Shown one piece after another: positions 1-51,461 of a DNA stretch of 51,461 nt. A program made the translations under genes and the position numbers. The first letter of the stretch is position 1, and the number at the start of each line of letters is the position of its first letter. The stretch is taken from IMG/VR virus record IMGVR_UViG_3300020129_000348, positions 1 to 51,461 of that record; one strand, 5' to 3'. This DNA is from a virus. The notes under the pieces were generated by a model. That model made no database searches, had not been told where the DNA came from, and saw only the letters and a list, made by a program, of their open reading frames with translations.

Positions 1-52
1 GCGAACGCGAAGTACCGCTACCGGCGAGAGATTACCGAGAAGAGCCCCCAAC
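1..52 (+). repeat. Cassette 3' arm, cut by window edge
   Basis: The arm begins at the window edge inside the GCGAACGC box and ends with GAGAAGAGCCCCCAAC. Its inner part can fold as GCG/CGC or CGG/CCG. It lies just upstream of the helicase-methyltransferase gene, whose Shine-Dalgarno site (AGAGG) follows it. The gene to which it is the 3' end lies outside the window. Confidence 0.8.
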
Positions 53-70
53 CTATAAACCAGAGGACAA

Positions 71-3000
71 ATGGAACGCCAATCAATCAGTGAAACAGCT
101 TATCACGACATTCTAGAACCATCATATGAAGACTTTCTAAAGTCCAAAATAATAGTAACTCCAGAACGAGGAGCACAGTTCAATCCAGACATCAACCCCA
201 AGCTCTTCTGGTTCCAACAAGCAATCTGCCGTTGGGCAATCCGCGGCGGCAACAGGGCGATATTCGCAAACTTCGGACTAGGGAAGACGAACATGCAGAT
301 TCAGATCTGTAAAGCGATTCTCGATCACGTAGACGGCTCAGGCGTGATTATTTGTCCCTTGGGAGTAAAGGACCAATTTGTCCAGGATGCAAAGAAATTC
401 TTCGGCCTGCACTTCCAATACGTACGGACGAATGAAGAGCACGCCCGCATGACCGATGAAGGCCAAAGGTATTTTTTAACAAACTACGAACGCGTCCGGG
501 ATGGAGCGATCTACCCGAACCGTTTTCAGGCGTTGTCCTCGCTCGATGAAGCCGACGTATTGCGTTCCTTCGGTTCCAAAACGTACCAAACCTTCCTAAC
601 ACTCTTCGATAAAGTACCTTTCAAGTACGTCTGCACCGCAACCCCTTCACCTAACCGATACAAGGAACTGATTCACTACGCCGGCTTCTTGGGCATAATG
701 GACACAGGACAGGCCTTAACCAGGTGGTTCAAGCGCGACTCTTCACAGGCGGGGAATCTCAAACTACATCCCCATAAGGAGCGGGAGTTCTGGCTATGGG
801 TTTCCACCTGGGCCGCATTTTTAACCAAACCGTCCGACATCTGCCTTTGCCGGGAGCGTGGAGTCGTTTGCAAGTGCGATGAAGGTTACGACCTTCCGCC
901 GCTCCACATTCACAGACATCGGCTCCCCGTCGATCATTCAACTGCGGGCTACGATTCGTGGGGGCAAGGAAAACTTCTACGCAACGCAGCTACAAGCCTA
1001 CGTGAGGGCGCCAGAGAAAAACGGGATTCGATGGAAGCCAGAATTCAGGAGTGCCGCCGCATCATAGACAACGAGCCACTGCGGACGCATTGGATCATCT
1101 GGCATTCCCTTGAAGACGAGCGCCGGGCAATCGAGCAGGAGATTCCCGAAGCGGTCACGGTTTACGGAACACAAGACTTGGAAGAGCGGGAAGAAGCAAT
1201 TCGGGCTTTTTCGGATGGAGAGTCCGAGTTCCTCGCCACGAAATTAAGCATTGCGGGAAGCGGAACAAACCTGCAACGGCACTGCCACCGGGCAATCTAT
1301 TTGGGACTCGACTTTAAGTTTCGGGATTTCATCCAAGGCGTTCACCGGATCTACCGCTTCCTCCAGGCGAACGAAGTCCACATTTACCTGATCTACACCG
1401 AATCGGAAGATCCAATCTTTGAAGAACTCATGCGGAAGTGGGACCAAGACAGGGAGCTTAGAAAAATCATGACTGACATCATTCGGAAGTACGGATTGAA
1501 CAACGCAGGTGCGGGAGCGGAGATGCAACGCTCAATCGGGCTATCCAGACAGGAAGTGAAGGGCGAACGCTTCACCGCGGTGAACAATGACAACATCCCG
1601 GAGATGGCCGCAATGCCTGAGAACTCCATTGACCTGCTAATCACTTCAGTGCCATTCAGCGACCACTACGAGTACACCGAACTTTACAACGACTTCGGAC
1701 ACAACGACGGAGACGAAGGCTTTTTTGCACAGATGGATTTTCTAACACCGGAGATTTTGCGGACGCTGAAGCCCGGCCGGTTGGCATGTATTCATGTCAA
1801 GGACCGCATCGTCTACGGCTCCGTCTCAAACCTAGGCATGTACTCAGTCAATCCGTTTTCAGATAAATGCGTGGCGCACTTCCGCAAGCACGGATTGATC
1901 TACTGCGGACGAATCACCATCGTGACCGACGTCGTGAGAGAGAATAATCAGACGTACCGATTGGGATGGACGGAAAACTCAAAAGACGGAACCAAGATGG
2001 GCGTTGGCTCACCGGAATACGTTCTGCTGTTTCGAAAACTCCCGTCCGATTTATCGAAGTCGTACGCTGATCAGCCAGTGATTCACGAGAAGCCGATGGT
2101 TGAATGCTCCGAGCACGACTGGACTGAGGGTAGCCCACCGGGACCGTGTAAGAAGTGTGGCACACCGTTCGGGACGATGTACGCGACACAAGTTCCGTTT
2201 CAAGACGGCTTGCCGATGATTCCAGGCACGGGCTATTCCCGAGGCCGCTGGCAGTTCGACGCGCACTCGTTCTGGCGCAGCTCCGGGAATCGCTTTCTAT
2301 CGCCCGAGGAAATCGGCTCCATGCGCATGGACGACCTTCGTAGACTCTGGCGGCAATACGCGTCGTCGAAGATTTACGACTTTCAAGAGCACGTGCGAAC
2401 CGCCGAGGAAATGGAGAAGAGAGGGATTCTACCGTCATCCTTCATGGCACTCGACCCGCCGAATCCCGGTAGTGAATGGGTATGGGACGACGTGACGCGC
2501 ATGCGCACGCTGAACACAGAACAGTCGCGCGGCCGGCTTGAGCAGCACATTTGTCCTTTACAGCTCGATGTAGTAGAGCGATTGATTGAACGGTATTCCA
2601 ATCCCGGCGAACTCGTACTTGACCCGTTCGCTGGAATCTTCACCGTCCCCTACGTTGCAGTCAATAAACAACGGCGAGGCTTCGGAATTGAACTCAACGC
2701 CGATTATTTTCACGACGGAGTTTCCTACTGCCGGGCAGCCGAAGTGAAAGTCACCAGCCCAACACTGTTCGACGTGCTGGATTCAACACCAGCCTTCGAA
2801 CCACCGTTCATCGCGACCGCTTACGATCCCAATGATCGAGCATCGATGCAGCACGCTACGGAAGTTTTGGACGATGCTATGCGAGTGGCGAACGAAACCG
2901 AGATTGGACTCCAGCAGAACCTGCAACAGTTTCAACAGCCGATTGGACTTGATCCGTTGAGTGAGCCGGGCGATCCGCCGACACAGCCCGCCGCACCTCT

Positions 3001-3250
3001 ACCTTATAACGCTTCCCCCACTGCCTACAGCGCTTTATTGGAACGCGCACACAGAGAAGCTTCTCAAAAACGGGAACCGGGAGAATCAGACGATACATTT
3101 CGCGACCGCCGATTGAAACGCGTAATGGAATTAGATCTGGCACACGACCGCGAAGTGCTTCAGAGCGCGAACGCCGCCAAGGATCAACCTACGAACAGCA
3201 GCCGAAAAGAGCGCCAACCAAAAAAGACGAAGAAAGGAAAATTGAAGTGA
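71..3250 (+). CDS. SNF2/DEAD-type helicase fused to N4/N6 DNA methyltransferase
   Basis: The 1059-residue protein joins two enzymes. The N-terminal half is a superfamily 2 helicase: Walker A ANFGLGKT near residue 66, LDEAD near 160, TATP near 189, and motif VI QGVHRIYR near 422. The second half is a beta-class amino-methyltransferase in permuted order: a motif IV-like TSVPFSDHYEY near 525, a Cys/His cluster near 680-696, then motif I LDPFAGIF near 850. Motif IV reads SVPF where SPPF or DPPY is usual, so the catalytic site may be modified. Such fusions are known in phages and plausibly remodel and methylate the element's own DNA. The start is chosen on AGAGG five bases upstream. The last 30 residues lie in a cassette 3' arm, and the Lys-rich C terminus is therefore repeat-encoded. 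Confidence 0.85.
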   Translation: MERQSISETAYHDILEPSYEDFLKSKIIVTPERGAQFNPDINPKLFWFQQAICRWAIRGGNRAIFANFGLGKTNMQIQICKAILDHVDGSGVIICPLGVKDQFVQDAKKFFGLHFQYVRTNEEHARMTDEGQRYFLTNYERVRDGAIYPNRFQALSSLDEADVLRSFGSKTYQTFLTLFDKVPFKYVCTATPSPNRYKELIHYAGFLGIMDTGQALTRWFKRDSSQAGNLKLHPHKEREFWLWVSTWAAFLTKPSDICLCRERGVVCKCDEGYDLPPLHIHRHRLPVDHSTAGYDSWGQGKLLRNAATSLREGAREKRDSMEARIQECRRIIDNEPLRTHWIIWHSLEDERRAIEQEIPEAVTVYGTQDLEEREEAIRAFSDGESEFLATKLSIAGSGTNLQRHCHRAIYLGLDFKFRDFIQGVHRIYRFLQANEVHIYLIYTESEDPIFEELMRKWDQDRELRKIMTDIIRKYGLNNAGAGAEMQRSIGLSRQEVKGERFTAVNNDNIPEMAAMPENSIDLLITSVPFSDHYEYTELYNDFGHNDGDEGFFAQMDFLTPEILRTLKPGRLACIHVKDRIVYGSVSNLGMYSVNPFSDKCVAHFRKHGLIYCGRITIVTDVVRENNQTYRLGWTENSKDGTKMGVGSPEYVLLFRKLPSDLSKSYADQPVIHEKPMVECSEHDWTEGSPPGPCKKCGTPFGTMYATQVPFQDGLPMIPGTGYSRGRWQFDAHSFWRSSGNRFLSPEEIGSMRMDDLRRLWRQYASSKIYDFQEHVRTAEEMEKRGILPSSFMALDPPNPGSEWVWDDVTRMRTLNTEQSRGRLEQHICPLQLDVVERLIERYSNPGELVLDPFAGIFTVPYVAVNKQRRGFGIELNADYFHDGVSYCRAAEVKVTSPTLFDVLDSTPAFEPPFIATAYDPNDRASMQHATEVLDDAMRVANETEIGLQQNLQQFQQPIGLDPLSEPGDPPTQPAAPLPYNASPTAYSALLERAHREASQKREPGESDDTFRDRRLKRVMELDLAHDREVLQSANAAKDQPTNSSRKERQPKKTKKGKLK
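3158..3218 (+). repeat. Cassette 3' arm (solo)
   Basis: It reads CTTCAGAGCGCGAACGC at one end and GAGCGCCAAC at the other, with GCGC pairing to GCGC. It overlaps the 3' end of the helicase-methyltransferase gene and encodes its tail (LQSANAAKDQ). The preceding arm, at 1-52, has the same orientation. Confidence 0.85.
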
Positions 3251-3507
3251 ACACTCTCTTTCATAAACCAAAACACGAGCCATGGTTCTCACCGGTGAAT
3301 GAAGTTCAACTGAAGATCGACTACGACCTCCTGGAGTCTCCACGTTGCCTAAGTGGATGCGGAGGAAAGAAGACGATTGGAAGGCCGGTGTGCGACCGAT
3401 GCGCACGATTCCTCGGAGTCGAAGGTATGAAGAAGTTGGAAGCGATTCAACCTGGCGATGGACTGGAGACCGAGGTTAGCCGACTGTTCGCAGGGAGGTC
3501 AATGTGA
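3247..3507 (+). CDS. Small zinc-finger protein in replication cluster
   Basis: This 86-residue protein has a GTG start overlapping the previous stop as GTGA. It has a Cys pattern C-x3-C then C-x2-C around residues 34-52 (CLSGCGG and CDRCARF), which suggests one zinc-binding finger. It precedes the YdaU-like replication protein with a GTGA overlap, so the two are probably co-translated. I do not recognise the family; a nucleic-acid-binding or adaptor role in replication is possible. Confidence 0.65.
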   Translation: MNTLFHKPKHEPWFSPVNEVQLKIDYDLLESPRCLSGCGGKKTIGRPVCDRCARFLGVEGMKKLEAIQPGDGLETEVSRLFAGRSM

Positions 3508-4379
3508 CCCCCGCCGAACCGAAACGTAATCCGTGGAGCCGGGTGTTTCACGCCGACGAGGTGTTTCAGTTTCAGGGAAACACCTGCGAAGAGATCGGCC
3601 TGACGATGCGCTTACGCTGGTACGCAGCGGCACATAACGGCATCCCGGCTACCGAAGACGCTCTGATTCGCATCGCAAAACAGTCCGGATTGACGCGCAA
3701 CCGCTTCATCAAACTGTGGAGTATTTTGAGTGAAAAATTCACAGAAATCGACGGTCTACTGTTTTACATAGGAGACGACGAGAGGCGAAAGGAAGCCGAA
3801 GTTGAATCGGCTAAGTCACGGGAAGCAGGCAAGAAAGGTGCCGAGATCCGCTGGAAGGACCGCAGGCAAAAATTAACCGTCGTCCCAGAATCGCCCATAG
3901 CCCCCCCATTTTTTCAGGATAGCCACCACTACCACTACCAATCCCAGGTTGAGACTTTAGAGGGGGGTGGACCACTACTACCCCCCAACCCCCCGGAGGA
4001 AGTAGTAGACCCCACCCCACAAGCAGAAGATCAACCCCAGGAGTTTGCGTTAACCGCACCGCTTTCCGACCAGGAATACCAAGAGTTTGCAATTCACTCC
4101 GCATCGGTAGGGCTTGGAGTTCCTAGCCGGAAACTCTGTGAACGGATTCGCGTTAAGTTCCACGCTAAATATCCAGACATGCCCGTCTCAGAAATTGTAA
4201 AGAGCCTACCCAAATTCGAACGGCAAAAAACAGCAGGGCTGTGGGAGACTCTCGATATCGACCAACTACAACTACAAGCCCTCAACCAGCACTTGGCGAG
4301 AGACATCCCACGGAAGCCCAATAGCAGTCAGGACCTCGAACGAAAATTAGCTATGGCGAGAGAACGGAGCGCACAATGA
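3504..4379 (+). CDS. YdaU/DUF1376-like phage replication protein
   Basis: The protein has 291 residues and a GTG start overlapping the upstream stop. The first 110 residues resemble the YdaU/DUF1376 winged-helix-like domain of phage replication loci: an early run on a target number of states, an ALIRIAKQSGL helix, then a KLWSIL/KFTEIDGLLFY segment followed by a basic linker with AGKKGAEIRW. The middle is low-complexity and Pro-rich, and a helical C-terminal part follows. It probably loads or recruits replication factors, the place held by O/P-type genes in phages. It overlaps the next gene by ATGA. Confidence 0.65.
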   Translation: MTPAEPKRNPWSRVFHADEVFQFQGNTCEEIGLTMRLRWYAAAHNGIPATEDALIRIAKQSGLTRNRFIKLWSILSEKFTEIDGLLFYIGDDERRKEAEVESAKSREAGKKGAEIRWKDRRQKLTVVPESPIAPPFFQDSHHYHYQSQVETLEGGGPLLPPNPPEEVVDPTPQAEDQPQEFALTAPLSDQEYQEFAIHSASVGLGVPSRKLCERIRVKFHAKYPDMPVSEIVKSLPKFERQKTAGLWETLDIDQLQLQALNQHLARDIPRKPNSSQDLERKLAMARERSAQ

Positions 4380-4786
4380 AACCAACCGAAGAGAAGTTTG
4401 TCGAAGCAGTTCACGCAATGGGACTCCTGATCCCATTTTTTCCAAAGGACGACATCGCGCAGGCGATCATCGCGAGACATCTTTCAAGTTTCGTAAACAC
4501 AGAAACGGAACTCCAATGGCTCACAGCAGCGGCATGCGGATCAATTCGTGACTGGGAACGAAACGGAGGACTTCCGGAACTCCGGGGACTCTTCTGCACA
4601 CAATTCACACCCGCCGATGGAGTCGCCGCCTACTGCACTACTCCCGGTTACCGAGCCTCAGACCTCGAAGCACAATTTTTCGCGAAAGAACTGGAAGACA
4701 ATAACCGGCGATACGAAGAGTTCCGGCAACTCGCTGGATCGGACGCGAAACCGTTCCCTCTACCAAAACCGAAGCTAATCCAGTAG
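4376..4786 (+). CDS. Conserved replication-cluster protein
   Basis: This 136-residue protein starts with ATG overlapping the upstream stop. It is mainly helical, with a centre reading WERNGGLPELRGLFC, a phrase I associate with small proteins next to phage replication genes. No catalytic motif is visible. Its position directly after the YdaU-like gene suggests a replication accessory role. That is inferred from context only. Confidence 0.55.
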   Translation: MKPTEEKFVEAVHAMGLLIPFFPKDDIAQAIIARHLSSFVNTETELQWLTAAACGSIRDWERNGGLPELRGLFCTQFTPADGVAAYCTTPGYRASDLEAQFFAKELEDNNRRYEEFRQLAGSDAKPFPLPKPKLIQ

Positions 4787-4813
4787 TCTCAGCCGAAAAA
4801 TAGGGCGATTTTA

Positions 4814-4856
4814 GTAGTCCGTACTCGCGTGTACGTAGTCCATACACGCTAGACAA
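4814..4856 (+). promoter_or_regulatory. Two 21-bp operator-like direct repeats
   Basis: Two imperfect 21-base repeats lie end to end, each beginning GTAGTCC and sharing TAC and CGC at the same spacing. A 21-base period puts both on one face of the helix. A TATACT box follows at 4868-4873 and the AGGAGG site of the next gene at 4883. A third partial copy (TAGTCTC) overlaps the preceding stop codon. This looks like a protein-binding operator at a promoter, although no good -35 hexamer is seen. Confidence 0.45.
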
Positions 4857-4891
4857 CAAGATTTTGATATACTTTCCTTTCAGGAGGTCGC

Positions 4892-5194
4892 TTGGCCGAT
4901 TTTAAACCACGGAAAAGTAGATGTACAAACTGCGCCGAACAGTATCTTCAGACTCGTGAGGATCACAGGTTTTGCCAACCAAAATGCCGCTGGGAATTCC
5001 ATCGCAACGGCGGTGTGTCGTTCGCAAAAACAAAATACATTATCGAGCAGGAAGTGGAACGCCGGGTTGCACAAGCCGAGAGCCGGCTTGCAAAGAAGTT
5101 CTCCGACATCCTACGAAAGCGGCACATGGAAACACCTGACGAGTTACTCGCTCTCGTGCAAGATCATCCCGGCGTGACGGTCGCGAAAATATGA
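4892..5194 (+). CDS. Small zinc-finger, coiled-coil protein
   Basis: The 100-residue protein starts at TTG five bases after a perfect AGGAGG. It has C-x2-C (CTNC) near residue 11 and C-x3-C (CQPKC) near residue 29, making a single zinc finger of the cut-down type seen in small phage DNA-binding proteins. A charged helix follows (about residues 50-80). It is the first gene after the only clear regulatory gap in the left cluster, so it may be a regulator. Function is not assigned. Confidence 0.6.
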
Positions 5195-5973
5195 AACCAC
5201 ACATCGCCCTACTCGCTCTCGTACTCTCTGGTTGTACCCACACCTCAATCAGTCCACCCTCAATTCCTCCAATTCCTCAAGCTCGGGCTTCGGTTCAACA
5301 ACCCCAGGCACAACCTAAGCCCGTCCCTCCTTTTGCGATCTTTAGCGCGAACCCGGTGAATTTAGGACAGCCTTCCGTTACCAGCGGTCTTACACCGTCA
5401 GGCCCGTTCTTTATCGGCTACACAAGTCCGAGCGTGGCTACATTCTTTGCGCTTGATCCGGCTGGCAGTATCTCTCTCGATCAGTCTCAGCCGTCGTTTC
5501 CGTTCTTAAAAGCCATCGGGACGCAAGGACCAACTGGTGAGCAAGGTCCTCCGGGTCCTCAAGGTGCAACCGGGCCACCGGGCGCAATTGGTCCGATTGG
5601 AGCACCTGGCATCCAAGGCCCAGTTGGATTACAGGGACCGCAAGGACTTCAGGGCGCAGTCGGTCCACAAGGACCACCTGGAATAGGGGCCGTCAATCAA
5701 CAGCAAATAATCGAGCACATCGGCAATGCAACCATGCTGCCCGATGGAACCTGGACGCTGGTGGGGGAAACGATCAACACCAGCCGGAATCCGCAAGCGG
5801 TTTTCACAATCACGAAGGACCGGCAACCCCTAATCTACGCCGACTACAACATCACGTTTGATCCGAAGGACGCTCAGCCTACAACGTGGTGGAATGCTCA
5901 CGTAATCGTTAAGCCCACTACGCCGTGGCCCGCCAGTTCGATTATTGAGATGAGATGGAGCACGCTGCAATGA
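5191..5973 (+). CDS. Collagen-like surface lipoprotein
   Basis: The 260-residue protein starts with ATG overlapping the upstream stop. A short signal peptide ends in the lipobox LSGC at residues 12-15, so the mature protein should be lipid-anchored. After a Pro/Gln-rich linker, residues about 110-165 form some 18 uninterrupted Gly-X-Y triplets ([12 protein letters not shown] and similar), which would trimerise as a collagen helix. A C-terminal domain of about 90 residues follows. Collagen-like trimers are common in viral fibres and spikes. With lipid attachment this could sit in a viral membrane, or alternatively in the infected cell envelope. Confidence 0.75.
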
Positions 5974-6008
5974 AATTCAAATGTCCTGAAATGGAGGCCC
6001 TGCTCTAA

Positions 6009-6164
6009 TTGCTTACGCATATTAAATGGATGGAAGAAGATATAGCCGAACTGCGGTCCAAGATTTCTAACCTGACTGCAAGGATCGAGAAACTAGAAGC
6101 CGATAGCGCGAACGCAAACTCTTCCAGACCGTCATCGACCGATGAGAAGAGCGCCAACACATAA
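6009..6164 (+). CDS. Short coiled-coil peptide ending in a cassette arm
   Basis: This 51-residue reading frame starts at TTG directly after a TAA, with GGAGG eleven bases upstream. Residues 8-32 form a heptad-like helix (MEEDIAELRSKISNLTARIEKLE). The last 18 residues lie in a cassette 3' arm and end EKSANT. It converges with the - strand gene that begins 13 bases further on. A 12-codon frame (5970-6008) between it and the collagen gene is probably not functional. Confidence 0.55.
   Translation: MLTHIKWMEEDIAELRSKISNLTARIEKLEADSANANSSRPSSTDEKSANT
6103..6158 (+). repeat. Cassette 3' arm (solo)
   Basis: The boxes are AGCGCGAACGC and GATGAGAAGAGCGCCAAC. An inner hairpin TCATC/GATGA is present. 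The arm forms the 3' end of the short coiled-coil gene. It is preceded in the same orientation by the arm at 3158, the genes between (3247-6164) forming one interval. Confidence 0.8.
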
Positions 6165-6177
6165 AGACAATCGAAAA

Positions 6178-7887
6178 TCAGTTCGCCTGACTCTGCTGAA
6201 GTTGAACCCACTCAGGGTAAGTAAAGATCTCTTCGAGAAACTGAACGTACTTTGGTTTCTTCTTCGGCTCATTCGTATTGGGTAACGAGAAGGCTTGTAG
6301 TTGAGACCAGAGATGAGATTTGCGGATGAGTTGGTCGAAGGACTGCATACCCTCCTGCCGCATGCTGTTGTACAGTGTCATACCTTCGTTTGTAACGGCT
6401 CCACCGTCAATGAGCATTCGCTGAAGTAGTGCTGCGAAGGAGTAGCCGTCAAGCCCCATTTGGTTCGGATCGTGGAAGTGAGCAAGGAAAGACTTCTCTA
6501 TCCAGTCAACGAACATTTGATCGTTCTGCTCTTTCGTCAGTGCCGGCCGAGCGTTTGTCTGTGGTTGCGCGACGGCGGGCTGAGGCTGCTGTGCTTCCCG
6601 AAGTACATTCTCGGTTGACTTCGGTTCGCCGCCTTTGAACATCACGACAGCGTTGTAGAAAATTGAATTCAATAAACCAAGTCCAGTTGTGAGAATGGCC
6701 GGGTTCTCGGCAATCGACTTTCCCAAGGTTTTGAGTAGCGACGGCTCGGCGGGTTCCTCACGTTCCGGTTCCCGGTTGCGGCGCGAGAATCCCATTAGTT
6801 CAGCGAAACGTTTTACCTTTTCCATCTCAGCCATTGCGGAGTCGATGCCGTTCGGATTAACGACCGGAGCCGGCTGTTCAGATGCCTTGATTGCCCGTTC
6901 GCGCCAGAATTCCTTTTCCTCTCTCGCGTTCGCCAACAGCACGTCGTGCATCTTGGATTGCGAGTCCATCATCGTTTTCGCAAGTTCGATGTACTGGATT
7001 CCCGCCGAGTCGTTCGACTTTAGTTTTTCCGCGAGTCCCACCGCACTGTTCAGCATTTCAATCGGGTTGAAGGACTTCGCCGATTCGCGCGACATCGCGT
7101 CCACTTGCTTACTCACCATACCGAGACCGACATCCAGAATTTTCAGTGTTGCATCCTGAACCATCGTGTTCGGCGGTTCTTTTGTTTCATCGTTGCGGTC
7201 GCCCAACTTATCAAGCAACTCCATATTCTTTTCGGTCAGGCGCTCGTTGTTTTCAGCGAGACTTTGTACGGCAGCGGCAGCTACGCTCATTTCTTCCTCT
7301 TGTGCTTTCTCGGCGGCTTGTCCCGCCGGGTCGTCAAACGGCAATCGCTTACCCTTCGCCCGGAGTCCTGAAATGTAACCGGCGTTGTCAGGATGTCCAG
7401 CGACTAAAATATTCGGATCGACCAATGGCGGATAGGCTTCGTCCTCAAGCGAGAACCGGGTCATGGAGATCATTCCAGGCACGCCCATCTCCGTCACCAT
7501 CAGTTTGTATTTGCCGGAGCCGCCCCATTCCGGCTGGCTCAAAAAAAACTCTTCACAGTTCAGAGCGGTGAATGGGAAATCCTCTTGGAATTCCTTTAAA
7601 AGTTTCGGTCGATGCTCTCCAATCAGTTCTTTGTTGATGACGGGCCACTCCCGATACGCATGGACCTGCGCCTTGCCCCGCTGTTCTTCGTTGAAACCGT
7701 CAATCCAGGCGAAAAACTTCTCGGGTGTCGTTTTTGCGGCCGGAGGTTTCGGTAGAATCGTCTTCCCGCGCAGTTTCGCGCCAAGTTTCGCGGCCTTCTT
7801 GCGCGCCTGTGGCGTATCCTGAGGCTGTTTCGAGTAGCCAGCGGCTACGTCGACCGGCGTTGCGGTCTCGTAATCTGGTTTTGACAT
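6178..7887 (-). CDS. Large coiled-coil protein of unknown function
   Basis: The product has 569 residues from ATG at 7887; an in-frame ATG at 7905 would add six. Residues about 205-260 (rich in AENNERLTEKNMELLDKL) and 300-350 are predicted coiled coil, and a moderately hydrophobic segment near residue 410 (PAILTTGLGLLNSIFYNAVVMF) may span or touch a membrane. The N-terminal third is basic and Pro-rich. It is the only - strand gene in the first 22 kb and faces the main structural operon across a divergent promoter gap. It could be a scaffold or an internal virion protein. I do not recognise the family. Confidence 0.6.
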   Translation of the reverse strand: MSKPDYETATPVDVAAGYSKQPQDTPQARKKAAKLGAKLRGKTILPKPPAAKTTPEKFFAWIDGFNEEQRGKAQVHAYREWPVINKELIGEHRPKLLKEFQEDFPFTALNCEEFFLSQPEWGGSGKYKLMVTEMGVPGMISMTRFSLEDEAYPPLVDPNILVAGHPDNAGYISGLRAKGKRLPFDDPAGQAAEKAQEEEMSVAAAAVQSLAENNERLTEKNMELLDKLGDRNDETKEPPNTMVQDATLKILDVGLGMVSKQVDAMSRESAKSFNPIEMLNSAVGLAEKLKSNDSAGIQYIELAKTMMDSQSKMHDVLLANAREEKEFWRERAIKASEQPAPVVNPNGIDSAMAEMEKVKRFAELMGFSRRNREPEREEPAEPSLLKTLGKSIAENPAILTTGLGLLNSIFYNAVVMFKGGEPKSTENVLREAQQPQPAVAQPQTNARPALTKEQNDQMFVDWIEKSFLAHFHDPNQMGLDGYSFAALLQRMLIDGGAVTNEGMTLYNSMRQEGMQSFDQLIRKSHLWSQLQAFSLPNTNEPKKKPKYVQFLEEIFTYPEWVQLQQSQAN

Positions 7888-7955
7888 CCGAACTTTACTA
7901 TACATATAACAAGTGCTTGACGGAAAGCAAGTTAACGTTGTACTCTTCCCCTAAC
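7888..7955. promoter_or_regulatory. Divergent promoter gap
   Basis: This gap lies between the divergent genes at 7887 (-) and 7956 (+). On the + strand TTGACG (7917-7922) and TGTACT (7939-7944) are separated by 16 bases and would drive the long structural operon. On the - strand TTGCTT (7930-7925) is followed 16 bases on by TATATG. Neither gene has a clear Shine-Dalgarno site, so transcripts may be almost leaderless. Confidence 0.4.
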
Positions 7956-8636
7956 GTGCAAACGGCCTATCATCCCGCCTTCGGCGAGAACGTACGCTAC
8001 TCATTCGACCGTTTACCCGATTCGCCAGACGCACAAGTACGGGCGACAATCCGCAAGATGATTTCCTACATCCGCCAGGACGCGCGTTCCTGTCCAGGAA
8101 TCTGGAACGATGCGCAGCGGGCAATTCAGATTGGAGGAGGTGATCCAGTCTCGGGGATATGGAAACTGATTAAACAGTCAATGCGTTTCCAGCGCGACGA
8201 AGTAACCGCGGCGCAGCTCGACACTTCCGATATCCGCAAGCAAGACGCAATTGAAGTATTCATCCGGCCGTGCGATCAATCGCTCCTGATTCAGATGAAA
8301 GGAATCGGGGTCGAAGATTGCGACGGGTTTGAATTGTACGCCGCATGCATGTTCCTCGTTTTAGGAATTCCGATCTCGCTCGTGACGGTAACTGCGAACG
8401 AAGCGGTTCCGAAAGAATTCAGCCATGTCTACCTCGCGGCGTATTTGAACAGTCAACGAATCCCGCTCGACTTCTCTCACGGAAGTTATCCCGGCTGGGA
8501 ATGCCCCAATCTCGGAAAGCTAAAAGAGTGGCCGGTTCAAATGACGTACGGCGAGAAGTTCTGTGAACTGGCGATCGCCACTGGCCTTTTCGCCGGTGCG
8601 TACTTCGGATTGAAGGCAATGGAGCGTGCGGCATGA
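7956..8636 (+). CDS. Transglutaminase-like cysteine peptidase domain protein
   Basis: The protein has 226 residues; a GTG start is chosen because it is the first start after the putative promoter. A papain/transglutaminase-like triad can be read: Cys in EDCDGF near 121, His in FSHVYLA near 157 and Asp in PLDFSH near 171, followed by GSYPGWE. The C terminus is a likely membrane segment (LAIATGLFAGAYFGL). Transglutaminase-fold peptidases cut or crosslink proteins or peptidoglycan. As first gene of the structural operon it could be a maturation protease. The fold is inferred from motif spacing. Confidence 0.65.
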   Translation: MQTAYHPAFGENVRYSFDRLPDSPDAQVRATIRKMISYIRQDARSCPGIWNDAQRAIQIGGGDPVSGIWKLIKQSMRFQRDEVTAAQLDTSDIRKQDAIEVFIRPCDQSLLIQMKGIGVEDCDGFELYAACMFLVLGIPISLVTVTANEAVPKEFSHVYLAAYLNSQRIPLDFSHGSYPGWECPNLGKLKEWPVQMTYGEKFCELAIATGLFAGAYFGLKAMERAA

Positions 8637-9097
8637 TGTTTCAGATTCCATCACGAGGACTCGGAGACGAGAACTCAACTGTCGATTTAACGTTCTTCGG
8701 AGATCCTTCAGTGGGGGGAACGCCTATCGTTCCAAACACGCCGACGCCCGTGTATGACGACGCTGGAAACATCACGTCCTACCTTCCGGCTGGCACAAGT
8801 GCGGTTGGATTGAATTTCACGCCGGCGTCATTACAAGCCCAGAATCCCGGACTAACCGGAGATCAGATCGCGAAGATCATTGCAGCATCGGCTTCCGGCG
8901 CCCTTAATATTTTCCGTCAGACTTCAACGCCCGGTATCGTTCCTGGAACGAATCTTGTCTACAATCCGGCCACAGGACAGTTCTTGCCGGCGAGTGGCGT
9001 TGGACTCACCGCGCAACAAGTAAGCTCTAGCGCAATTCCGTTGGGACTCGCCGCTGTTGCCGGACTCGTACTCCTGATGATGGTGATGAAGAAATGA
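8633..9097 (+). CDS. C-terminally membrane-anchored putative virion protein
   Basis: This 154-residue protein starts with ATG overlapping the stop of the peptidase gene. It is Pro/Gly/Thr-rich and lacks a signal peptide. It ends in a hydrophobic segment (IPLGLAAVAGLVLLMMVM) followed by two lysines. The same plan, a soluble low-charge body with a C-terminal anchor and Arg/Lys end, recurs in at least five proteins of this operon. A membrane-facing virion role is inferred. Confidence 0.6.
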   Translation: MMFQIPSRGLGDENSTVDLTFFGDPSVGGTPIVPNTPTPVYDDAGNITSYLPAGTSAVGLNFTPASLQAQNPGLTGDQIAKIIAASASGALNIFRQTSTPGIVPGTNLVYNPATGQFLPASGVGLTAQQVSSSAIPLGLAAVAGLVLLMMVMKK

Positions 9098-9588
9098 GTC
9101 TCCGGGTATTGAAAGTAACTCCGGGCCTTGTCGTGAACGGACGTTTCAAGCCGGTTCATACAATCACCGATCGGGCGAAGCGGTACCGGGCACAGAATAT
9201 CCCGCTCGATAAACGCTGCTTTGCTTGTGGAAGCCCCAGAGCACGAGACCGTCACCACATTGACGGCCACGAATCGCACGGCGACGTAAAGAATCTCGCT
9301 CGGGCCTGCCGAAGTTGTAATGTCCGAATTGGGAACGTGATGCGCAAGGCGGGACTTGGAAAGAAAACGCAACAGTTCAATCCCACAGCAACCGGCGCAA
9401 GCTCACTCGGCCAGTATCTCAGCGCAGTACAGATCGTCCGAGGCGCAATCCCGGGTAATGTCAAGTCCGCAGTCGCACTACTGCATGCGACTTCTCCGGG
9501 AACACGTAGCCGGTTCGCAAAGCAGATTTGGGAAACCAGAAGGGAGCGGTACGGTCCGACTGGTCGTCAAGACAGTTTGCCGTTCTGA
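9094..9588 (+). CDS. HNH-type endonuclease-like protein
   Basis: The 164-residue protein has ATG overlapping the upstream stop. The zinc-bound HNH signature is visible: CFACGSPRARDRHHIDGH near residues 38-54, then NLARACRSCN with its second Cys pair. The catalytic His pair and an Asn follow the usual order. The C-terminal half is basic. HNH enzymes act as homing nucleases or in DNA packaging and repair. Its place inside an uninterrupted operon suggests an ordinary phage function rather than an intron. Confidence 0.7.
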   Translation: MSLRVLKVTPGLVVNGRFKPVHTITDRAKRYRAQNIPLDKRCFACGSPRARDRHHIDGHESHGDVKNLARACRSCNVRIGNVMRKAGLGKKTQQFNPTATGASSLGQYLSAVQIVRGAIPGNVKSAVALLHATSPGTRSRFAKQIWETRRERYGPTGRQDSLPF

Positions 9589-9589
9589 T

Positions 9590-9847
9590 ATGGCGGGCCT
9601 TCGGTTGAAGAAAGCAGTACCGGGTAAGTTGGTAGGCGGTCGATTCGTGCCAAGTAGGAATAATCCGCATCACGAAGCGAAACCGTCCAGCCTAACTCTC
9701 AACGCTGAACTAATGAAGTGGGCCAAGAAGTTGAAGGTTGGCGACACTGTGCGGCTCTCTACTGGTTCGGTTTGGCGCAAGACCCGAGGCAAACGCGGAG
9801 AAGGACGAACCATGTCAAGAATCAATTCTAAAAAGAGGAAACGCTAG
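9590..9847 (+). CDS. Small basic protein
   Basis: This 85-residue, strongly basic protein begins right after the HNH stop. The N-terminal part (LRLKKAVPGKLVGGRFVPSR) resembles the start of the HNH protein next door (LRVLKVTPGLVVNGRFKP), which hints at a shared duplicated N-terminal module. The C terminus is Lys/Arg-rich. It may bind nucleic acid. Function is unassigned. Confidence 0.55.
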   Translation: MAGLRLKKAVPGKLVGGRFVPSRNNPHHEAKPSSLTLNAELMKWAKKLKVGDTVRLSTGSVWRKTRGKRGEGRTMSRINSKKRKR

Positions 9848-10072
9848 ATGGCTCAACCGAAGATACCGCGCGGCCGGATGTTGAAAGTGGACGATCCGAA
9901 CGTGAAGGGGGTCCGTTTTAACACGAACGGAACTGTCGATGTTGTCCTCACGGAGAAGCGGGCCAAAAAGCGCAACCCGAAGAAGAAGCGGAAGGTGAAG
10001 GCAAAAGGGAAGCCAGTCAATAACCGCAAGTCCACAAAGAAGAAACGAAAGGCCGCAAAGCGAAAGAAGTAA
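9848..10072 (+). CDS. Highly basic protamine-like protein
   Basis: The 74-residue protein has nearly half of its residues Lys or Arg in the C-terminal 45 (KKRNPKKKRKVKAKGK and similar). GAGG lies about eight bases upstream of the ATG. Such proteins neutralise DNA, so it could condense the genome inside a particle. It directly follows another basic gene and precedes a run of membrane proteins. Confidence 0.65.
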   Translation: MAQPKIPRGRMLKVDDPNVKGVRFNTNGTVDVVLTEKRAKKRNPKKKRKVKAKGKPVNNRKSTKKKRKAAKRKK

Positions 10073-10740
10073 TGCCGGCAGCAGCACAATTCGAGCACTA
10101 CTCTTGGAGTCCATACCGATTCTATGGACTGGGAGACATCGCGCCTCAGCAGATCAATGCGATTGTGACTACTGGTGCGTCAACCACAGTTGGAATTCTC
10201 GCGGCACTCGGTGTGGTAGGCGGTCCTGTTGGTGCTGCGGTCGGCGGATTGATTGCGGTCGGTTCTCTCGTAGCGAACTTATTCCACGGTTGCGGAGTAA
10301 CTTGCACGGCGGCAACTAATATTGCGAATAAACTTGAACCCGTGATGGCGCAAAACCTTCAGCATTACATGTCCGCTCCGGTTCACTACCGAAGTCTTCA
10401 GCAAGCGGCACTGAATAATTTCGATACGGCATGGAGAGCTCTTCAGCAAGCCTGTTCAGATCCGTCTCTCGCGCAAGCTGGGCAGCGTTGTATTTCAGAC
10501 CGTCAGCCCGGTGCTTGTGTTTGGAAAAATGATGGTAAGGGTGGAGCGGCAGGCTCTGGTAACGTTTGCTGGAACTGGTTCGTGGGATACCGCGATCCGA
10601 TTGCGAACGATCCGAATGTGGTGGATGATCCGATTGCGGTCGACGTAAGCCAACTATCCAGCGGTTCTCCTTCATCCAATACGAACCTCGCACCGCTTCT
10701 GGTAGTTGCGGCCTTAATTATTTTGGCGGTGATGCTGTGA
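10072..10740 (+). CDS. Membrane-associated virion-type protein with glycine-zipper segment
   Basis: The protein has 222 residues. Residues about 30-65 form a long Gly/Ala-rich hydrophobic stretch (GVVGGPVGAAVGGLIAVGS), like the glycine zippers that insert into membranes. A second membrane segment lies at the extreme C terminus (LLVVAALIILAVML). Five or more Cys lie between them. The two membrane segments and its location suggest an integral virion or genome-delivery protein. I do not recognise the family. Confidence 0.55.
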   Translation: MPAAAQFEHYSWSPYRFYGLGDIAPQQINAIVTTGASTTVGILAALGVVGGPVGAAVGGLIAVGSLVANLFHGCGVTCTAATNIANKLEPVMAQNLQHYMSAPVHYRSLQQAALNNFDTAWRALQQACSDPSLAQAGQRCISDRQPGACVWKNDGKGGAAGSGNVCWNWFVGYRDPIANDPNVVDDPIAVDVSQLSSGSPSSNTNLAPLLVVAALIILAVML

Positions 10741-11438
10741 GATTATCGCGTGGCCTACTCGGACTCGCTGATGGAGTTTGTGGAGACGGATACGTGATGG
10801 ATACGCGGACTGATCCTCCGCATTGCATCCTGTCTCGTTTTCAATCACTGATTCCAGTCGTGGCGAAAGACTACCCGCAAGCGCAAGGCTGTCACGTAGT
10901 GGACCTGTCAAAGAACTGGTGCCTGTACGCAGACGGAACAGATGGTGGATGCAACTCCATGCCGGAATGTGATCCACTGACAGGCGCTCTCCACTTTCAA
11001 TACGGGTTACCAGGCGGTCCGACGAACACCGCAATCACCGCTTTGAAAACGGGCGTCTTTAATCCGTCGCCATTCACGAATGCGCCCGATCCGACGCTAG
11101 TGAATCCAACTGGAGGTACGGTCTTTGTTCCGGCAACTCAGTATCAGGTTCAAAGTGCAATCGACGCCGCACTTGGGCCATTGAAGCCCACAACGCAGCA
11201 GATCGCAGCGGCAACGAACGCTCCTCCGGTGAATACTGCTAGTGTTCCGCCAACGAAGTCTCTTGCGCCAGGAAGTTCAAATCCGAATCCGCCATCGAGC
11301 GGCACGGGCGGCAAGCTAGGGACATCAACATTCGACTTATCGGCATTCTTGCAAGAGCAGAGCATTGGCTCAATTCCTAACTGGGCACTCATCGCCGCAG
11401 GTGTTGGGCTTGCAATCTATTTGGGGACGCGCAAATGA
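10737..11438 (+). CDS. C-terminally anchored Cys-rich protein, anchor paralogue A
   Basis: The 233-residue protein has a GTG start overlapping the upstream stop. The N-terminal 90 residues carry about seven Cys (CGDGY, GCHVVD, GCNSMPEC), suggesting an extracytoplasmic disulfide-bonded domain without a signal peptide. A Pro/Ser linker leads to a terminal module (TFDLSAFLQEQSIGSIPNW, then a membrane segment and RK). The module is nearly repeated at the end of the next protein. It is probably a surface protein anchored in the viral membrane; that is inferred. Confidence 0.6.
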   Translation: MRLSRGLLGLADGVCGDGYVMDTRTDPPHCILSRFQSLIPVVAKDYPQAQGCHVVDLSKNWCLYADGTDGGCNSMPECDPLTGALHFQYGLPGGPTNTAITALKTGVFNPSPFTNAPDPTLVNPTGGTVFVPATQYQVQSAIDAALGPLKPTTQQIAAATNAPPVNTASVPPTKSLAPGSSNPNPPSSGTGGKLGTSTFDLSAFLQEQSIGSIPNWALIAAGVGLAIYLGTRK

Positions 11439-12064
11439 GAGTTCCTATCGGCGCAGTGAATGTAACCAGCACAAGTCCCGCTTTCTCTCAGTTCAGTTTT
11501 GCATCTGATCCACTTGTGCCACGTCTTCCTGGTCCAGATTATCTTCCGGGACCAATTTATGATCCGTATTTGGCTGTTGATCCTCGATGTTCCTGTAATC
11601 AGGTATGGCTGCCTTCGGCGGGATGTATTCCAGTTGATGGCGGATCAGCGTTGAACAATGATCCTGGACCAGCGAGACTTGCGGTTGATCCGCCAGTATC
11701 TCCGCTTTCCGCCGATCAGTTAGCTGCTGCTGAAGCCGTCCGGCAATGCCAGTGGAATTTCAGAATGAATTTAATTCGCGCGGCTGGAGGAGATTTACAG
11801 AAGGCTGCAATGGCCTTTAATAATCCCGCAAACGCTACTTACGCCGCGTCAGTCACGGCGGCATGTAACGCCGGTAAAACTCCTCCTCCAATTCCAGCGA
11901 CAATGTTTGCATCGGTACAACCTACTCCAGCACCAGTCCCTAGCGCGTCGGCCACATTCGATATCTCGGCCTGGTTGCAAACCACAAGCATCGGATCAAT
12001 CCCCAACTGGCTACTTCTCGCCGGAGCTGCGGGCCTTGCACTGTACTTCTGGAGTCGGAAATGA
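11435..12064 (+). CDS. C-terminally anchored protein, anchor paralogue B
   Basis: The 209-residue protein overlaps its neighbour by ATGA. The body is Pro-rich with a Cys cluster (DPRCSCNQVW). The last 37 residues (TFDISAWLQTTSIGSIPNW, then a Leu/Ala membrane helix and SRK) closely match those of the preceding protein, while the bodies differ. This is a shared anchor module on unrelated heads. Confidence 0.6.
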   Translation: MRVPIGAVNVTSTSPAFSQFSFASDPLVPRLPGPDYLPGPIYDPYLAVDPRCSCNQVWLPSAGCIPVDGGSALNNDPGPARLAVDPPVSPLSADQLAAAEAVRQCQWNFRMNLIRAAGGDLQKAAMAFNNPANATYAASVTAACNAGKTPPPIPATMFASVQPTPAPVPSASATFDISAWLQTTSIGSIPNWLLLAGAAGLALYFWSRK

Positions 12065-12273
12065 GACCGGGAGTTGCAACACTGTCCAATCTTCCATCGT
12101 TCGATACGTGTGTTCCGTTCATTGGAAAAGTTGACCTCAATGACAAGATGGAGTGGGTGTACTGGGGTTCAATTGCAGCCACGATGTTGTTCGTGAAAGC
12201 GCCGGCGAAGTGGATAATTGCGGCGGGGATTCTCGCTCTTCGGTATGAACTGCAGAAGGGCGGTCAGTCGTGA
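12061..12273 (+). CDS. Small membrane protein
   Basis: This 70-residue protein has one or two hydrophobic segments (VYWGSIAATMLFV and WIIAAGILAL) around residues 32-60. ATG overlaps the previous stop, and the next gene starts at GTG overlapping its own stop. No motif is recognised. Confidence 0.5.
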   Translation: MRPGVATLSNLPSFDTCVPFIGKVDLNDKMEWVYWGSIAATMLFVKAPAKWIIAAGILALRYELQKGGQS

Positions 12274-12719
12274 GAGTTTCACTTGGCGACATCACGCGCA
12301 CCTCAGACGGACAGTATCCGCTCGTGTCCTCAATCGATCCATCGGTGACGTACGAATCGTGTCTCCCAACCATGTGCGGTGCCGATCCTCTGAACATGGC
12401 GAAGAAGTATCAGTGCTCTTCAAATGGATACGCCGGCGTGAAAAGCTGCTCCGCTCCAGAGTGTAAGCCGTATTGTCCGAACGCTCAGGTTGCGCCAGCC
12501 GTGACTACCGCGGCGATCTCTCAGAAGTTCCCGCCCGTGTTGACGCCGCAGAATGTCTCGAACCCAATGCCGAGTATCACGGAAGCACTCCAGCCTCAAG
12601 TTCCAGCGAGTTCCAAGTGTTCACTGTGGTGCGATCTGAATGGAGCGATTGCGAACAACCCGCTTCTATCGGCTGCAATTCTTCTCGGTGCGTTCTTGCT
12701 TCTGAAAGGACGGCGGTGA
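12270..12719 (+). CDS. Cys-rich protein with C-terminal anchor
   Basis: The 149-residue protein has a GTG start. It begins MRVSLGDI, close to the MRVSLGQY start of the protein at 15303 and the MRVPIGAV start at 11435, so the operon shares N-terminal as well as C-terminal modules. Eight or more Cys lie in the first 65 residues and near residue 122. The end is a hydrophobic helix followed by KGRR. Confidence 0.55.
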   Translation: MRVSLGDITRTSDGQYPLVSSIDPSVTYESCLPTMCGADPLNMAKKYQCSSNGYAGVKSCSAPECKPYCPNAQVAPAVTTAAISQKFPPVLTPQNVSNPMPSITEALQPQVPASSKCSLWCDLNGAIANNPLLSAAILLGAFLLLKGRR

Positions 12720-13177
12720 TGGACTCGAAAAACATCATCAAGATTCTCGCTGTCGCAGCCGGAGCCTACCTGTTGTACGACTGGCTTCAGAAAAATGGAT
12801 ACTGGGCGCAGTGGTTCGGAACTTCCAGTGCTGTACTCCCCGCAGCTCCGGCGATCTCGCCAACACAAGTCAAAGCCGTTGCGGCGATACCTGCACCGCC
12901 TGCCGAAGCATCATTACCCCTCGGTCTCATCAATGCACTCATTCAAACTGGCGGGGGAACAGGAACAACGCTCTACAATGTCTGGCAATGGAACGCGGTC
13001 ATGAACCAGTACAAGCTAGGTTCCGCGAATCTAGAAACGGCGGATAATTCTCAAACGATGACTGCGGCGCAATACGTAGCAGCGCGACAAGCGAAAGGAT
13101 TGGGTAACGTACGAATCTCCTATCCGTCGGCCTATCCCCGTCTTGCTGGAATGCATTCACCGTGGGGGATTCAATGA
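12719..13177 (+). CDS. N-terminally anchored protein with NVWQWNA domain, copy 1
   Basis: The product has 152 residues; ATG overlaps the upstream TGA. A membrane helix lies at residues 6-22 (IIKILAVAAGAYLLYDWL). A Pro/Ala linker then leads to a domain reading TLYNVWQWNAV followed by ANLETADNSQTMTAAQYVAAR. The same domain ends the next protein, so the pair arose by tandem duplication. Function is unknown; anchor and soluble domain suggest a structural role at the virion membrane. Confidence 0.6.
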   Translation: MDSKNIIKILAVAAGAYLLYDWLQKNGYWAQWFGTSSAVLPAAPAISPTQVKAVAAIPAPPAEASLPLGLINALIQTGGGTGTTLYNVWQWNAVMNQYKLGSANLETADNSQTMTAAQYVAARQAKGLGNVRISYPSAYPRLAGMHSPWGIQ

Positions 13178-13905
13178 AGTCCGGTGACTACATGCCCTTC
13201 GTGATCTTCGGTGCTGTCGGCGCCGGTTTGTATTTGTACTACAAGCATCTTCAACAAACCTGCGCCGTGTCCGATTCGAGCGGCGCTTGTGGCTTGTACA
13301 ATTCGGTGTTCTCAAGTGCAAGTGTGCAGGTTCCGGCCGGTGCGATTAATGCGGGTGGAACAGGGGGAACGCCTAAGGCTCCGGTAACTGTTAATCCAAG
13401 CGTTAGCCCAACCGGCGCTCCAGCGAAGTGTATGGATAAATGGAAGCAGAATGTGCTGACGGCATGGGGCGGCGATTCAATCGGCGCGTCTGCCGCGATT
13501 CAAAAGTTAAGTCTACAACAGCTTCAAGCGATCGCAAATGCATGCGAGTCCGGGGCGGTCCCGGATTTTATACCATTCCCGCCAGTAAAAGTGATTGACC
13601 CAATGCCGCCTGTCCCGATTCTGCCTGGACCGATACCCATTGAACCAGGGCTTGCGCCGCAGAGTCTTGCCGATTCGCTGATTCAAGCTGGCTCGGCAAC
13701 TCCATCGACGCTCTACAACGTGTGGCAATGGAATGCTGTGCTTCAGCAGATTCAAGCAGGAGTCGCCAATCTCGAAACGGCTGACAATTCGCAAACGATG
13801 ACTGCGGCAAGTTACGTTGCAGCTCGGAAAACGGCCGGGCTCTCAGGACTGGGTGCGCCGCATCGCATTCCAGCGTATCTCATCAATCGCAGGAGGATAG
13901 TCTGA
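13174..13905 (+). CDS. N-terminally anchored protein with NVWQWNA domain, copy 2
   Basis: The product has 243 residues with ATGA coupling. A membrane helix lies at residues 7-23, then two Cys, a Gly/Pro-rich linker, a short helical region with one Cys pair, a Pro-rich stretch (PPVPILPGPIPIEPG), and the same terminal domain as its neighbour (TLYNVWQWNAV, ANLETADNSQTMTAASY). The extra middle region of about 90 residues is the main difference between the copies. Confidence 0.6.
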   Translation: MKSGDYMPFVIFGAVGAGLYLYYKHLQQTCAVSDSSGACGLYNSVFSSASVQVPAGAINAGGTGGTPKAPVTVNPSVSPTGAPAKCMDKWKQNVLTAWGGDSIGASAAIQKLSLQQLQAIANACESGAVPDFIPFPPVKVIDPMPPVPILPGPIPIEPGLAPQSLADSLIQAGSATPSTLYNVWQWNAVLQQIQAGVANLETADNSQTMTAASYVAARKTAGLSGLGAPHRIPAYLINRRRIV

Positions 13906-14048
13906 TGCCCTGCTACACATGGAAGAAAGGATGTTATTCAGCAGTCAGTGGATGTCAAGGAACCGGGAGTTCAGTCTGTGCTCCCACGGTTCAGTGGTTC
14001 TGGTTGTTGGCTGGAATTCTGGGGGTTGCGCTCGTCGTTAAGAAGTGA
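13905..14048 (+). CDS. Tiny Cys-rich single-span membrane protein
   Basis: This 47-residue protein starts with ATG sharing a base with the previous TGA. Four Cys lie in the first 27 residues, followed by one membrane helix (WFWLLAGILGVALVV) and a KK end. It is a miniature of the C-terminally anchored plan used by its neighbours. The tight overlaps on both sides support it as a real gene. Confidence 0.5.
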   Translation: MPCYTWKKGCYSAVSGCQGTGSSVCAPTVQWFWLLAGILGVALVVKK

Positions 14049-14049
14049 A

Positions 14050-14199
14050 ATGAAAAGTCACGTCACAACCTATGATCTGAACCCCGAGGAAGTTCTCGCG
14101 TTCAACCGCCTACTACCGGCAGAGCGGGAATGTTTCTATCAACTTCTCGACAGCCAAGAGTTTACGTTTGTGAAAGCGTTGAAAGCGGCGGCATGCTGA
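14050..14199 (+). CDS. Small helical protein
   Basis: The 49-residue protein is mostly helical and charged (LNPEEVLAFNRLLPAERECFYQLLD), with no membrane segment. It sits one base after the preceding stop, and the next ATG lies inside its last codons. No family is recognised. Confidence 0.45.
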   Translation: MKSHVTTYDLNPEEVLAFNRLLPAERECFYQLLDSQEFTFVKALKAAAC

Positions 14200-14591
14200 C
14201 TCCGAAACTACAACTCGGCTTACAAGGTCTCGGCGTGAGTCCGTGTGATGTCAATTTCGTCGGGCCGCTGACCGAAGAACAGCAAGCGACGTGTCTTGCG
14301 CAAATCATTCCGGATATCGCCGTTGACCCAGCAACCGCTGCTCTTACGAAAACAATCGGCCAATCGGTCTGCCCGTCAGTGAAACAGATGCAGGGGATTG
14401 TCGATCCGAACGATCCGTGTCAAGCATCGACCGCGCAAACGTCACCGGCAATCCTTTTGGCAAAACTGAAACTCGCCCAACAACTCGGGGACAATCAAAG
14501 TCCGAGTACGACACAGGACAACACCGCTACCTACATTGTCATCGGCGGTGCTGTTCTCTTTGTGGTCTTAATGGCCCTGGTGAAGAAATGA
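14193..14591 (+). CDS. C-terminally anchored protein
   Basis: The 132-residue protein has a soluble part with four Cys (CDVNF, CLAQII, VCPSV, PCQA) and a terminal membrane helix (YIVIGGAVLFVVLMALV) followed by KK. It overlaps the upstream gene by seven bases. It is another example of the operon's body-plus-anchor design. Confidence 0.55.
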   Translation: MLTPKLQLGLQGLGVSPCDVNFVGPLTEEQQATCLAQIIPDIAVDPATAALTKTIGQSVCPSVKQMQGIVDPNDPCQASTAQTSPAILLAKLKLAQQLGDNQSPSTTQDNTATYIVIGGAVLFVVLMALVKK

Positions 14592-15004
14592 CGCACTACC
14601 AAGTTCTTCAAATCTCGGAGTCGGCATTGCCTGAAATCATCGAGGCTTCCTGGAAAGCGCTGATGCGCGTGTACCATCCCGATAACGGAACGTCGCCCAA
14701 TGCGCAGATGGCCGTGCTTGTGAACCTCGCTCACGATGTCCTGTCCGATCCAGAGAAGAAAAAAGAGTACGACGCGTCAATCCCCCGGCCAATCCCAATC
14801 GATCCGTTCACGCGTCGGCAATCCCGCGCATATCCATCTCCCTATCAACAGGAAACGGATGCAATTCAACTCAACGTACAGTCGATGCTGGAGCGGACAC
14901 TCTCCGCGGCGACCGAAGCAGCTCTGGAGCACGTGATTGAATCGAATCCGATGCTCGGTGATCTGATGTCGCGGATTCTTGATCGGAAGCGGAGGGTCGG
15001 ATGA
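14588..15004 (+). CDS. J-domain (DnaJ-like) co-chaperone
   Basis: The 138-residue protein begins with a compact J domain: MTHYQVLQI, helix II (SWKALMRVY), the invariant HPD at residues 30-32, then helix III ending in DPEKKKEYD. J domains activate the ATPase of DnaK-type Hsp70s. The C-terminal 70 residues form a separate helical region. There is no DnaK gene here, so it would recruit the host chaperone, perhaps to fold or insert virion proteins made by this operon. The HPD motif makes the domain call strong; the role is inferred. Confidence 0.8.
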   Translation: MTHYQVLQISESALPEIIEASWKALMRVYHPDNGTSPNAQMAVLVNLAHDVLSDPEKKKEYDASIPRPIPIDPFTRRQSRAYPSPYQQETDAIQLNVQSMLERTLSAATEAALEHVIESNPMLGDLMSRILDRKRRVG

Positions 15005-15306
15005 AATCTCCATTCCGCGAGGGCGACACAATCTTGGTCTGCCGGCACATCTACGAAGAATCATCGTGCAAGGTCGTCATCAAAGACAATGTGTTGAAAA
15101 CCGCAACCATGCACCGGAGCGACAAGCCGAAAGAATTCTCGCGATTCGTTGACCCGTACGACAAATCAACCGTGGACAGCAAGGCGTATGCGAATGGTTA
15201 CGCGGTCTGCCAGCACTGCGATCCAGTCAGTAAAGAGACGCTGTTTATAGAGGTGATTTGGAAAGACGGTCGTCCGCACGTCGCGGATGTGTTGAGGGCC
15301 TCATGA
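15001..15306 (+). CDS. Small soluble protein of unknown function
   Basis: This 101-residue, charged, beta-rich protein has three Cys (LVCRH, SSCK, VCQHC). It overlaps both neighbours (ATGA). No family is recognised. It lacks membrane segments, unlike most of the surrounding products. Confidence 0.5.
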   Translation: MKSPFREGDTILVCRHIYEESSCKVVIKDNVLKTATMHRSDKPKEFSRFVDPYDKSTVDSKAYANGYAVCQHCDPVSKETLFIEVIWKDGRPHVADVLRAS

Positions 15307-15635
15307 GAGTTTCCCTCGGTCAGTATCCCGATCAAACCTGCTTCGACGCAAACCGGGCAGGCTGGCTGCCGTATTGGATCGACAACCTCACTGAAAACAA
15401 ATGCCGGATGAATCTGATTATCTCCGGCAACACAACCGGCAACATTGCGCAACCGGGCGATCCGAGTGCAGACCCGTCAACAATCCGAAACGCACAGGTG
15501 GCCTGCATCTCAACTGGGGGAAAGTGGGACCCAGACTTAAACGTCTGCGCTCCGAGCTTCATGTCCCAATACGGTCTACAGATCGGCCTCGGAGTAGCGG
15601 CTGTATTCCTAATTTTGATGGTGACGAGGAAATAA
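15303..15635 (+). CDS. C-terminally anchored Cys-containing protein
   Basis: The 110-residue protein starts MRVSLGQY, matching the start of the protein at 12270. Four Cys (TCFDA, KCRMN, ACIST, VCAPS) lie in the body. The end is a membrane helix (LQIGLGVAAVFLILMV) with TRK. The stop codon overlaps the start of the next gene. Confidence 0.55.
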   Translation: MRVSLGQYPDQTCFDANRAGWLPYWIDNLTENKCRMNLIISGNTTGNIAQPGDPSADPSTIRNAQVACISTGGKWDPDLNVCAPSFMSQYGLQIGLGVAAVFLILMVTRK

Positions 15636-16072
15636 TGAGAGTTCATCGCGGTCACATTGCCGAATTCGTACACGCCAAGACGATGTTTTTTTACAACCCA
15701 TTCACAGGAACGTCGGGTTATGCACTGCCTGGACTGGGCGAATTCGTGCCAGGAAAAACGCTCTTCCCCTACAACCCGATTCGCGAAGGCATTGCGCGCG
15801 CGGGACTCGGGGAATTCGTCCACGGCAAAACACTTTTCCCGTATAACCCTATCCGAGAAGGACTCTCAGGCTGTAGCGGCGGTTGCGGATGCGGCGGAAA
15901 GTGCGGTGGAATGGGGGACATCTCAACCACGATCAGTGATGCGTGGACATCACTCAACTCACACATGATCATTGGGATGCCCTTAGGTTATCTTGCGGCT
16001 GGTGCGGTTGCTGGAGCGGCTGTTGTCTTGTTGTGGCCCTCTGGCAGCGGAAAGGGACGGAGACGCCGCTGA
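15635..16072 (+). CDS. Membrane protein with three GEFVPGKTLFPYNPIREG repeats
   Basis: The 145-residue protein carries three tandem copies of an 18-residue motif, the first diverged (AEFVHAKTMFFYNPFTG), then GEFVPGKTLFPYNPIREG and GEFVHGKTLFPYNPIREG. A Cys/Gly-rich knot follows (CSGGCGCGGKCGG), then a membrane segment (GYLAAGAVAGAAVVLLW) and a basic end. A fourth copy of the motif is in the protein at 20665. A repeated peptide in two membrane proteins of one operon suggests a docking motif for a shared partner, such as a capsid protein. Confidence 0.65.
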   Translation: MRVHRGHIAEFVHAKTMFFYNPFTGTSGYALPGLGEFVPGKTLFPYNPIREGIARAGLGEFVHGKTLFPYNPIREGLSGCSGGCGCGGKCGGMGDISTTISDAWTSLNSHMIIGMPLGYLAAGAVAGAAVVLLWPSGSGKGRRRR

Positions 16073-17664
16073 AACGTGCAAATAATCTTTTCGGCTTCGG
16101 GAGTAAGACTACTGTTCACAAGCAGCGTGGACAGTCTCGCCGCGACGTTGCGCGAATCGCTGAGTCTGCCGGCCGGAAATCAGGCGACACTCACCAATTT
16201 AAAGCCTGGAGCGTTCGCTATAAATCCTGGGGACCGGAAGCTCTTAAAGAATTCGAGCGGGCCTATCGCAAGGGAGTCGAGACGGGTGAAAGCGTTGCGG
16301 AGCGTAAACGCGTTGAGAAGCGCGGAAAGGAGGTTTCGAGCGAGGTAGCCGAAGACGTAGTGAACGCACTTGCAGGTTTGGGTATGAGCGTGAGAGAAGC
16401 CAAACAGCAAGTCAAGCGTCACGAGCGGGCGGGGGATTCATTCGATACGTTGTTCAAAAAGGTCATGCAGCGGAACCCAATTACAATCCGGCCAACTAAG
16501 ATCAACGTTAACCCTAGCCTATTAGGAACCCGGCATGGACGGGAAAGTGAATACAGGCAGTCCAAAATCTACCAGGCAGGACATTTACTGGGGATCAAAG
16601 ACCGACGCTCTAAACATGCCCATCGTGGCGACCGTTGGCTGATCGATGAAGCGGATCGACGTTTTCCTGATGTTGCTCCCGCATACAGGATCGCCTTCAG
16701 GCAGGGATATAATTTTGGCTTTGAGAAAACTTCGTCTAATCCCAAAGGTGGGAAGTTCGACCGTTGCGTGACGAAGGTTTCCAAGTCCTGCACCGCAAGC
16801 CCCTACGCGGTCTGTCAAAAAACAGTTGGCCGTGGGAATCCCGTTCACATTGCCACGCTCAAGGCCGGAAGTGCCGAAGCGCAAGTAAAGCAAGTCGGTG
16901 CGCACAAGTTCACCGTGGACATCAAAAAGGGGACGTACTCTACGCATCAGGACTTCGATGGCTTGCCAGTTGCGATGGCATGGGCTAGACTCAGGCTCCA
17001 CGAAGTGATGTTCCGTCCAAATCCAAAGACTGGACGTGCGAACCCAATCGGCGCGGCAGAGCGAGTCTACGAAGAATTCCACGGATTCCCGTCAAAGGAA
17101 GTACTTGAGTACACTTCTCAGGAGTACTTCCACTCGGTCACGGTTGGAGTGGGACAGCTCGTGTGTATCGACGTGGTTCTCCCTGAGAACGGTAAGTCAG
17201 TTCCGCTGATCGCAAAAGGCTTCCGCTTCGACCCTGAGAAATTCTTACCGTTGAAGGTCCGTTATTCCAAAGAAGCTGAAGCTGCCGATGCAAGTTGGAT
17301 CTTCGAACCCAAAACTTCGCTTGCCGATGTAGTGCAAGTGACTTGCTCTGAGGACCGCCGTCAGCTTTTCTTCCACGGCGGCGACCAATCGCTACCAACA
17401 GAACGAATCGGACTGACCAAGGCAGACGAGCATGATCACATGCTGATCGGAACGATTGTCAACTTGACCTACCGGACTCGCAAGAGCTTCGAAGGCAAAG
17501 ACGAGAAAGATTTCCACCACGAGTTTGGGAAAGAAGGATCGCGCGGTATATGTCCCGTGTTACTCTACTTTCCTAGATCCAAGAGTATGAAGGTAGCCGG
17601 GGGACGGTACTACATCGCTCCTCCGAGAAGAGACATTGGCGCAAGCCCTGGGATTACAGGATGA
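16069..17664 (+). CDS. Large basic protein of unknown function, CTG start proposed
   Basis: Coding begins at or just after the previous stop; the only start fitting the operon's overlap pattern is CTG at 16069, which forms CTGA with the upstream stop, with GGAG about ten bases before it. The next in-frame ATG (16384) would discard a plausible helical region. The product has 531 residues: a basic helical N-terminal part with RRDVARIAESAGRKSG, a central segment KFDRCVTKVSKSCTASPYAVC, a phrase I associate with phage proteins, and a beta-rich C-terminal half. It may be a multi-domain virion or DNA-handling protein. The start is uncertain. Confidence 0.5.
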   Translation: MKRANNLFGFGSKTTVHKQRGQSRRDVARIAESAGRKSGDTHQFKAWSVRYKSWGPEALKEFERAYRKGVETGESVAERKRVEKRGKEVSSEVAEDVVNALAGLGMSVREAKQQVKRHERAGDSFDTLFKKVMQRNPITIRPTKINVNPSLLGTRHGRESEYRQSKIYQAGHLLGIKDRRSKHAHRGDRWLIDEADRRFPDVAPAYRIAFRQGYNFGFEKTSSNPKGGKFDRCVTKVSKSCTASPYAVCQKTVGRGNPVHIATLKAGSAEAQVKQVGAHKFTVDIKKGTYSTHQDFDGLPVAMAWARLRLHEVMFRPNPKTGRANPIGAAERVYEEFHGFPSKEVLEYTSQEYFHSVTVGVGQLVCIDVVLPENGKSVPLIAKGFRFDPEKFLPLKVRYSKEAEAADASWIFEPKTSLADVVQVTCSEDRRQLFFHGGDQSLPTERIGLTKADEHDHMLIGTIVNLTYRTRKSFEGKDEKDFHHEFGKEGSRGICPVLLYFPRSKSMKVAGGRYYIAPPRRDIGASPGITG

Positions 17665-18791
17665 GATTCAACTTTTACAGCCATCCGACATTCGAGCCGT
17701 GGGACTGGACTAATCCTGACCGCGTTGGGATTGGAGGATCAGAGACATCGCATATTGAAATGGCGCGCCGGCTTGCGGCCCGTGGTCATGTTGTTACATC
17801 ATGGGCGCCAATACCGGAATACCGTTCAGGCGTCAATGAAGGCGTGTTGTGGCTGCATTCCCAGTTCGCTTCCGACCGTGGACACTTCAGCGATGAGAGT
17901 GTTTACTCAGATGGAATATGGGTCATCTATCGTCAACCTGCCGTGATCGACGAGATTTTAACTGACCGTCCAATCTGGTTAGTCTGCCAAGACGTAGACT
18001 ACGTTCGCCCAGAGAATAATCTGACGCCAGAGCGGTGCGCCAAGCTCACACGCATCATCGCGTTGTGCGAAACGCACGCTCAATACTTGCGCAATCGCTA
18101 TCCCTACACGGCGGATAAAGTATTCGTCTCGTCGAACGGCATCAAGAGTGAACTAATCTCTCAGCTTCTCGAGAATCCACCCGAGCGCAATCTGCGACGT
18201 TTGATGTACGCCAGCTCCCCAGATCGAGGAATGGAATACCTGCTCTCCATTTTCCCAAGGGCAAAGGAAATTGTTCCGGACCTGGAACTCCACGTGTTCT
18301 ACGGCTTCGACAACATCGACAAGGTAGTGAAGCACTACGGCGAGGATTCGCGCGTCGGACAAAACACAAGACGGCTGAAAGAACTCCTCAATCAACCCGG
18401 CGTCACATGGCATGGACGCACCGGACAACCCGTACTCCTGCAGGAGTGGCTCAAATCGGGAATCTGGTGCCATCCGTCGAACTTCACCGAAACATCGTGT
18501 ATCACGTGCATGGACGCGCAAGCCTGTGGAGCAATCCCGATCACCTGTCCAACCTGGGCGGTGTCTGAGAACGTAAAGCATGGCGTCTTTATCGACGGCA
18601 ACTTGAAAAACGAAGTGGTTCGATCTCGTTACGTGCTGGAACTCATCCGGATGGCGCTCGACCCTCAGAGACAAGAATCAATCCGCCAAGAGATGATGCC
18701 CTGGGCGCTGGAAGCATTCGGCTGGGAACTGTTCGTCGATCAGTGGATTGGTTGGGCGCGTCACGACATGAAAGTCGAGGTCGCGGCATGA
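17661..18791 (+). CDS. GT-B glycosyltransferase (GT4-like)
   Basis: The 376-residue protein overlaps the upstream gene by ATGA. It has the GT4 layout: an N-terminal acceptor domain with GIGGSETSHIEMARRLAARGH, a central SNGIKSELI, and the donor-binding motif with an E-x7-D/E pattern in NFTETSCITCMDAQACGAIP near residues 273-292. It should transfer a sugar from a nucleotide sugar. It heads a three-gene block with a methyltransferase and a second glycosyltransferase, which suggests glycosylation of a virion or envelope component. Confidence 0.8.
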   Translation: MRFNFYSHPTFEPWDWTNPDRVGIGGSETSHIEMARRLAARGHVVTSWAPIPEYRSGVNEGVLWLHSQFASDRGHFSDESVYSDGIWVIYRQPAVIDEILTDRPIWLVCQDVDYVRPENNLTPERCAKLTRIIALCETHAQYLRNRYPYTADKVFVSSNGIKSELISQLLENPPERNLRRLMYASSPDRGMEYLLSIFPRAKEIVPDLELHVFYGFDNIDKVVKHYGEDSRVGQNTRRLKELLNQPGVTWHGRTGQPVLLQEWLKSGIWCHPSNFTETSCITCMDAQACGAIPITCPTWAVSENVKHGVFIDGNLKNEVVRSRYVLELIRMALDPQRQESIRQEMMPWALEAFGWELFVDQWIGWARHDMKVEVAA

Positions 18792-19336
18792 ACTTTGAAA
18801 CGACAGTGTACCGCGATCAGTTCAGTTTTCAACGTCTCTATGCGAAAGGGAAAGTGTTGAATGTCGGCTCAAACACAGACGGAGCAGGATTCGCCCAAAC
18901 AGGAGGAGTCAACGTCGACTTATTCGCGACCGATAATCATACCGGGCTACCATTGCCTATACATATCTTCGCAGACGCCCGTTCGCTTCCGTTCAAACGA
19001 GTTTTTGACTCAGTGGTACTTGGTGAAATCCTAGAGCACATGGAACACGATGACGCGGTGAAAGCACTCAGCCAGGCGCGGACTGCAATGAAACATGGCG
19101 GCCGAGTCGTCATTACCATGCCCCACGATCACCGCAGGGACGAGGGACGCGAAACAGAACCTCCGATCACACCAGAAAACAAGTGGTACGCGCCGGGAAT
19201 CTTCGCCTATCATCACCGCTGTATTTCACGGAAAGAACTATTCAGTTGGATCTGTGAAGCCGGTCTCAACGTGTTGAACTACGCGCGAATTGCCTACGTA
19301 TGGGGTGAGGTTGGAACTGGAGTTGTCGCATGCTGA
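18788..19336 (+). CDS. Class I SAM-dependent methyltransferase
   Basis: The 182-residue protein has a Rossmann methyltransferase core: motif I VLNVGSNTDGAG near residues 23-34, an acidic end to the second strand (NVDLF), SLPFKRVFDSVVLGEILEHM, then GGRVVITMPHD. It lies between two glycosyltransferases with overlapping codons on both sides. A methyl group on the glycan, capping or altering a sugar, is the simplest role. Confidence 0.75.
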   Translation: MNFETTVYRDQFSFQRLYAKGKVLNVGSNTDGAGFAQTGGVNVDLFATDNHTGLPLPIHIFADARSLPFKRVFDSVVLGEILEHMEHDDAVKALSQARTAMKHGGRVVITMPHDHRRDEGRETEPPITPENKWYAPGIFAYHHRCISRKELFSWICEAGLNVLNYARIAYVWGEVGTGVVAC

Positions 19337-20028
19337 CCCATCAGAAACTCATCGGTACGATCGGCTACATGGGTGGGGTGATGAGCTTACCGGAACCGTT
19401 CGCTTGGTCTTGGGGAAACATGCTCTCTTACACCAAAGAAGCATTGTGCCAGCCGAACGAGCATGTACTCGCAGAGAAAACGAAGCTCAGCTTGCACGAC
19501 TGGGCACGAAACGAGCTCGTGTCCAGAATGCAGGGAGACTGGCTACTGATGTTCGACACTGACGTCGCCTTTGAGCCGGACATGGCCGCACGTCTCGTGA
19601 TGACCATGACACGGTATGACGTGGACGTACTCACGGGGATTTACTGCTATAAGTCGCCTCCGCACTTTCCAGTGTTGTACGTCTGGAATCCGGAGACTGA
19701 AAAACACGAGACGATTGCCAAGTGGCCGCGGAACCAGGATCTGATTCCAGTCAGTTCAGCCGGCGGCGGTTGCCTGCTTGTTCGCCGTCGAGTCTTTGAA
19801 CGCATCACGTCGGAACTGAACGAAAATCCGTTTGACCGCTATCCGGGCAAGGGCGAGGATCACTCGTTCTTCATGCGACTCAGAAAGCTGGGAATCAAAC
19901 CGGCCTGCGCTTGGAAGATTGAAATGCAGCACTTGGAGTATGTCGGCCTCACGCCGTCGCAGAATTACATTGAACCGGAAGAAGGTTCACACGAGTTTGA
20001 AATGGAAGGTTTTGCAATAGCCCGTTAA
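19330..20028 (+). CDS. GT-A glycosyltransferase (GT2-like)
   Basis: The 232-residue protein has a metal-binding DxD in MLFDTDVAFEPDMAARL near residues 74-77, a core beta segment (DVLTGIYCYKSPPHFPVL) and GGGCLLVRRRVFERI, which are typical of GT-A enzymes acting on nucleotide sugars. A later GKGEDHSFFMRLRKLGIK supplies the usual ED acid. It is the last of the three-gene glycan block and overlaps the methyltransferase by seven bases. Confidence 0.75.
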   Translation: MLTHQKLIGTIGYMGGVMSLPEPFAWSWGNMLSYTKEALCQPNEHVLAEKTKLSLHDWARNELVSRMQGDWLLMFDTDVAFEPDMAARLVMTMTRYDVDVLTGIYCYKSPPHFPVLYVWNPETEKHETIAKWPRNQDLIPVSSAGGGCLLVRRRVFERITSELNENPFDRYPGKGEDHSFFMRLRKLGIKPACAWKIEMQHLEYVGLTPSQNYIEPEEGSHEFEMEGFAIAR

Positions 20029-20055
20029 TCGGGAGCGAAAGGACGAAAGGACAAA

Positions 20056-20523
20056 ATGAACTTGAACAAGAAACACGCTATCGGTTTTCTGGTGGCACTG
20101 CTCTGTATTTTGACAATCGGTGTCGCCATCGTAATTCACCCGCACCTATCCCACAAGTTGATCGTTCAGTGCTGGACTGCGTTTTCCCTCATCGGCGGCG
20201 CCGTGACAATCTCTTACCTGTATCCGATCACAACCGGGCCTCCGACCGGATCGCAAGTCACGAACATGGTCATTGCCACAGTCGTTGGAAGTGCGGCCGG
20301 CGATACGTCGGCGGTGATTACACACAACTTTGGGCTGGCCGCAGGCGAAATCACGCAAGGTTTTCCGAGAGTGGTGATTGAAGGCCAAGACGGGAACAGT
20401 ATTACATCGCCCTGGTTTGAATTGTCGGAGAATCCGAACTACACGGTTCTCGGCAAGGGAACTGTCGCGGCGGGCGGAACGGTGAAGGTCACGATTGACC
20501 GGCCTCACAGTATCGTCCGGTAA
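20056..20523 (+). CDS. Double-span membrane protein with beta-rich domain
   Basis: The 155-residue protein has two N-terminal hydrophobic helices (GFLVALLCILTIGVAIVI and CWTAFSLIGGAVTISYL), then a soluble beta-rich domain (VVIATVV-like strands to VKVTIDRPH). AAAGGA lies five bases before the ATG, within a repeated GAAAGGAC. This is the last gene before the structured RNA and probably ends the long operon's first part. No family is recognised. Confidence 0.5.
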   Translation: MNLNKKHAIGFLVALLCILTIGVAIVIHPHLSHKLIVQCWTAFSLIGGAVTISYLYPITTGPPTGSQVTNMVIATVVGSAAGDTSAVITHNFGLAAGEITQGFPRVVIEGQDGNSITSPWFELSENPNYTVLGKGTVAAGGTVKVTIDRPHSIVR

Positions 20524-20573
20524 AGGTCTTTGAATTGAAGTTTGCTTCGGAGTAATTACCCGGAGCGTAAAAC

Positions 20574-20652
20574 CAGAAAGCGTCCTTCGCGAAGGGGGCC
20601 GTTGGCAGAAATCCTCACGGATTTTCCGCTGGCTGCCCCCTTTCGCTTTCTG
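20574..20652 (+). promoter_or_regulatory. Multibranched leader RNA structure
   Basis: A closing stem of nine base pairs (CAGAAAGCG at 20574 with CGCTTTCTG at 20644) encloses two further stems: CCTT/AAGG around a CGCG loop, and GGGGGC (20594) with GCCCCC (20635), itself topped by AAATCC/GGATTT with a TCAC loop. The third stem shares G residues with the second. No T-run follows; a Shine-Dalgarno AAGGAGA and the ATG of the next gene do. It is therefore more likely a leader that protects or regulates the downstream virion mRNA than a terminator. Confidence 0.7.
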
Positions 20653-20664
20653 TAAGGAGATTTG

Positions 20665-21387
20665 ATGTACGTAGGCAGAACGACCTCAGTTGTAAACCCG
20701 AAAGGGTCCCGCGCCGCTCCCCGGCGCAAACCGTCTGGGAACCCAGCGTGGATGCTCACGCTTGGTCCGATGAATCCAAAAAGGAGAAGTAACGTGCCAA
20801 AAGCAAAGCGCAAAGGCAAGAAAAAAAGCGCGTATCGGGCCACGTCAGTATCCCGTGCGCAAAACCATAAAGGAAAAACCAAGAGCATGTCCATCACGCC
20901 CGGGCGATTGATGGCTCTCATGGGCAAGAAGAAGAGCAAGGGCCATCGCCGGCGCGGAGCGGGGAATCCGATTGCGAAGTCAATCACTCTCGCACGCCCC
21001 GCGAGTATCGGCAAGGCAGCCGCTGGAATTCTGGTAGGCGTCGGACTTAACAAAGCCGCCGTCTCCATGCTTCCGGACGGGATCAAGGGCAACAACCTCT
21101 ACGCATTCCTCGCGTCGGTCGGAATTGCTCTGGGTGAATGGTGGCTGCTGAGTATGGTGGACGGGGAATTCGGAGCCGCGGCGGGTCTCGGTGGAATCGC
21201 CGAAGCCGGCTCGATCGGTCTGAACAACTGGCTACCCGCAATTGGAAGCCATGTTTCGCTCGGAGAATTCGTGCCGGGCAAGACGTTGTTCCCGTACAAC
21301 CCAATCCGTGAGGGAGCTGGCCCCTACAAGCCCAGTGGCGAACGACGCTTCGCCTATCCGGGAGCCTATCAAGTTTCGGCTGCGTAA
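20665..21387 (+). CDS. Basic membrane protein with C-terminal GEFVPGKTLFPYNPIREG motif
   Basis: The 240-residue protein starts at ATG six bases after AAGGAGA. The N-terminal 100 residues are very basic (KAKRKGKKKSAY, GKKKSKGHRRRG), suitable for DNA or lipid contact. A Gly/Ala-rich region with two likely membrane segments follows (IGKAAAGILVGVGLN and NLYAFLASVGIALGEWWLL). The tail contains LGEFVPGKTLFPYNPIREG, identical at its core to the repeats of the protein at 15635. It may link the genome or membrane to the capsid proteins encoded next. Confidence 0.6.
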   Translation: MYVGRTTSVVNPKGSRAAPRRKPSGNPAWMLTLGPMNPKRRSNVPKAKRKGKKKSAYRATSVSRAQNHKGKTKSMSITPGRLMALMGKKKSKGHRRRGAGNPIAKSITLARPASIGKAAAGILVGVGLNKAAVSMLPDGIKGNNLYAFLASVGIALGEWWLLSMVDGEFGAAAGLGGIAEAGSIGLNNWLPAIGSHVSLGEFVPGKTLFPYNPIREGAGPYKPSGERRFAYPGAYQVSAA

Positions 21388-21421
21388 GCATCCGCAAATT
21401 CGAAAGGGAAACTAGAAACTT

Positions 21422-22114
21422 ATGAATCAGTCACAGCAAATCGCACAAGCAGCCGGTCAACAAGCTCTCGCGCGGATGGCCGATCAAGCGGTCGCAACGC
21501 AAGTCGCGGCGGAAGCAATCACGGCCAAGCAAATGTACATCGTCAACCAATTCCGGGGACAGATCTACATTTCAGACACCCTCGACGTTCAGGACACACC
21601 GGTCTACGACACACTCACGTTCGCGGCCGGCACGACCATCTCACTCACCAACAACATCTGGTTCACCAACGTAGAGCAAGGAAGCGGCAAATCCTTGGCT
21701 CAAACGAACATGACCCAGAACGGAAAACTCGACGCGCCGGAAGCAATCGCAGTTCTCGGCGTCCGAGTCGGCATCAACGAAGAAGCTCTTCGCTCGGATC
21801 TGACCACTCTTTTCAACGGCTGGGCCTATCAGCTCTCCCTGGGAAAGAAGCCGTATCAGCTTGCGAACCTTCGCCACTTCTCGTCCGGTTGGGGACTCTT
21901 CGGAACCACCACCCGCACAAGCGAATCAATTTACACCAACGGCTACCCGTCGCGAGGCTCGATGAACCTTTTGGAAATCAACCTCGTCATCGCAAACCAG
22001 ATGAGTTTCAACGCTCAACTGGTCGGCAACACTTCGCAAGTCGTCTCTTCGTCCGGGCCGGGACTCATTCTGTTGAATGAACTCGTCGGCCTGTATGCGC
22101 GAGGCGTGCAGTAA
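21422..22114 (+). CDS. Putative major virion protein (core copy)
   Basis: The 230-residue protein has an Ala/Gln-rich helical start and then a long beta-rich body (QMYIVNQFRGQIYIS, TPVYDTLTFAAGTTISL). A truncated relative with a Tat signal is encoded at 39206. The gene follows the structured leader and is closed by a strong terminator, as expected for a highly expressed structural protein. Capsid identity is inferred from context; I do not recognise the fold from sequence. Confidence 0.55.
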   Translation: MNQSQQIAQAAGQQALARMADQAVATQVAAEAITAKQMYIVNQFRGQIYISDTLDVQDTPVYDTLTFAAGTTISLTNNIWFTNVEQGSGKSLAQTNMTQNGKLDAPEAIAVLGVRVGINEEALRSDLTTLFNGWAYQLSLGKKPYQLANLRHFSSGWGLFGTTTRTSESIYTNGYPSRGSMNLLEINLVIANQMSFNAQLVGNTSQVVSSSGPGLILLNELVGLYARGVQ

Positions 22115-22117
22115 GCT

Positions 22118-22152
22118 ATCGCCGTTTGGCGATGCCCTCGATTCGTTGAGGG
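22118..22152 (+). terminator. Twin hairpins after the virion gene
   Basis: Two short hairpins follow the stop codon directly: ATCGCC/GGCGAT around a GTTT loop, then CCCTC/GAGGG. They have no T-run of their own but lie just before the main terminator and may protect the mRNA 3' end. Confidence 0.5.
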
Positions 22153-22158
22153 ACGCAT

Positions 22159-22210
22159 GGGGCAGGTTACTCTCCTCCGAGTCTGCCCCTGCATTTTACT
22201 TTTTCTTTTT
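22159..22210 (+). terminator. Rho-independent terminator
   Basis: A perfect seven-base stem GGGGCAG/CTGCCCC (22159-22165 with 22183-22189) is followed by a T-rich run of about 20 bases. It ends the transcript carrying the putative major virion protein and lies right against the outer end of the first cassette. Confidence 0.8.
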
Positions 22211-22211
22211 A

Positions 22212-22275
22212 TGTTGGCGCTCTTCTCACTTTCGGTTCGTCGGTTGATCCTCAATGCCGTTCGCGCTATGAGGCA
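22212..22275 (-). repeat. Cassette 3' arm of unit 1
   Basis: The + strand reads TGTTGGCGCTCTTCTC at the outer end and GTTCGCGC at the inner end. On the - strand it encodes the tail HSANGIEDQPTNRK of the unit's gene, whose TGA lies in the arm. An inner CGG/CCG stem is possible. Confidence 0.85.
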
Positions 22276-22717
22276 GGCATTCGAAGATCAACAGGCCATT
22301 CTTGGTTACTCCGCATTGTCGATAACCGGCCTTCAGAAAGCATCGGCCAGGATCGCGCTTGTGGCGTACCTTCTTGGGGTCAACGTAGGTGTACAGGCGT
22401 TCGCCGGGCCAGCGTTGCCATGCAATCTCGTTCGCCAACCGGATGAGTTCGCTCGACCGTCCCGAAGTACTGCCTTCGTTTCGGAAGACCGCACAATTAA
22501 CGCCAACCTGTCCATTGTCGCTTTTGAATTTGCGCCACGCGAACAGCGCACGTGCATCAGGAGTCAGCAGAAGCGTTTTCTCGCCAGGGCCAACCAACTG
22601 GAATATTTTACGGAAGGCACGCGCCGTGTAGTGCCGCTTGAACAGCGACATTGCAGTCGTGTTGCCATCGCGGATCGGAATCCAGCCGACGCCAAACAGA
22701 AATGGCTGTTCACTCAT
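22226..22717 (-). CDS. Conserved phage protein, possible GNAT/Mom-like fold
   Basis: The product has 163 residues from ATG at 22717. It reads IPIRDGNTTAMSLFKRHY, FQLVGPGEKTLLLTPDARAL, FAWRKF, NCAVFRNEG, then AWQRWPGERLYTYVDPKKV and CGVTKNGLLIFECLP. I know this family from many phage genomes as an uncharacterised protein. The terminal part recalls an acetyltransferase fold like that of DNA-modifying Mom proteins, but this is only a suggestion. The C-terminal 14 residues come from the cassette arm. Confidence 0.65.
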   Translation of the reverse strand: MSEQPFLFGVGWIPIRDGNTTAMSLFKRHYTARAFRKIFQLVGPGEKTLLLTPDARALFAWRKFKSDNGQVGVNCAVFRNEGSTSGRSSELIRLANEIAWQRWPGERLYTYVDPKKVRHKRDPGRCFLKAGYRQCGVTKNGLLIFECLPHSANGIEDQPTNRK

Positions 22718-22732
22718 CAGTACCACTCTTGC

Positions 22733-22788
22733 CCAGCGCACGCACGAAAGCAAGGTCCGTTTAGCACAGTACTGAGACAAGCGCCAAC
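22733..22788 (-). repeat. Cassette 5' arm of unit 1
   Basis: The + strand reads CCAGCGCACGCACG to GACAAGCGCCAACGAC. This subtype is shared almost exactly with the 5' arm of unit 2 (23941). The inner end lacks the AAATGAGGCA leader of most 5' arms. Confidence 0.75.
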
Positions 22789-22807
22789 GACATAAAGAGG
22801 AACCTAA

Positions 22808-23257
22808 ATGCAATACACTATGAATCAGTACTCACCAAGCTATCTTCAAGGGGTCAACCCCGCTCCGTCGTCCGAAATCGGATTCGAGCCACGGCCCTAC
22901 ACTTACCTGTACTCACCGGCGAATGGTCAACTCACGGCTTTGCAGGTTGTAAACCAGGACTCGGTTGCAATTCAGACTGACGCTGATTTTCTACTGTTCG
23001 GCTTCTATCTTTCACAGTTCACCGGCGCATTTCAAATCCTGTTGACCGATGCAACCGGCTACCAACTGTTCAGCGGGTTCATGAACTCGGGAGCGATTTC
23101 ACAGTCAAGTGCTGATCCGACTGTATTCAGCCCTTCTCACCCATTTCCAGCAGGAGGAAAGATTCTGATTTCAATCCAGGACCTCTCGAATGCGACGAAC
23201 CCACTTCAGATTGCTTTCGTGGGCGAGAAGATGTTCCGGGTTAAACTCAATCAGTAG
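22808..23257 (+). CDS. Beta-rich putative virion protein
   Basis: The 149-residue protein starts at ATG after AGAGGAACCTAA; a second ATG six codons on is possible. It has no signal peptide or membrane helix. The composition is Ser/Gln/Phe-rich with alternating strands (DFLLFGFYLSQFTGAFQILL, KILISIQDLS). It stands between cassettes 1 and 2, in line with other virion-type genes. A minor capsid or spike role is inferred from position only. Confidence 0.5.
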   Translation: MQYTMNQYSPSYLQGVNPAPSSEIGFEPRPYTYLYSPANGQLTALQVVNQDSVAIQTDADFLLFGFYLSQFTGAFQILLTDATGYQLFSGFMNSGAISQSSADPTVFSPSHPFPAGGKILISIQDLSNATNPLQIAFVGEKMFRVKLNQ

Positions 23258-23264
23258 GCTTTTA

Positions 23265-23326
23265 TGTTGGCGCTCTTCTCAAGTGCGGTTCGTTGGCTGC
23301 GGATTCTCGGCGTTCGCGCTCTGAAG
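23265..23326 (-). repeat. Cassette 3' arm of unit 2
   Basis: Outer TGTTGGCGCTCTTCTC, inner GCGTTCGCGCTCTGAAG. On the - strand it encodes the tail LQSANAENPQPTNRT. It starts a few bases after the TAG of the + gene at 22808. Confidence 0.85.
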
Positions 23327-23926
23327 CACGAATTCTTTACAGTCGCACGGGACACATGGAGCATTTGTATCATGGATGCCGTGGCCTTTTCTGCCGCTGC
23401 AAAGCTGGCTATTGGCAGGATGATGGATGTACCATGGATGCCCGCATTGACAGAGTTCACTCCAGAGACGTTGCCTTTCAGCACGCACGCTATGAAACTG
23501 GCGTTCCACTGCGCGGATGATTGCATATCGACAATGGTTGCAAATATCGTCCGCTTGCCTCAACGCCGGGTTGCTTTCCATCAGCGCGTGTGCGCAATCG
23601 CCGTGAAAATGAAGGCCAGTCAGATCAGTGATAGCTGCGGCGAAGTTTTTGTACGAGATCTGCCGGGCCGTCGCGGCGGCTTCCCAAGAATTCTGCTGAA
23701 GTATCAAGTCGCGGCACGCCGCGCAGATGTCTCCTTGTTTTTCACACAGCACCCTAGAACAATTGTTGCAGTAGTAACCGCCAAGGGCATGGCGCACAGC
23801 TTCAGGGAGTTTTTGGTCATCAATCCGCTGTTTGAGTGTGCTGATCATCCGAGATGTCATCCGACGCGTATCAAGGATTCGCTGGTCGAGATCATACAGC
23901 CGCTCTTCAAGCTCTTCTGGGGTCAT
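23279..23926 (-). CDS. Multi-zinc-ribbon protein (cargo of unit 2)
   Basis: The product has 215 residues from ATG at 23926, with an N-terminal coiled-coil-like region (EELEERLYDLDQRI). Four or five CxxC-type knuckles follow (YCNNCSRVLC, ICAACRD, ICNHCRY, CQCGHPWYIH and CVPCDC), so it probably binds several zinc ions and may contact nucleic acid or protein. The last residues are encoded by the cassette arm. No specific family is recognised. Confidence 0.6.
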   Translation of the reverse strand: MTPEELEERLYDLDQRILDTRRMTSRMISTLKQRIDDQKLPEAVRHALGGYYCNNCSRVLCEKQGDICAACRDLILQQNSWEAAATARQISYKNFAAAITDLTGLHFHGDCAHALMESNPALRQADDICNHCRYAIIRAVERQFHSVRAERQRLWSELCQCGHPWYIHHPANSQLCSGRKGHGIHDTNAPCVPCDCKEFVLQSANAENPQPTNRT

Positions 23927-23940
23927 GCCTTGCACTGTAG

Positions 23941-23997
23941 CCCAGCGCGCGCACGGACGCAAGGCCCAGTCAGCCTAGTACTGAGACAAGCGCCAAC
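23941..23997 (-). repeat. Cassette 5' arm of unit 2
   Basis: CCCAGCGCGCGCACGG to ACAAGCGCCAAC on the + strand. It shares its last 24 bases almost identically with the 5' arm of unit 1, which suggests that the two units share a recent origin or were copied from each other. Confidence 0.75.
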
Positions 23998-24008
23998 GAC
24001 AAATTAAA

Positions 24009-25190
24009 ATGCCCCAACTCTATACAGTACCGCCAGGCTACTACGACCTACCCTTCAGTTGGATCTACGAAGGAGCAGACTTAACAGACGGATCAAACGT
24101 GCTGAACCAAGTCGTACCAATCCTCGGCGGCTATGGGGATTTTGTACTCCGTCGAATTGTAGGAGCGGATACGATTGTAAATCCAAGCGGAGGAAAAATT
24201 CAGGTCCGGGACCGATCGTTGAACTACATCCAGTCGGATCCTCTGTTCGCACAATGCGCTCCCGACATTGCAATCGCGCCGGAACTGTTCTATCCCGAAA
24301 ACGGCGGCATTCGCTTCGACCTCTACAAGGTACTTCGAGAAACCGGCTTCGTAATCCCCGGCGCACCGGCAATCTACTCCCAGCTTTGCTTTCAAGGTGC
24401 GCGGCGGCTCAAGGGGGTCTACCCATTCAAGCAAACCTACGACCGGTACAATCCAAAGACCTTCGCTTACGTGACTTCATTCACCTTGACGAATCCATTT
24501 CTCCCGCCAGACGGGTTGAATGGAACGATCACGCCAATCTTTCAGAAAGTGACAGACTACGACTTCGAGTTGCTTGAGTTGCGGCTCGTTTACACCACGG
24601 CTGCAAGCGTAACTGTGTCTGACGGCCTCTTAGTCCCAGATGGCACCGTATGGGGCTTCAACACGCCAGGAACGTCGGGAAACGGATCTACGCTGACCAT
24701 TACGGGAGGACCAGCACTAAATCAAGTCTTGACCTTCACTGTGACAGGTACAAACATTGCAGTTCAGCTTGCGACCGATGGAGGAGGACTGGTAACGACA
24801 GACATTGCAACCTTGGTCGCCGCGGCGAATGCAAATCCGGCCGTCCATGCTCTCGTTACGGTGAGCGGTTTCGGAGCAGTCAATGGAACACTCGCCCCAA
24901 CGACAGGAGGATTACCCGTTGCTTTCGCCGGCGGTGGAGTAGTTCCAACCAATGCGAGCTCAGCCAAACTTTTCATTTACGACGCCCACAATCACCCCAT
25001 TTCAAACGTGCTTGGACTTGACCAGTTCTTTAATCGTATTCAGTTCGGAGGATTTCAAAACGGAGCCTTCGTCCCAACGCTTCTGTATCCCAAAGATCAT
25101 CAGATCCGGGTTGACGTGCAGAGTCTTACTTATGGAGTGCCGCTTGGATTGACGTTCAACTGGATTGGCAAGCAGAGGATTCCGTGCTGA
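24009..25190 (+). CDS. Large beta-rich putative virion protein
   Basis: The 393-residue protein starts 12 bases after the unit 2 arm and lacks a clear Shine-Dalgarno site. The N-terminal 205 residues (YDLPFSWIYEGADLTDGS, GGKIQVRDRSLNYIQSD, FDLYKVLRETGFVIPG) look like a folded capsid-type domain. Residues about 205-315 are Gly/Thr/Val-rich and resemble an inserted Ig-like domain, after which the first domain resumes (AKLFIYDAHNHPISN, HQIRVDVQSLTYG). Such decorated barrels occur in capsid and spike proteins. Identity is inferred. Confidence 0.5.
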   Translation: MPQLYTVPPGYYDLPFSWIYEGADLTDGSNVLNQVVPILGGYGDFVLRRIVGADTIVNPSGGKIQVRDRSLNYIQSDPLFAQCAPDIAIAPELFYPENGGIRFDLYKVLRETGFVIPGAPAIYSQLCFQGARRLKGVYPFKQTYDRYNPKTFAYVTSFTLTNPFLPPDGLNGTITPIFQKVTDYDFELLELRLVYTTAASVTVSDGLLVPDGTVWGFNTPGTSGNGSTLTITGGPALNQVLTFTVTGTNIAVQLATDGGGLVTTDIATLVAAANANPAVHALVTVSGFGAVNGTLAPTTGGLPVAFAGGGVVPTNASSAKLFIYDAHNHPISNVLGLDQFFNRIQFGGFQNGAFVPTLLYPKDHQIRVDVQSLTYGVPLGLTFNWIGKQRIPC

Positions 25191-25195
25191 TACTT

Positions 25196-25630
25196 CTATC
25201 TTATGTGTTGGCGCTCTTCTCGGGGTTCTCGAACGGTCCTGACCTTTCGAGGTTTCGCGCTCTGAGCTTTCAACCCGATCAGATGCTCGTGCATTTGTTC
25301 GAGCTCGGCGAACCGCATACACTTCTGGCAGTGAAGATCACAGCGTGGGTACTCGCAGAGCACCAGGCGCTTGACGAGAATTGGAAGGCCCAGGTAGCGG
25401 ATTGTGAAATGCCGTCCCTGCTTCGTCTCAATCAACACCGCATCGGGATCGTCGCTTCGGATATCGATCTTCGAAACCGTGTAGAGCGTTCCGTCTTTCT
25501 TCCCGTCTGGCCGGATGATGTCGTTCAGCGCAAGATCAAGCGGATGGATGATGGTCCAGTCCCGATGCATCCGCTGACACAGGCCGGTAGACGGATCGCC
25601 GCAGAAGGTGCAAATGCTGGCCGGGTCCAT
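25196..25630 (-). CDS. Zinc-ribbon protein (cargo of unit 3)
   Basis: The 144-residue protein has CTFC near residue 7, a Cys at about 18, and CDLHCQKC near residue 97, which suggest zinc binding; the middle is beta-rich (GRHFTIRYLGLPILVKRL). The reading frame runs through the cassette arm in a different frame from most cargo genes and ends REERQHIR. It is followed upstream by another small Cys protein, with a three-base gap. Confidence 0.55.
   Translation of the reverse strand: MDPASICTFCGDPSTGLCQRMHRDWTIIHPLDLALNDIIRPDGKKDGTLYTVSKIDIRSDDPDAVLIETKQGRHFTIRYLGLPILVKRLVLCEYPRCDLHCQKCMRFAELEQMHEHLIGLKAQSAKPRKVRTVREPREERQHIR
25206..25266 (-). repeat. Cassette 3' arm of unit 3
   Basis: Outer TGTTGGCGCTCTTCTC, inner TTTCGCGCTCTGAG. 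It contains a perfect six-base inner stem, CTCGAA with TTCGAG, unrelated in sequence to the inner stems of other arms but in the same place. Confidence 0.85.
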
Positions 25631-25633
25631 AGC

Positions 25634-25963
25634 TTACTTGTCAGGGAACTCAACGTATGCGCCACGGTAGCCCGTTCCGACTTCGCTCCGTGCGCTTCTA
25701 TCCTCACGTTCTTTCCGTGCGCAATTGGGACAGCGGTGATTTGGTCCGAATTGATCCGTGGTTTCCCAGCCAACTTTCATGGCGGCCGCGTCAGCTTCTT
25801 CACGGCTAGAGAACAGCGCGATCGGCGAGTCCTTTTCATTCGGCAGTGGAATCTTCATACCGCTCGAAACAACTACGACGCCATTGGTCAACAGCGGCGC
25901 ATAGGGCTTCCCCTTGCCATCCATGAACCGCTGGCAGCCACAACACAAGACTGCGACTTTCAT
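25634..25963 (-). CDS. Small Cys-motif protein (cargo of unit 3)
   Basis: The product has 109 residues; the start at ATG 25963 is chosen for GGAAGG just upstream. It has LCCGCQRF near residue 7 and HRCPNCARKERED near residue 75, together forming one zinc ribbon. It is a typical small phage accessory protein without an assigned function. Confidence 0.55.
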   Translation of the reverse strand: MKVAVLCCGCQRFMDGKGKPYAPLLTNGVVVVSSGMKIPLPNEKDSPIALFSSREEADAAAMKVGWETTDQFGPNHRCPNCARKEREDRSARSEVGTGYRGAYVEFPDK

Positions 25964-26021
25964 GCCTTCCAGCATCCCCCATCGTCCATCGCGGCGCAAG
26001 GGACCTCAGTACCAGTACCCG

Positions 26022-26077
26022 TAGGGCGAACGCTGGAAAACCAGTACTCCCGAGCCACAGTCGAGAAGAGCCTCAAC
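26022..26077 (-). repeat. Cassette 5' arm of unit 3
   Basis: GTAGGGCGAACGCTGG to GAGAAGAGCCTCAAC. The terminal pairing is kept with one wobble (GGGC with GCCT), and an inner CTGG/CCAG hairpin with an AAAA loop is present. Confidence 0.75.
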
Positions 26078-26079
26078 GT

Positions 26080-26361
26080 ATGAACGGCACAGAAAAACTG
26101 GTATTTGTAATCTGCCAGGTCTGTACAAAGAACTCACCTCGAATAAACAAGTGCGCATCCTGCTACCATTACGAAGAGCGGAAGGAGACGAGACCGACTG
26201 TGAAATGCACGTTCTGTTCATTTGAGAATCCGATACCTCCGTTTTCAGGGATGTGTTTGAAGTGTGGAGCGGGTGTTTCTTTTTCGGTTGGCGCTCCTCT
26301 CGTCAATCTCTCATCGGTAGCAGCACCTTGCGTTCGCGCAAATGAGGCGCTGAATGTTTGA
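26080..26361 (+). CDS. Small zinc-ribbon protein reading into a cassette arm
   Basis: The 93-residue protein starts three bases after the unit 3 arm. Four Cys pairs (ICQVC, KCASC, KCTFC, KCGAG with MCLK) suggest two zinc ribbons. From about residue 68 the frame enters the 5' arm of unit 4 and ends in arm sequence (CVRANEALNV). The natural end has probably been replaced by the arm. Confidence 0.5.
   Translation: MNGTEKLVFVICQVCTKNSPRINKCASCYHYEERKETRPTVKCTFCSFENPIPPFSGMCLKCGAGVSFSVGAPLVNLSSVAAPCVRANEALNV
26286..26348 (+). repeat. Cassette 5' arm of unit 4
   Basis: GGTTGGCGCTCCTCTC at the outer end and GCGTTCGCGCAAATGAGGC at the inner end. GAGG lies six bases before the ATG of the first cargo gene, so the arm supplies the ribosome-binding site. 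Confidence 0.85.
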
Positions 26362-26617
26362 CAACCGGCCGCCTCGTAAAGATTTGAGCAGTCCAGAATG
26401 CATCGTTCTGCTGTCAGGCATCGCCGAGGGTATTCTACCGATGACACAGGACGCCAAGACGCTCAGGGAAGCCTTTGCATTTATCGCCAGTGCGGATCTC
26501 TTGTGGGAAGCTTTTGAGCTAAAGCGTCAAGCTGCGGAAGCTGCACTGAAAACAGTTGATCCGCAGATTCTCCGTAACATACTTGGCATTGTTGACGACA
26601 AAGGGCGGGCGCAATGA
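26354..26617 (+). CDS. Small helical protein (cargo of unit 4)
   Basis: The 87-residue protein starts at ATG served by GAGG in the cassette arm. It is largely helical (LREAFAFIASADLLWEAFEL, QAAEAALKTVD). No motif is recognised. It overlaps the next gene by ATGA. Confidence 0.5.
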   Translation: MFDNRPPRKDLSSPECIVLLSGIAEGILPMTQDAKTLREAFAFIASADLLWEAFELKRQAAEAALKTVDPQILRNILGIVDDKGRAQ

Positions 26618-26898
26618 CGAAGGCCCAGCGAGAAGCCCATAAAAAACAGAAGCCGCGTAAACGCTTTAGCAAACTGAAGCCGCCTAAAGGATACCGACGG
26701 AACCAGCCGATCGCCGGGCTTCTTTCCGAAGGCCAACTGATCGACCTCGCGTTCAGTCACATGTGCGCACAATTCATTACGGACTTGCTGCCAACCGAAA
26801 CGAAGCGCGATTTGCTTCAGAGGGCGAACGCTGGAAAGCTTGTGGCCGTAGTCGATAGCGGAGAAGAGCCCCAACAACAAAAAGAGACGATTCAATGA
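26614..26898 (+). CDS. Small basic protein with arm-encoded tail (cargo of unit 4)
   Basis: The 94-residue protein has a basic N terminus (KAQREAHKKQKPRKRF) and a helical middle. The last 28 residues (LQRANAG onward, then SGEEPQQQK) are encoded by the 3' arm. Its stop overlaps the start of the virion-type gene at 26895. Confidence 0.5.
   Translation: MTKAQREAHKKQKPRKRFSKLKPPKGYRRNQPIAGLLSEGQLIDLAFSHMCAQFITDLLPTETKRDLLQRANAGKLVAVVDSGEEPQQQKETIQ
26815..26875 (+). repeat. Cassette 3' arm of unit 4
   Basis: CTTCAGAGGGCGAACGC to GAGAAGAGCCCCAAC. GGGC pairs with GCCC; an inner GCT/AGC stem replaces the GCGG/CCGC stem found at the same place in related arms. Confidence 0.9.
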
Positions 26899-27386
26899 AC
26901 CCCTCCCTACCCAACTATCCAATCATCGACGGCTTTCTATTGGATACAACGCTCCGTTGTAACCTGACCTTCAAATCTTTAGCTCTAGCAAACTACGAAG
27001 CACTTCGAAGAGCAGGGGCGTATCGTTCTAAAATGTGGACAGTTCCAACCGATCCGGCGAACGTCTCAATTCCAGCCCGTGATGCGTTTGAGTATCAGTG
27101 CTTTCTACCGCCTGGTTCCGCAGTGTGGGGCTACATCTTCAACGCACCGCAAAATCAGTTCTCATTTCAAGTCAAGGACGCCTGTACCGACGTGCCGATC
27201 TGGAGTGAGCCGATAGTATCAACTGGGCAGCGGCGCAAGCAACAGCGGCTCTCTAAGCTTCTTGTAGTGGGGAATCCTGGATTGCTCTCGGTCGAGATTT
27301 GCAACTTGACATCGAATGCACAAACTGGGATTCAGTTGATACTGTGTGGCGGGATTCCTGTTGAGCCGGGAGTCTGTTCGTCATGA
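26895..27386 (+). CDS. Beta-rich putative virion protein
   Basis: The 163-residue protein has no signal or membrane segment. It has a balanced beta composition (FLLDTTLRCNLTFKSLALAN, GSAVWGYIFNAPQNQFSFQV, GLLSVEICNLTSNAQTGIQL), like a single beta-barrel protein. It continues the series of virion-type genes that the cassettes separate. Identity is not established. Confidence 0.5.
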   Translation: MNPSLPNYPIIDGFLLDTTLRCNLTFKSLALANYEALRRAGAYRSKMWTVPTDPANVSIPARDAFEYQCFLPPGSAVWGYIFNAPQNQFSFQVKDACTDVPIWSEPIVSTGQRRKQQRLSKLLVVGNPGLLSVEICNLTSNAQTGIQLILCGGIPVEPGVCSS

Positions 27387-27589
27387 ACCGGCCAGAGTTC
27401 AAGTTTGACGAACGCAGTCTAGTGCCCGTATCCGCCATCAGTAAACAGGGATACGTTTTCGTTGAGGTTCGGGGAGGGCTGATTGTGATGCCATCGCTTC
27501 GGAGGGCGCACGCGGAAACTCGCAAGCCGTCGCTTAGCGCCGAGAAAAGCCCCAACAAAAAAACAGGAGACTCTACATGCGGAGTCTAG
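27383..27589 (+). CDS. Short protein with arm-encoded tail
   Basis: The 68-residue protein starts with ATGA overlap. About 38 residues precede the arm (VPVSAISKQGYVFVEVRGG); the tail RRAHAETRKPSLSAEKSPNK is arm-encoded. It overlaps the start of the next gene by 13 bases. No 5' arm is seen, so this interval lies between two 3' arms of like orientation. Confidence 0.45.
   Translation: MNRPEFKFDERSLVPVSAISKQGYVFVEVRGGLIVMPSLRRAHAETRKPSLSAEKSPNKKTGDSTCGV
27497..27556 (+). repeat. Cassette 3' arm (solo)
   Basis: CTTCGGAGGGCGCACGCGG to GAGAAAAGCCCCAAC. GGGC/GCCC pairing is kept; the inner stem GCGG/CCGT uses one wobble. The same-orientation arm before it is at 26815. Confidence 0.85.
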
Positions 27590-28332
27590 GAGAACTTCTA
27601 AGAACACCCTTACCAGACTGCACTAAGAACGGAGATCAATCTGTAAAGCAGGGCGGACCATACGGTATTCCGCCTGGAAGCCCACCCCCAACAGGGCCCT
27701 GGATGCGATCTCCAATCATCCCCGACTCCTGGTTACCCGATGTCCTAAAACGAATTCAACCCGCTCCGGACGTATTCAGAGCAAACCGTTGGGACCTGGA
27801 ACTCCTCGGAGAAGCGGACATCTGGAACTACGTCGCATCCCATGGCGGAATTCAAACGTGCTGTCAAATTCCAGACCTCGGAGCTCCAATCTGGAATCAA
27901 CCGCCCTGGCAGGCAATGCCGTCGCAAGGAAAAGAACTCAATCTCTTTTTCTCGCAACCGACGAACACGATTAGTGGCGCACCAGGTCCGTTCGACGGAA
28001 CCGATACGGTAATTGGTCAGTACCGCTGTCCGATCGGTTGGGACGCGGCAATCAGCAAGGTTGTATTCGGATTCACCGGAAACGGATTCGACGATTTCAG
28101 CGGGAACTTATTCTGGCGCCTGATGGTCGGCAAACGATTTGTGAAGAACCTCGGGAACGTACAGAACACTTTCGGATCCCTACAGACGGCGCTACTCGTC
28201 CCCGGCCGGGCGACGGCTCAGGTGATTAGCGGGCAGACAATTACAATTTTAGCGGCAATTCCAAACGGAAGCCCTGTCAACGGCGGACGTGTAACGGCAG
28301 CGGTATTGGGTTGGGAATACCCTCGCCGTTAG
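27577..28332 (+). CDS. Beta-rich putative virion protein
   Basis: The 251-residue protein starts at ATG seven bases after AGGAGA. A Pro-rich N-terminal region of about 110 residues is followed by a beta-rich domain (VIGQYRCPIGWDAAISKVVF, NLFWRLMVGKRFVKNL, QVISGQTITILAAIPNGSP) that could be a beta barrel. It is the last of the virion-type series (21422, 22808, 24009, 26895, 27577). A capsid or vertex role is inferred. Confidence 0.5.
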   Translation: MRSLGELLRTPLPDCTKNGDQSVKQGGPYGIPPGSPPPTGPWMRSPIIPDSWLPDVLKRIQPAPDVFRANRWDLELLGEADIWNYVASHGGIQTCCQIPDLGAPIWNQPPWQAMPSQGKELNLFFSQPTNTISGAPGPFDGTDTVIGQYRCPIGWDAAISKVVFGFTGNGFDDFSGNLFWRLMVGKRFVKNLGNVQNTFGSLQTALLVPGRATAQVISGQTITILAAIPNGSPVNGGRVTAAVLGWEYPRR

Positions 28333-28408
28333 ATAAATTCAGGCGGCGCGTGGTGAATGCAAGGCGACTCATTCGGACGGGCGATTCAAACGATTGGAAC
28401 CGTGATCA

Positions 28409-28615
28409 CTATGGGTTTTCCGCGTTCGCGCTATTGGCAGGCGCGAGTTGGTGTAATGGCCGTCCTTCAACGTGCGCGTCGTACTCTTCAGCCGCCCATG
28501 CGAGAACACCGTATGCCGTACTGATCCAACCGCATGAGCATTCCACGCTCCAGCCATTGTGCTCTTCGTTCCAGACGACGCCCTTTGCAGCAGCATGTTC
28601 TTGTGTGTTTGTCAT
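28409..28615 (-). CDS. Small zinc-binding-like protein (cargo of unit 5)
   Basis: The 68-residue protein reads HNGWSVECSCGWIS followed by WAAEEYDAHVEG, a short Cys/His pattern I know from small actinophage and phage proteins (CxCG with a later H). The tail NSANAENP is arm-encoded and the stop falls in the remaining half arm. Confidence 0.55.
   Translation of the reverse strand: MTNTQEHAAAKGVVWNEEHNGWSVECSCGWISTAYGVLAWAAEEYDAHVEGRPLHQLAPANSANAENP
28421..28437 (-). repeat. Degenerate cassette 3' half-arm of unit 5
   Basis: Only the inner box (GCGTTCGCGCTATTGG on the + strand) is recognisable; the outer TTGGCGCTCTTCTC part has been lost or replaced. It still encodes the NSANAENP tail of the gene at 28409. 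Confidence 0.5.
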
Positions 28616-28690
28616 GAATCTATTCTACCCCTTTCCTCCTTCTCTTGGAATCCCCCTTCAGTACTAATTTCACGCCCCAAACACCTTAGC

Positions 28691-28749
28691 CCAGAGCGCG
28701 AACCGCTGACAGCCCAACCTGCCACCCACACCTGAGAAGAGCGCCAAAC
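28691..28749 (-). repeat. Cassette 5' arm of unit 5
   Basis: CCAGAGCGCGAACCGC to GAGAAGAGCGCCAAAC, followed by an A-rich run. The terminal GCGC/GCGC pairing is kept. Confidence 0.8.
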
Positions 28750-28809
28750 GACAAAAAACTAAAGCAACTGACCTTAGCACTGTGGTACTGTATGTCCGAA
28801 GGAGATAAC

Positions 28810-29382
28810 ATGTTTGACTTTTCAACCCTGGCCGCAGATCAGCCAAGATTCAATCTCTCGCTCGATAAAGCCCGCAAGATCGCCATGATCTACGGAGTCT
28901 TGGGATTCGGGCATCCCCGCCTGTTTGCGGAAGCGAAACCGGGAGCCATGCCGCCCGGTGTCCTGCTGATCCCGGAAAGGGCGCAGCAGGGCGACGATTC
29001 CCGCTGGCCCGACCGCGTAGATGTAGACACGACCGGAAATGACTTAGTTACGATGTTCGCCGGCGACGATCCTGGCGACAACGCCATGTTCTTGATGGTC
29101 AGCGTTGACGGCTGTGACGATTTCTTCACATGCGCCCCCTGGTACACGGCCCTGACCGATCCGAAACGGGAATCGCAACGGCTCCAGCTTTTGACCGCAA
29201 TGAAGCACGAGGTCGAGATCAGCACACAGCAGGCGTGGTCTGAAGCGGATGAAGCCGTCCTTCCGCAAGTCAACTCAATTCTGGGGATTCAGACAACCGG
29301 GAATGTCTCGGCCCACCGGAGTGCTGCACGTCAAGCACCTGAAGTGCCGGCGGATTACCACGGCAAAGCACCCACCGCCTAA
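28810..29382 (+). CDS. Unknown soluble protein
   Basis: The product has 190 residues; ATG 28810 is preferred over 28792 because AAGGAGATAAC precedes it at ideal distance. It is an acidic, mixed alpha/beta protein (KIAMIYGVLGFGHPRLFAEA, NAMFLMVSVDGCDDFFTCAP) with no signal peptide or membrane helix. A weak TACTGT box lies upstream. No family is recognised. Confidence 0.55.
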   Translation: MFDFSTLAADQPRFNLSLDKARKIAMIYGVLGFGHPRLFAEAKPGAMPPGVLLIPERAQQGDDSRWPDRVDVDTTGNDLVTMFAGDDPGDNAMFLMVSVDGCDDFFTCAPWYTALTDPKRESQRLQLLTAMKHEVEISTQQAWSEADEAVLPQVNSILGIQTTGNVSAHRSAARQAPEVPADYHGKAPTA

Positions 29383-29384
29383 GC

Positions 29385-29396
29385 TATACTGAACCG
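29385..29396 (+). promoter_or_regulatory. TATACTGAACC motif before start codon
   Basis: TATACT followed by GAACCG and the ATG of the next gene. The same TATACTGAACC string recurs at 30913, again directly before an ATG. It could be a -10 element giving a leaderless mRNA, but no -35 hexamer is visible. Confidence 0.35.
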
Positions 29397-29699
29397 ATGG
29401 AACACGAAGCACTGCACAGGATCGAGAAGATCCTGTGCAGAATACTCGAAAGGATGGAACAGTTCATGGCGAACATTGACACTTTTATTGCGGACACGAA
29501 GAAATTTCAGCAAGACGTCGTGGCCGCTTTGGGGCGAGCTCAAGCGAGCATTGACACTCTTCAGGCAGCACTCGCCAGCGCAACCCTAACCCCAGCACAA
29601 CAGAAAGCTCTGGACGATGCCGACGCGGCAGTGAACGCAGCCGACGCAGCCGCCAAGGCATTTGACGTACCTCCAACTCCTCCAGCAGCTCGAAAGTAA
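29397..29699 (+). CDS. Ala-rich coiled-coil protein
   Basis: The 100-residue protein is entirely helical; residues 25-85 are Ala/Asp/Gln-rich with heptads (FIADTKKFQQDVVAALGRAQ). The start may instead be ATG 29454 or 29466, because a perfect 12-base hairpin occupies 29412-29440 and AAAGG follows it. It overlaps the next gene if that starts at TTG 29662. It may be an oligomeric virion component. Confidence 0.5.
   Translation: MEHEALHRIEKILCRILERMEQFMANIDTFIADTKKFQQDVVAALGRAQASIDTLQAALASATLTPAQQKALDDADAAVNAADAAAKAFDVPPTPPAARK
29412..29440 (+). promoter_or_regulatory. Perfect 12-bp hairpin near a gene start
   Basis: CTGCACAGGATC pairs perfectly with GATCCTGTGCAG around a GAGAA loop. No T-run follows, so it is not a standard terminator. 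It could be a translational control hairpin ahead of ATG 29454 or 29466, or a dyad bound by a protein. Confidence 0.6.
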
Positions 29700-30417
29700 A
29701 GTGGTATCGCTCGACACACTTCTAGCGGACACCTCACGAGCGCTTCAAGACCTCAGTTCTGCCGTCACTAATCTGAAAGCCGGGTTAGTGACGGTAGCTC
29801 TCGTGAATGGTGCTACGAACTTCGCGCTCTCCCCTTCCGTAATTGAAGCCCTTGAAATTCAGGTCAACCGCGACTTCGCTCCGTTCTGGAATGTCCATGT
29901 CAAACTAACCACTGCGACGAATCCGGGAACCGTCCCGCCCGGAGCCTGGTACCTCCTAATTGCAGACACCGACACGCAAGCGGGCGCCCTCGGCTGGCAC
30001 GATCAAACCCTCGGACGGCCATATGGTGAAGTATTCGTAGTGCCCGCCCAACAATCGGGAGTCGATCTCAGCACGGTGCTGAGCCATGAACTTCTCGAAA
30101 TGCTGGCCGATCCCTACGTGAGTTCAATGGTGCAGTTCACGGACGCACAAGGAAGCCAGAATCTCAGCCCCGTCGAATGCTGTGATGCGGTTGAAAACGA
30201 TCAGTACGACATCACGACATCCAATGGCATCAAAGTGGCAGTCTCAAACTTCGTCACGCCGGCCTACTTCGACCAGAAGTCTAAATTGAAGTACGACTTC
30301 ATGGAGAAACTCACGAATCCGATTCCCTCTATGACTCCAGGTGGATACCTCAGCTACCTTCCAATCACGGCCGGACAATGGACTCAACTTGGCGGAAGGC
30401 TTGCCGGTACTCACTGA
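29662..30417 (+). CDS. Metallopeptidase-like protein with HELLEML motif
   Basis: The product has 251 residues if it starts at TTG 29662 (AAGG upstream), or about 238 from GTG 29701. The motif LSHELLEMLADP near residue 140 and a later DAVENDQYDITTSNG with VSNFVTPAYF match a family I know from bacteria in which HE-x3-E-x2-DP marks a putative zinc protease. The N terminus is a coiled-coil-like helix that continues the preceding gene's style. No signal peptide is seen. Substrate unknown. Confidence 0.6.
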   Translation: MTYLQLLQQLESKVVSLDTLLADTSRALQDLSSAVTNLKAGLVTVALVNGATNFALSPSVIEALEIQVNRDFAPFWNVHVKLTTATNPGTVPPGAWYLLIADTDTQAGALGWHDQTLGRPYGEVFVVPAQQSGVDLSTVLSHELLEMLADPYVSSMVQFTDAQGSQNLSPVECCDAVENDQYDITTSNGIKVAVSNFVTPAYFDQKSKLKYDFMEKLTNPIPSMTPGGYLSYLPITAGQWTQLGGRLAGTH

Positions 30418-30435
30418 TCTGCTAAACTTGACGAA

Positions 30436-30909
30436 ATGGACGACATCACCAAAGTTGCGCCCGCGTCAAACATAATTCCGTACATCGTGGCCGCAGTGAC
30501 CGTGGTTCTGATTTCCACCCTTGCCATCTTCGGTGTGTTTCTAGTCCGGCCGGACAAAGACAACACGGCGCTCATTGCGATAATTTGCGCCTCAATCACG
30601 CCCACCAGCGCTGCAATTTTAGCCATGATGAAAGCTCAGGAGACTCACATGGTGGTTAACTCGCGCTTCGATAAAGTCCTCGAAGCGTCGAAAGCCGTGT
30701 CGCACAAGGAAGGGGTAGAGGACGAAAGAGAGCGGCAAAACTTGATGCGCAGAATGATTGACGCAAATAACAATCTCGAAGCCCTGAGGGAATCGGGTTC
30801 GATCCCGCCCGGCGCGGTCCTGCCCGCAGTTCTAGTAGTTCCGACGGAGTCGTCAATTTCAACAGTTCAAGCGCCCACGAATGTGGCCACACCGGAAGCC
30901 AAGAAATAG
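30436..30909 (+). CDS. Double-span membrane protein
   Basis: The 157-residue protein has two N-terminal membrane helices (IIPYIVAAVTVVLISTLAIF and ALIAIICASITPTSAAILAM) and then a charged helical cytoplasmic part and a Pro/Thr-rich end. It precedes a lipoprotein gene. This pairing recalls i-spanin/o-spanin or holin loci, but no more can be said. Confidence 0.5.
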   Translation: MDDITKVAPASNIIPYIVAAVTVVLISTLAIFGVFLVRPDKDNTALIAIICASITPTSAAILAMMKAQETHMVVNSRFDKVLEASKAVSHKEGVEDERERQNLMRRMIDANNNLEALRESGSIPPGAVLPAVLVVPTESSISTVQAPTNVATPEAKK

Positions 30910-30912
30910 GAG

Positions 30913-30923
30913 TATACTGAACC
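30913..30923 (+). promoter_or_regulatory. Second TATACTGAACC motif before start codon
   Basis: TATACTGAACC lies immediately before the ATG of the lipoprotein gene and is identical to the motif at 29385. The recurrence at the same position relative to two starts suggests a function in transcription or translation initiation. Confidence 0.35.
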
Positions 30924-31430
30924 ATGCGCACCCTTCGCCTTCTCACTCTGTCGATTCTCCTGCTTTCACTGTTCGGATGTAAGAGCAGCCTAACTACAAC
31001 GCTCAATCTGGTAGTTGCCGCGTCCGAAGCCGCAGTTGGCGTTCTCGAATCGACGGGCAGTCTTCCGCCGGCCGTGGGATCGCAAATTACAACATACCTT
31101 CAACTCGTAAGCGAAGCGACTAGTTTTGCTACAACTGAACTCGCATCGGCGGACACGAGCCAGGTGAAGGCGTTGAAAATAGCTCAGGAGTTCGCAAAGA
31201 TCGCCCAGCCGACTTTTGGGCCAGGTACCCCGCAGACGGTCATCAATGTAGTTCAGTCCGTCGTTACGGCCGTGCTCAACTTCTTGCAGACAATTCAGCC
31301 CCCGCCAGGCGCTCATGCCGCCAGAACAGCACCGCCAAACATCAAATTGTCAGCCGACGACATGAAGACGTTGGACGGTATTAACGTACGAGCTCTGCAG
31401 GTGAAGGCCCGGCTTATACGGCTTCACTAG
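30924..31430 (+). CDS. Lipoprotein
   Basis: The 168-residue protein has a signal peptide with a lipobox LSLFGC, giving Cys at residue 19. The mature part is helical and Ala/Ser/Val-rich (ATSFATTELASADTSQVKAL, VINVVQSVVTAVLNFLQTI). It follows a double-span membrane protein and could act at the outer membrane during lysis or entry. Family unknown. Confidence 0.65.
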   Translation: MRTLRLLTLSILLLSLFGCKSSLTTTLNLVVAASEAAVGVLESTGSLPPAVGSQITTYLQLVSEATSFATTELASADTSQVKALKIAQEFAKIAQPTFGPGTPQTVINVVQSVVTAVLNFLQTIQPPPGAHAARTAPPNIKLSADDMKTLDGINVRALQVKARLIRLH

Positions 31431-31480
31431 TACTGAAGTTCCATTGCATTCCTCTCGCTGACGGGTTTAGAATTGCGTTA

Positions 31481-31547
31481 TGTTCTGGCGCTCTTCTCAC
31501 CATCCGTTCGCAGCTTGCGACTTTCAGACGTTCGCGCAAATGAGGCA
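31481..31547 (+). repeat. Cassette 5' arm of unit 6
   Basis: TGTTCTGGCGCTCTTCTC outer and GTTCGCGCAAATGAGGCA inner. An inner CGCA/TGCG stem is present. GAGG serves the GTG start of the ASCH gene. Confidence 0.85.
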
Positions 31548-31550
31548 GTG

Positions 31551-32117
31551 GTGAAAGCTCTCTCGTTGACCCAACCGTGGGCTTCGCTTGTGGCCGTTGG
31601 CGCAAAGAGAATCGAGACGCGATCTTGGCGAACGCCATACCGCGGGGCGTTGGCGATTCACGCAGCGAAGCGTTTCCCGGCAGACGCCCGCGATTTCACC
31701 TACACAAAGATGGCGCGAGAATCTCTCGTGCCGTACTACGCCGAGCCGGATCACTGGCTTGGTGTTACCGACAAACCAACTCAGCTTGACAAAAATCTTC
31801 CTCTCGGTTGTGTTATCGCCACATGCCGCCTGATCTCATGTATTCCGACAAGAGAGATTGAACTCGCTAAGAAGATAGGTGTAGACCAAGCCGTTATCCC
31901 ACTCTGTCCCGATTTCGAGATCACGGAGCAAGAGTACGCCTTTGGCAATTACAGTTTGGGTCGATGGGCCTGGCTTCTCGCTGACATCAAACTACTCCCT
32001 GAACCAATACCAATAAGGGGAGCACGGTCTCTCTGGGAATGGGAGCCTGTTCATAGCGCGAACGGCATACCCTCCAAACCGCCCACCGAACCCGAGAAGA
32101 GCGCCAACGGAAAATGA
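31551..32117 (+). CDS. ASCH-domain protein (cargo of unit 6)
   Basis: The product has 188 residues from GTG, with GAGG supplied by the cassette arm. It reads MKALSLTQPWASLVAVGAKR, then ETRSW and YRGALAIHAAKRF, the core signature of ASCH (PUA-like) domains, with LGCVIATCRLISC and WAWLLADIKLL later. ASCH proteins bind RNA or modified bases. A lysine in GAKRIETRSW is typical. The tail (HSANGIPSKPPTEPEKSANG) is arm-encoded. Confidence 0.8.
   Translation: MKALSLTQPWASLVAVGAKRIETRSWRTPYRGALAIHAAKRFPADARDFTYTKMARESLVPYYAEPDHWLGVTDKPTQLDKNLPLGCVIATCRLISCIPTREIELAKKIGVDQAVIPLCPDFEITEQEYAFGNYSLGRWAWLLADIKLLPEPIPIRGARSLWEWEPVHSANGIPSKPPTEPEKSANGK
32051..32108 (+). repeat. Cassette 3' arm of unit 6
   Basis: TCATAGCGCGAACGG to GAGAAGAGCGCCAAC. 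GCGC/GCGC pairing is kept. It encodes the EKSANGK tail of the ASCH protein and runs into the recombinase start. Confidence 0.85.
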
Positions 32118-32746
32118 AGAAGTGTGCAATCTACATCCGAGTGAGCACACCCAAGAAAGTACCGGGCAAAGCAGCAGGCTCGGAAGTCTACCTGCAAAAT
32201 CCCGCAGTGCAACTAGAACCGTTGAAACAACTGGCCAGCATAATCAACGCGGAAGTATTCAAGGTGTACTCTGACCGGATGAGCGGAGCAAACACGAACC
32301 GGCCAGCTTATCGGGAACTGATGACCGATGCACGGCGCCGCCAGTTCCAAGTAGTAATCGTGTGGCGCTTCGACCGCTGGGCGCGATCGACACAAGAGCT
32401 AATCTCGACTCTCGAAGAATTCCAAGCGTTGGGCATCGACTTCATTTCACAGCAAGAAGCGATTGACACAAGTACGCCCATGGGCAAGTGCCTATTCACT
32501 ATCATTGCAGCCGTCGCGGAGATGGAGAGGCATGCAATCAAGGAACGGATTCGCGCCGGCATGGAGTACGCCCGCAATCATGGAACGAAGTCGGGTAAGG
32601 AAGTGGGGCGACCGAAACGGGTGTTTCGGAGGGATGAGGCGATCGCGCTTCGACAAGAAGGCTTGCCCTTCCGGGAGATCGCACGGCGTCTCAAAGTAGG
32701 GGATGGTACAGTCAGGCGGGCATGCGCCACAATGCTATCGGCGTAA
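32114..32746 (+). CDS. Serine recombinase (resolvase/invertase family)
   Basis: The 210-residue protein carries the complete small serine recombinase layout: the catalytic Ser in YIRVSTP at residue 11, SDRMSGANTNRPAYRELM, VIVWRFDRWARS, an E-helix EMERHAIKERIRAG, and a C-terminal helix-turn-helix (FREIARRLKVGDGTVRRA). Such enzymes resolve or invert DNA between short sites. It starts six bases after the unit 6 arm, overlaps the ASCH stop by ATGA, and is the only recombinase visible here. It is therefore a candidate, unproven, for mobilising the cassettes. Confidence 0.9.
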   Translation: MKKCAIYIRVSTPKKVPGKAAGSEVYLQNPAVQLEPLKQLASIINAEVFKVYSDRMSGANTNRPAYRELMTDARRRQFQVVIVWRFDRWARSTQELISTLEEFQALGIDFISQQEAIDTSTPMGKCLFTIIAAVAEMERHAIKERIRAGMEYARNHGTKSGKEVGRPKRVFRRDEAIALRQEGLPFREIARRLKVGDGTVRRACATMLSA

Positions 32747-32813
32747 GAGGGCTGAAGTGTTGGGGACTCAGGTGTTACCATTACTGCTAGAGATGCGCCA
32801 ATAGGACTAGGTT

Positions 32814-33056
32814 GTGGCTCAGGAACAGTTAGAAACTAACAAAACGGCTACCGTAACCGTCTCCCTGAATCTCGGAACGTGGCTTGCAATCCAAACAGCC
32901 CTTGTCGCTTTCTCGTTTGCTCCCGAACGCAGAAAGTTCATGTGCGCGTTATTGAAGAAGTTCAATCGGGCGCTTTATATTGCACGGGGAGGCTCGGCGA
33001 AAGAACATGATGAGATCGTAAAACGCATCGCCGAATCGAAAAAGCGAGGCTGGTGA
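32814..33056 (+). CDS. Small basic helical protein
   Basis: The 80-residue protein has a GTG start. It is helical with a basic C-terminal half (FAPERRKFMCALLKKFNRAL, IAESKKRGW). Its stop overlaps the start region of the methyltransferase locus. It may be a small regulator. No motif is recognised. Confidence 0.5.
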   Translation: MAQEQLETNKTATVTVSLNLGTWLAIQTALVAFSFAPERRKFMCALLKKFNRALYIARGGSAKEHDEIVKRIAESKKRGW

Positions 33057-33061
33057 GGTTG

Positions 33062-34255
33062 ATGTGGCTATACATACCCTCAGCATTTGTACTGGAGGAA
33101 CCGCGGGACTTGACTTGGGACTTGAAATCAGTCTCGGAGAGTGCCGCCCAATCTGTTACGTGGAGATCGAAATCACGGCTGTCCAAACTCTGGTATCGCG
33201 CATTCGCGAAGGGTCACTTCCGGACGCTCCCATTTTTAGCGACCTCTCAAGATTCAATGGAAAAAGGCTTCGAGGTTTGGTTGACATCGTTTCAGCGGGA
33301 CTGCCCTGCCAGCCCTACTCCGTCGCCGGAAAACGAAAAGAGCATAAAGACAAGCGGGCGATCTGGCCGGAATTCATTCGAGTGGTGGGAGAAGTGCTCC
33401 CGTCATTGGTATTCCTCGAAAATGTCCCTGAGTTTCTTAAGCACTTCAACCCAGTCGGCAAAGAACTACAAAGAATGGGCTACGTGGTTGAGGAACCGCT
33501 CTTCCTCTCAGCTTCGGACGTTGGGGCTTCGCACAAACGGACCCGTATCTTCATACTGGCCTACCGTGAATGCGTCGGAAAAAGCTGGCTACAATCGCTC
33601 TGCTTACGAGGGAGCAGTGATCCGACCGCACTTGGAATCGGCGGCGAGGAACTGGCCATCTCCACGATCCGAGGACGGGGAGAGTTGCGGCAACCATCCG
33701 GGAGTGACGGACTCACTGACGGGCGCAACGGGCTTGTGGGTAACACCGAATACGCCGAGCGGGGGACCGAACACGAAGAGCACGGCAACGCATCAAGGGG
33801 AACTGGGCCTGGATGGTCAAGCCAAGCTGTGGACAACTCCGCAAGCACACGATCAACAGGGCGGCAATCCGAACCGGGTCAAGAGATTTGGGACGAAGCA
33901 CGGAGGAGCGAATCTAGCGGACGATGTGACGCTGTGGGGAACGCCGAATGCTCACGAGCGGACACAAACTCCGAGGGATGTCCATCTACTCCATCGACCT
34001 CGGACCAGGCCCGGGATTTTTTCGCTCCAGGACCTTCCTCGGAACTCTGGCGAGACATCCTTGAGCACGCCCCTTGGCTTGCCCCGGCGATTGAATCCGG
34101 CTTTCGTGTGTTGGTTGATGGGACTCCCCTGGTTTTGGACGAATCCCGCACAGATCAACTCCGCTCGGTTGGAAACGCAGTCGTACCTTTGCAGGCAGCG
34201 GTTGCTTTTACATTACTTGTGCGGAAAGCCTCAGAGGGCGCACGGTAGAAACTGA
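33062..34255 (+). CDS. WPTP-repeat phage protein overprinted on the methyltransferase
   Basis: A 397-residue frame starts at ATG two bases before the methyltransferase GTG and runs the whole length in another frame. It is not random: it contains YWPTVNASEKAGYN, WPSPRSEDGE, LWVTPNTPSGGPNTKST, LWTTPQAHDQQGGNPNRV, LWGTPNAHE and finally LNPAFVCWLMGLPWFWTNP. These match a phage protein family I know by its W-P-T-P repeats and LNPxFVxWLMGxP end, often found next to cytosine methyltransferases. Whether both frames are translated is unknown. Confidence 0.5.
   Translation: MWLYIPSAFVLEEPRDLTWDLKSVSESAAQSVTWRSKSRLSKLWYRAFAKGHFRTLPFLATSQDSMEKGFEVWLTSFQRDCPASPTPSPENEKSIKTSGRSGRNSFEWWEKCSRHWYSSKMSLSFLSTSTQSAKNYKEWATWLRNRSSSQLRTLGLRTNGPVSSYWPTVNASEKAGYNRSAYEGAVIRPHLESAARNWPSPRSEDGESCGNHPGVTDSLTGATGLWVTPNTPSGGPNTKSTATHQGELGLDGQAKLWTTPQAHDQQGGNPNRVKRFGTKHGGANLADDVTLWGTPNAHERTQTPRDVHLLHRPRTRPGIFSLQDLPRNSGETSLSTPLGLPRRLNPAFVCWLMGLPWFWTNPAQINSARLETQSYLCRQRLLLHYLCGKPQRAHGRN
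33064..34248 (+). CDS. C5 cytosine DNA methyltransferase
   Basis: The 394-residue protein starts at GTG with GAGG upstream. Motif I is SICTGGTAGLDLGL, motif IV AGLPCQPYSVAGKR with the catalytic Cys near 82, motif VI FLENVPEF, motif VIII ASDVGASHKRTRIFILA, and motif X SVGNAVVPLQAAVAF. The target recognition region (about residues 180-330) is Ser/Gly/Arg-rich and low in complexity because the overlapping frame constrains it. It probably protects the element from host restriction. The end, ASEGAR, is encoded by a cassette arm. Confidence 0.85.
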   Translation: MAIHTLSICTGGTAGLDLGLEISLGECRPICYVEIEITAVQTLVSRIREGSLPDAPIFSDLSRFNGKRLRGLVDIVSAGLPCQPYSVAGKRKEHKDKRAIWPEFIRVVGEVLPSLVFLENVPEFLKHFNPVGKELQRMGYVVEEPLFLSASDVGASHKRTRIFILAYRECVGKSWLQSLCLRGSSDPTALGIGGEELAISTIRGRGELRQPSGSDGLTDGRNGLVGNTEYAERGTEHEEHGNASRGTGPGWSSQAVDNSASTRSTGRQSEPGQEIWDEARRSESSGRCDAVGNAECSRADTNSEGCPSTPSTSDQARDFFAPGPSSELWRDILEHAPWLAPAIESGFRVLVDGTPLVLDESRTDQLRSVGNAVVPLQAAVAFTLLVRKASEGAR

Positions 34256-34288
34256 CTAACTGCGAGAGATTGCCGAGAAAAGCCCCAA
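34230..34288 (+). repeat. Cassette 3' arm (solo)
   Basis: CTCAGAGGGCGCACGGT to GAGAAAAGCCCCAA. GGGC/GCCC pairing; the inner stem CGGT/ACTG includes a wobble pair. It closes the interval from 32114 that follows the arm at 32051. The - strand operon converges on it. Confidence 0.85.
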
Positions 34289-34300
34289 AACTAAAAAACA

Positions 34301-35191
34301 TCAAGTGCATGCCGAAGAAACTTCTTTCCAATGCAGAAGCCGTAGAGAACTCTTGCCGCCGTTGAGGAAAAACAGCGATTGGTTCGGCGTTAGCAAGTTC
34401 GTGTTGCTCTCAATTTGCATCTGCAACCAGGTCGCATTATCGGTTCCAATCCAATAGGTTCGGCTGTTCGCAGGAGTCCCTCCCGCTCCGTTGTCGCCGA
34501 TCCGCAAGCACATCAAGCCGCCGCTAAACGTGAATCCGGCATTGTTGACTGGAGTCGACCCGCCGTACGTGTTCGGATCTGTCGCGTAGAAGGCCACAAT
34601 CTGATAGGCCGTGTTCTGATAGATTCCGTAGATCAATAAGTGCCCAGTGGCGGAATCCCTCCAGCCGATACCAAGCAATTGATTCGTATTCGACCCTTGG
34701 TAGTAGGTGAAGCAGGCTTCGATACAATACGGCGCCGCCGGAAGTGTTTTGACGCGCGCGTGAATATTGAAGTTCGATTCGTACGAGCCGTCGAACAGCG
34801 TCACACTTCCATTTGCGGTTGTCTTCGTTGCCGTCCCTTGATTTACCCAGGCGTAGTTTCCATCGATCGGTTTGACAAACTGGAAGATGTTGCCATAGAA
34901 GTTCGTGCCGTCTGAGATGTAGGGTGGGGTTGCCGTGAAGCTTCCGCCGCCCGAGCTCGTGCAGTCCGTTGAACTCGTGCCGGCGTTATCGACACACGTT
35001 GTCCCCGAAAGGAAATTCAAGATCGTTCTCTGGGTTACCGGCGTTCCGTTGTTTTGGATCGTCGCATACCCTGAGGCTGCGAGGGCTTGTACTCCTACTT
35101 GTATGTAGGATTGGGGAATAAAGGCGAAGCAAATGCCTGTCAGTATTCCGAGTACCAAGGTGACGATTGTGAATATTCGATTGTTTTTCAT
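34301..35191 (-). CDS. Secreted beta-rich protein (spike- or fibre-like)
   Basis: The 296-residue protein has an N-terminal hydrophobic segment (FTIVTLVLGILTGICFAFI) that may be a signal or anchor. The rest is Asn/Thr/Gly-rich beta sequence (NFYGNIFQFVKPIDGNYAWV, SVTLFDGSYESNFNIHARVK), like receptor-binding or fibre proteins. ATG overlaps the stop of the cassette gene upstream (ATATGA). It ends the - operon. Confidence 0.55.
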   Translation of the reverse strand: MKNNRIFTIVTLVLGILTGICFAFIPQSYIQVGVQALAASGYATIQNNGTPVTQRTILNFLSGTTCVDNAGTSSTDCTSSGGGSFTATPPYISDGTNFYGNIFQFVKPIDGNYAWVNQGTATKTTANGSVTLFDGSYESNFNIHARVKTLPAAPYCIEACFTYYQGSNTNQLLGIGWRDSATGHLLIYGIYQNTAYQIVAFYATDPNTYGGSTPVNNAGFTFSGGLMCLRIGDNGAGGTPANSRTYWIGTDNATWLQMQIESNTNLLTPNQSLFFLNGGKSSLRLLHWKEVSSACT

Positions 35192-35388
35192 ATGTTGGCG
35201 CTCTTCTCCGCTTCCGTTGACGGTTTGGAGTTGCTGCGGGTCGCGCTCTGAGCATCGTCCACGTCAAACGGTCGATTAGCTAGCAATATTGGATGATGCA
35301 TGAGATCACGAAGCGCCGCGTATGGCGTACGAGCACGCGCGTGATACAACGGGCCGTCTTCGTCACACAGCGTAGCCTTAAACTCCAT
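35188..35388 (-). CDS. Small protein with EKSANI tail (cargo of unit 7)
   Basis: The product has 66 residues from ATG 35388; an in-frame ATG at 35514 inside the 5' arm would give 108. The core reads MEFKATLCDEDGPLYHARAR and TPYAALRDLMHHP. The tail is arm-encoded and the TGA shares bases with the ATG of the next gene. Start uncertain. Confidence 0.5.
   Translation of the reverse strand: MEFKATLCDEDGPLYHARARTPYAALRDLMHHPILLANRPFDVDDAQSATRSNSKPSTEAEKSANI
35193..35252 (-). repeat. Cassette 3' arm of unit 7
   Basis: TGTTGGCGCTCTTCTC outer and GGGTCGCGCTCTGAG inner. Inner stems CCGC/GCGG or CCG/CGG. On the - strand EKSANI and its stop overlap the ATG of the gene at 34301, so the arm couples translation to the downstream gene. 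Confidence 0.85.
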
Positions 35389-35451
35389 GTCGTGCCACGC
35401 CTTAAAATATCCAACCTTGATCCGGTAAAAGTGGTTACTTCGAACGCCGAT

Positions 35452-35512
35452 GCTCAGAGCGCGAACCGCTTCCGGCCCCTGAGCGTCCGAACCTGATGAG
35501 AAGAGCGCCGAC
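35452..35512 (-). repeat. Cassette 5' arm of unit 7
   Basis: CTCAGAGCGCGAACCGC to GAGAAGAGCGCCGAC followed by a run of A. Terminal pairing GCGC/GCGC is kept; the last box reads CCGAC in place of CCAAC. Confidence 0.85.
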
Positions 35513-35522
35513 ATAAAAAAAT

Positions 35523-35747
35523 CTACAACGGCTGAGGAATTTCAGAAACCTCAATAGACGTCTGTCTGGAATCAAAAGGAGAATACACTAATCTCTCATC
35601 AAAGACTTTGACTCGTGCGTAGCTTCCATCTGGCAGAAGAGAAAGCCGTGTGGAAATGAAAAGCTTGACCTCGGCGGGTGCGCCAGATTCCAACACCGCC
35701 GTTTCTACGTTGCTTGTTAGTCCGGAGAGATCGAGAATAGGGATCAT
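35523..35747 (-). CDS. Small soluble protein
   Basis: The 74-residue protein is beta-rich (EVKLFISTRLSLLPDGSYAR, VKVFDERLVYSP). It starts four bases after the end of the large fibre-like gene at 35752 and ends just before unit 7. No family is recognised. Confidence 0.5.
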   Translation of the reverse strand: MIPILDLSGLTSNVETAVLESGAPAEVKLFISTRLSLLPDGSYARVKVFDERLVYSPFDSRQTSIEVSEIPQPL

Positions 35748-35751
35748 TGAG

Positions 35752-36906
35752 TTATCCGATCTGCGTAATGAACGCCTCGATATTATATGTCACAGTGGTG
35801 TAGATTCCACCGGCTGTCGTTTGAACGGTAATTGCAGTTCCGCCCTTAACCCTGAGATGAAGCGGAACGCCTTCGTACGGGCCAAGCCCTTGAGTGCTGG
35901 TGATGGTGCTGAGCAGGGTTCCCGTGATTTGAGAAAAGGTGAGGGTCAAAGTGCGCGATGTATTGCTTTCGTCGGTGTAGGTAACGGTAACGGCGAAACT
36001 GAAGGCCGTTGAGGCCGTGACGAGCACATTTGCCGAAACATAAAAAGAACCGTCATTGGCGGGCGTGAAAGTCGCCACTATGCCAGATGCCGCTGTTTGA
36101 GCCGTTTTTCTTCCTGTCCCATATATGGCTGGAACACCAAGACCGACAGTGGCGGTTCCGCTATATTTTGTGACCGCGCCGCCGGCGAGCAAGAAATTTC
36201 CGTCGACAGTGGTGCCACCAGGTCCTTCACCCGCCGAGATTCCGAGAGATTTTACCACCCCGTTAACGGTGGGCGCATTTTGAGTAGTCCACATTGGATT
36301 AACCGGCGTGTTATATTGCAATGTCCAAGCGTTCGCCCCGCTGCCTTGATAGGTCATGTAGTAGAATCCGCCGATTCCGTTTCCGCCCGTGGCGTCTCCA
36401 ATCATCGCGTTCGCTGCCAGATTTCCGAAATTGTTCCCGGCATCCGGGCTAACGATTGTTTTATTTCCTATGCCGTTTACATTGATGGACGGATTCGCCG
36501 TATTTCCAGCCGCTGCAAAACGGAACCGGATAGTTGAATTCAGGACAGGAGTATAGAACGCACCAGTACTGCATGAAAATTCAACCCCTGCCCCTCCGGT
36601 GTGCGAGGCATCGCTGTCGTAACAGTCCTGAATTGCTCCAGTCGCCCCGTTTTTCGCGATTGAGCCATCCACATAAGCCGATGTGACGGTTTTACAATTT
36701 GCAACATTTCCCAACACGTCTATCGAGGTAAGAACCTGATTTGTGCAGGTCTGCGCAAGCCCGGTAGGACCTGAAAGCGGAGTACTGCGCGATACCGGAG
36801 ACTGAGCGGAAATAAACAACCCGGAAACGATGAGCGACATGACGCAGCAAACGGCAAAGAAGGAGGGTCCAAGTTTGATGTGTTTCGCAGACAATTTCAG
36901 GCCCAT
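35752..36906 (-). CDS. Secreted fibre-like protein
   Basis: The 384-residue protein has an N-terminal signal-like helix (FFAVCCVMSLIVSGLFISAQ). The body is low in charge and rich in Gly/Thr/Asn/Ala with repeated short beta motifs (TIVSPDAGNNFGNLAANAMI, GGAVTKYSGTATVGLG) and a C-terminal beta domain (SFYVSANVLVTASTAFSFAV). This composition is usual for tail-fibre or spike proteins. It lies between two other secreted beta-rich products. Confidence 0.55.
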   Translation of the reverse strand: MGLKLSAKHIKLGPSFFAVCCVMSLIVSGLFISAQSPVSRSTPLSGPTGLAQTCTNQVLTSIDVLGNVANCKTVTSAYVDGSIAKNGATGAIQDCYDSDASHTGGAGVEFSCSTGAFYTPVLNSTIRFRFAAAGNTANPSINVNGIGNKTIVSPDAGNNFGNLAANAMIGDATGGNGIGGFYYMTYQGSGANAWTLQYNTPVNPMWTTQNAPTVNGVVKSLGISAGEGPGGTTVDGNFLLAGGAVTKYSGTATVGLGVPAIYGTGRKTAQTAASGIVATFTPANDGSFYVSANVLVTASTAFSFAVTVTYTDESNTSRTLTLTFSQITGTLLSTITSTQGLGPYEGVPLHLRVKGGTAITVQTTAGGIYTTVTYNIEAFITQIG

Positions 36907-36913
36907 ATAAATC

Positions 36914-37501
36914 CTATCGAATCACCGAAGCCCCAAATGTCTGAGAGGCCGGATCAACCGCACCGCCGGATAAATTACACAGTCTCACCTGTACTGTATT
37001 CGCAGCACTGACCAGCATTGTCCCAAATAAACCAGTCTCAAGAGTAGAGGGCCAATCAGGAGCCAGGGAATCGCCCGTTACGGCGCCAGTCAGAGTGAAG
37101 GTGTTTGCAAGGCACGTTCCGTCCGCGATCGACGCGAAGTCGATTGTAGCCGTTGCCTTGATAATCGTTGCTGAGCCGGAGGTCCCGCACGAGAAGGCTT
37201 GCGTTGAATTGTTGTAGTTGAGATGGTTTCCGCCAGAATCGGTGCAGGCCGGAAGAGTTTCCCAAGCCGAGACCGCCGCCGCCGTTGTCACGAGCACTTG
37301 ATTCGCCGCGGAATTCACCGGTACGGTCGTACCGTTGATCTTTCCTACCACCGTTGCATTCTGGGAGCCTGTGACATCCCCTGCTAGCGTGATGGGCACC
37401 TGAATCGTTCCGGCCCATAGCACACAGGCGCAAATTACCAATGTAATGACGATCTTCCACCAGATGCGTTCGGGTGGGAGTTCTTCCGGTTTCCGTTTCA
37501 T
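36914..37501 (-). CDS. Signal-anchored beta-rich protein
   Basis: The product has 195 residues from ATG 37501, overlapping the upstream stop. A membrane helix (IVITLVICACVLWAGTIQV) follows a basic start. The phrase TLAGDVTGSQNATVVGKING is a classic fibre-repeat sequence (LAGDVTGxxxxTVVxxI). It supports a fibre or adhesin role for this operon. Confidence 0.6.
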   Translation of the reverse strand: MKRKPEELPPERIWWKIVITLVICACVLWAGTIQVPITLAGDVTGSQNATVVGKINGTTVPVNSAANQVLVTTAAAVSAWETLPACTDSGGNHLNYNNSTQAFSCGTSGSATIIKATATIDFASIADGTCLANTFTLTGAVTGDSLAPDWPSTLETGLFGTMLVSAANTVQVRLCNLSGGAVDPASQTFGASVIR

Positions 37502-37860
37502 AGACCGTCGACAACTATTAGTAAATCTCCAGCCTGAAACTTCCGCCGGTAGATTTGGGCAAGGATAACACATCCATCGGAAGCGAGACCCGGATGCGCT
37601 GCGGAATCTCCATGGATGAAAAATCCGGAGCGCCCGAATACATCGCCGCGCGGAGTCAATGGAATCGCGAGCGGTCCGAGTCTGGGATGAGTAAGCGCTT
37701 CCCCAATTGTCCATTCACCGCGAGGAATCGGCCCTGTGTTATGGAAACTCTCCATCGCGGGATTCATTCGTCCATCGTCTCGTCCGGAGTAACCAGCGCC
37801 AACAATAGAGTGGGAGCGGTCCCGTAGATTACCAGTCGTCTGTTCGTAAATCCAATTCAT
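37498..37860 (-). CDS. L,D-transpeptidase-like (DUF2778-type) protein
   Basis: The 120-residue protein reads HNTGPIPRGEWTIGEA, then FGRSGFFIHGDSAAHPGLAS and DGCVILAQ. The H-x-D/S...DGC arrangement resembles the catalytic His and Cys of YkuD/DUF2778 (Tlde1-like) enzymes acting on peptidoglycan peptides. There is no signal peptide. A role in cell-wall remodelling at entry or exit is inferred. It overlaps both neighbours by four bases. Confidence 0.65.
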   Translation of the reverse strand: MNWIYEQTTGNLRDRSHSIVGAGYSGRDDGRMNPAMESFHNTGPIPRGEWTIGEALTHPRLGPLAIPLTPRGDVFGRSGFFIHGDSAAHPGLASDGCVILAQIYRRKFQAGDLLIVVDGL

Positions 37861-38060
37861 CGCCGCCGCATCCTTTCCCGCATGAGGGCGAACTTTCCCT
37901 CCAGCGGCCGATATCTACGCTTGCTCGGCGGCACGTACACGGGAATACGAATACGCGTCAAGTCGCGCGTCAGCCGCAGCGGCATTATGTCGAGATGCTG
38001 CAGAACGGATTGACTGTGCGCCGGCACTCCGGAACGTGCGGGGATAATAGCTATATGCAT
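37857..38060 (-). CDS. Small basic protein
   Basis: The 67-residue Arg-rich protein (LRLTRDLTRIRIPVYVPPSK, ALMRERMRRR) overlaps the transpeptidase-like gene by four bases. It follows the lipoprotein gene by one base. Function unknown. Confidence 0.45.
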   Translation of the reverse strand: MHIAIIPARSGVPAHSQSVLQHLDIMPLRLTRDLTRIRIPVYVPPSKRRYRPLEGKFALMRERMRRR

Positions 38061-38061
38061 G

Positions 38062-38292
38062 TCACTTATGACACCCTTGACATTGCTTCAAGCCGGCAGC
38101 ACTTTTCATCGAAGGCCGAAAGCAAGAGTTGCTTCCGATCATGACCGATTGCCCTTCAAAACTGTAGATCGGCGGATCGAAACAAACAACCGAATGCAGA
38201 CTATCTCGCTTAGGCGAAAGCTGCACGTTGCGGAAGAGACATCCTGTTGTCAGCATGCACAGACCCACCAATAATGCAATCGTGGTTCGCAT
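38062..38292 (-). CDS. Small lipoprotein
   Basis: The product has 76 residues from ATG 38292, one base shared with the previous TGA. The signal peptide ends in LTTGC, giving a lipid-modified Cys near residue 18. The short mature part has four Cys, ending QCQGCHK. It may be an outer-membrane spanin-like or immunity lipoprotein; context is not decisive. Confidence 0.6.
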   Translation of the reverse strand: MRTTIALLVGLCMLTTGCLFRNVQLSPKRDSLHSVVCFDPPIYSFEGQSVMIGSNSCFRPSMKSAAGLKQCQGCHK

Positions 38293-39209
38293 CAGTATTG
38301 CGCGATTACCGCCGTGCCGTGAACTGCGACTCCGGACGCCATGTTGTAACAGAGAGCTTTTCCGGCCGGAACTACCCAAGTCGATTCCGGGCCAAGGTTA
38401 TTTGAGTAAGCGAGAACATTTGAAAGCAGTCCCGTAAGATCCGTCGCACCAGTCGCGCAATTTGACCCCGTTCCATATTGCATCTTGAAGTTCACTGTAT
38501 TTCCCGAAGTATCAGGTGTGAATTCAAAGGCGCATACGCGGATCACGGTTGAACCAGAAGCGGCTACAATCTGAGTATTGCCGGTTGCCGACGCTGTAAA
38601 CGGGACAGTTGTAGTGCAATTCTGGAACGGCAGGACATTGCCGGATCCGTCGACCGAAGCCATAAGCACTGGAGGTTTTGTAGGCGCCGCGCCCGTCGCG
38701 TCAGGCCCATCTACAACACACGGAGTTCCCGAAGTCCCAGGGCAGGGAGTTCCACCGCCGCCCGAACTCGATATCGTCCCCGCATCATCTCGGAAGCCAT
38801 TCAGTGTTCCGGTTATGAGACCAGTTCCAGTGTGAGATGCTAGGCGTACTCTCATCCACGGGAAGTAGCCAGTGAACTTAGTGGAGGCTGAAGTTATCGA
38901 GGTGTTCGGATTAATCCCCGTTCCGACGATTGAGCCGGCGAACGTGACAAAGGTTCCCGGAGATCCTGAGGAATCAGGAGCGTCCTCAACTACCAAAGAA
39001 ATTGCAGAGTAGCCGGTTGACGAATAATCCAGTTTCCAATTCGGACACGGCACTCCTGTGTTTGGTGAACTTGCCAAGTTGTTGTAGGAGTTCGTGACTA
39101 GATTTGCATTGTTGATTGCGAAGGGTATTTGGCAGTCTGGGGCTACTTTTGTTTGCGACTGCCCCCACAGTTCTATTGTCAAGACGATCAGCAACAGGAT
39201 ACTTTTCAT
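38292..39209 (-). CDS. Secreted beta-rich protein
   Basis: The 305-residue protein has a signal peptide (SILLLIVLTIELWGQSQ). The body is Ser/Thr/Gly-rich with paired Cys (GGTPCPGTSGTPCVVDG) and a C-terminal beta domain (TVIRVCAFEFTPDTSGNTVN, KALCYNMASGVAVHGTAV). Such terminal domains occur in phage fibres. Its ATG overlaps the stop of the cassette gene at 39206. Confidence 0.55.
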   Translation of the reverse strand: MKSILLLIVLTIELWGQSQTKVAPDCQIPFAINNANLVTNSYNNLASSPNTGVPCPNWKLDYSSTGYSAISLVVEDAPDSSGSPGTFVTFAGSIVGTGINPNTSITSASTKFTGYFPWMRVRLASHTGTGLITGTLNGFRDDAGTISSSGGGGTPCPGTSGTPCVVDGPDATGAAPTKPPVLMASVDGSGNVLPFQNCTTTVPFTASATGNTQIVAASGSTVIRVCAFEFTPDTSGNTVNFKMQYGTGSNCATGATDLTGLLSNVLAYSNNLGPESTWVVPAGKALCYNMASGVAVHGTAVIAQY

Positions 39210-39535
39210 ACGTTGGCGCTCTTCTCGGCTATAGAGAACAGGTTGCGACTCTCAAACGTTCGCGCTATGAAGCCCTGACTGTCGTTCGGTAACGATATTG
39301 CATGTCCAGGCGCGACGGTTACCGTGTTGTAGAGCGGCGTGTCCTGCACGTCGAGATCATCAGAAATGTAGATTTGCCCTGTGAATTGCTGGATGATGAA
39401 CAACTGTTTGTCTGTGATGCACTGCGCCGCAATCTCAAGAGAACTTGGCGGTGGAGCAACAGGGGCCGGAATAAACCGTTTCAGTCCGAACAGCGCGGCA
39501 AGCGTAGCGAAGAATCCACGGCGAGTTAGTCCCAT
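39206..39535 (-). CDS. Tat-signal fusion to a piece of the major virion protein (cargo of unit 8)
   Basis: The 109-residue protein starts MGLTRRGFFATLAALFGL, a twin-arginine export signal. After a Pro linker comes QLFIIQQFTGQIYISDDLDV and a short continuation, closely matching QMYIVNQFRGQIYISDTLDV in the protein at 21422 but covering only its first third. The tail EKSANV is arm-encoded. The product looks like an exported fragment of a virion protein. Its job is unknown. Confidence 0.6.
   Translation of the reverse strand: MGLTRRGFFATLAALFGLKRFIPAPVAPPPSSLEIAAQCITDKQLFIIQQFTGQIYISDDLDVQDTPLYNTVTVAPGHAISLPNDSQGFIARTFESRNLFSIAEKSANV
39210..39272 (-). repeat. Cassette 3' arm of unit 8
   Basis: CGTTGGCGCTCTTCTC outer and CGTTCGCGCTATGAAG inner. 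Inner stem GAGA/TCTC. On the - strand EKSANV and its TGA overlap the next ATG exactly as in unit 7. Confidence 0.85.
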
Positions 39536-39885
39536 CAGTACTCATCCTCGTTTCGATAACTACGAATCGACAGCGGACGCGCAGCGGGAGTTCCGTCAAT
39601 GCTCGGTAGTAAGTCACGAACGGTTTGCTCGTCAACTGGTGTGATGGAGTAGATTGCCGGAAGTCCGAAGTATCGCGTAAAGCCGACGCGCACTACTTTG
39701 CCGCCCTTCAACAGATCGGGAACATCGACACGAAAGAGCACGCCACTTCCAAAGGTCTGCTGGGAGAGAAAGCCGACGATCCGCTGGTGTCCGAAGAGTT
39801 CAACGAGTGCCCATGATTTCAACTCAGGTGCCGAGGGCCGCTCGTTTGGCTCAACGATCAACGCTTGCGGGTTCGTTCGCTTCAC
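39535..39885 (-). CDS. Conserved phage protein (cargo of unit 8)
   Basis: The product has 116 residues from GTG 39885, with GAGG in the cassette arm six bases upstream. It reads LKSWALVELFGHQRIVGFLS, VLFRVDVPDLL, VGFTRYFGLPAIYSITPVDE; I know this pattern from phage genomes as an uncharacterised protein. Function is unassigned. Confidence 0.6.
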   Translation of the reverse strand: MKRTNPQALIVEPNERPSAPELKSWALVELFGHQRIVGFLSQQTFGSGVLFRVDVPDLLKGGKVVRVGFTRYFGLPAIYSITPVDEQTVRDLLPSIDGTPAARPLSIRSYRNEDEY

Positions 39886-39890
39886 ATCAG

Positions 39891-39951
39891 CCTCATTTGC
39901 GCGAACGCAAGGTGGGCCTGGCCGCGAGAGATTGCCGAGAGGAGCGCCGAC
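39891..39951 (-). repeat. Cassette 5' arm of unit 8
   Basis: CCTCATTTGCGCGAACGC to GAGAGGAGCGCCGAC on the + strand. On the - strand it ends GCGCAAATGAGG before the GTG start, giving the ribosome-binding site. Confidence 0.85.
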
Positions 39952-39994
39952 ATAAAAGAACCGTATCTATAGTACTACTCCATCTAAGGTACCG

Positions 39995-40030
39995 TTGACA
40001 AGCCTTTTCTTAGGCTCTAATCTTGTGGGC
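39995..40030 (+). promoter_or_regulatory. Sigma-70-type promoter, apparently leaderless
   Basis: TTGACA (39995-40000), a 17-base spacer and TAATCT (40018-40023) form a near-consensus promoter. The ATG of the next gene lies seven bases after the -10, where transcription should start, so the mRNA would have almost no leader. It drives the + accessory array that follows. Confidence 0.75.
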
Positions 40031-40360
40031 ATGGCAAATGCAATTATAAAGTACGGAGACGACGGGGGAACCTTCGCGGTCGTTTTGCCGGACGGGGAAG
40101 AAACGGACGCACTAGATCTAGACCTGAACGGGATTACACTTCTCGACGATGAATCGGATCCGAGCGCCCCCGGCTTTCTCGTGTTGACATCGGCCTACGG
40201 AGGCGGACTCAAACCAAACACAGTCTATCAGCTTACAGCGCTGGATACGGACGTTGAAACCGACGTTGACCTTGACTATGACGACGAATCGGACGAGGAA
40301 GAGTACGAATCGGACGACGAGGACGAAGACGACGAAGAAGCCGAGGAAGCCGAAGCGTGA
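40031..40360 (+). CDS. Protein with long acidic tail
   Basis: The 109-residue protein starts right at the promoter. About 70 residues of beta-rich sequence (GGTFAVVLPDGEETDALDLD, GFLVLTSAYGGGL) are followed by about 35 residues that are nearly all Asp/Glu. Such tails mimic DNA, bind basic proteins or chelate metal; a DNA-mimic role against host defence is possible but unsupported. ATG is preferred over the upstream TTG for its promoter spacing. Confidence 0.6.
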   Translation: MANAIIKYGDDGGTFAVVLPDGEETDALDLDLNGITLLDDESDPSAPGFLVLTSAYGGGLKPNTVYQLTALDTDVETDVDLDYDDESDEEEYESDDEDEDDEEAEEAEA

Positions 40361-40527
40361 CACGCGAACCACTGACGCCCGCAACTCCGCTTGAACTCGC
40401 TGAACGAGCCAAATGTCCAGCTTGCCGCGAAGGACGTTGGCACACCGAAGCTGAGTGGAAGAATCACCCACGGGCGGGAAATGGGCATTCTTTGCTCGAT
40501 ACGACACGACCGAAGAAGACCGTATGA
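40357..40527 (+). CDS. Short Cys-motif protein
   Basis: The 56-residue protein starts at GTG overlapping the previous stop. It contains AKCPACREGRWHTEAEWK and NHPRAGNGHS, a single CxxC with later His residues. Its stop overlaps the ATG of the next gene (GTATGA). The tight coupling on both sides supports it. Confidence 0.5.
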   Translation: MTREPLTPATPLELAERAKCPACREGRWHTEAEWKNHPRAGNGHSLLDTTRPKKTV

Positions 40528-40808
40528 TTAACGCTTTATTTGTTGCTGGCGCTCCTCTCGGCTGTTTTTCATCGGCTGACGCACTTTGCGTTCGCGCAAA
40601 TGAGGCAGCACGACGGAACCGCTTTTTCGCAGCGTTCACCACCGATGAATTAATAGCCGTGACGACCATCTTATTCTCCCCGCTTCCTATCAGTCTGAAG
40701 AGGGAATGCTTGGTGCCAATTGCAGACCGAGTGCTTCAGAGGGCGAACGCGGAAGAACCGCAGCCGACGAGCGGCACCCGAGAAGAGCCCCAACCAAAAA
40801 AGCAATGA
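40524..40808 (+). CDS. Arm-spanning small protein (cargo of unit 9)
   Basis: The product has 94 residues if it starts at ATG 40524; the N-terminal 25 (ALFVAGAPLGCFSSADALCV) would then be encoded by the 5' arm. No start codon stands at the usual place after GAGGCA, so a different start such as GTG 40650 is possible. The middle has DELIAVTTILFSPLPISL; the tail LQRANAEEPQPTSG with EEPQPKK is arm-encoded. Confidence 0.45.
   Translation: MINALFVAGAPLGCFSSADALCVRANEAARRNRFFAAFTTDELIAVTTILFSPLPISLKRECLVPIADRVLQRANAEEPQPTSGTREEPQPKKQ
40541..40607 (+). repeat. Cassette 5' arm of unit 9
   Basis: TGTTGCTGGCGCTCCTCTC outer and GCGTTCGCGCAAATGAGGCA inner. A perfect five-base inner stem ACGCA/TGCGT (read on the - strand) is present. 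Confidence 0.85.
40734..40794 (+). repeat. Cassette 3' arm of unit 9
   Basis: CTTCAGAGGGCGAACGCGG to GAGAAGAGCCCCAAC. GGGC/GCCC closing pair and inner GCGG/CCGC hairpin with an AAGAA loop. Confidence 0.9.
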
Positions 40809-40999
40809 CAGTACCACCCAATCTTGATCTCTCTCCCGAACTAAGAGCTCTAATTGAAGAATCAGTTCAAAACTTCACCGCTCAACTGAAATCGGCAACA
40901 GGTTGGGTGTACAACATGATCGGAGCAGAGAACTGGATTGCCGATTACCGGGCTGAGATTACGCGCGTAATTCGCAAGACGCTGGAGACAAAGAAATGA
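40805..40999 (+). CDS. Small helical protein
   Basis: The 64-residue protein starts with ATG overlapping the unit 9 gene's stop. It is helical (LRALIEESVQNFTAQLKSAT, IADYRAEITRVIRKTLE). It starts ten bases after the arm and overlaps the next gene by ATGA. No family is recognised. Confidence 0.5.
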   Translation: MTVPPNLDLSPELRALIEESVQNFTAQLKSATGWVYNMIGAENWIADYRAEITRVIRKTLETKK

Positions 41000-41313
41000 A
41001 CGTACGCTCCGTCACATTCCCGCAGCTTCAGTATAATGAATCGGCCAAAAAGTCACGCGTGAAAAAATCCGCCGACAACGGCCATGCACCGGAAAAGGCA
41101 CAGGCCGTAGCGAAGCAAGTACAATTGGCCCCTAAGCCCAACATTCTCACCGCTCTGGACCAAGCACGCATCCACGCCAATATCATTTTCAATAAGCTAA
41201 ATCCGATCATCGGCTCTGAAAATCGCCATGGCGACCTGTGCGTAATTCGCAGCGCAGCCTTGAACATACTTCAGCATATTGAAGTACTGATCAACGCGGA
41301 GGAAGAGACATGA
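40996..41313 (+). CDS. Small basic-then-helical protein
   Basis: The 105-residue protein has a basic N-terminal half (SAKKSRVKKSADNGHAPEKA) and a helical C-terminal half (LTALDQARIHANIIFNKL). It overlaps both neighbours. Function unknown. Confidence 0.5.
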   Translation: MNVRSVTFPQLQYNESAKKSRVKKSADNGHAPEKAQAVAKQVQLAPKPNILTALDQARIHANIIFNKLNPIIGSENRHGDLCVIRSAALNILQHIEVLINAEEET

Positions 41314-41642
41314 CCTGTCCATCCTGCCATGCCGAAGTACCACCCGGCCAGCTCGTGTGCGATTGCTTCCAGGTGAACGCTGACAAGGAAGTCCAGGAAC
41401 GAGCACTCGCCGCCTTTATTCAGCGCGGCCAACTACTCTACCGGACCTCAGCACTCACGAGTGGACATCATCTGTTGCCAGCACGAAAGAACTGCCTTTC
41501 ACTGTGCCACAAGAAACGATTCCACTTCGCGAAAACATCGCCGATTGTGAAGGACCAGTTCCTCCACGCCAAGCCCGATGAGTTCTGTAAAGCATGCGCT
41601 GAAGTAGTCAACGCTGCAATTCGAGGAGTCGATGCCGCCTGA
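41310..41642 (+). CDS. Zinc-ribbon protein
   Basis: The 110-residue protein begins MTCPSCHAEVPPGQLVCDC, a zinc ribbon, with further Cys at NCLSLCHKK and EFCKACAEVV. Two metal sites are likely. It overlaps the following gene by 11 bases. Confidence 0.55.
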   Translation: MTCPSCHAEVPPGQLVCDCFQVNADKEVQERALAAFIQRGQLLYRTSALTSGHHLLPARKNCLSLCHKKRFHFAKTSPIVKDQFLHAKPDEFCKACAEVVNAAIRGVDAA

Positions 41643-42192
41643 ATTCGTCCGCATTGAAGATTACCGGCCGTTCTGGGAAGCATTCCGACGTGACCAAGAA
41701 TGGACCGCGTTTACCGGGCTACTCGACGGCGAACCAGCTTGGAGCGACGGTCACGTGTTGATGCTGGGAGATCCGCCACCAAGCGCCGACACGCCTCAAG
41801 ACGCCCCTCTGCATATGTTTGACGGACCTTTGGAGAAGGCGAAACGAGAGACCCTGAAACCGATTGAACCGCTGGCCGTCACAACGATAGGAAAATACAG
41901 AGTCGTTGTCTTTTCAGATGGACATATCGTCGATGTTCGCTTTTGGCGTTTACTCAACGAACGATGGCGGCACGCAATCTGGCTAGGAGACGAATACTCA
42001 CACTGTGAGCTGCCAACAACGCTAATATCCCCGATGGCTATACGGGATGGAGAGAAGTTGGTTGCTGTAGTCATGGCTATGAAGACAGACAGTTACGCCG
42101 ATATCAATGCAGTGCTGGCAGAGCTTCAGAACGCGAACCGCAGCGACTCCAAGCAGTCAACGGAAGCCGAGAAGAGCGCCGATCAAAAATGA
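41632..42192 (+). CDS. Soluble protein with arm-encoded tail
   Basis: The 186-residue mixed alpha/beta protein (AVTTIGKYRVVVFSDGHIVD, WRHAIWLGDEYSHCELPTTL) ends in arm-encoded LQNANRSDSKQSTEAEKSAD. There is no 5' arm; the interval from 40805 to here lies between the 3' arms at 40734 and 42124. No family is recognised. Confidence 0.5.
   Translation: MPPEFVRIEDYRPFWEAFRRDQEWTAFTGLLDGEPAWSDGHVLMLGDPPPSADTPQDAPLHMFDGPLEKAKRETLKPIEPLAVTTIGKYRVVVFSDGHIVDVRFWRLLNERWRHAIWLGDEYSHCELPTTLISPMAIRDGEKLVAVVMAMKTDSYADINAVLAELQNANRSDSKQSTEAEKSADQK
42124..42182 (+). repeat. Cassette 3' arm (solo)
   Basis: CTTCAGAACGCGAACCGC to GAGAAGAGCGCCGAT. The first box has drifted (ACGCG). Inner stems GACT/AGTC and CCG/CGG remain. 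The next gene begins seven bases after it. Confidence 0.8.
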
Positions 42193-42587
42193 ACGCGTTG
42201 AAACAAGTAGCTCATTGGGTAAAAGAACAACTGCCCTCTCGTTGGCCCAAAGGAACAGTCGCAGTCCGAGAGAAGTCTGGGAAGCCAGCCTTTCTAAAAG
42301 GAGTAGTTCATACAATTAACCGGAATGGCATTTGGATCGAAGTCGGCGAACCGTCGATGCGCTGTCTCTTGGGCGCGACGTACATTCACTACTGCGATCA
42401 TTGCCAGAAGTCGATTCCAGGATACGTCACGTTCAACCGGCCGGCGAATCAAAGACACTACTGCCCCTTCTGTGGACCAGGCTTTCTTTTACGAGAACTA
42501 CGGAAAGGTGAAAAGGTTCTACTGCATTACCGCTTTCGAGAAGATGGGAGTGGAGGGATGTGGTATGGGGAGAGAGTTGATTGGTGA
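42189..42587 (+). CDS. Zinc-ribbon protein
   Basis: The 132-residue protein starts with ATG overlapping the previous stop. A beta-rich N-terminal part (FLKGVVHTINRNGIWIEVGE) precedes two Cys pairs, YCDHCQKS and HYCPFCGPG, forming one zinc ribbon. It sits directly before unit 10. Confidence 0.55.
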   Translation: MNALKQVAHWVKEQLPSRWPKGTVAVREKSGKPAFLKGVVHTINRNGIWIEVGEPSMRCLLGATYIHYCDHCQKSIPGYVTFNRPANQRHYCPFCGPGFLLRELRKGEKVLLHYRFREDGSGGMWYGERVDW

Positions 42588-42598
42588 ACTTTCTTAGT

Positions 42599-42655
42599 CG
42601 TTGGCGCTCTTCTCAGGGATCGTTGACAGTTTGAAGACGTCACGTTCGCGCTATG
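42599..42655 (+). repeat. Cassette 5' arm of unit 10
   Basis: CGTTGGCGCTCTTCTC outer and CACGTTCGCGCTATGG inner. Inner stem TGAC/GTCA. The start codon of the first cargo gene lies in the inner end itself, without the AAATGAGGCA leader. Confidence 0.85.
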
Positions 42656-42940
42656 GATACCAGACCAGTTGAGAAAGCAGAAATTATCGGTGTTCAGTTC
42701 AACTCGCTCGGACGACGGACCTGGATACTGAAGGGCGATCCGAGGGCTGATCGAGAACCAACTACCCGGCTACTGATGGCTCAGCCGACAATGCGGCGAT
42801 TAGAAGCGTTCCGAAGTGGAGCTATGGCGCGCTGTCAAGGACTTCCGCGTAAACCACATTGGAACCGGGACTCGCTTGGGGCTTACCATTTCGGCATCGG
42901 ATGGGACGCCGCCGATCTTAAGATTCGAGACTTATCATGA
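42653..42940 (+). CDS. Small basic protein (cargo of unit 10)
   Basis: The 95-residue protein has its ATG in the end of the 5' arm. It reads IIGVQFNSLGRRTWILKGDP and AYHFGIGWDAADLKIRDLS. It overlaps the next gene by ATGA. Function unknown. Confidence 0.5.
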   Translation: MDTRPVEKAEIIGVQFNSLGRRTWILKGDPRADREPTTRLLMAQPTMRRLEAFRSGAMARCQGLPRKPHWNRDSLGAYHFGIGWDAADLKIRDLS

Positions 42941-43161
42941 AACGGTTGATTGTGGAAAGCATTGGGATGGCTCTGATGTTCGGGGCGATGTGGGGACACA
43001 ACGCAATACTCAACCTTCCCGTATTCCAATTTCATTGGAGGCCGTGGCTGGCTGGTGGTCTCATCTGGCTTTGCTCCGGGATAAATACTAATCTCATGAA
43101 TGCCTACCGCAAAATCAAAGCTTCAGAGGGCGAACGCGAAGACCCTCAACCTCCGCGTTGA
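42937..43161 (+). CDS. Double-span membrane protein with arm-encoded tail (cargo of unit 10)
   Basis: The 74-residue protein has two membrane helices (VESIGMALMFGAMWG and WLAGGLIWLCSGI) with a short loop, followed by ASEGEREDPQPPR encoded by the 3' arm. Size and topology recall holin-like proteins. No further evidence. Confidence 0.5.
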   Translation: MKRLIVESIGMALMFGAMWGHNAILNLPVFQFHWRPWLAGGLIWLCSGINTNLMNAYRKIKASEGEREDPQPPR

Positions 43162-43180
43162 CAGCCGAGGAAAGCCCCAA
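43121..43180 (+). repeat. Cassette 3' arm of unit 10
   Basis: CTTCAGAGGGCGAACGCG to GAGGAAAGCCCCAA. A perfect six-base inner stem AACGCG/CGCGTT overlaps the GCGAACGC box, and GGGC/GCCC closes the arm. Confidence 0.9.
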
Positions 43181-43193
43181 AAAGGGAGAGAAA

Positions 43194-43679
43194 ATGGACA
43201 GTTATGAATCAGTAGTACACTCTGGCGATAAGACCTCAATTGCAATTGTAGGCATGCCGGCATCGAAGGTTTCAGACACACTGGATGCGTTGGAAGTGCT
43301 GTATCAGGCGGTTCAAGAAGAGCCAGCCGGAGACTTGGCGTCGATTCCGAAGCGCCGGTGGTGGCAATCCTCTAACACGCACGTAGTTTTGGAAGTGGCG
43401 GTGCGTCAGGCACGCATACGGACAAACCTGCTGAAGATCGCCCGCGACCAGGTCCGCGAACTCGCAATTGCCCACGCCAAAGCACTCAACGACGCCAAGG
43501 CTCATGCCGCACAAGTGGACTTCTACAAACAGTACCTCGAACTCGCAGCGCAACTGAGGGAGCTGAGGAACTTCTTTGCGGAGCACTACTCTTCTGAACT
43601 GGAAAGAGCACTGGTACAGAATGTTAACTTACTGGACTTAGCGAAACAGATTATGCTCAGGAATAAGGCAGGCTCGTGA
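43194..43679 (+). CDS. Helical protein of unknown function
   Basis: The 161-residue protein starts at ATG after GGGAG. The second half is a long amphipathic helix (AIAHAKALNDAKAHAAQVDF, LAAQLRELRNFFAEHYSSEL), a probable coiled coil. It stands between units 10 and 11. No family is recognised. Confidence 0.55.
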   Translation: MDSYESVVHSGDKTSIAIVGMPASKVSDTLDALEVLYQAVQEEPAGDLASIPKRRWWQSSNTHVVLEVAVRQARIRTNLLKIARDQVRELAIAHAKALNDAKAHAAQVDFYKQYLELAAQLRELRNFFAEHYSSELERALVQNVNLLDLAKQIMLRNKAGS

Positions 43680-43690
43680 TGATGCTTTGT

Positions 43691-43755
43691 GGTTGGCGCT
43701 ATTCTGAACTGTCAGCGGAACGGTTGAGCCACTTTGCGTTCGCGCAAATGAGGCA
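43691..43755 (+). repeat. Cassette 5' arm of unit 11
   Basis: GGTTGGCGCTATTCTGAAC outer and GCGTTCGCGCAAATGAGGCA inner. A perfect five-base stem GAACG/CGTTC overlaps the inner box (read on the - strand). Confidence 0.85.
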
Positions 43756-43766
43756 GGGGTAGGCAC

Positions 43767-43997
43767 GTGCCGCACGAGTTTGATAGGCGTATTCAGCTTT
43801 CGGTGGGAACTATACGCGTCCATTTCCAGATCCCAAACGTCTTTGCCCTAACTGGAATTGACCGGGACTTCGTGTATCAAATCATCGACGCGGTGAACCA
43901 CTACGAGCATAAACAGCTTCAGAGGGCGAACGCGGAAAAACCGCTACCGACGAGCGACAGCGGAGAAGAGCCCCAACCTAAAAGGAACAGAGAGTGA
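43767..43997 (+). CDS. Short protein with arm-encoded tail (cargo of unit 11)
   Basis: The 76-residue protein starts at GTG about 12 bases after GAGG in the arm. About 50 residues (IQLSVGTIRVHFQIPNVFAL, DFVYQIIDAVNHYEHK) precede the tail LQRANAEKPLPTSDSGEEPQ. No family is recognised. Confidence 0.5.
   Translation: MPHEFDRRIQLSVGTIRVHFQIPNVFALTGIDRDFVYQIIDAVNHYEHKQLQRANAEKPLPTSDSGEEPQPKRNRE
43917..43977 (+). repeat. Cassette 3' arm of unit 11
   Basis: CTTCAGAGGGCGAACGCGG to GAGAAGAGCCCCAAC. GCGG/CCGC hairpin with an AAAAA loop, an alternative CCGCT/AGCGG stem, and the closing GGGC/GCCC. Confidence 0.9.
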
Positions 43998-44422
43998 TTC
44001 AATCCCTCGACAAACGAACCGGCACTCTCTGGTATTGCACTGAATGCCCCGCTTCTGGTGTTCTAACGTGGCTGGAAGGAAATCCCGGAGTATGGGCGGT
44101 ATCTGAAGCCCTCCGGGAAGCTCACGCGGTCCACTGGCTCGCAATACGCATACTTGTACCGAACCGCTGGAAGATGGACCTGGACACGGCGGGAAACCAA
44201 TTATGCGGCATGTTGCGCGTCCTAAAAGATGTCTTACAGGTAGACATGGAATGCGATGGACGCTCCAATGGGCCAGTGCAAGAGAATCTTGATCCTGAAC
44301 TGTTGGCGCGGGTGCAAACCGTTATCAAAAGGGCCGAAGAGCTTCAGAGGGCGAACGCGGGAGAGCCGCAACCGACGAGCTACAGCGGAGAAGAGCCCCA
44401 CTATAAAAGGAGCGAGTCATGA
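43994..44422 (+). CDS. Soluble protein with arm-encoded tail
   Basis: The 142-residue protein has a GTG start overlapping the unit 11 gene stop. It reads GTLWYCTECPASGVLTW (one CxxC), HWLAIRILVPNRWK and a helical end before the tail LQRANAGEPQPTSYSGEEPH. It lies between two 3' arms of like orientation. Confidence 0.5.
   Translation: MIQSLDKRTGTLWYCTECPASGVLTWLEGNPGVWAVSEALREAHAVHWLAIRILVPNRWKMDLDTAGNQLCGMLRVLKDVLQVDMECDGRSNGPVQENLDPELLARVQTVIKRAEELQRANAGEPQPTSYSGEEPHYKRSES
44342..44401 (+). repeat. Cassette 3' arm (solo)
   Basis: CTTCAGAGGGCGAACGCGG to GAGAAGAGCCCCAC. Inner GCGG/CCGC hairpin with a GAGAG loop. It is the closest relative of the arm at 43917, differing at scattered bases. Confidence 0.9.
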
Positions 44423-44760
44423 ACCCAGTTCAACAAGTCGTAAGCAAAGAACAAATTGAAATGCAACTCAGGTATGCCGAAGTAGAGCTTGCATGCTGGA
44501 TTAAACACCTGGAAGCACACCAAGCAAGGGGCGGAGCGGAGTGCGAGTTTAATTCGGCGCTATGGATCAAGGCTTATCCCGGCTGCGAACATCTTCCCGT
44601 CCTAGAACGCTACATTGATACGTACAAAGCCGACTACGACGCCAAAGCCGAACTGATCAAACTGAGCCTTGCGAAGCTACAGTCTAATGTCGATCAGCTT
44701 AAACAGATTCTTTTGAAGATTGATCAACAGGTAGTTGTGCCGGGTAGTTTTCAGGTTTGA
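44419..44760 (+). CDS. Helical protein of unknown function
   Basis: The 113-residue protein starts with ATG overlapping the previous stop, after AAAGGAGCG. It is mostly helical (MQLRYAEVELACWIKHLEAH, LIKLSLAKLQSNVDQLKQIL). It precedes unit 12. No family is recognised. Confidence 0.5.
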   Translation: MNPVQQVVSKEQIEMQLRYAEVELACWIKHLEAHQARGGAECEFNSALWIKAYPGCEHLPVLERYIDTYKADYDAKAELIKLSLAKLQSNVDQLKQILLKIDQQVVVPGSFQV

Positions 44761-44766
44761 TTTTTA

Positions 44767-44830
44767 TGTTGGCGCTCTTCTCATCTGTCTTTCGTAGCTT
44801 GAGCCACTGGGCGTTCGCGCAAATGAGGCA
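44767..44830 (+). repeat. Cassette 5' arm of unit 12
   Basis: TGTTGGCGCTCTTCTC outer (with TTTTTA before it) and GCGTTCGCGCAAATGAGGCA inner. GAGG is six bases before the cargo ATG. No strong inner stem is seen. Confidence 0.9.
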
Positions 44831-44833
44831 GCC

Positions 44834-45076
44834 ATGAACCTGAACGACCTCTACCCGCGCGGAACAAAGCTGGTGGACGTACCGCCCGATTTCACCGGTA
44901 TGCCGGTAGCTGAATGGCAACGTCTGAAGATGCAAGAACAGTTCGACGCATACCGAGTTGCCGCCGATGCCGCTGGGCCACAGACCGAAGGCGCACTCCG
45001 CGACTGGAAGCGCTGCAAAGGTCAGGAGTGGCGCGGCAAGGCGTTAGCTACGAAGCGGGATGGCTACGGGAAATGA
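44834..45076 (+). CDS. Small soluble protein (cargo of unit 12)
   Basis: The 80-residue protein has an ATG served by the arm's GAGG. It reads NDLYPRGTKLVDVPPDFTGM, MQEQFDAYRVAADA and a basic end. It overlaps the next gene by ATGA. Function unknown. Confidence 0.55.
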   Translation: MNLNDLYPRGTKLVDVPPDFTGMPVAEWQRLKMQEQFDAYRVAADAAGPQTEGALRDWKRCKGQEWRGKALATKRDGYGK

Positions 45077-45327
45077 AGATCGAGATTCAGTCCTGCACAA
45101 TCACCACAGTCATGAACACATCCGACAAACCGGATGCTCTTGTAGTCAGACTTGCCGAGCAAATGGCGTGGTCTAAGAAGTTCGCAGACCTGCAAGAAGA
45201 GACAACGCTGGACGCCAAGCTATCGACCGCCCGTACAATCATTCTCCTAGTCGGGCTTGTCGCTTCCGTTGCGTTCAATGTTTACCAGTTCATCGCATCC
45301 GTGATTGCCTCAGAGGGCGCACGGTAG
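45073..45327 (+). CDS. Single-span membrane protein (cargo of unit 12)
   Basis: The 84-residue protein has a soluble N-terminal part (DALVVRLAEQMAWSKKFADL) and one membrane helix (IILLVGLVASVAFNVYQFI). It ends ASEGAR, encoded by the arm, the same end as the cytosine methyltransferase. Confidence 0.55.
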   Translation: MKIEIQSCTITTVMNTSDKPDALVVRLAEQMAWSKKFADLQEETTLDAKLSTARTIILLVGLVASVAFNVYQFIASVIASEGAR

Positions 45328-45371
45328 AAAACTCACAACCGTTGCGTTGACCGTTGAGAAAAGCCCCAAAC
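45308..45371 (+). repeat. Cassette 3' arm of unit 12
   Basis: CCTCAGAGGGCGCACGGT to GAGAAAAGCCCCAAAC. Five-base inner stem ACGGT/ACCGT and closing GGGC/GCCC. Confidence 0.9.
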
Positions 45372-45400
45372 AAAAAGAAGGGTATGATACAATTCCAACC

Positions 45401-45673
45401 ATGTTAGAACTAACTAGCTATCAGACTCGAAATGCACGACTGGTGAAAATGGAATCCCATGAGCTAAGGGACATCACCCTGCAGGACGGCTCAACTCAGA
45501 GCATGGACGTATTCCGCGGCACACTCATGAAAGCCGATGGAACTACTCCTGAGACTCAGTGCGAATGGATTGACTCCAAACAGCCACATACGATCGGGGA
45601 GTGCATTAACCCAGCTACGAGACGGCCATTTGGACAGACTACTCTGAATGATCTTGTCAAACGAGTTGGTTGA
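45401..45673 (+). CDS. Small soluble protein
   Basis: The 90-residue protein starts at ATG with a TATGAT box 13 bases upstream. The beta-rich body reads RDITLQDGSTQSMDVFRGTL and CEWIDSKQPHTIGECINPAT. It is the last gene of the + array; a - strand unit follows. No family is recognised. Confidence 0.5.
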   Translation: MLELTSYQTRNARLVKMESHELRDITLQDGSTQSMDVFRGTLMKADGTTPETQCEWIDSKQPHTIGECINPATRRPFGQTTLNDLVKRVG

Positions 45674-45685
45674 TTCCTTCTTTTT

Positions 45686-45747
45686 TGTTGGCGCTCTTCA
45701 GGGCTGTCTCTCGTAGCCAGCGCCGATCAGCGTTCGCGCAAATGAAG
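45686..45747 (-). repeat. Cassette 3' arm of unit 13
   Basis: TGTTGGCGCTCTTCAGG outer and GCGTTCGCGCAAATGAAGC inner. Inner stem GGC/GCC. Unusually the cargo gene stops just before the arm, and the inner end is of the AAATGAAG form otherwise seen in 5' arms. Confidence 0.85.
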
Positions 45748-45749
45748 CT

Positions 45750-46540
45750 TTAGGTGAAGCATCCCTCAACACAGCCACGCTCGGCAAACATCGTATTTTG
45801 AGCAAAGAAGTCTACCTCGCCAAGCGGCATGCACGATGGATGCAAGTAGAAGTGGGGATCAATCGCGCGTAGATCGCGGTCGGTTTCACAAGCCAACTTG
45901 AAATCTTCGGGCCAGTTCAATTTCATGTCGATCCATTCCGAATCCGCGTGGTTTGGGCAAAGGTAACACGCTGAATGTGGAATAGGCCCATCCCATGTTT
46001 CCCGGATCAATGCAACGGTAGTGTCCTAATTTAGGACACTACCAATGCAACGCATTGATTGACACGCATCGGAACGTCAAACAACAACGGATATCTGATC
46101 TGTAGCCATTTCACTCGTGGACGGCGAACCCGGCTCATTTCGTTGAGTGAAATACCTATCCAGTTGGTTGCGCTCTCGACTCCCAGCGAACGCAAATAAC
46201 GCATCAATACTTCGCGCTTCCACTCGCCGGAACAATACGGTTCCAGTTTCCCGAGTGAGCCGCTTTGGTTTGTAAACCCCGGCAGCAACACTAATCCTTT
46301 GGTGCTGAGGAGGTCCACGGTCGCCCAATCGTCCTTTTTGATTATCGTTAGTTCCAAGCCGACCTCGGCCAGCTTCGGGCGAATGAATCCATCGACAAAC
46401 GGCCATGTCGAAGACCGCTCCCGGCCAGTGTTCGTCATAACACAAAGGTCAGGACGCGGCAACCGGCCCTGGCGGATTAACTCGGCTATCGCGCCGCTCT
46501 GCCTACCTCCACCACAGGACCATACTTGAAGATCTTTCAC
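45750..46540 (-). pseudogene. PAPS-reductase-like gene split by a palindromic insertion
   Basis: From GTG 46540 (GAGG in the cassette arm) the frame reads VWSCGGGRQSGAIAELI, VMTNTGRERSSTW, then IGISLNEMSRVR and FDVPMRVNQCVAL before a stop. It resumes in another frame with IRETWDGPIPHSACYLCPNH, FYLHPSCMPLGEVDF and a Cys-rich end. These halves together match a phage phosphoadenosine-phosphosulfate-reductase-like (PP-loop) family, normally one chain of about 250 residues. Removing 35 inserted bases restores 252 codons exactly. Members near phage defence and modification genes may act in nucleotide or sulfur chemistry. Confidence 0.8.
46008..46051. mobile_element. 26-bp palindromic insertion with 9-bp target duplication
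   Basis: The 9-base string CAATGCAAC occurs at 46008-46016 and again at 46043-46051. Between them lie 26 bases that are the two halves of a perfect inverted repeat (GGTAGTGTCCTAA facing TTAGGACACTACC around one T). This looks like two terminal inverted repeats of an insertion sequence joined without a body, or an assembly collapse of such an element. It breaks the reductase-like gene. Confidence 0.8.
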
Positions 46541-46544
46541 GCGT

Positions 46545-46608
46545 GCCTCATTTGCGCGAACGCAAGGTGCTGCAACCCACGAGAGGTAGTCCAGAAGAGC
46601 GCCAACAT
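46545..46608 (-). repeat. Cassette 5' arm of unit 13
   Basis: TGCCTCATTTGCGCGAACGC to CAGAAGAGCGCCAAC on the + strand. On the - strand GAGG stands six bases before the GTG start. Inner GCA/TGC stem. Confidence 0.9.
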
Positions 46609-46609
46609 A

Positions 46610-47179
46610 TTAGTCATTGATCCAAAGAACAAGCCCCAGCAACAACAATCCTGACCCCACAAGAACAACTGGCATTGAAACATCCACTCCAGCCAGGTTA
46701 ATTGAACCTGTAAGGAAACCAGCTTCAGGATCAGAACCCGCGGGCGCCGGAAAATCAGTCGTAGAAACTGGGTCAATGGGTGAATCAATCCCCATGTAGT
46801 TCGATACCCAGTCAATGTACGATTGGACTCCGGCCGGCATAACGCCTTTTGAAACTGATCCCGATCCGGCATTGTAAGCCCACAGAGTATTTGTGAGATC
46901 ACCGTCATACTTGGCTGAGAGTTGGCCCAGAAGTTTTACGCCGGCGTCGATGTTTTGCGCTGGGTCGAGGGGATTCTGCACGCCGAACTGTTTCACAGTG
47001 ATATCGTTCAACTGCATTACGCCCCAGTCCTTCGTTCCGTTTCTGTTGGCTGAGTTGATTGCGTTTGGGTTGAAGTTCGACTCATGAGCGGCGACTGCGA
47101 TTGCAAGATTGGGGTCTACGTTGTACTTCAGAGCTGCCGATCGGATCATGTCCTGAATTTGCTGGACTGAGTAATTCAT
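46610..47179 (-). CDS. Membrane-anchored lytic transglycosylase
   Basis: The 189-residue protein is a goose-lysozyme-like SLT domain: the catalytic Glu 33 in AVAAHESNFNPNAI, WGVMQLNDITVKQFG, NIDAGVKLL and WAYNAGSG. A Pro/Asp linker leads to a C-terminal membrane helix (MPVVLVGSGLLLLGLVLW). It cleaves peptidoglycan glycan strands. The anchor suggests a virion-membrane enzyme for entry or a tethered lysis enzyme. It overlaps the upstream membrane protein by ATGA, within a - strand lysis-type cluster. Confidence 0.85.
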   Translation of the reverse strand: MNYSVQQIQDMIRSAALKYNVDPNLAIAVAAHESNFNPNAINSANRNGTKDWGVMQLNDITVKQFGVQNPLDPAQNIDAGVKLLGQLSAKYDGDLTNTLWAYNAGSGSVSKGVMPAGVQSYIDWVSNYMGIDSPIDPVSTTDFPAPAGSDPEAGFLTGSINLAGVDVSMPVVLVGSGLLLLGLVLWIND

Positions 47180-47367
47180 TGACTTTTTATTCTACTGCTT
47201 TTTTCGTGCCGGATGGTGGACAGGATGACAGCGTAGATCGTCAATACGACAAAAACACTCGCGAGGCACACATACGGCATGTCGCGGCTTAAGCATCCCG
47301 CACCAAACCCAGCCAGCATAACGACCAGCATCATTAGCAACAAGACCAATTCGGCTCCATGTCTCAT
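47176..47367 (-). CDS. Small double-span membrane protein (holin candidate)
   Basis: The product has 63 residues from ATG 47367, overlapping the upstream stop. Two membrane helices (LVLLLMMLVVMLAGFGAG and VCLASVFVVLTIYAVILS) are followed by a charged end. Directly upstream of a transglycosylase, this fits a holin. It is one of two such candidates here. Confidence 0.6.
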   Translation of the reverse strand: MRHGAELVLLLMMLVVMLAGFGAGCLSRDMPYVCLASVFVVLTIYAVILSTIRHEKSSRIKSQ

Positions 47368-47537
47368 CGCCGGCTGTACTCCCAATCGTCTTCGTCATCC
47401 GTTATCATCGGCTCCAGAGGATCGGCGGCGCGTTCTTTTCGTCTCTCCCATTCACCGAACTTCTTCTGGGCTTCCTGCCGCTCCCAGGCGTTAACTTCCA
47501 TCCGTTCTCTGAATCGTGCCTCTGATGGGTTATACAT
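47364..47537 (-). CDS. Small charged protein
   Basis: The product has 57 residues from ATG 47537, with GGAGAG seven bases upstream. It is helical and very charged (SEARFRERMEVNAWERQEAQ), with an acidic end. It overlaps the next membrane protein by ATGA. Function unknown. Confidence 0.5.
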   Translation of the reverse strand: MYNPSEARFRERMEVNAWERQEAQKKFGEWERRKERAADPLEPMITDDEDDWEYSRR

Positions 47538-47618
47538 GCTCTCTCCTTGAATCAATTGTGCTGCTTTTCAATGACTGTTGGAATCACCCAAAGGTACCGT
47601 TTTCATTAGGGATTCGCC

Positions 47619-47879
47619 TTAGCAGTTCTTCTCATGGTGCCGCCGCTCAACATCGTCAATGAGTGCCTGAAAGTGCGGGGCGTTCGCGTGATCCAGTTCA
47701 TCCGCAGCTTGAAACGCCGCGTTGATATCCTGGTCCGACATTTCCCACGGTTCCGAACCAGAGATCAGTTTGCGGATGCGTTGTAAACAGATCGTACGCG
47801 CCGGTCCGTCGTTCGCCATATTCGCAATCGAGAGCAATTCCGAGATGACGCAGCGCTTCGTCTTTGAGAGCTTTATCAT
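47619..47879 (-). CDS. Small helical protein
   Basis: The product has 86 residues; ATG 47879 overlaps the stop of the upstream membrane gene. It is helical (KTKRCVISELLSIANMANDG, DQDINAAFQAADELDHANAP) and lacks a membrane segment. An 80-base gap before the next gene contains its Shine-Dalgarno site. No family is recognised. Confidence 0.5.
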   Translation of the reverse strand: MIKLSKTKRCVISELLSIANMANDGPARTICLQRIRKLISGSEPWEMSDQDINAAFQAADELDHANAPHFQALIDDVERRHHEKNC

Positions 47880-48067
47880 GGACGCCCTATGTACCATTTC
47901 GTCATCAGCACTCCAACCGAGCAGAAGAAACACCGCTCAAACCAATCTTGGACTCGCGTGGCCGATGGTTGCCATAACTCTGGCCATAGCCATGCCGACA
48001 AGCCCATGAACAGTGTGTTGGCAGCTATCAGTATCAGAACAACGATCAAGGCGTCTTTAAGGGTCAT
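47876..48067 (-). CDS. Small double-span membrane protein
   Basis: The product has 63 residues from ATG 48067, with GGAGG at good distance and ATGA overlap with the HNH gene. Two membrane segments (ALIVVLILIAANTLFMGLSA and CFFCSVGVLMTKWYIG). It is the second holin-like candidate of this cluster. Confidence 0.55.
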   Translation of the reverse strand: MTLKDALIVVLILIAANTLFMGLSAWLWPELWQPSATRVQDWFERCFFCSVGVLMTKWYIGRP

Positions 48068-48504
48068 CGCCGCACCTCCATAATCTGGGCCACCCGATCC
48101 GCACAGCACAGGTCCTTTGCGATTTGCCACGCCTTCTTAATTCCACAGGAGACGGGACACAATCGGTATCGGTCCGAGTCCATGTAGCACACGAAATCAC
48201 GGTCATTCTCGTGCCCTATCCGAACTATCACCGGCCCCTCAATCCTGATTGCTGGACGCATGGTCAATTTCCAGAGAATCGTAGGCAGATCAAGTTTATA
48301 CTTCTCAACGAACACCCTCAGCCCAACGCGATGCTGTTCCCGGTGATGCGGCTGGCACAGCGGAATCGTTTCCAGGTCTGAGCACTTCTGCCCCATTCCC
48401 CGGCTGCCGACGTGTGCGGCTTCTACGTTTCGCTTAGAAAAGCAGACGACACAGGGTTGTGTTCTTATCCACTTCAGATGAGCTGATGATCGGGTTGGAG
48501 TCAT
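48064..48504 (-). CDS. HNH-family nuclease (DUF968-like)
   Basis: The 146-residue protein begins with AHLKWIRTQPCVVC, then EAAHVGSRGMGQKCSDLETI and PLCQPHHREQH, the zinc-bound fold of phage DUF968/NinG-related nucleases that act in recombination and branch processing. The C-terminal half carries more Cys (LCPVSCG, LCCADRV). It overlaps the unit 14 gene's end by four bases. Confidence 0.7.
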   Translation of the reverse strand: MTPTRSSAHLKWIRTQPCVVCFSKRNVEAAHVGSRGMGQKCSDLETIPLCQPHHREQHRVGLRVFVEKYKLDLPTILWKLTMRPAIRIEGPVIVRIGHENDRDFVCYMDSDRYRLCPVSCGIKKAWQIAKDLCCADRVAQIMEVRR

Positions 48505-49007
48505 GACGATTCTTTTGCGTTGGCACTTTTCTCGGGCGCGGTTGACGGGTTGGAGTTTGGTTCGTGCGCGCGCTGGGCGAATATCGACGGTCCAACCCGC
48601 TGGACTGTGGCGATAAGCCGTTCAGCTTTAGTCCATGCTCTAGCCACTCTGGTTTCCCAGCGTTTAGTGGTTGTCTCAGGCCTGAATCCGTTCGGGTAGA
48701 AGTCCACAATACGCTCCAGTACCTTCCGCAGTTGTGGCCCCACCATCGCAAGAGTTTCAGGCGTGATTGTGTGTCCAGAACTGGTGAACGTGTCGGTTGG
48801 AAATGCCATCCAACGGTACAGAATGAAACACAGATCATACACCAGAGCTTCACGATCCGGCACAGTCTCAGCCAGCCGAGCTTTGATCTCAAACAGCCAA
48901 GGGACGCTCCACGGATCACGCGGAGGTTTCGGCCAATGCTTTGGTTCTCTTTTGGGCGGTCGCGTTGCGGCCAGAGCTTCAGCTTTACCGATCAATTTCT
49001 TGCTCAC
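48501..49007 (-). CDS. Helical protein with EKSAN tail (cargo of unit 14)
   Basis: The product has 168 residues from GTG 49007, six bases after a perfect GGAGG. It reads REPKHWPKPPRDPWSVPWLF, ALVYDLCFILYRWMAFP, TLAMVGPQLRKVLERIVDFY. The tail NSNPSTAPEKSANAK is arm-encoded. No family is recognised. Confidence 0.6.
   Translation of the reverse strand: MSKKLIGKAEALAATRPPKREPKHWPKPPRDPWSVPWLFEIKARLAETVPDREALVYDLCFILYRWMAFPTDTFTSSGHTITPETLAMVGPQLRKVLERIVDFYPNGFRPETTTKRWETRVARAWTKAERLIATVQRVGPSIFAQRAHEPNSNPSTAPEKSANAKESS
48518..48579 (-). repeat. Cassette 3' arm of unit 14
   Basis: GCGTTGGCACTTTTCTCGGG outer and GTGCGCGCGCTGGGCG inner. The closing pair has become GCGC with GTGC, still pairing by wobble. 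It encodes the EKSAN tail. Confidence 0.8.
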
Positions 49008-49188
49008 GATTTGCCTCCACCTGAAACGCGCGAACCAACGCCCGGTCGAGCAGCCGTAATTCATCGCGGATCTTCCGCTCAAACCATCCCTCGCCATGCG
49101 CGAACGGCATCAGACAGGCAGATTCAATCTCGTTCAAACACGAATAGGCCAAGATCATACCGATCAGAAACTCTGAGTGATTGAACAT
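48985..49188 (-). CDS. Small helical protein (cargo of unit 14)
   Basis: The 67-residue protein reads FLIGMILAYSCLNEIESACL and KIRDELRLLDRALVRAFQVE. It overlaps the next gene by about 20 bases and contains that gene's GGAGG site in its last codons. Function unknown. Confidence 0.5.
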   Translation of the reverse strand: MFNHSEFLIGMILAYSCLNEIESACLMPFAHGEGWFERKIRDELRLLDRALVRAFQVEANREQEIDR

Positions 49189-49190
49189 GT

Positions 49191-49505
49191 TTATCTCGGC
49201 CCCTGTTCCATTGATGGCCGCACATTGACCACCAGAAGTCCGTCGTCGAAGACGTTGAAGGTGATGTCCCAGTATTTAGCTTTCGCCCATGTGCCGCATG
49301 CTGGACGCGGCCATAAATGCACCCATCGTATCCGCTCTGGATCGTGATGCCCATCTCGAATAATCCAGATATCCCCTTCGTTGTCGCCATTCCCGTCCCA
49401 GCAATCTATGACCCGAGCGTGATCAAGCCACATCCATTTGCTTCTCGATGCGGTTTGACAACCAATCACTAAGAGCAATGAGAGGCATACAAACCAGAGC
49501 CTCAT
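49191..49505 (-). CDS. Lipoprotein starting inside a cassette arm (cargo of unit 14)
   Basis: The product has 104 residues; the ATG is the one inside the arm's AAATGAGG box. A signal peptide with lipobox LVIGC gives a lipid-modified Cys at residue 16. The mature part reads DHARVIDCWDGNGDNEGDIW and WDITFNVFDDGLLVVNV. Because a correct signal peptide begins exactly at that ATG, the arm demonstrably serves as a start site here. Confidence 0.65.
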   Translation of the reverse strand: MRLWFVCLSLLLVIGCQTASRSKWMWLDHARVIDCWDGNGDNEGDIWIIRDGHHDPERIRWVHLWPRPACGTWAKAKYWDITFNVFDDGLLVVNVRPSMEQGPR

Positions 49506-49561
49506 TTGCGCGAACGTCTGTGAGGCTCTAGTTACGAGCCAAAGCCGAGAAGAGCGCCAAC
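49499..49561 (-). repeat. Cassette 5' arm of unit 14
   Basis: GCCTCATTTGCGCGAACG to GAGAAGAGCGCCAAC. A five-base inner hairpin GGCTC/GAGCC. On the - strand its AAATGAGG contains the lipoprotein start codon. Confidence 0.9.
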
Positions 49562-49931
49562 GACTAAAAAAGTGGAAGTTCATAAGACCGAGGATAAAGG
49601 CGAACAACAGACAAAGCCAATAGGAACAAGGTACTATTTTACGAAGAAAAACACCGCAGTACGAAATAGGGCCTTTTCAGAAGTGAAGTTTTGGAGTAGA
49701 CTGAAACCCTGTGAAACTACCAGCGAATCTCCCTAACGAAGTGAAAACGCCGTGAAGATTCGACACTCCGAGGTAGCGAGAGGTCCGTAAACAACTGTGG
49801 CGTCCGAGGTTCCACTCTCGAACGCCACGATAAACCAACCCATTGCAGAAAGGCGACCAAACCTAAATGCTCCTACAGATTAACACATCCCGCAGACCTG
49901 TCAAGTACCAAAAAGCAGTAGTTTCTTTATA
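49562..49931. other. Gene-free 370-base gap between divergent cassettes
   Basis: No convincing coding frame is present. It lies between a - strand unit and a + strand unit, so promoters for both are expected, but no good -35/-10 pair is seen. It has several short repeats of CCGAGGT and one strong hairpin at 49797-49828. It could hold a small RNA or a regulatory or replication site. Confidence 0.5.
49797..49828. promoter_or_regulatory. Strong hairpin in the gene-free gap
   Basis: GTGGCGT pairs with ACGCCAC and, after one unpaired base on each side, CGAG pairs with CTCG around an eight-base loop. No T-run follows on either strand. It may be part of a structured RNA or a protein-binding dyad. 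Confidence 0.6.
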
Positions 49932-49993
49932 CGTTGGCGCTCTTCTGAACGCTAAGTTACGGTCAGCAGCACCTAGCGTTCGCGCAAATGAGG
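49932..49993 (+). repeat. Cassette 5' arm of unit 15
   Basis: CGTTGGCGCTCTTCTGAACG outer and GCGTTCGCGCAAATGAGG inner. It holds the longest inner stem of the set, seven perfect pairs (AACGCTA with TAGCGTT). Confidence 0.9.
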
Positions 49994-50000
49994 ATGGGGC

Positions 50001-50465
50001 ATGATCTGGCCACATCGTGTGATCGACGACACATGCAGGCCGGAAGCTGGCCCGATGCTCATCCGGTATTTCCTGTTCCGGTCCAAATACCTCGGCATCT
50101 ACCTCCACCACTTTCTACGCTCAGACAACGACCGCCATGTCCATGACCATCCCTGGACTTTCATCACATTCTTAATCGGTGGTGGCTACTGGGAACACAT
50201 TCCAAAAAATCACGAGGCCGGTTGGTGTGGTTGTGGAGCATGGCACCTCCGACGAAACGACGACTTGCTACCGTACATTGCCCGCATACGCCGTCACCGA
50301 TTCAGTATCTTGTACCGACCCGCAACCTGGCGGCACTGGGTTGAAATCGACAAGCCAGCATGGACGCTGGTGTTTCGTTTCCGCCGCGAACGTGACTGGG
50401 GATTCATTACGGAAAAGGGCTGGGTGGATCATGCAACCTATGACAGGGAATGGTGCGACGAATGA
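50001..50465 (+). CDS. Cupin-like phage protein (cargo of unit 15)
   Basis: The 154-residue protein has an ATG after the arm's GAGG. It reads YLGIYLHHFLRSDNDRHVHD, HPWTFITFLIGGGYWE, then HRFSILYRPATWRHWVEID. The H-x-H/D residues followed by a Gly turn and a later His suggest a metal-binding double-stranded beta helix (cupin). The reaction is unknown. It overlaps the next gene by ATGA. Confidence 0.65.
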   Translation: MIWPHRVIDDTCRPEAGPMLIRYFLFRSKYLGIYLHHFLRSDNDRHVHDHPWTFITFLIGGGYWEHIPKNHEAGWCGCGAWHLRRNDDLLPYIARIRRHRFSILYRPATWRHWVEIDKPAWTLVFRFRRERDWGFITEKGWVDHATYDREWCDE

Positions 50466-50872
50466 AAACTAGGAGTGCGGAGCAGATTGCGGTTGTCAAT
50501 TGGTTCTACCGTAACGGCGGGAAAGCTACAGCACTTAGCGCGACAAAACGCATCGCCGAAGAACTCAAGGAGCTACTGGACGCCGTTGAGCATGGCGATT
50601 TTGAGCACGCACGAGAAGAAGCCGCGGACGTAGGGATTTGCCTATTGATGGCCTCAGAGTGCCTCGGCTTCGACTTATTTGCGGCGATGCGCTGGAAGCA
50701 ATCCATAAACGACCACCGCCAATGGCACGCGGATGAACACGGCTGCCTGCATCACGTCAAAGGCACAGACCCGCGCGATTCCAGCCCGGCTTCAGAGGGC
50801 GCACGCGAAGAGCTACTGACCCTCGCTGACAGCCGAGAAAAGCCCCAACATAAAAACGGAGAGAAAGGATGA
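50462..50872 (+). CDS. MazG-like nucleotide pyrophosphohydrolase (cargo of unit 15)
   Basis: The 136-residue protein contains RIAEELKELLDAVEHGDFEH followed by AREEAADVGICLLMASECLG, the EExx(E)...ExxD metal-binding helices of all-alpha MazG-like or dATP/dGTP pyrophosphohydrolases. It would hydrolyse nucleoside triphosphates to monophosphates. The tail ASEGAREELLTLADSREKPQ is arm-encoded. It overlaps the HNH gene by ATGA. Confidence 0.75.
   Translation: MKTRSAEQIAVVNWFYRNGGKATALSATKRIAEELKELLDAVEHGDFEHAREEAADVGICLLMASECLGFDLFAAMRWKQSINDHRQWHADEHGCLHHVKGTDPRDSSPASEGAREELLTLADSREKPQHKNGEKG
50790..50849 (+). repeat. Cassette 3' arm of unit 15
   Basis: CTTCAGAGGGCGCACGCGA to GAGAAAAGCCCCAAC. Inner GCGA/TCGC stem and closing GGGC/GCCC. 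Confidence 0.9.
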
Positions 50873-51461
50873 GTACCAAACGTAGAACTCTCGGAGTCCG
50901 TTCTCAACCAAGACCCTTAGGTCCAAACGGAGAGAAGCTTTGCTATAACTGCAAAGGCCCGTTGCCGAAAGGACGAGCCTACAACTGTTGCGCAAAATGT
51001 TCAGAGGAGTGGAGCCACAAAACAAGCCCCGGAATAATGCGGCAGGCAGTCTGGGAACGCGACAAAGGCGTTTGCGCGAACTGCGGGCTCGACACAAAAC
51101 TAATCGCGGCGCGTAACGGAAACCGGCAGAATATCCACGGACGCGGCACTGGCCACTTGTGGCAGGCAGACCATATCAACCCAGTTGTTGAAGGCGGCGG
51201 CGAATGCACCCTTGAAAACCTACGGACGCTTTGTACTGGGTGCCACAAGAAAGCCACTGCCGAACTCCATGCACGCTTAGCAACCCAGCGCAAGGAAGCC
51301 AAGGCCAACGCCGCCCGCGAACTCTTAGCGAAGCCCCTGCAGTTCGGAAACTTGGCACAGAAGCACGCCGCCCAACTGCTTGCACGTCTCGAACGTAAAC
51401 GGCTCGCCGAATTGGACGACCGCGCATTAAACGCCAACCCTGGAGAGAATGCCGAGCAGAA
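50869..51461 (+). CDS. HNH endonuclease, cut by window end
   Basis: The frame is open to the window edge (197 codons). It has an N-terminal zinc ribbon (LCYNCKGPLPKGRAYNCCAK), then VWERDKGVCANCGLDTKL, LWQADHINPVVEGGGECTLE and NLRTLCTGCHKKAT, the full HNH/McrA-type signature with catalytic His in DHI. A basic helical region follows. It may be a homing-type or packaging nuclease. ATG overlaps the previous stop. Confidence 0.8.
   Translation, partial: MSTKRRTLGVRSQPRPLGPNGEKLCYNCKGPLPKGRAYNCCAKCSEEWSHKTSPGIMRQAVWERDKGVCANCGLDTKLIAARNGNRQNIHGRGTGHLWQADHINPVVEGGGECTLENLRTLCTGCHKKATAELHARLATQRKEAKANAARELLAKPLQFGNLAQKHAAQLLARLERKRLAELDDRALNANPGENAEQ

What the first reader, a model, noticed from the sequence alone, without database searches (positions are those of the whole stretch)
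21422..28810. Cassettes occupy nearly every junction of the virion gene series
Between the virion-type genes at 21422, 22808, 24009, 26895, 27577 and the gene at 28810, each junction contains a unit or a 3' arm, several in opposite orientation to the operon. Inserting antisense genes in the most expressed part of a viral genome should be costly, so either the sites are strongly targeted or the units bring a benefit.
Basis: partly seen in the sequence, partly recalled or inferred. Interest (0 to 1): 0.7.

Follow-up and report, generated by a model that had tools for sequence, protein, structure and literature searches.

The report
Virus genes fenced by inverted sites
In a little-known group of soil viruses, probably of bacteria, many genes end at short mirror-image sequences, and genes appear to be added, swapped or moved at those fences, even in the middle of what look like the shell genes.

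Summary
All five junctions between 21422 and 28810 carry one or two arm-bounded units or a lone arm; three units and one part-unit hold minus-strand ORFs.

The series is not a special target. Ten virus records (the window included) hold 401 arms: 245 within 75 nt of a conserved gene end (82 expected), 21 deep inside conserved genes (183 expected). Neighbouring arms alternate in direction (292 of 391; shuffle maximum 227). About half of gene junctions (280 of 538) have an arm. The nearest backbone relative, G011, runs the series in the same order without arms (B|E gap 2 nt; E|C start/stop overlap), so the window's units are additions at exact gene boundaries. The cargo gene 22226-22813 lies between > and < arms in all four genomes where it was found, each time with that genome's arm family (f1, f1, f2, f3). 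Arms carry ribosome-binding sites facing gene starts (significant in f2).

Best explanation (0.5): inversely oriented boundary sites make genes exchangeable modules; works like Xer dif modules, not a member. The viral serine recombinase is only a candidate driver (6 of 16 records; absent from three that may be complete). Virion identity is unproven.

The parts
21422..22114 (+). gene A of the series (230 aa, capsid-like by position only)
   Evidence: cluster c0 in 9 of 10 records, the window included; 60-62% identity in G003/G005/G006/G008 and 60% in G011; no family match
22117..22210 (+). three hairpins then T-run after A, possible transcription terminator
   Evidence: RNA fold -41.1 kcal/mol, z -5.2; not listed by the simple terminator scan
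22207..22276 (+). > arm (family f1), left arm of A|B unit
   Evidence: nhmmer 44.0 bits
22226..22813 (-). cargo ORF c54; real start probably just inside the < arm
   Evidence: homologues G001 65%, G011 56%, G005 51%, all between > and < arms
22730..22790 (-). < arm, right arm of A|B unit
   Evidence: nhmmer 11.8 bits; 84% identical over 69 nt to the < arm at 23933-24001
22808..23257 (+). gene B of the series
   Evidence: cluster c19 in G000, G003, G005, G006, G008
23260..23330 (+). > arm of B|E unit
   Evidence: nhmmer 51.6 bits
23279..23962 (-). cargo ORF of B|E unit (227 aa)
   Evidence: open frame only; weak zf-C2HC5, E 0.0097, below Pfam's cut-off
23936..24002 (-). < arm of B|E unit
   Evidence: nhmmer 21.0 bits
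24009..25190 (+). gene E of the series
   Evidence: cluster c8; third in A-B-E-C order here, in G011, L073, L074; last in G003/G005/G006/G008
25201..25267 (+). > arm of first E|C unit
   Evidence: nhmmer 39.1 bits
25196..25630 (-). cargo ORF of first E|C unit
   Evidence: open frame only
25634..25999 (-). cargo ORF of first E|C unit
   Evidence: 28% identity to G003_7287_7598, E 5e-10
26018..26083 (-). < arm of first E|C unit
   Evidence: nhmmer 31.4 bits
26281..26347 (+). > arm of second E|C unit, reads ATGAGG before the cargo start
   Evidence: nhmmer 38.9 bits; sequence
26354..26898 (+). two overlapping plus-strand cargo ORFs (26354-26617, 26614-26898)
   Evidence: open frames; no family match
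26810..26881 (-). < arm of second E|C unit (GGGGCTC/CGCCC subtype)
   Evidence: nhmmer 51.4 bits
26895..27386 (+). gene C of the series
   Evidence: cluster c18
27492..27562 (-). lone < arm at C|D, behind small ORF 27383-27589
   Evidence: nhmmer 42.2 bits
27577..28332 (+). gene D of the series
   Evidence: cluster c17
28369..28440 (+). decayed > arm (inner box near 28420 only)
   Evidence: read by eye; not reported by the profile
28409..28615 (-). cargo ORF of D|28810 junction
   Evidence: open frame only
28686..28748 (-). < arm of D|28810 junction
   Evidence: nhmmer 29.2 bits
28810..29382 (+). gene after the series
   Evidence: open frame with AAGGAG before ATG 28810; no family search done
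32114..32746 (+). serine recombinase (resolvase/invertase type), candidate module recombinase, starts at the edge of < arm 32049-32114
   Evidence: PF00239 E 1.9e-39; clade follows arm family, not backbone

Best explanation
The arms are boundary sites that make genes, or small groups of genes, of this virus group exchangeable modules. Each site is ~60 nt: an outer box, ~30 variable nt and an inner box. Sites tend to stand in alternating directions, so a module lies between two inversely oriented sites, either with inner boxes facing it (>gene<, the 'units') or with outer boxes facing it (<gene>, as series genes B and E). SHOWN: position at gene ends, alternation, presence or absence at exact gene boundaries, the same cargo in different surroundings, a relocated series gene, arm families that differ between genomes at the same junctions, stronger ribosome-binding sites where f2 arms face gene starts. 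INFERRED: recombination between like sites (double exchange, or fusion and resolution, between co-infecting genomes) inserts, swaps or inverts a module without breaking its neighbours, and ribosome-binding sites at both ends keep it translated. The series is then a run of modules whose junctions took up cargo modules. LEAST SURE: the enzyme; the viral serine recombinase is the only candidate found.
For: 401 arms in ten records: 245 within 75 nt of conserved gene ends (82 expected), 21 deep inside (183 expected). Alternation 292 of 391, shuffle mean 198, maximum of 2000 shuffles 227. Empty against occupied junctions: window B|E 751 nt against 2 nt and E|C 1704 nt against overlap in G011; c31|c56 -4 nt in G003, 423 nt with > < in G005; c1|c21 0 nt in G005, 505 with > < in G008; c6|c2 -4 in G004, 886 with > < in G008. 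The reverse case: window genes 12061-12273 and 12270-12719 overlap without arms, while their homologues (45% and 37%) in Terriglobales MAG contig L050 are parted by an f1 unit. Cargo c54 lies between > and < in 4 of 4 genomes where it was found, in three different surroundings. It is closer to G001 (71%, other backbone lineage, same arm family) than to G005 (59%), while flanking A and B are closest to the window's own lineage. Gene E is relocated in the f2 genomes. Conserved neighbours stay neighbours in 287 of 301 arm-free cases but 446 of 564 arm-separated cases (both directions of each genome pair, not independent); all 7 strand flips found span arms. Recombinase clade (G000,G002 | G003,G005,G008,G011; 100/99) follows f1 against f2/f3, while A joins G000 to G011 and G003/5/6/8 (100). 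Outward face of f2 arms binds anti-SD better before gene starts (-6.99, n=98) than after gene ends (-5.72, n=100), p 1.5e-7; inward f2 p 0.015 (n=44 and 70); f1 same direction, p 0.15 and 0.06, not significant.
Against: No crossover was seen directly. Of 335 conserved genes of 100 aa or more, 210 have an arm at one end or more but only 71 at both; 280 of 538 gene junctions have an arm, so many modules would hold several genes. The recombinase is missing from G001, G004 and G007, which have terminal direct repeats of 171, 127 and 138 nt and so may be complete; it may be a passenger. Its link to arm family rests on 6 sequences and would also arise if the module merely travels with its arms. Arm-rich regions are accessory regions that rearrange anyway, so the adjacency figure is confounded. 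The surroundings of c54 in G005 and G011 share gene c53. The distance between boxes varies (mostly 40-44 nt in f2, 41-47 in f1), which is loose for a site-specific core. 99 of 391 neighbours do not alternate, and the f3 arms of G011 read > > > > > < >. How cargo acquires the arm family of its genome is unexplained.
Confidence: 0.5

Rival explanations
1. RNA device first, mobility second. A > arm at the end of one gene and a < arm at the start of the next fold together in the mRNA into a long hairpin that holds the next gene's ribosome-binding site (GGAGGCC pairs with GGCCUC), so translation of the next gene needs a ribosome finishing the previous one, or the hairpin is cut by RNase III. Ordinary homologous recombination between these many copies then shuffles genes as a by-product.
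For: 18 compact > < pairs (of 26 found; turned by me along the flanking genes) align as one ~145-nt palindromic module; 16 of the 18 end in GGAGGC, usually a few bases before a start codon; the consensus fold is better in the sense strand (-25.3) than the antisense strand (-19.5); all 18 fold better than the mean of 40 shuffles, z -1.8 to -8.6. The window's c5|c20 junction lacks arms but holds another long hairpin (20524-20661, read by eye).
Against: Arms also bound antisense and plus-strand cargo, where no such coupling is needed; G011, L073 and L074 run the same series with no f1/f2 arms; 78 of 147 > < pairs have 200-1500 nt between the arms.
Confidence: 0.27
2. Transposon-like units: non-autonomous elements with ~60-bp terminal inverted repeats (MITE-like when empty), moved by a transposase in trans.
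For: Inverted arms, cargo of many kinds, empty ~145-bp forms about 70-87% alike scattered in G005 and G008.
Against: No target-site duplication: direct repeats of 4 nt or more at equal distance from both arms in 16 of 140 units, 12.6 expected on re-pairing; insertion almost only at gene boundaries; series genes are bounded by the same arms in the opposite sense; lone arms; no transposase among the proteins scanned with Pfam (a part of the genes), apart from a weak PHROG 'transposase' match of the serine recombinase (E 2e-5).
Confidence: 0.13
3. The serine recombinase is a DNA invertase that flips units between inverted arms, giving phase variation of cargo rather than exchange between viruses.
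For: Resolvase/invertase-type recombinase next to an arm in the window, G002, G003, G005, G008 and 132 nt from one in G011; best PHROG match is 'DNA invertase' (E 1.2e-49); arms inverted.
Against: Only 7 strand flips between conserved neighbours in 357 comparisons, between distant genomes; recombinase absent from three arm-bearing records with terminal repeats.
Confidence: 0.08

Closest known systems
Xer dif (pdif) modules of Acinetobacter plasmids (PMC13141974, abstract lines and passages seen)
   Same: Genes between inversely oriented sites; the two kinds of module (C and D) must alternate; the backbone itself is a module; a module without any predicted ORF is reported; a module occurs in opposite orientations in different plasmids; modules fuse when a site decays.
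   Different: Sites here are ~60 nt with boxes 40-47 nt apart, not Xer sites round a short spacer; no match to the E. coli dif consensus in the window (recalled consensus); no tyrosine recombinase gene in 10 of 10 records (Xer is a host enzyme, so this is weak); f2 sites carry ribosome-binding sites; at least three sequence families; a virus with sites at about half of its gene junctions.
MITEs / mobile insertion cassettes (recalled)
   Same: Inverted terminal arms, no transposase inside, some units with no cargo.
   Different: No target-site duplication, insertion at gene boundaries, alternation along the genome, solitary arms.
REP/BIME elements of bacteria (recalled)
   Same: Many copies between genes, often as inverted pairs.
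   Different: Longer, flank cargo genes and end at start and stop codons; a RAYT-type transposase was not specifically looked for.
Integron cassettes with attC sites (recalled)
   Same: Gene cassettes with folded recombination sites; f1 arms have a 4-bp stem with one compensating pair.
   Different: One attC per cassette, all in one direction, with an integrase; here inverted sites and no integrase.
Phage 'linker' sequences at module borders (recalled)
   Same: Shared sequence at gene borders that could guide recombination.
   Different: Inverted, alternating, and mostly one family at all borders of a genome.

Membership tests
Xer dif modules | inversely oriented sites round each module, alternating along the molecule | tested here: met
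   as a strong tendency: 292 of 391 neighbouring arms alternate, shuffle maximum 227; 99 do not
Xer dif modules | Xer (dif-like) site at each boundary | tested here: not met
   0 matches in the window to the E. coli dif consensus with up to 3 mismatches (consensus recalled); conserved arm sequence is unlike it
Xer dif modules | XerC/XerD dependence | not testable with these tools
   host enzymes; host only hinted at by a Terriglobales MAG contig
TIR transposon / MITE | terminal inverted repeats | tested here: met
   inverted arms, up to 89% complementary between arms of different units
TIR transposon / MITE | target-site duplication | tested here: not met
   16 of 140 units with >=4 nt, 12.6 expected
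TIR transposon / MITE | transposase in the element or in trans | tested here: inconclusive
   none by Pfam among the proteins scanned; not all genes were scanned; weak PHROG transposase match of the serine recombinase
Integron cassette array | integron integrase (tyrosine recombinase) | tested here: not met
   PF00589 in 0 of 10 records
Integron cassette array | one site per cassette, same direction | tested here: not met
   alternating directions
Serine-invertase segment | resolvase/invertase gene | tested here: inconclusive
   PF00239 in 5 of 10 and 1 of 6 further records
Serine-invertase segment | same segment found in both orientations at one locus | tested here: inconclusive
   7 flips in 357 neighbour comparisons, all across arms, between distant genomes

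The most novel reading that the evidence does not exclude
A virus group has turned much of its genome into plug-in gene modules. Alternating boundary sites with ribosome-binding sites at both ends let genes of either strand, series genes included, be inserted, moved or removed without damage, and a trans-acting factor keeps nearly all sites of a genome in one sequence family, so that the family changes genome-wide (f1, f2, f3) while junctions and cargo stay, defining gene-exchange communities that cut across backbone ancestry.
Probability: 0.27. Interest if true: 0.92.

Novelty: new variant of a known kind. Interest (0 to 1): 0.78.

Why it matters
Phage mosaicism is usually put down to illegitimate or homologous recombination sorted by selection (general knowledge). 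Here the genome itself seems to be built for gene exchange: sites at exact gene boundaries, in a mostly alternating pattern, with translation signals built in, running through a conserved gene series. It gives a natural case in which modular evolution can be tested site by site, and perhaps a portable gene-exchange system. The change of site family at shared junctions is, to my knowledge and within the searches, undescribed in viruses and asks for a concerted process.

Tried and rejected
Structure of A and E: two AlphaFold jobs on 10- and 7-row alignments gave pLDDT 52.7 and 48.6; one Foldseek search of the A model against viral structures gave scattered, mostly beta-rich matches with query TM at most 0.35 in the 50 listed of 1196, not used. 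PHROG and Pfam gave nothing for A, B, E, C, D; PDB sequence search was tried for A and E only; PADLOC gave nothing for 10 accessory proteins, 5 of them from the series. A has no match in 50,697 phage records; the glycosyltransferase 17661-18791 has distant ones (34% at best). Close-relative scans with single proteins A and E found nothing; the arm patterns and the alignment of A did.

Intra-arm stem: in f1 the two most informative column pairs lie in one antiparallel register (L4-R6: CG 88, GC 11, TA 1, CA 1; L8-R2: CT 80, TG 18, AT 2, TT 1), four positions pair in 99-100 of 101 arms, and own boxes pair slightly better than boxes of other arms (p 1e-4 in the > strand, 0.26 in the other); but L7-R3 pairs in 0 and L8-R2 in 20 of 101. 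In f2 own boxes do not pair better (p 0.93), although the base after CTC and the two bases before CGAC are tightly linked (A-TT 167, G-CT 44, C-CC 46 of 289). I treat this as linked subtypes, not as a shown helix.

I first read gene E as moved in the window; G011, L073 and L074 (A-B-E-C order) showed that it moved in the f2 genomes. Curtobacterium contig L051 matched the pattern but has no arm by profile: taken as chance. Rfam has no match in the window. Paper searches found no description of such a virus; for I saw listings only, searches listed nothing, and of the dif papers I saw passages of PMC13141974. Only open-licence PMC papers are searched.

Dropped before counts: 15 doubtful box hits of 117 before the alignment of 102 f1 arms; 8 of 26 compact modules (3 with an f1 arm, 5 incomplete or of another type). 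Arms counted are nhmmer hits over 35 model positions with E < 0.1; the profiles were built from the same genomes. The f3 profile was built from 8 seeds, two of them weak (G011 23748, G013 3650), so about 6 f3 arms are clear. Gene calls are a simple script of mine (codon score), with imprecise starts and some missed small genes.

Full report
What was checked. The window is a whole IMG/VR virus record (G000, 51,461 nt, classed linear). Arms of the form TTTTATGTTGGCGCTCTTCTC-N~30-GCGTTCGCGC (family f1) stand at every junction of the series 21422-28810. Written > when on the plus strand and < when on the minus strand, they pair as > cargo <. Three units and one part-unit there hold minus-strand ORFs; the second E|C unit and the C|D stretch hold plus-strand ORFs. 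The D|28810 junction has a good < arm and only the inner box of a > arm.

Relatives. An f1 pattern scan of IMG/VR found three further records (G001, G002, G003) and an f2 scan (TTTTGGCCTC-N~32-CGTTCGACCAGGAG, first seen as the main repeat of G003) found six more (G004-G009). An alignment-based search with protein A gave 11 loci: among the new ones, three have the series without f1/f2 arms round it (L068=G011, L073=G013, L074=G014), two have f2 arms (L070=G012, L075=G015), and L077=G016 shows neither the series nor arms in the 20 kb scanned. In GTDB genomes the f1 pattern occurs in one Terriglobales MAG contig with two units (L050) and one Curtobacterium contig that has no arm by profile, so the host may be an acidobacterium; that is a hint only.

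Arms sit at gene boundaries. In the first ten records (window included) a profile search gives 401 arms; 21 lie deep inside conserved genes (183 expected at random positions) and 245 within 75 nt of a conserved gene end (82 expected). They are not at every boundary: 280 of 538 junctions of called genes have an arm (window 22 of 52, G008 55 of 79); of 335 conserved genes of 100 aa or more, 210 have an arm at one end or more and 71 at both. Directions alternate in 292 of 391 neighbours, shuffle mean 198 and maximum 227. Genes occur in both kinds of interval. In f2 genomes some > < pairs are only ~145 nt long and hold no gene; 26 pairs in all are at most 200 nt. At the c5|c20 junction such a pair is conserved in G003, G006 and G008 (gaps 147, 112, 151 nt; one arm in G005) while the window has 138 nt without arms and G011 has the two ORFs 3 nt apart.

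Filled and empty junctions. The best comparison for the finding is G011, whose A protein is sister to the window's (100/98). Its series runs A, B, E, C without arms: A|B 173 nt, B|E 2 nt, E|C a start/stop overlap; the window has 693, 751 and 1704 nt. L073 shows B|E 43 nt, E|C overlap and C|D 4 nt. L074 has B|E 29 nt but long A|B (816 nt) and C|D (416 nt) gaps without f1/f2 arms, so not every long gap is an arm unit. The profile search covered all of G011 (one f1 hit at 20574-20639, E 0.0012, outside the series), 40,000 of 40,894 nt of G013 (none at E < 0.1) and 60,000 of 61,475 nt of G014 (one partial hit). The reverse also occurs: window genes 12061-12273 and 12270-12719 overlap without arms, while their homologues in L050 (45% and 37%) are parted by an f1 unit; a second L050 unit follows, before an ORF that looks by eye like the window's next gene. 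Four further junctions are arm-free with gaps of -4 to +10 nt in some relatives and carry 142-886 nt with one or two arms in others (c31|c56, c21|c13, c6|c2, c2|c11).

Movement. The cargo gene of the A|B unit (cluster c54) was found in four genomes, always between > and < arms: in the window between A and B, in G001 beside c7 and c104, in G005 beside c53, in G011 beside c12 with c53 next; so three surroundings, those of G005 and G011 being related. The arms are f1 in G000 and G001, f2 in G005 and f3 in G011. It is 71% identical to G001, a virus of the other backbone lineage but the same arm family, and 59% to G005, whereas A and B beside it are closest to genomes of the window's own lineage. 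Other accessory genes of the window are mixed: some are closer to f1 genomes of the other lineage (recombinase, 38292, 48064), others to f2 genomes of its own (45750, 46031, 42189, 43158). Series gene E, bounded by arms, stands third in the window, G011, L073 and L074 but last in G003, G005, G006 and G008. Conserved neighbours with no arm between them remain neighbours in 287 of 301 comparisons, with arms in 446 of 564; for the window against G003, G005 and G008 the figures are 10/10, 6/6, 9/9 against 3/8, 2/9, 3/7. These counts use both directions of each genome pair and arm-rich regions are accessory, so the contrast is supporting evidence, not proof.

Arm family and ancestry. Backbone gene A splits the records into lineage I (G000, G003, G005, G006, G008, G011) and lineage II (G001, G002, G004, G007), support 100. 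All arms found in G000, G001 and G002 are f1, nearly all in G003-G009 are f2 (G003 has five f1 arms, G005 and G008 one each), and G011 has f3 (6 clear and 1 weak, all in its first 24 kb). So arm family cuts across backbone: at c66|c43, for instance, G002 has an f1 pair and G004 an f2 pair. The serine recombinase tree joins G000 with G002, apart from G003, G005, G008 and G011 (100/99), following f1 against f2/f3. This fits a recombinase matched to its arms, or a module that travels among genomes with like arms; six sequences cannot decide. Trees of core proteins c2 and c6 were less clear (long branches). The recombinase is in 5 of the first 10 records and 1 of 6 further ones.

Signals in the arms. 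Read outward, f2 arms carry GAGGCC or GGAGGCC a few bases before many start codons; predicted binding to the anti-Shine-Dalgarno sequence is stronger when the arm faces a gene start than a gene end (-6.99 against -5.72 kcal/mol, n=98 and 100, p 1.5e-7); inward p 0.015; f1 shows the same direction without significance (p 0.15 outward, 0.06 inward). In the window nine inner boxes read AAATGAGG; seven face the start of a called or open cargo frame and two are unclear, whereas 45687> reads AAATGAAGC and faces a gene end. Compact modules fold into a long hairpin, better in the sense strand, which is the basis of the RNA rival.

Mechanism. I hold module exchange at the arms to be most likely (0.5): it explains position, alternation, exact filled and empty junctions, moved cargo, a moved series gene and lone arms (fused modules). 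No target-site duplication was found, which speaks against ordinary transposition. What recombines the arms is not known. Why the arms of a genome belong mostly to one family is not explained by simple exchange and is the oddest result.

On the original question. Antisense genes in the series are not bare insertions into an operon: A is followed by a possible terminator (not listed by the scan), and arms may bring the translation signal of the next gene. The sites are targeted in the sense that arms are gene boundaries. Whether cargo is useful cannot be told: accessory genes elsewhere in the window include ASCH, MazG and PAPS-reductase-like proteins, but the cargo tested within the series has no known domain apart from a weak zinc-finger match.

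Noticed in passing
G011 (IMGVR_UViG_3300021476_000274), 617-23815; L078 and L079: A third arm family, GTTGGCGACC-N~30-GGTCGTCCCCCGTGG, 6 clear copies and 1 weak, with a box pair GCGACC/GGTCGT that could form a 6-bp stem inside each arm.
   Followed up: partly
window 39206-39535 (-): An ORF in the accessory unit 39206-39957 carries a piece 55-62% identical to residues ~19-78 of protein A: a fragment of the series gene carried as cargo.
   Followed up: no
window 20524-20661: The c5|c20 junction lacks arms but holds a different long hairpin ending in AAGGAG before the next start (read by eye), where relatives have a compact arm pair.
   Followed up: partly
window 71-3250: Fused DNA helicase and N6/N4 methyltransferase (1059 aa) whose reading frame runs through the < arm 3153-3224, so the arm forms its C-terminus.
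   Followed up: no
L050 (JASHOU010000015.1, Terriglobales MAG): 3.2-kb contig with two f1 units between or beside homologues of window core genes; the only host hint.
   Followed up: partly
G005 36683-39973, G008 35941-39107; L073 12974-17148: Series gene E is doubled (382+652 aa, 388+616 aa) with a small ORF and arms between the copies; in L073 gene D matches three times in tandem.
   Followed up: no
G001, G002, G003, G004, G007, G008 record ends: Direct terminal repeats of 171, 123, 99, 127, 138 and about 340 nt, so these records may be complete although classed linear.
   Followed up: no
f2 arms of G003-G009: Near-strict link between the base after CTC in the outer box and the dinucleotide before CGAC in the inner box (A-TT 167, G-CT 44, C-CC 46 of 289 arms). 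Cause unknown.
   Followed up: partly
window 50450-50872, 31473-32117, 46031-46540, 5191-5973: MazG-like, ASCH-domain, PAPS-reductase-like and collagen-repeat proteins.
   Followed up: no
window 12924-13093 and 13664-13833: A 170-nt direct repeat, 71% alike, in two neighbouring ORFs that share a 59-62 aa stretch.
   Followed up: no

Follow-up and report, generated by a model that had tools for sequence, protein, structure and literature searches.

Clean-bordered uptake of accessory genes by phages is usually credited to illegitimate recombination and selection. The 51,461 nucleotides of viral DNA analyzed in this study (IMG/VR record IMGVR_UViG_3300020129_000348, hereafter the window) raise the question of how accessory genes come to lie between inverted copies of one short repeat, the arm. 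Our analysis of the window and of related records (designated by G and L numbers) suggests that the units are gene cassettes of one uncultivated phage family, transposon-like and non-autonomous. Their ends would be sites for a lineage-specific recombinase acting in trans, most likely a serine recombinase encoded next to an arm; we give this reading a probability of roughly 0.6.

The arm family in the window

A total of 36 arms were recognised in the window, far more than expected by chance: 14 inverted pairs, a further arm whose partner is degenerate, and seven solo arms (Table 1). Each arm is ~60 bp long, with an outer block (TTGGC..), about 30 variable bases and an inner block (CGTTCG or a lineage-specific counterpart). 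Mixed units are present, in which a GGCGC-type arm is paired with a GGGGC-type arm. The sequence TTGGCGCTCTTCTC, with at most two mismatches, gave 37 matches against 0.56 expected from shuffles (largest 3); two of the matches (9953 and 37042) are non-arms by the covariance model. The two-block pattern TTGGSGCTYTTCTC-N(20-45)-CGTKCGCSC gave 15 matches against 0.00 in 100 shuffles. The covariance model was trained on 34 window arms, and their recovery among its 36 is therefore by construction. The model and the pattern counts confirm the arm family of the original prediction. Its 15 inverted pairs agree with the 14 pairs plus the one whose left arm, near 28361-28431 (inner block at 28422), is degenerate and was judged by eye, and its unit sizes of 254 to about 1044 bases were measured as 248-1041 bp.

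Table 1. Putative cassettes, solo arms and recombinase gene of the window.
Feature	Position	Strand	Details
Cassette	22214-22787	-	arms 22214-22276(+), 22728-22787(-); cargo 22226-22717(-), 163 aa
Cassette	23267-23996	-	cargo 23279-23848(-); orthologous G006 junction empty (TAGTG overlap)
Cassette	25208-26076	-	two minus-strand cargo genes, 25196-25630 and 25634-25975
Cassette	26288-26874	+	two plus-strand cargo genes
Cassette	28361-28747	-	degenerate left arm (by eye), right arm 28686-28747; cargo 28409-28615(-)
Cassette	31485-32107	+	ASCH-domain cargo 31551-32117
Cassette	35195-35511	-	cargo 35188-35514(-); reading frame traverses both arms
Cassette	39213-39950	-	two minus-strand cargo genes
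Smallest cassette, 248 bp	40546-40793	.	no cargo gene called
Cassette	42601-43180	+	cargo includes 42937-43161
Cassette	43693-43976	+	cargo 43767-43997
Cassette	44769-45369	+	cargo 44834-45076, 45073-45327
Cassette	45688-46605	-	cargo 46031-46540(-), 45750-45926(-)
Largest cassette	48520-49560	-	cargo 48501-49007(-) and neighbours
Cassette	49934-50848	+	MazG-domain cargo 50462-50872; also 50001-50465
Solo arm	1-50	-	cut by contig end
Solo arm	3155-3217	-	3' end of helicase-methylase gene 71-3250
Solo arm	6096-6157	-	between 5191-5973(+) and 6178-7887(-)
Solo arm	27494-27555	-	3' end of 27383-27589
Solo arm	34226-34288	-	3' end of 33062-34255
Solo arm	42121-42182	-	3' end of 41632-42192
Solo arm	44339-44401	-	3' end of 43994-44422
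Small serine recombinase (Pfam Resolvase)	32114-32746	+	start 7 nt from arm outer end

Analysis of orientation revealed 14 plus and 22 minus arms. Convergent plus/minus neighbours number 14, the maximum possible, and plus/plus neighbours are never present; this pattern was reached by four of 20,000 label shuffles. The units lie between genes and hold cargo in either orientation. Arms also occur singly, a point on which the original prediction needs correcting: five of the seven solo arms overlap gene 3' ends, one is intergenic (6096), and the partner of the one cut by the contig end cannot be judged. Neither known RNA families at gathering thresholds nor tRNAs were found in the window.

Among 17 unit-cargo proteins of the window scanned with Pfam, 14 gave no match at E 0.01, and no transposase or recombinase was identified. 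Of the cargo functions initially proposed, ASCH and MazG were found above the Pfam cut-off, whereas the PAPS-reductase-like and zinc-ribbon calls were not: the former gene (46031-46540) has no Pfam match, and 23279-23848 has a zinc-finger match under the cut-off.

Arms and junctions in related phages

Searching relatives with an arm profile identified the window family (A) in G002 (32 arms), G003 (31 arms) and the 3.2-kb contig L022 (4 arms). Phages with a common structural operon have the same layout with arm sequences of their own, namely family B in G006 and L072 and family C in six records. A total of 80 convergent arm pairs were found in the 15 records examined, and both arms belong to one family in 77; the right arm of 22214-22787 was missed by the weaker profile of the cross-record pair survey. 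The inverted order was stronger than in label shuffles for the window, G004 and L074, with p of 0.02-0.03 in G002 and G006; in G003, L087, L075 and L072 convergent pairs did not exceed shuffles at p 0.05. The expectation that the structural operon is free of arms holds for the window, where none occurs from 6157 to 22214, but not for L022, G002, G003 and C-family phages, in which arms or units are present inside it.

Near-identical arms (0.90-0.98) with unrelated flanks on either side were found in G002 and G006. The nine cargo-less C units mostly have GTTCGACC as left and CCCGACC as right inner block. On average, two arms from one unit resemble each other no more than arms taken from separate units do, which indicates that most units are old. 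Comparison of the arm model with 399 bacterial genomes from the class to which the L022 bin belongs gave four matches, one being that bin and three weak (27-29 bits). When eight bacterial-genome pattern matches were rescored with the model, seven reached 12-23 bits and only L022 was strong. A k-mer search for an arm beside the recombinase in phages of no known arm family was suggestive at most. Among the named phages compared, no sequence relatives were found for window 8000-20500, a 222-aa protein, a 569-aa protein or a filled C unit; recombinase matches were below 60% identity and glycosyltransferase matches 23-34% identical. Fold prediction for a conserved 230-aa structural protein (mean pLDDT 33) was not usable.

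Comparison of orthologous junctions revealed units of ~140 bp (two arms, cargo-free) or larger at the precise positions where genes overlap or abut in relatives. L022 carries two units within the structural operon. The first is flanked by orthologues of window genes 12061-12273 and 12270-12719, a pair that overlaps in the window; the second precedes a gene best matching L035 11786-12298, which overlaps its neighbour in L035. Conversely, where the window has units at 23267-23996 and 25208-26874, the genes of G006 overlap by TAGTG and ATGA, respectively. Across ten records compared, there are 73 rows in which a junction that is direct in one record spans 100 bp or more in another. A recognised arm is present in the wide version in 35 of the 73, corresponding to 26 of 53 distinct wide stretches (some of them nested), and in none of the other 38. 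At the level of exact sequences, L074 has a 138-bp unit where the junction is direct in L087, L075, L073 and L078, and L073 and L075 have units where it is direct in L074, L072, L035 and L077; there are further cases. One locus is found both empty and filled: the unit measures ~140 bp in L087, L075 and L073, and in L074 the same arms enclose a 180-codon gene, for a length of 690 bp. At this locus the genes overlap by ATGA in the window and in L035, and L078 has 307 bp with one recognised arm.

Cargo, too, recurs in different contexts, homologues of 22226-22717 being present inside A arms in G002 and inside B arms in G006. Arms are not always fixed between the same genes: empty sites occur, and homologous cargo is found at separate loci and within more than one arm family. 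The cassette idea thus withstands the refutation first set for it and gains support.

Recombinase, target sites and competing explanations

The only mobility enzyme recognised is the small serine recombinase (Resolvase domain, E 1.9e-39 in the window), encoded outside the cassettes and a candidate mobiliser of the units. It is found in seven of nine arm-rich records above 40 kb, with the YxRVST motif invariant in the seven proteins. In 7/7 the gene begins -5 to 13 nt from the outer end of an arm, against a baseline of 78/552 genes whose start codon has such an end beside it; the seven phages are related, so the 7/7 are not independent events. It is missing from the arm-rich G002 and G412 and from G011 (terminal repeats, a few A arms). 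Among 19 other relatives above 35 kb, six have a recombinase, with no A, B or C arm in the one stretch scanned of each. PF00589, PF01797, PF00665 and PF01609 were never present in ten records; PF00589 controls were detected in 14 of 14.

We infer both enzymatic movement and the identity of the enzyme. Each cassette would consist of two ~60-bp inverted ends flanking zero to two accessory genes, and would be inserted precisely at a gene junction, often a stop/start overlap, leaving both neighbours intact. Cargo would be gained or lost between the ends, the cargo-free unit being ~140 bp. The arms would serve as DNA sites of a lineage-specific recombinase supplied in trans, probably the small serine recombinase encoded beside an arm. 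The cassettes look like a standing route for phages to gain, lose and swap accessory genes. The phage family seems equipped with standard ends for such genes, with empty and filled copies at one locus and end sequences that differ by lineage, as though fitted to an enzyme of that lineage; these features make the question of clean gene pick-up testable. The arms also offer a sequence handle for retrieving accessory genes of uncultivated phages from metagenomes. A more ambitious version, which we hold only tentatively, is a dedicated system in which the serine recombinase and lineage-specific inverted ends assemble single-gene cassettes at stop/start junctions, and also empty, refill and relocate them. 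If so, operons could grow by precise insertion, and these viruses would have their own equivalent of the integron, based on another class of enzyme and another geometry of sites.

No target-site duplication was found in 66 units, flanking direct repeats being no longer than in mismatched pairings (p 0.41 for A, 0.52 for B, 0.21 for C); old insertions could have lost a duplication. ATGA-like words are visible by eye on both sides of some units. Selection for open frames through the arms was also considered, and shuffle tests gave no overall signal: read inward, A arms have fewer open frames than shuffles (z -7.5) and C arms somewhat more (z 3.1), the remaining four tests lying between z -1.1 and 0.8.

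Analysis of 118 distinct arms revealed only two strongly coupled position pairs, which vary independently of each other. Positions 5-61 are Watson-Crick (C-G 98, G-C 13, T-A 3, T-G 2); positions 9-57 are not (C/T 91, T/G 24, three exceptions). On one strand they would form a short GC stem beside G.A-type mismatches. Folding energies differ little from those of dinucleotide-shuffled sequences, for either strand and with RNA as well as DNA parameters, and excess stability is little or none. The arms had been described as structured, which overstates the case: the two coupled pairs support it weakly.

It is unlikely that the arms are short homology linkers at gene boundaries, between which ordinary homologous recombination of co-infecting relatives swaps cargo with no dedicated enzyme. 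Such linkers would fit the different cargo between near-identical arms, the lack of target-site duplications and a recombinase that is not universal, and the distinct left and right inner blocks of most cargo-less C units would preserve cargo orientation. Left unexplained are the 138-bp unit inserted where sister phages have a bare overlap, the strictly inverted arrangement of the window, G004 and L074, and the two short conserved blocks around ~30 freely varying nucleotides.

Antisense cargo bracketed inside plus-strand operons (22214-22787, 23267-23996, 25208-26076) argues against arms as regulatory elements at gene starts (RNA or operator) that answer to a lineage-specific factor, in the manner of the start-associated sequences of mycobacteriophages, and that end up in pairs only because the operons are compact. 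The left arm is the reverse complement of the right, so a single RNA-level signal cannot serve both; orthologous junctions occur with and without units, and folding is near shuffles. We consider this reading quite improbable even with the Shine-Dalgarno-like GAGG/GGAGG at the inner ends of many left arms near cargo starts, the 78 start-adjacent genes, the start-adjacent arms at some orthologues across A, B and C phages (e.g. window 42189, G004 4469, G006 26064) and the two coupled pairs. A site like integron attC, used by a recombinase as a folded single strand with cassettes exchanged as circles, is suggested by the variable middle between conserved ends and by the independent pairs 5-61 and 9-57 with their potential stem. 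With two inverted sites per cassette rather than one direct site, folding near shuffles and no tyrosine recombinase family in ten records, it is very improbable.

Comparison with known systems

A published description of the bracketed-cassette layout was not found in the literature searched, preprints and most subscription journals lying outside its scope. Integron gene cassettes form arrays of small accessory genes whose attC sites have conserved borders and a variable middle, and whose cargo is swapped. The transposon-like phage cassettes favoured here likewise form arrays of small, apparently swapped accessory genes, between sites with conserved borders and a variable middle; unlike integron cassettes, they have two inverted ends each in place of single attC sites all pointing one way, ends with little or no excess folding stability, and no tyrosine integrase in ten records. 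In Hin/Gin-type invertases and Tn3 resolvase, a small serine recombinase gene lies beside its own site. Here also the gene adjoins an arm and the catalytic motif is intact, but the arms, ~60 bp each and made up of two separated blocks, number in the dozens per genome, and recombination at them is putative. T4-type mobile regulatory cassettes (Arbiol 2010) reportedly consist of a promoter and stem-loop between genes, short modules proposed to help shuffle phage genes; judged by that description, the window arms differ as inverted pairs around cargo.

The SAS/ESAS elements of cluster K mycobacteriophages are described as phage-wide gene-start repeats with a per-genome consensus and 17-bp inverted repeats, lying upstream of genes and conserved at the same genes with one exception (PMC3203893). 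As described there, they do not bracket cargo, whereas the phage arms do, antisense cargo included (PMC3203893). Further close parallels are the mobile insertion cassettes (MICs) and MITEs of bacteria and Tn3-derived TIMEs, which are described as multicopy, intergenic elements with inverted ends around passengers or nothing, no transposase inside, solo ends and movement supposed to occur in trans (PMC3129680, PMC4133298). Unlike MICs and MITEs as presented there, the units reside in phage genomes, with ~15 cassettes in the window, lineage-specific ends and exact stop/start junctions; no target-site duplication was detected (66 units), no same-ended transposon was found in the records and bacterial genomes searched, and the only enzyme nearby is the serine recombinase (PMC3129680, PMC4133298). 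Like the elements of those papers (PMC3129680, PMC4133298), the phage units are multicopy and intergenic, with terminal inverted repeats, solo ends, no transposase seen inside, supposed movement in trans, and orthologous sites that are occupied in one phage and empty in another.

Arm sequence, pairing and cargo

Analysis of the window (51,461 bases, 53% GC) with a 14-base word, TTGGCGCTCTTCTC, at up to two mismatches revealed 37 matches compared with 0.56 expected, two of which are not arms. A two-block pattern joining this word to a second block gave 15 matches against 0.00. A covariance model derived from 34 of the arms (end repeats of about 60 bp) found 36 in the window, and an additional degenerate left arm is visible. 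An arm consists, in order, of a T-rich flank, an outer block TTGG(C/G)GCTCTTCTC, about 27 variable bases and an inner block CGTTCGC(G/C)C, followed for example by AAATGAGGC or CTCTGAAGC. By eye, AAATGAGGC-type arms lie mostly ahead of the cargo start codon, with GAGG as a Shine-Dalgarno-like word, and CTCTGAAGC-type arms lie mostly over the 3' end of the cargo and are translated as its C-terminus.

Among the 36 arms, 14 are on the plus strand and 22 on the minus strand. Every plus arm has a minus arm as the next one along, and plus-plus neighbours never occur, an arrangement equalled by four of 20,000 label shuffles. The resulting units measure 248 to 1041 bp, and their cargo may be co-directional with the operon or opposed to it. 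Of the seven solo arms, five overlap the 3' end of a gene. Pfam analysis of 17 unit-cargo proteins identified ASCH in one and MazG in another; a third had a zinc-finger match below threshold, and the remaining 14 had no match.

Features of the window and of related phage records
Feature	Record	Coordinates
Unit, minus-strand cargo between plus-strand genes	window	22214-22787
Unit, minus-strand cargo between plus-strand genes	window	23267-23996
Unit, minus-strand cargo between plus-strand genes	window	25208-26076
Unit	window	26288-26874
Extra degenerate left arm	window	near 28361-28431
Helicase-methylase gene, solo arm at 3' end	window	71-3250 (gene)
Structural operon	window	7956-20523
Glycosyltransferase genes within operon	window	17661-18791; 19330-20028
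Internal repeats in structural genes	window	15734-15861 and 21259-21314; 12924-13093 and 13664-13833 (71-79% alike)
DUF968/HNH-type nuclease gene, outside units	window	48064-48504
Unit whose genes have homologues in two separate window units	G003	40007-40950
Tandem B arms 52 bp apart, first cut short	L055	12393-12500 (G006 31393 and 31445)

The arms were originally described as structured. Comparison of 118 distinct arms revealed two strongly coupled position pairs, 5-61 (C-G 98, G-C 13, T-A 3, T-G 2) and 9-57 (C/T 91, T/G 24, three exceptions; not Watson-Crick), with positions 5 and 9 varying independently of each other. These couplings are nearly perfect and span about 45-50 nt within an otherwise highly variable stretch. 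The covariation points to a contact between the two blocks, which may be made by a folded strand or by a protein. Predicted folding was close to that of dinucleotide shuffles, with mean z between -0.41 and +0.47 in twelve settings and a standard error near 0.1, and the arms are therefore not called structured. The two lowest values, -0.41 for the inner part of the TTGG strand with DNA parameters and -0.26 for the whole core of the opposite strand with RNA parameters, indicate slightly greater stability than in shuffles, far from that of a structured RNA.

Arm families in related phages

Pattern scans of a viral contig collection found A arms, the window's own family, to be abundant in G002 (32 matches) and G003 (31), with 0 to 10 in several other records. 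Two units were present in L022, a contig of 3.2 kb assigned to a Terriglobales genome bin; among 399 genomes from the class to which this bin belongs, the matches were the bin itself and three weak cases. On this distribution the arms look like a feature of phages rather than of bacterial chromosomes.

A conserved structural protein (window 10072-10740) used as query retrieved 32 loci of one phage family. G006 has the structural operon in common with the window and no A arms; it carries TTGGCGAC 30 times (2.0 expected), and G004 carries TTGGCCTC 40 times within 48 kb (1.7 expected). Profile searches assigned one arm family to each arm-rich record in almost every case: A in the window, G002, G003 and L022; B in G006 and L072; C in L068, L073 (the same record as G004), L074, L075, L078 and L087. 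Only G004 is mixed, with three A arms besides its C arms. Over-represented words in L076 (TTCTCCTGCCGA) and L091 (TTTGGGCTC/CGTTCACCA) may represent further arm families. The arm and unit system is real, non-random and common to a phage family.

The operon encodes many small proteins with a terminal hydrophobic stretch and KK/RR. Pfam gave no match above cut-off for the two non-enzyme operon proteins scanned (10072, 16384), and PHROGs none for the three scanned (10072, 16384, 18788); the operon is of an uncharacterised virion type. The first of its two glycosyltransferases has distant relatives in phage records from Manatee Spring, and the internal repeats suggest that structural proteins may contain duplicated modules.

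Gain, loss and shuffling of units

Judged from sequence comparison, the units are mobile on an evolutionary scale. At the place of window unit 23267-23996, G006 has stop and start in TAGTG, and at that of units 25208-26076 and 26288-26874 it has ATGA; the intervening window gene (24009-25190) corresponds to two separate called genes in G006. Both L022 units lie between structural genes. The first separates two genes whose window orthologues, 12061-12273 and 12270-12719, share a 4-nt overlap. The gene after the second matches L035 11786-12298 best (E 5e-5, 50% over 38 residues) and window 12719-13177 only with E 0.19; the L035 gene overlaps its upstream neighbour by 4 nt.

The C-family records, five of which share 70-74% nucleotide identity where aligned, give the cleanest cases of gain and loss. 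A comparison of ten records yielded 73 rows in which one record has a direct junction and another a junction at least 100 bp wide. The wide version has a recognised arm in 35 rows and none in 38; counted as distinct wide stretches, some of which are nested, 26 of 53 have an arm. C-family and further junctions were read base by base, and the neighbours' stop and start codons were intact at the occupied ones. L074 has a 138-bp unit where genes overlap or abut in L087, L075, L073 and L078, and units in L073 and L075 are missing from the same junctions in L074, L072, L035 and L077. A 494-bp unit of L074 corresponds to 0 bp in L075 and 10 bp in L078, and to stretches without recognised arms in L073 (202 bp) and L087 (346 bp). 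The junction after window gene 7956-8636 takes several forms: an ATGA overlap in the window and L035, a cargo-less unit of about 140 bp in L087, L075 and L073, and 307 bp with a single recognised arm in L078. In L074 it holds a 690-bp unit, with the same arms enclosing a 180-codon gene that has a hydrophobic C-terminus.

Cargo and arms are also shuffled. One cargo gene is enclosed by A arms in two records (the window and G002) and by B arms in G006. In G002 (20840, 22425 and 23569; identities 0.90-0.95) and G006 (25370/28331, 0.94; 31784/40564, 0.98), nearly identical arms are flanked on either side by unrelated sequence. Mean identities of same-unit and different-unit arms were 0.687/0.696 (A), 0.698/0.703 (B) and 0.655/0.644 (C); arms of one unit are on average no more alike than others, so most units are old. 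The tandem B arms of L055 look like the result of an arm or unit inserting into another arm.

Candidate enzyme and comparison with known systems

Flanking direct repeats were not longer than in mismatched pairings (66 units; p 0.41 for A, 0.52 for B, 0.21 for C), a result that speaks against an ordinary DDE transposon. Profiles of tyrosine recombinase, Y1 transposase, rve and DDE_Tnp_1 had no match in 10 records; they matched 14, 5, 6 and 9 of 14 control genomes, respectively. One good enzyme candidate for the movement is a small serine recombinase, present in seven of nine arm-rich records above 40 kb (the window, G003, G004, G006, G416, G417 and G418; absent from G002 and G412) and in six of 19 other relatives above 35 kb. 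Arms of G412 and G416-G418 were counted in one locus each, and G001, G007, G009 and G012, which have no serine recombinase, were left out of both tallies. In all seven cases the recombinase gene starts -5 to 13 nt from an arm outer end, compared with 78 of 552 genes generally (naive probability 1.1e-6, the seven phages being related). Serine recombinase genes commonly adjoin their own sites. The catalytic motif is invariant, and by eye the C-terminal DNA-binding part seems to differ from one arm family to another. The best reading, which we infer, is that the arms would be sites for this recombinase or for a relative acting in trans. The DUF968/HNH-type product, with homologues in G002, G003, G004 and G011, is possibly another recombination protein.

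Literature searches found no description of a paired inverted-arm phage cassette. Integrons have another site geometry and another enzyme. In mycobacteriophages, SAS/ESAS elements, unlike the arms, lie upstream of genes (PMC3203893). A different element of G011 (L048, L049) and G005 (L033, L050) is reminiscent of SAS elements; it consists of hairpins whose stems change while the loop stays fixed (CCTGGAGTTG and CTGGAGTAG, respectively), at least some directly upstream of gene starts. MIC, MITE and TIME are non-autonomous passenger cassettes bounded by inverted repeats, as described in PMC3129680 and PMC4133298. The phage units differ in having no target-site duplication by our test and no parent transposon found, and for these reasons are not filed under those names; the MIC/MITE/TIME passenger cassette is nevertheless the nearest kind, and the units work like one.

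Follow-up and report, generated by a model that had tools for sequence, protein, structure and literature searches.

To our knowledge, there are few documented cases in prokaryotes of two functional frames that overlap over a long stretch of the same strand. In the methyltransferase M.EcoHK31I, the gene for the smaller polypeptide lies inside the gene for the larger one, in another frame. C5-cytosine methyltransferases divide into a large domain, with motifs I to VIII and X, and a small domain, with the target-recognition region (TRD) and motif IX, and fragments of C5-methyltransferases can assemble into an active enzyme (PMC3404938). The same source describes M.EcoHK31I (Lee, Kam and Shaw 1995) as two polypeptides, the larger with motifs I to VIII and X and the smaller with motif IX, with the predicted TRD assigned to the larger subunit, and it lists M.AquI (Karreman and de Waard 1990) as a two-subunit C5-methyltransferase (PMC3404938). 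The ShiLan domain is an inserted HNH endonuclease that lies out of frame in a phage methylase gene and is a proposed homing element (PMC11855218).

The DNA that we analyzed (the window) is a 51,461-base IMG/VR record that contains two overlapping open frames on its plus strand, as the earlier note had reported. The MT frame (33064 to 34248; the proposed alpha polypeptide) starts with GTG and encodes 394 amino acids with the large domain of a C5-cytosine methyltransferase. The WP frame (33062 to 34255; the proposed beta polypeptide) is at +1 relative to MT and starts with ATG at 33062, and an alternative in-frame GTG at 33053 is also possible as its start. The sequence confirms the shared start described in that note, since the WP and MT starts overlap within ATGTG (33062 to 33066), inside a shared initiation region (33052 to 33066, plus strand) in which GGTGAGG (33052 to 33058) is followed by the ATG of WP at 33062 and the GTG of MT at 33064. 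There are no stop codons in the WP frame, compared to 10.6 expected when the MT protein is fixed and window codon usage is applied, and 6.4 expected from within-gene synonymous codon shuffling, where 0 of 2000 draws were as low. By the same resampling, the third frame has 18 stops compared to 15 to 17 expected. The remaining genes of the window have nothing comparable in their +1 frame. Thus, stop counts made with the MT protein held fixed rule out a WP frame that is open by chance. Elsewhere in the window, a 1059-amino-acid protein (71 to 3250, plus strand) has an N6/N4 DNA methylase domain (PF01555, 1.3e-13), which makes it this phage's second DNA methyltransferase, and also a weak helicase C-terminal match. 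The segment just upstream of the C5-methyltransferase (31473 to 32746, plus strand) encodes an ASCH-domain protein and then a serine resolvase.

The MT product matches PF00145 (6e-28, residues 12 to 169) and has the catalytic and cofactor motifs I to VIII, with PCQ and ENV motifs present. These motifs occupy 33064 to 33567 (plus strand), where the PF00145 match lies and where selection acts on the MT frame. They are followed by an unconstrained linker (33568 to 34020, plus strand) that stands where the small domain would be, and then by a FAPGP...LAPA segment (34021 to 34089, plus strand), just before motif IX, which by alignment is conserved in the MT frame only and has an MT-like codon pattern. 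The motif X helix (34147 to 34227, plus strand; RTDQLRSVGNAVVPLQAAVAF) is again in the MT frame, where we identified motif X as RSVGNAVVPLQAA; it has an MT-like codon pattern and is a confident helix in the structural model. AlphaFold2 predicted the MT product with confidence at residues 1 to 186 and at the C-terminal motif X helix, with residues 187 to 320 disordered and the small domain absent from the alpha model. When this model was used as a Foldseek query, the top matches were M.HaeIII (1.6e-12) and M.HhaI. The MT frame therefore keeps its catalytic motifs, I to VIII and X, as previously claimed, on the basis of both PF00145 and alignment.

The WP product matched phrog_1008, named "DNA methyltransferase," at 3.8e-19; no Pfam or NCBIfam family was matched, and a WP profile had no match to PDB sequences at E≤10. 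Its WPTP modules (33557 to 34090, plus strand), which are selected in the WP frame, are followed by motif IX (34091 to 34147, plus strand; LNPAFVCWLMGLPWFWTNP), which has a WP-frame codon pattern in 77 bacterial-genome loci. A motif IX beside the target-recognition region is thus found in the +1 frame and is absent from the MT frame; the C-terminal LNPxFVEWLMGFPxGWT of WP resembles motif IX of C5-methyltransferases, as in M.HhaI. In two single-chain proteins, Rita gp76 and prophiGD91-2 gp27, one ORF carries motifs I to VIII, several LLPTP modules, RLAPAFSEWMMGWPAGW (motif IX), and LRIIGNGVVPQQA (motif X). The WP profile matched both proteins downstream of motif VIII (3e-18 and 6e-17), with no shuffled control at E≤1, and phrog_1008, the profile matched by WP, matched the two proteins at 2e-61 and 4e-58. 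In loci L164, L165, L173, and L174, the motif IX found in WP is followed by motif X in one frame. Because these single-chain homologues carry the same segments in the methyltransferase frame, we assign WP, by homology, as the small domain (variable region and motif IX) of the same C5-methyltransferase. For the same reason we dropped the view of WP as an independent family, and with it the earlier claim that two unrelated families overlap here, as WP is the missing small domain of MT's own enzyme. A stand-alone phage family was also rejected on the sampled loci, in which no WP was free-standing and each was accompanied by an overlapping or fused catalytic domain. From its position and homology, we propose that the WPTP region is the TRD. 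The AlphaFold2 model of the WP product alone was of low confidence (pLDDT 60, pTM 0.26).

A viral scan with WP identified 12 loci, and in all 12 there was an overlapping methyltransferase in the same phase. Profile scans yielded 70 new loci with the WP query and 80 with the MT query, and a WP match was present in 80 of the 80 MT-query loci, which are the best-scoring relatives and not a random sample. A close-relative scan by MT protein alone was too narrow and gave no match. Of the 142 deduplicated loci where both could be placed, 141 have WP at +1 relative to the enzyme, so the WP family, about whose phase the earlier note had asked, is almost always antiphase to a methyltransferase. The MT frame extended to the end of WP in 129 of these 142. 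A bacterial-genome scan on motif IX added 80 further loci, from Acidobacteria, Verrucomicrobia, Planctomycetes, Chloroflexi, Firmicutes, alpha- and betaproteobacteria, and others. Existing records vary in what they annotate: only the WP frame, as a cytosine-specific methyltransferase, in Acidovorax phage Alfacinha1 (L001); only the WP frame, as hypothetical, in Ssp-JY39 (L172); and only the MT frame in Rhynn (L170) and Marin (L171). At locus L020, a second, weaker copy of the overlapping pair (4370 to 5308) lies directly downstream of the first. At seven loci (L010, L045, L059, L064, L067, L068, and L078) both frames switch together mid-gene, through either assembly indels or real changes.

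We compared 42 disjoint homologue pairs, classing substitutions by their effect in both frames, and found that selection switches frame along the gene, acting on MT in motifs I to VIII, on WP in the middle, and on both at the C terminus. Over motifs I to VIII, the dN/dS ratio was 0.28 (first 100 residues) and 0.37 (rest) for MT, compared to 0.85 and 0.74 for WP. In the middle it was 1.11 for MT (95% interval, 0.89 to 1.47) and 0.22 for WP (0.16 to 0.29), and in the C-terminal part both frames were constrained, with ratios of 0.34 and 0.41. When rates are binned by 60 bases, MT codon position 3 shows a drop at the end of motif VIII, from 0.335 to 0.089, and there MT position 1, which is WP position 3, climbs from 0.142 to 0.275. 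The 77 bacterial-genome loci, compared in pairs that are not independent of each other, gave rates at MT positions 1/2/3 of 0.121/0.069/0.298 in motifs I to VIII, 0.279/0.052/0.055 in the middle, 0.227/0.061/0.070 in motif IX, and 0.119/0.052/0.190 after motif IX. In this sample, the variable codon position is therefore MT-like in motifs I to VIII and X and WP-like in the middle and motif IX. As a control, the middle of Rita-type single-chain relatives, for which there are few sequences, had rates of 0.131/0.120/0.506, a normal methyltransferase pattern. The synonymous-site comparison in both frames that the earlier note had proposed thus gives a divided answer, with WP constrained in the middle and nearly neutral in motifs I to VIII, and MT constrained in motifs I to VIII and neutral in the middle. 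Both frames are open from end to end, but protein constraint does not act on the two of them throughout. The coding evidence for both frames is strong. Dual coding is borne out by the WP frame, which has 0 stops compared to the 6 to 11 expected and is selected in the middle; its description as spanning a whole gene stands for openness, as both frames are open throughout, and fails for selection, which is divided along the gene.

Both frames also stay open across homologues. Among 115 loci, WP had 0 stops in the second half of motifs I to VIII, compared to 108 to 131 expected, and 3 in the middle, compared to 113 to 156 expected. Free interruption of one frame by stops, which was to have argued against dual coding, was thus not seen, and WP behaves as a conserved protein whose homologues keep the frame open and are selected as protein in the middle. 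MT had 0 stops in the same count, a biased value given that these loci were picked for having motifs I to VIII and X in one ORF. The loci from bacterial genomes are free of this bias, and among them MT had 16 stops in the middle compared to 242 expected, all within 3 of 76 loci, and WP had 0 in the second half of motifs I to VIII compared to 51 expected. Starts that overlap as [A/G/T]TGTG were found in 61 of 115 homologues. A second form, NTGAATG, in which the methyltransferase start lies four bases before the WP ATG and a TGA in the WP frame lies just upstream, was found in 31 of the 76 loci from bacterial genomes, among which 14 have NTGTG. At other loci, the sequence indicates that the WP start would have to lie inside motifs I to VIII.

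We consider it likely that a single orphan phage C5-cytosine methyltransferase is encoded here in the form of two polypeptides, made from overlapping frames and assembling as a heterodimer. Ribosomes starting at GTG 33064 would make alpha, with motifs I to VIII, an unstructured linker, and motif X, and ribosomes starting two bases earlier, at ATG 33062, with the same ribosome-binding site, would make beta, whose C-terminal part would be the DNA-recognition small domain (WPTP modules and motif IX). Alpha and beta would then form the active enzyme, beta providing the recognition domain in trans, and the enzyme would methylate phage DNA, probably as protection against host restriction. In this scheme we infer separate initiation, heterodimer assembly, methylation activity, target specificity of the WPTP region, and biological role. 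Several observations count against the two-chain model. The first approximately 150 residues of beta, which overlap motifs I to VIII, are weakly constrained; the FAPGP segment of alpha is conserved, which the model does not account for; a substantial minority of loci have neither clear start overlap; and the division between chains differs among relatives, because in one subgroup (S2) only the TRD is at +1.

The near neutrality of WP over motifs I to VIII (0.85 and 0.74) fits a frame that is a by-product of methyltransferase codons and untranslated, but the codon pattern in the middle is that of WP and not of MT, and stops there are depleted beyond what MT constraint accounts for (3 compared to 113 to 156). 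We regard this reading as extremely improbable overall, and the codon-position data refute it for the middle and motif IX. Programmed frameshifting would instead join the frames in one chain, with a +1 shift after motif VIII into WP and a return to MT for motif X. The selected segments taken in order (MT motifs I to VIII, WP TRD and motif IX, MT motif X) do make up a complete methyltransferase, and in many homologues the joined frames resemble a single chain, RxRVFILAT(P/A). However, this would require two opposite shifts, and it leaves unexplained the conserved overlapping starts, the open MT middle (16 stops, in 3 of 76 loci, compared to 242 expected), and the openness of WP in motifs I to VIII (0 stops compared to 51). 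Since each frame is fully open even where it is weakly constrained or unconstrained, both look translated, which favors two full polypeptides over frameshifting, and we consider frameshifting very unlikely.

It is also unlikely, though not to that degree, that WP is a separately functioning protein, such as a DNA-binding regulator, that has a common ancestry with the recognition region but has ceased to act together with the methyltransferase. In favor of such a protein, WP forms a complete ORF whose start is conserved, and its binding to alpha is a prediction. However, every WP in the sampled loci was accompanied by a catalytic domain, either overlapping or fused, no recognition region under constraint is present in MT itself, and split loci carry WPTP, motif IX, and motif X together in one ORF. 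A WP frame that arose as a ShiLan-type HNH insertion was rejected, as there was no HNH match in Pfam or NCBIfam and WP runs across the whole methyltransferase gene.

The two-polypeptide arrangement can also be followed among relatives. The window type, with motifs I to VIII and X in one ORF and motif IX at +1, is by far the commonest, and single-chain and split forms exist too, with one ORF carrying WPTP, motif IX, and motif X at the split loci. Subgroup S2, counted as single-chain, has motifs IX and X in the MT frame, yet the substitutions in its middle follow the +1 frame. A quickly built tree of 130 catalytic domains, many of whose branches are weak, implies a minimum of 5 frame changes for motif IX and 7 for motif X, and assembly errors may lie behind some of the switches. 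Such changes are as expected if either chain can carry these motifs. The WPTP modules recur in shuffled combinations, with 20 module families found in at least 5 loci and 9 of 61 co-occurring module pairs found in both orders. It is about an even chance, in our judgment, that these loci form a widespread enzyme class with two domains in two frames and one start site, reshuffled modules, and motifs IX and X moving between frames; the target would be changed by exchange of modules in one frame, with the other frame reading an unconstrained linker.

This whole-gene overlap recurs in hundreds of loci, in phages and prophages of many bacterial phyla, and it has a readable logic, in that each frame holds a separate domain of a single enzyme. 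The arrangement accounts for phage records in which either frame is named "DNA methyltransferase" or "hypothetical protein," and it suggests that gene finders restricted to a single ORF per locus miss half of these enzymes. If the two-polypeptide model is true, cloning the annotated frame alone would yield an inactive enzyme. Experiments on split methyltransferases, on dual initiation at starts two or four bases apart, and on the origin and upkeep of overlaps could also use these loci as testable systems.

Our search of the literature found no description of such an overlap in open-access papers and covered few subscription papers, a scope in which novelty is not proven. The nearest known enzymes to the window locus are M.EcoHK31I and M.AquI. 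Like M.EcoHK31I as described in PMC3404938, the window and most relatives have motifs I to VIII and X in the large chain and motif IX in the other, with the separate chains inferred here and the comparison made by description. Unlike in that account of M.EcoHK31I, the larger frame of the window has no constraint between motifs VIII and IX, and it is the other frame that carries the recognition modules. The split loci ArV1 ORF067a/b (Arthrobacter phage) and Samy gp49/50 (Streptomyces phage) are like M.AquI as outlined there: one ORF holds motifs I to VIII, and an overlapping +1 frame holds the PTP modules together with motifs IX and X; among beta-type proteins, Pfam gave a sub-threshold motif IX-X match for Samy gp50 only (E 0.2). 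The window departs from this outline of M.AquI in keeping motif X in the catalytic frame and in having an overlap that spans the whole gene. The single-chain enzymes Rita gp76 (Mycobacterium phage) and prophiGD91-2 gp27 belong to the same catalytic family and have homologous PTP modules, motif IX, and motif X; unlike the window, these two have all of these in one frame, and their +1 frame is interrupted by stops in the middle. The window shares with the ShiLan domain a second protein out of frame within a phage methylase gene, but its second frame is the predicted recognition half of the enzyme itself, with no insertion. This family differs from M.EcoHK31I and M.AquI in that the recognition region is also in the second frame, that the overlap spans the whole gene, and that the arrangement is widely spread.
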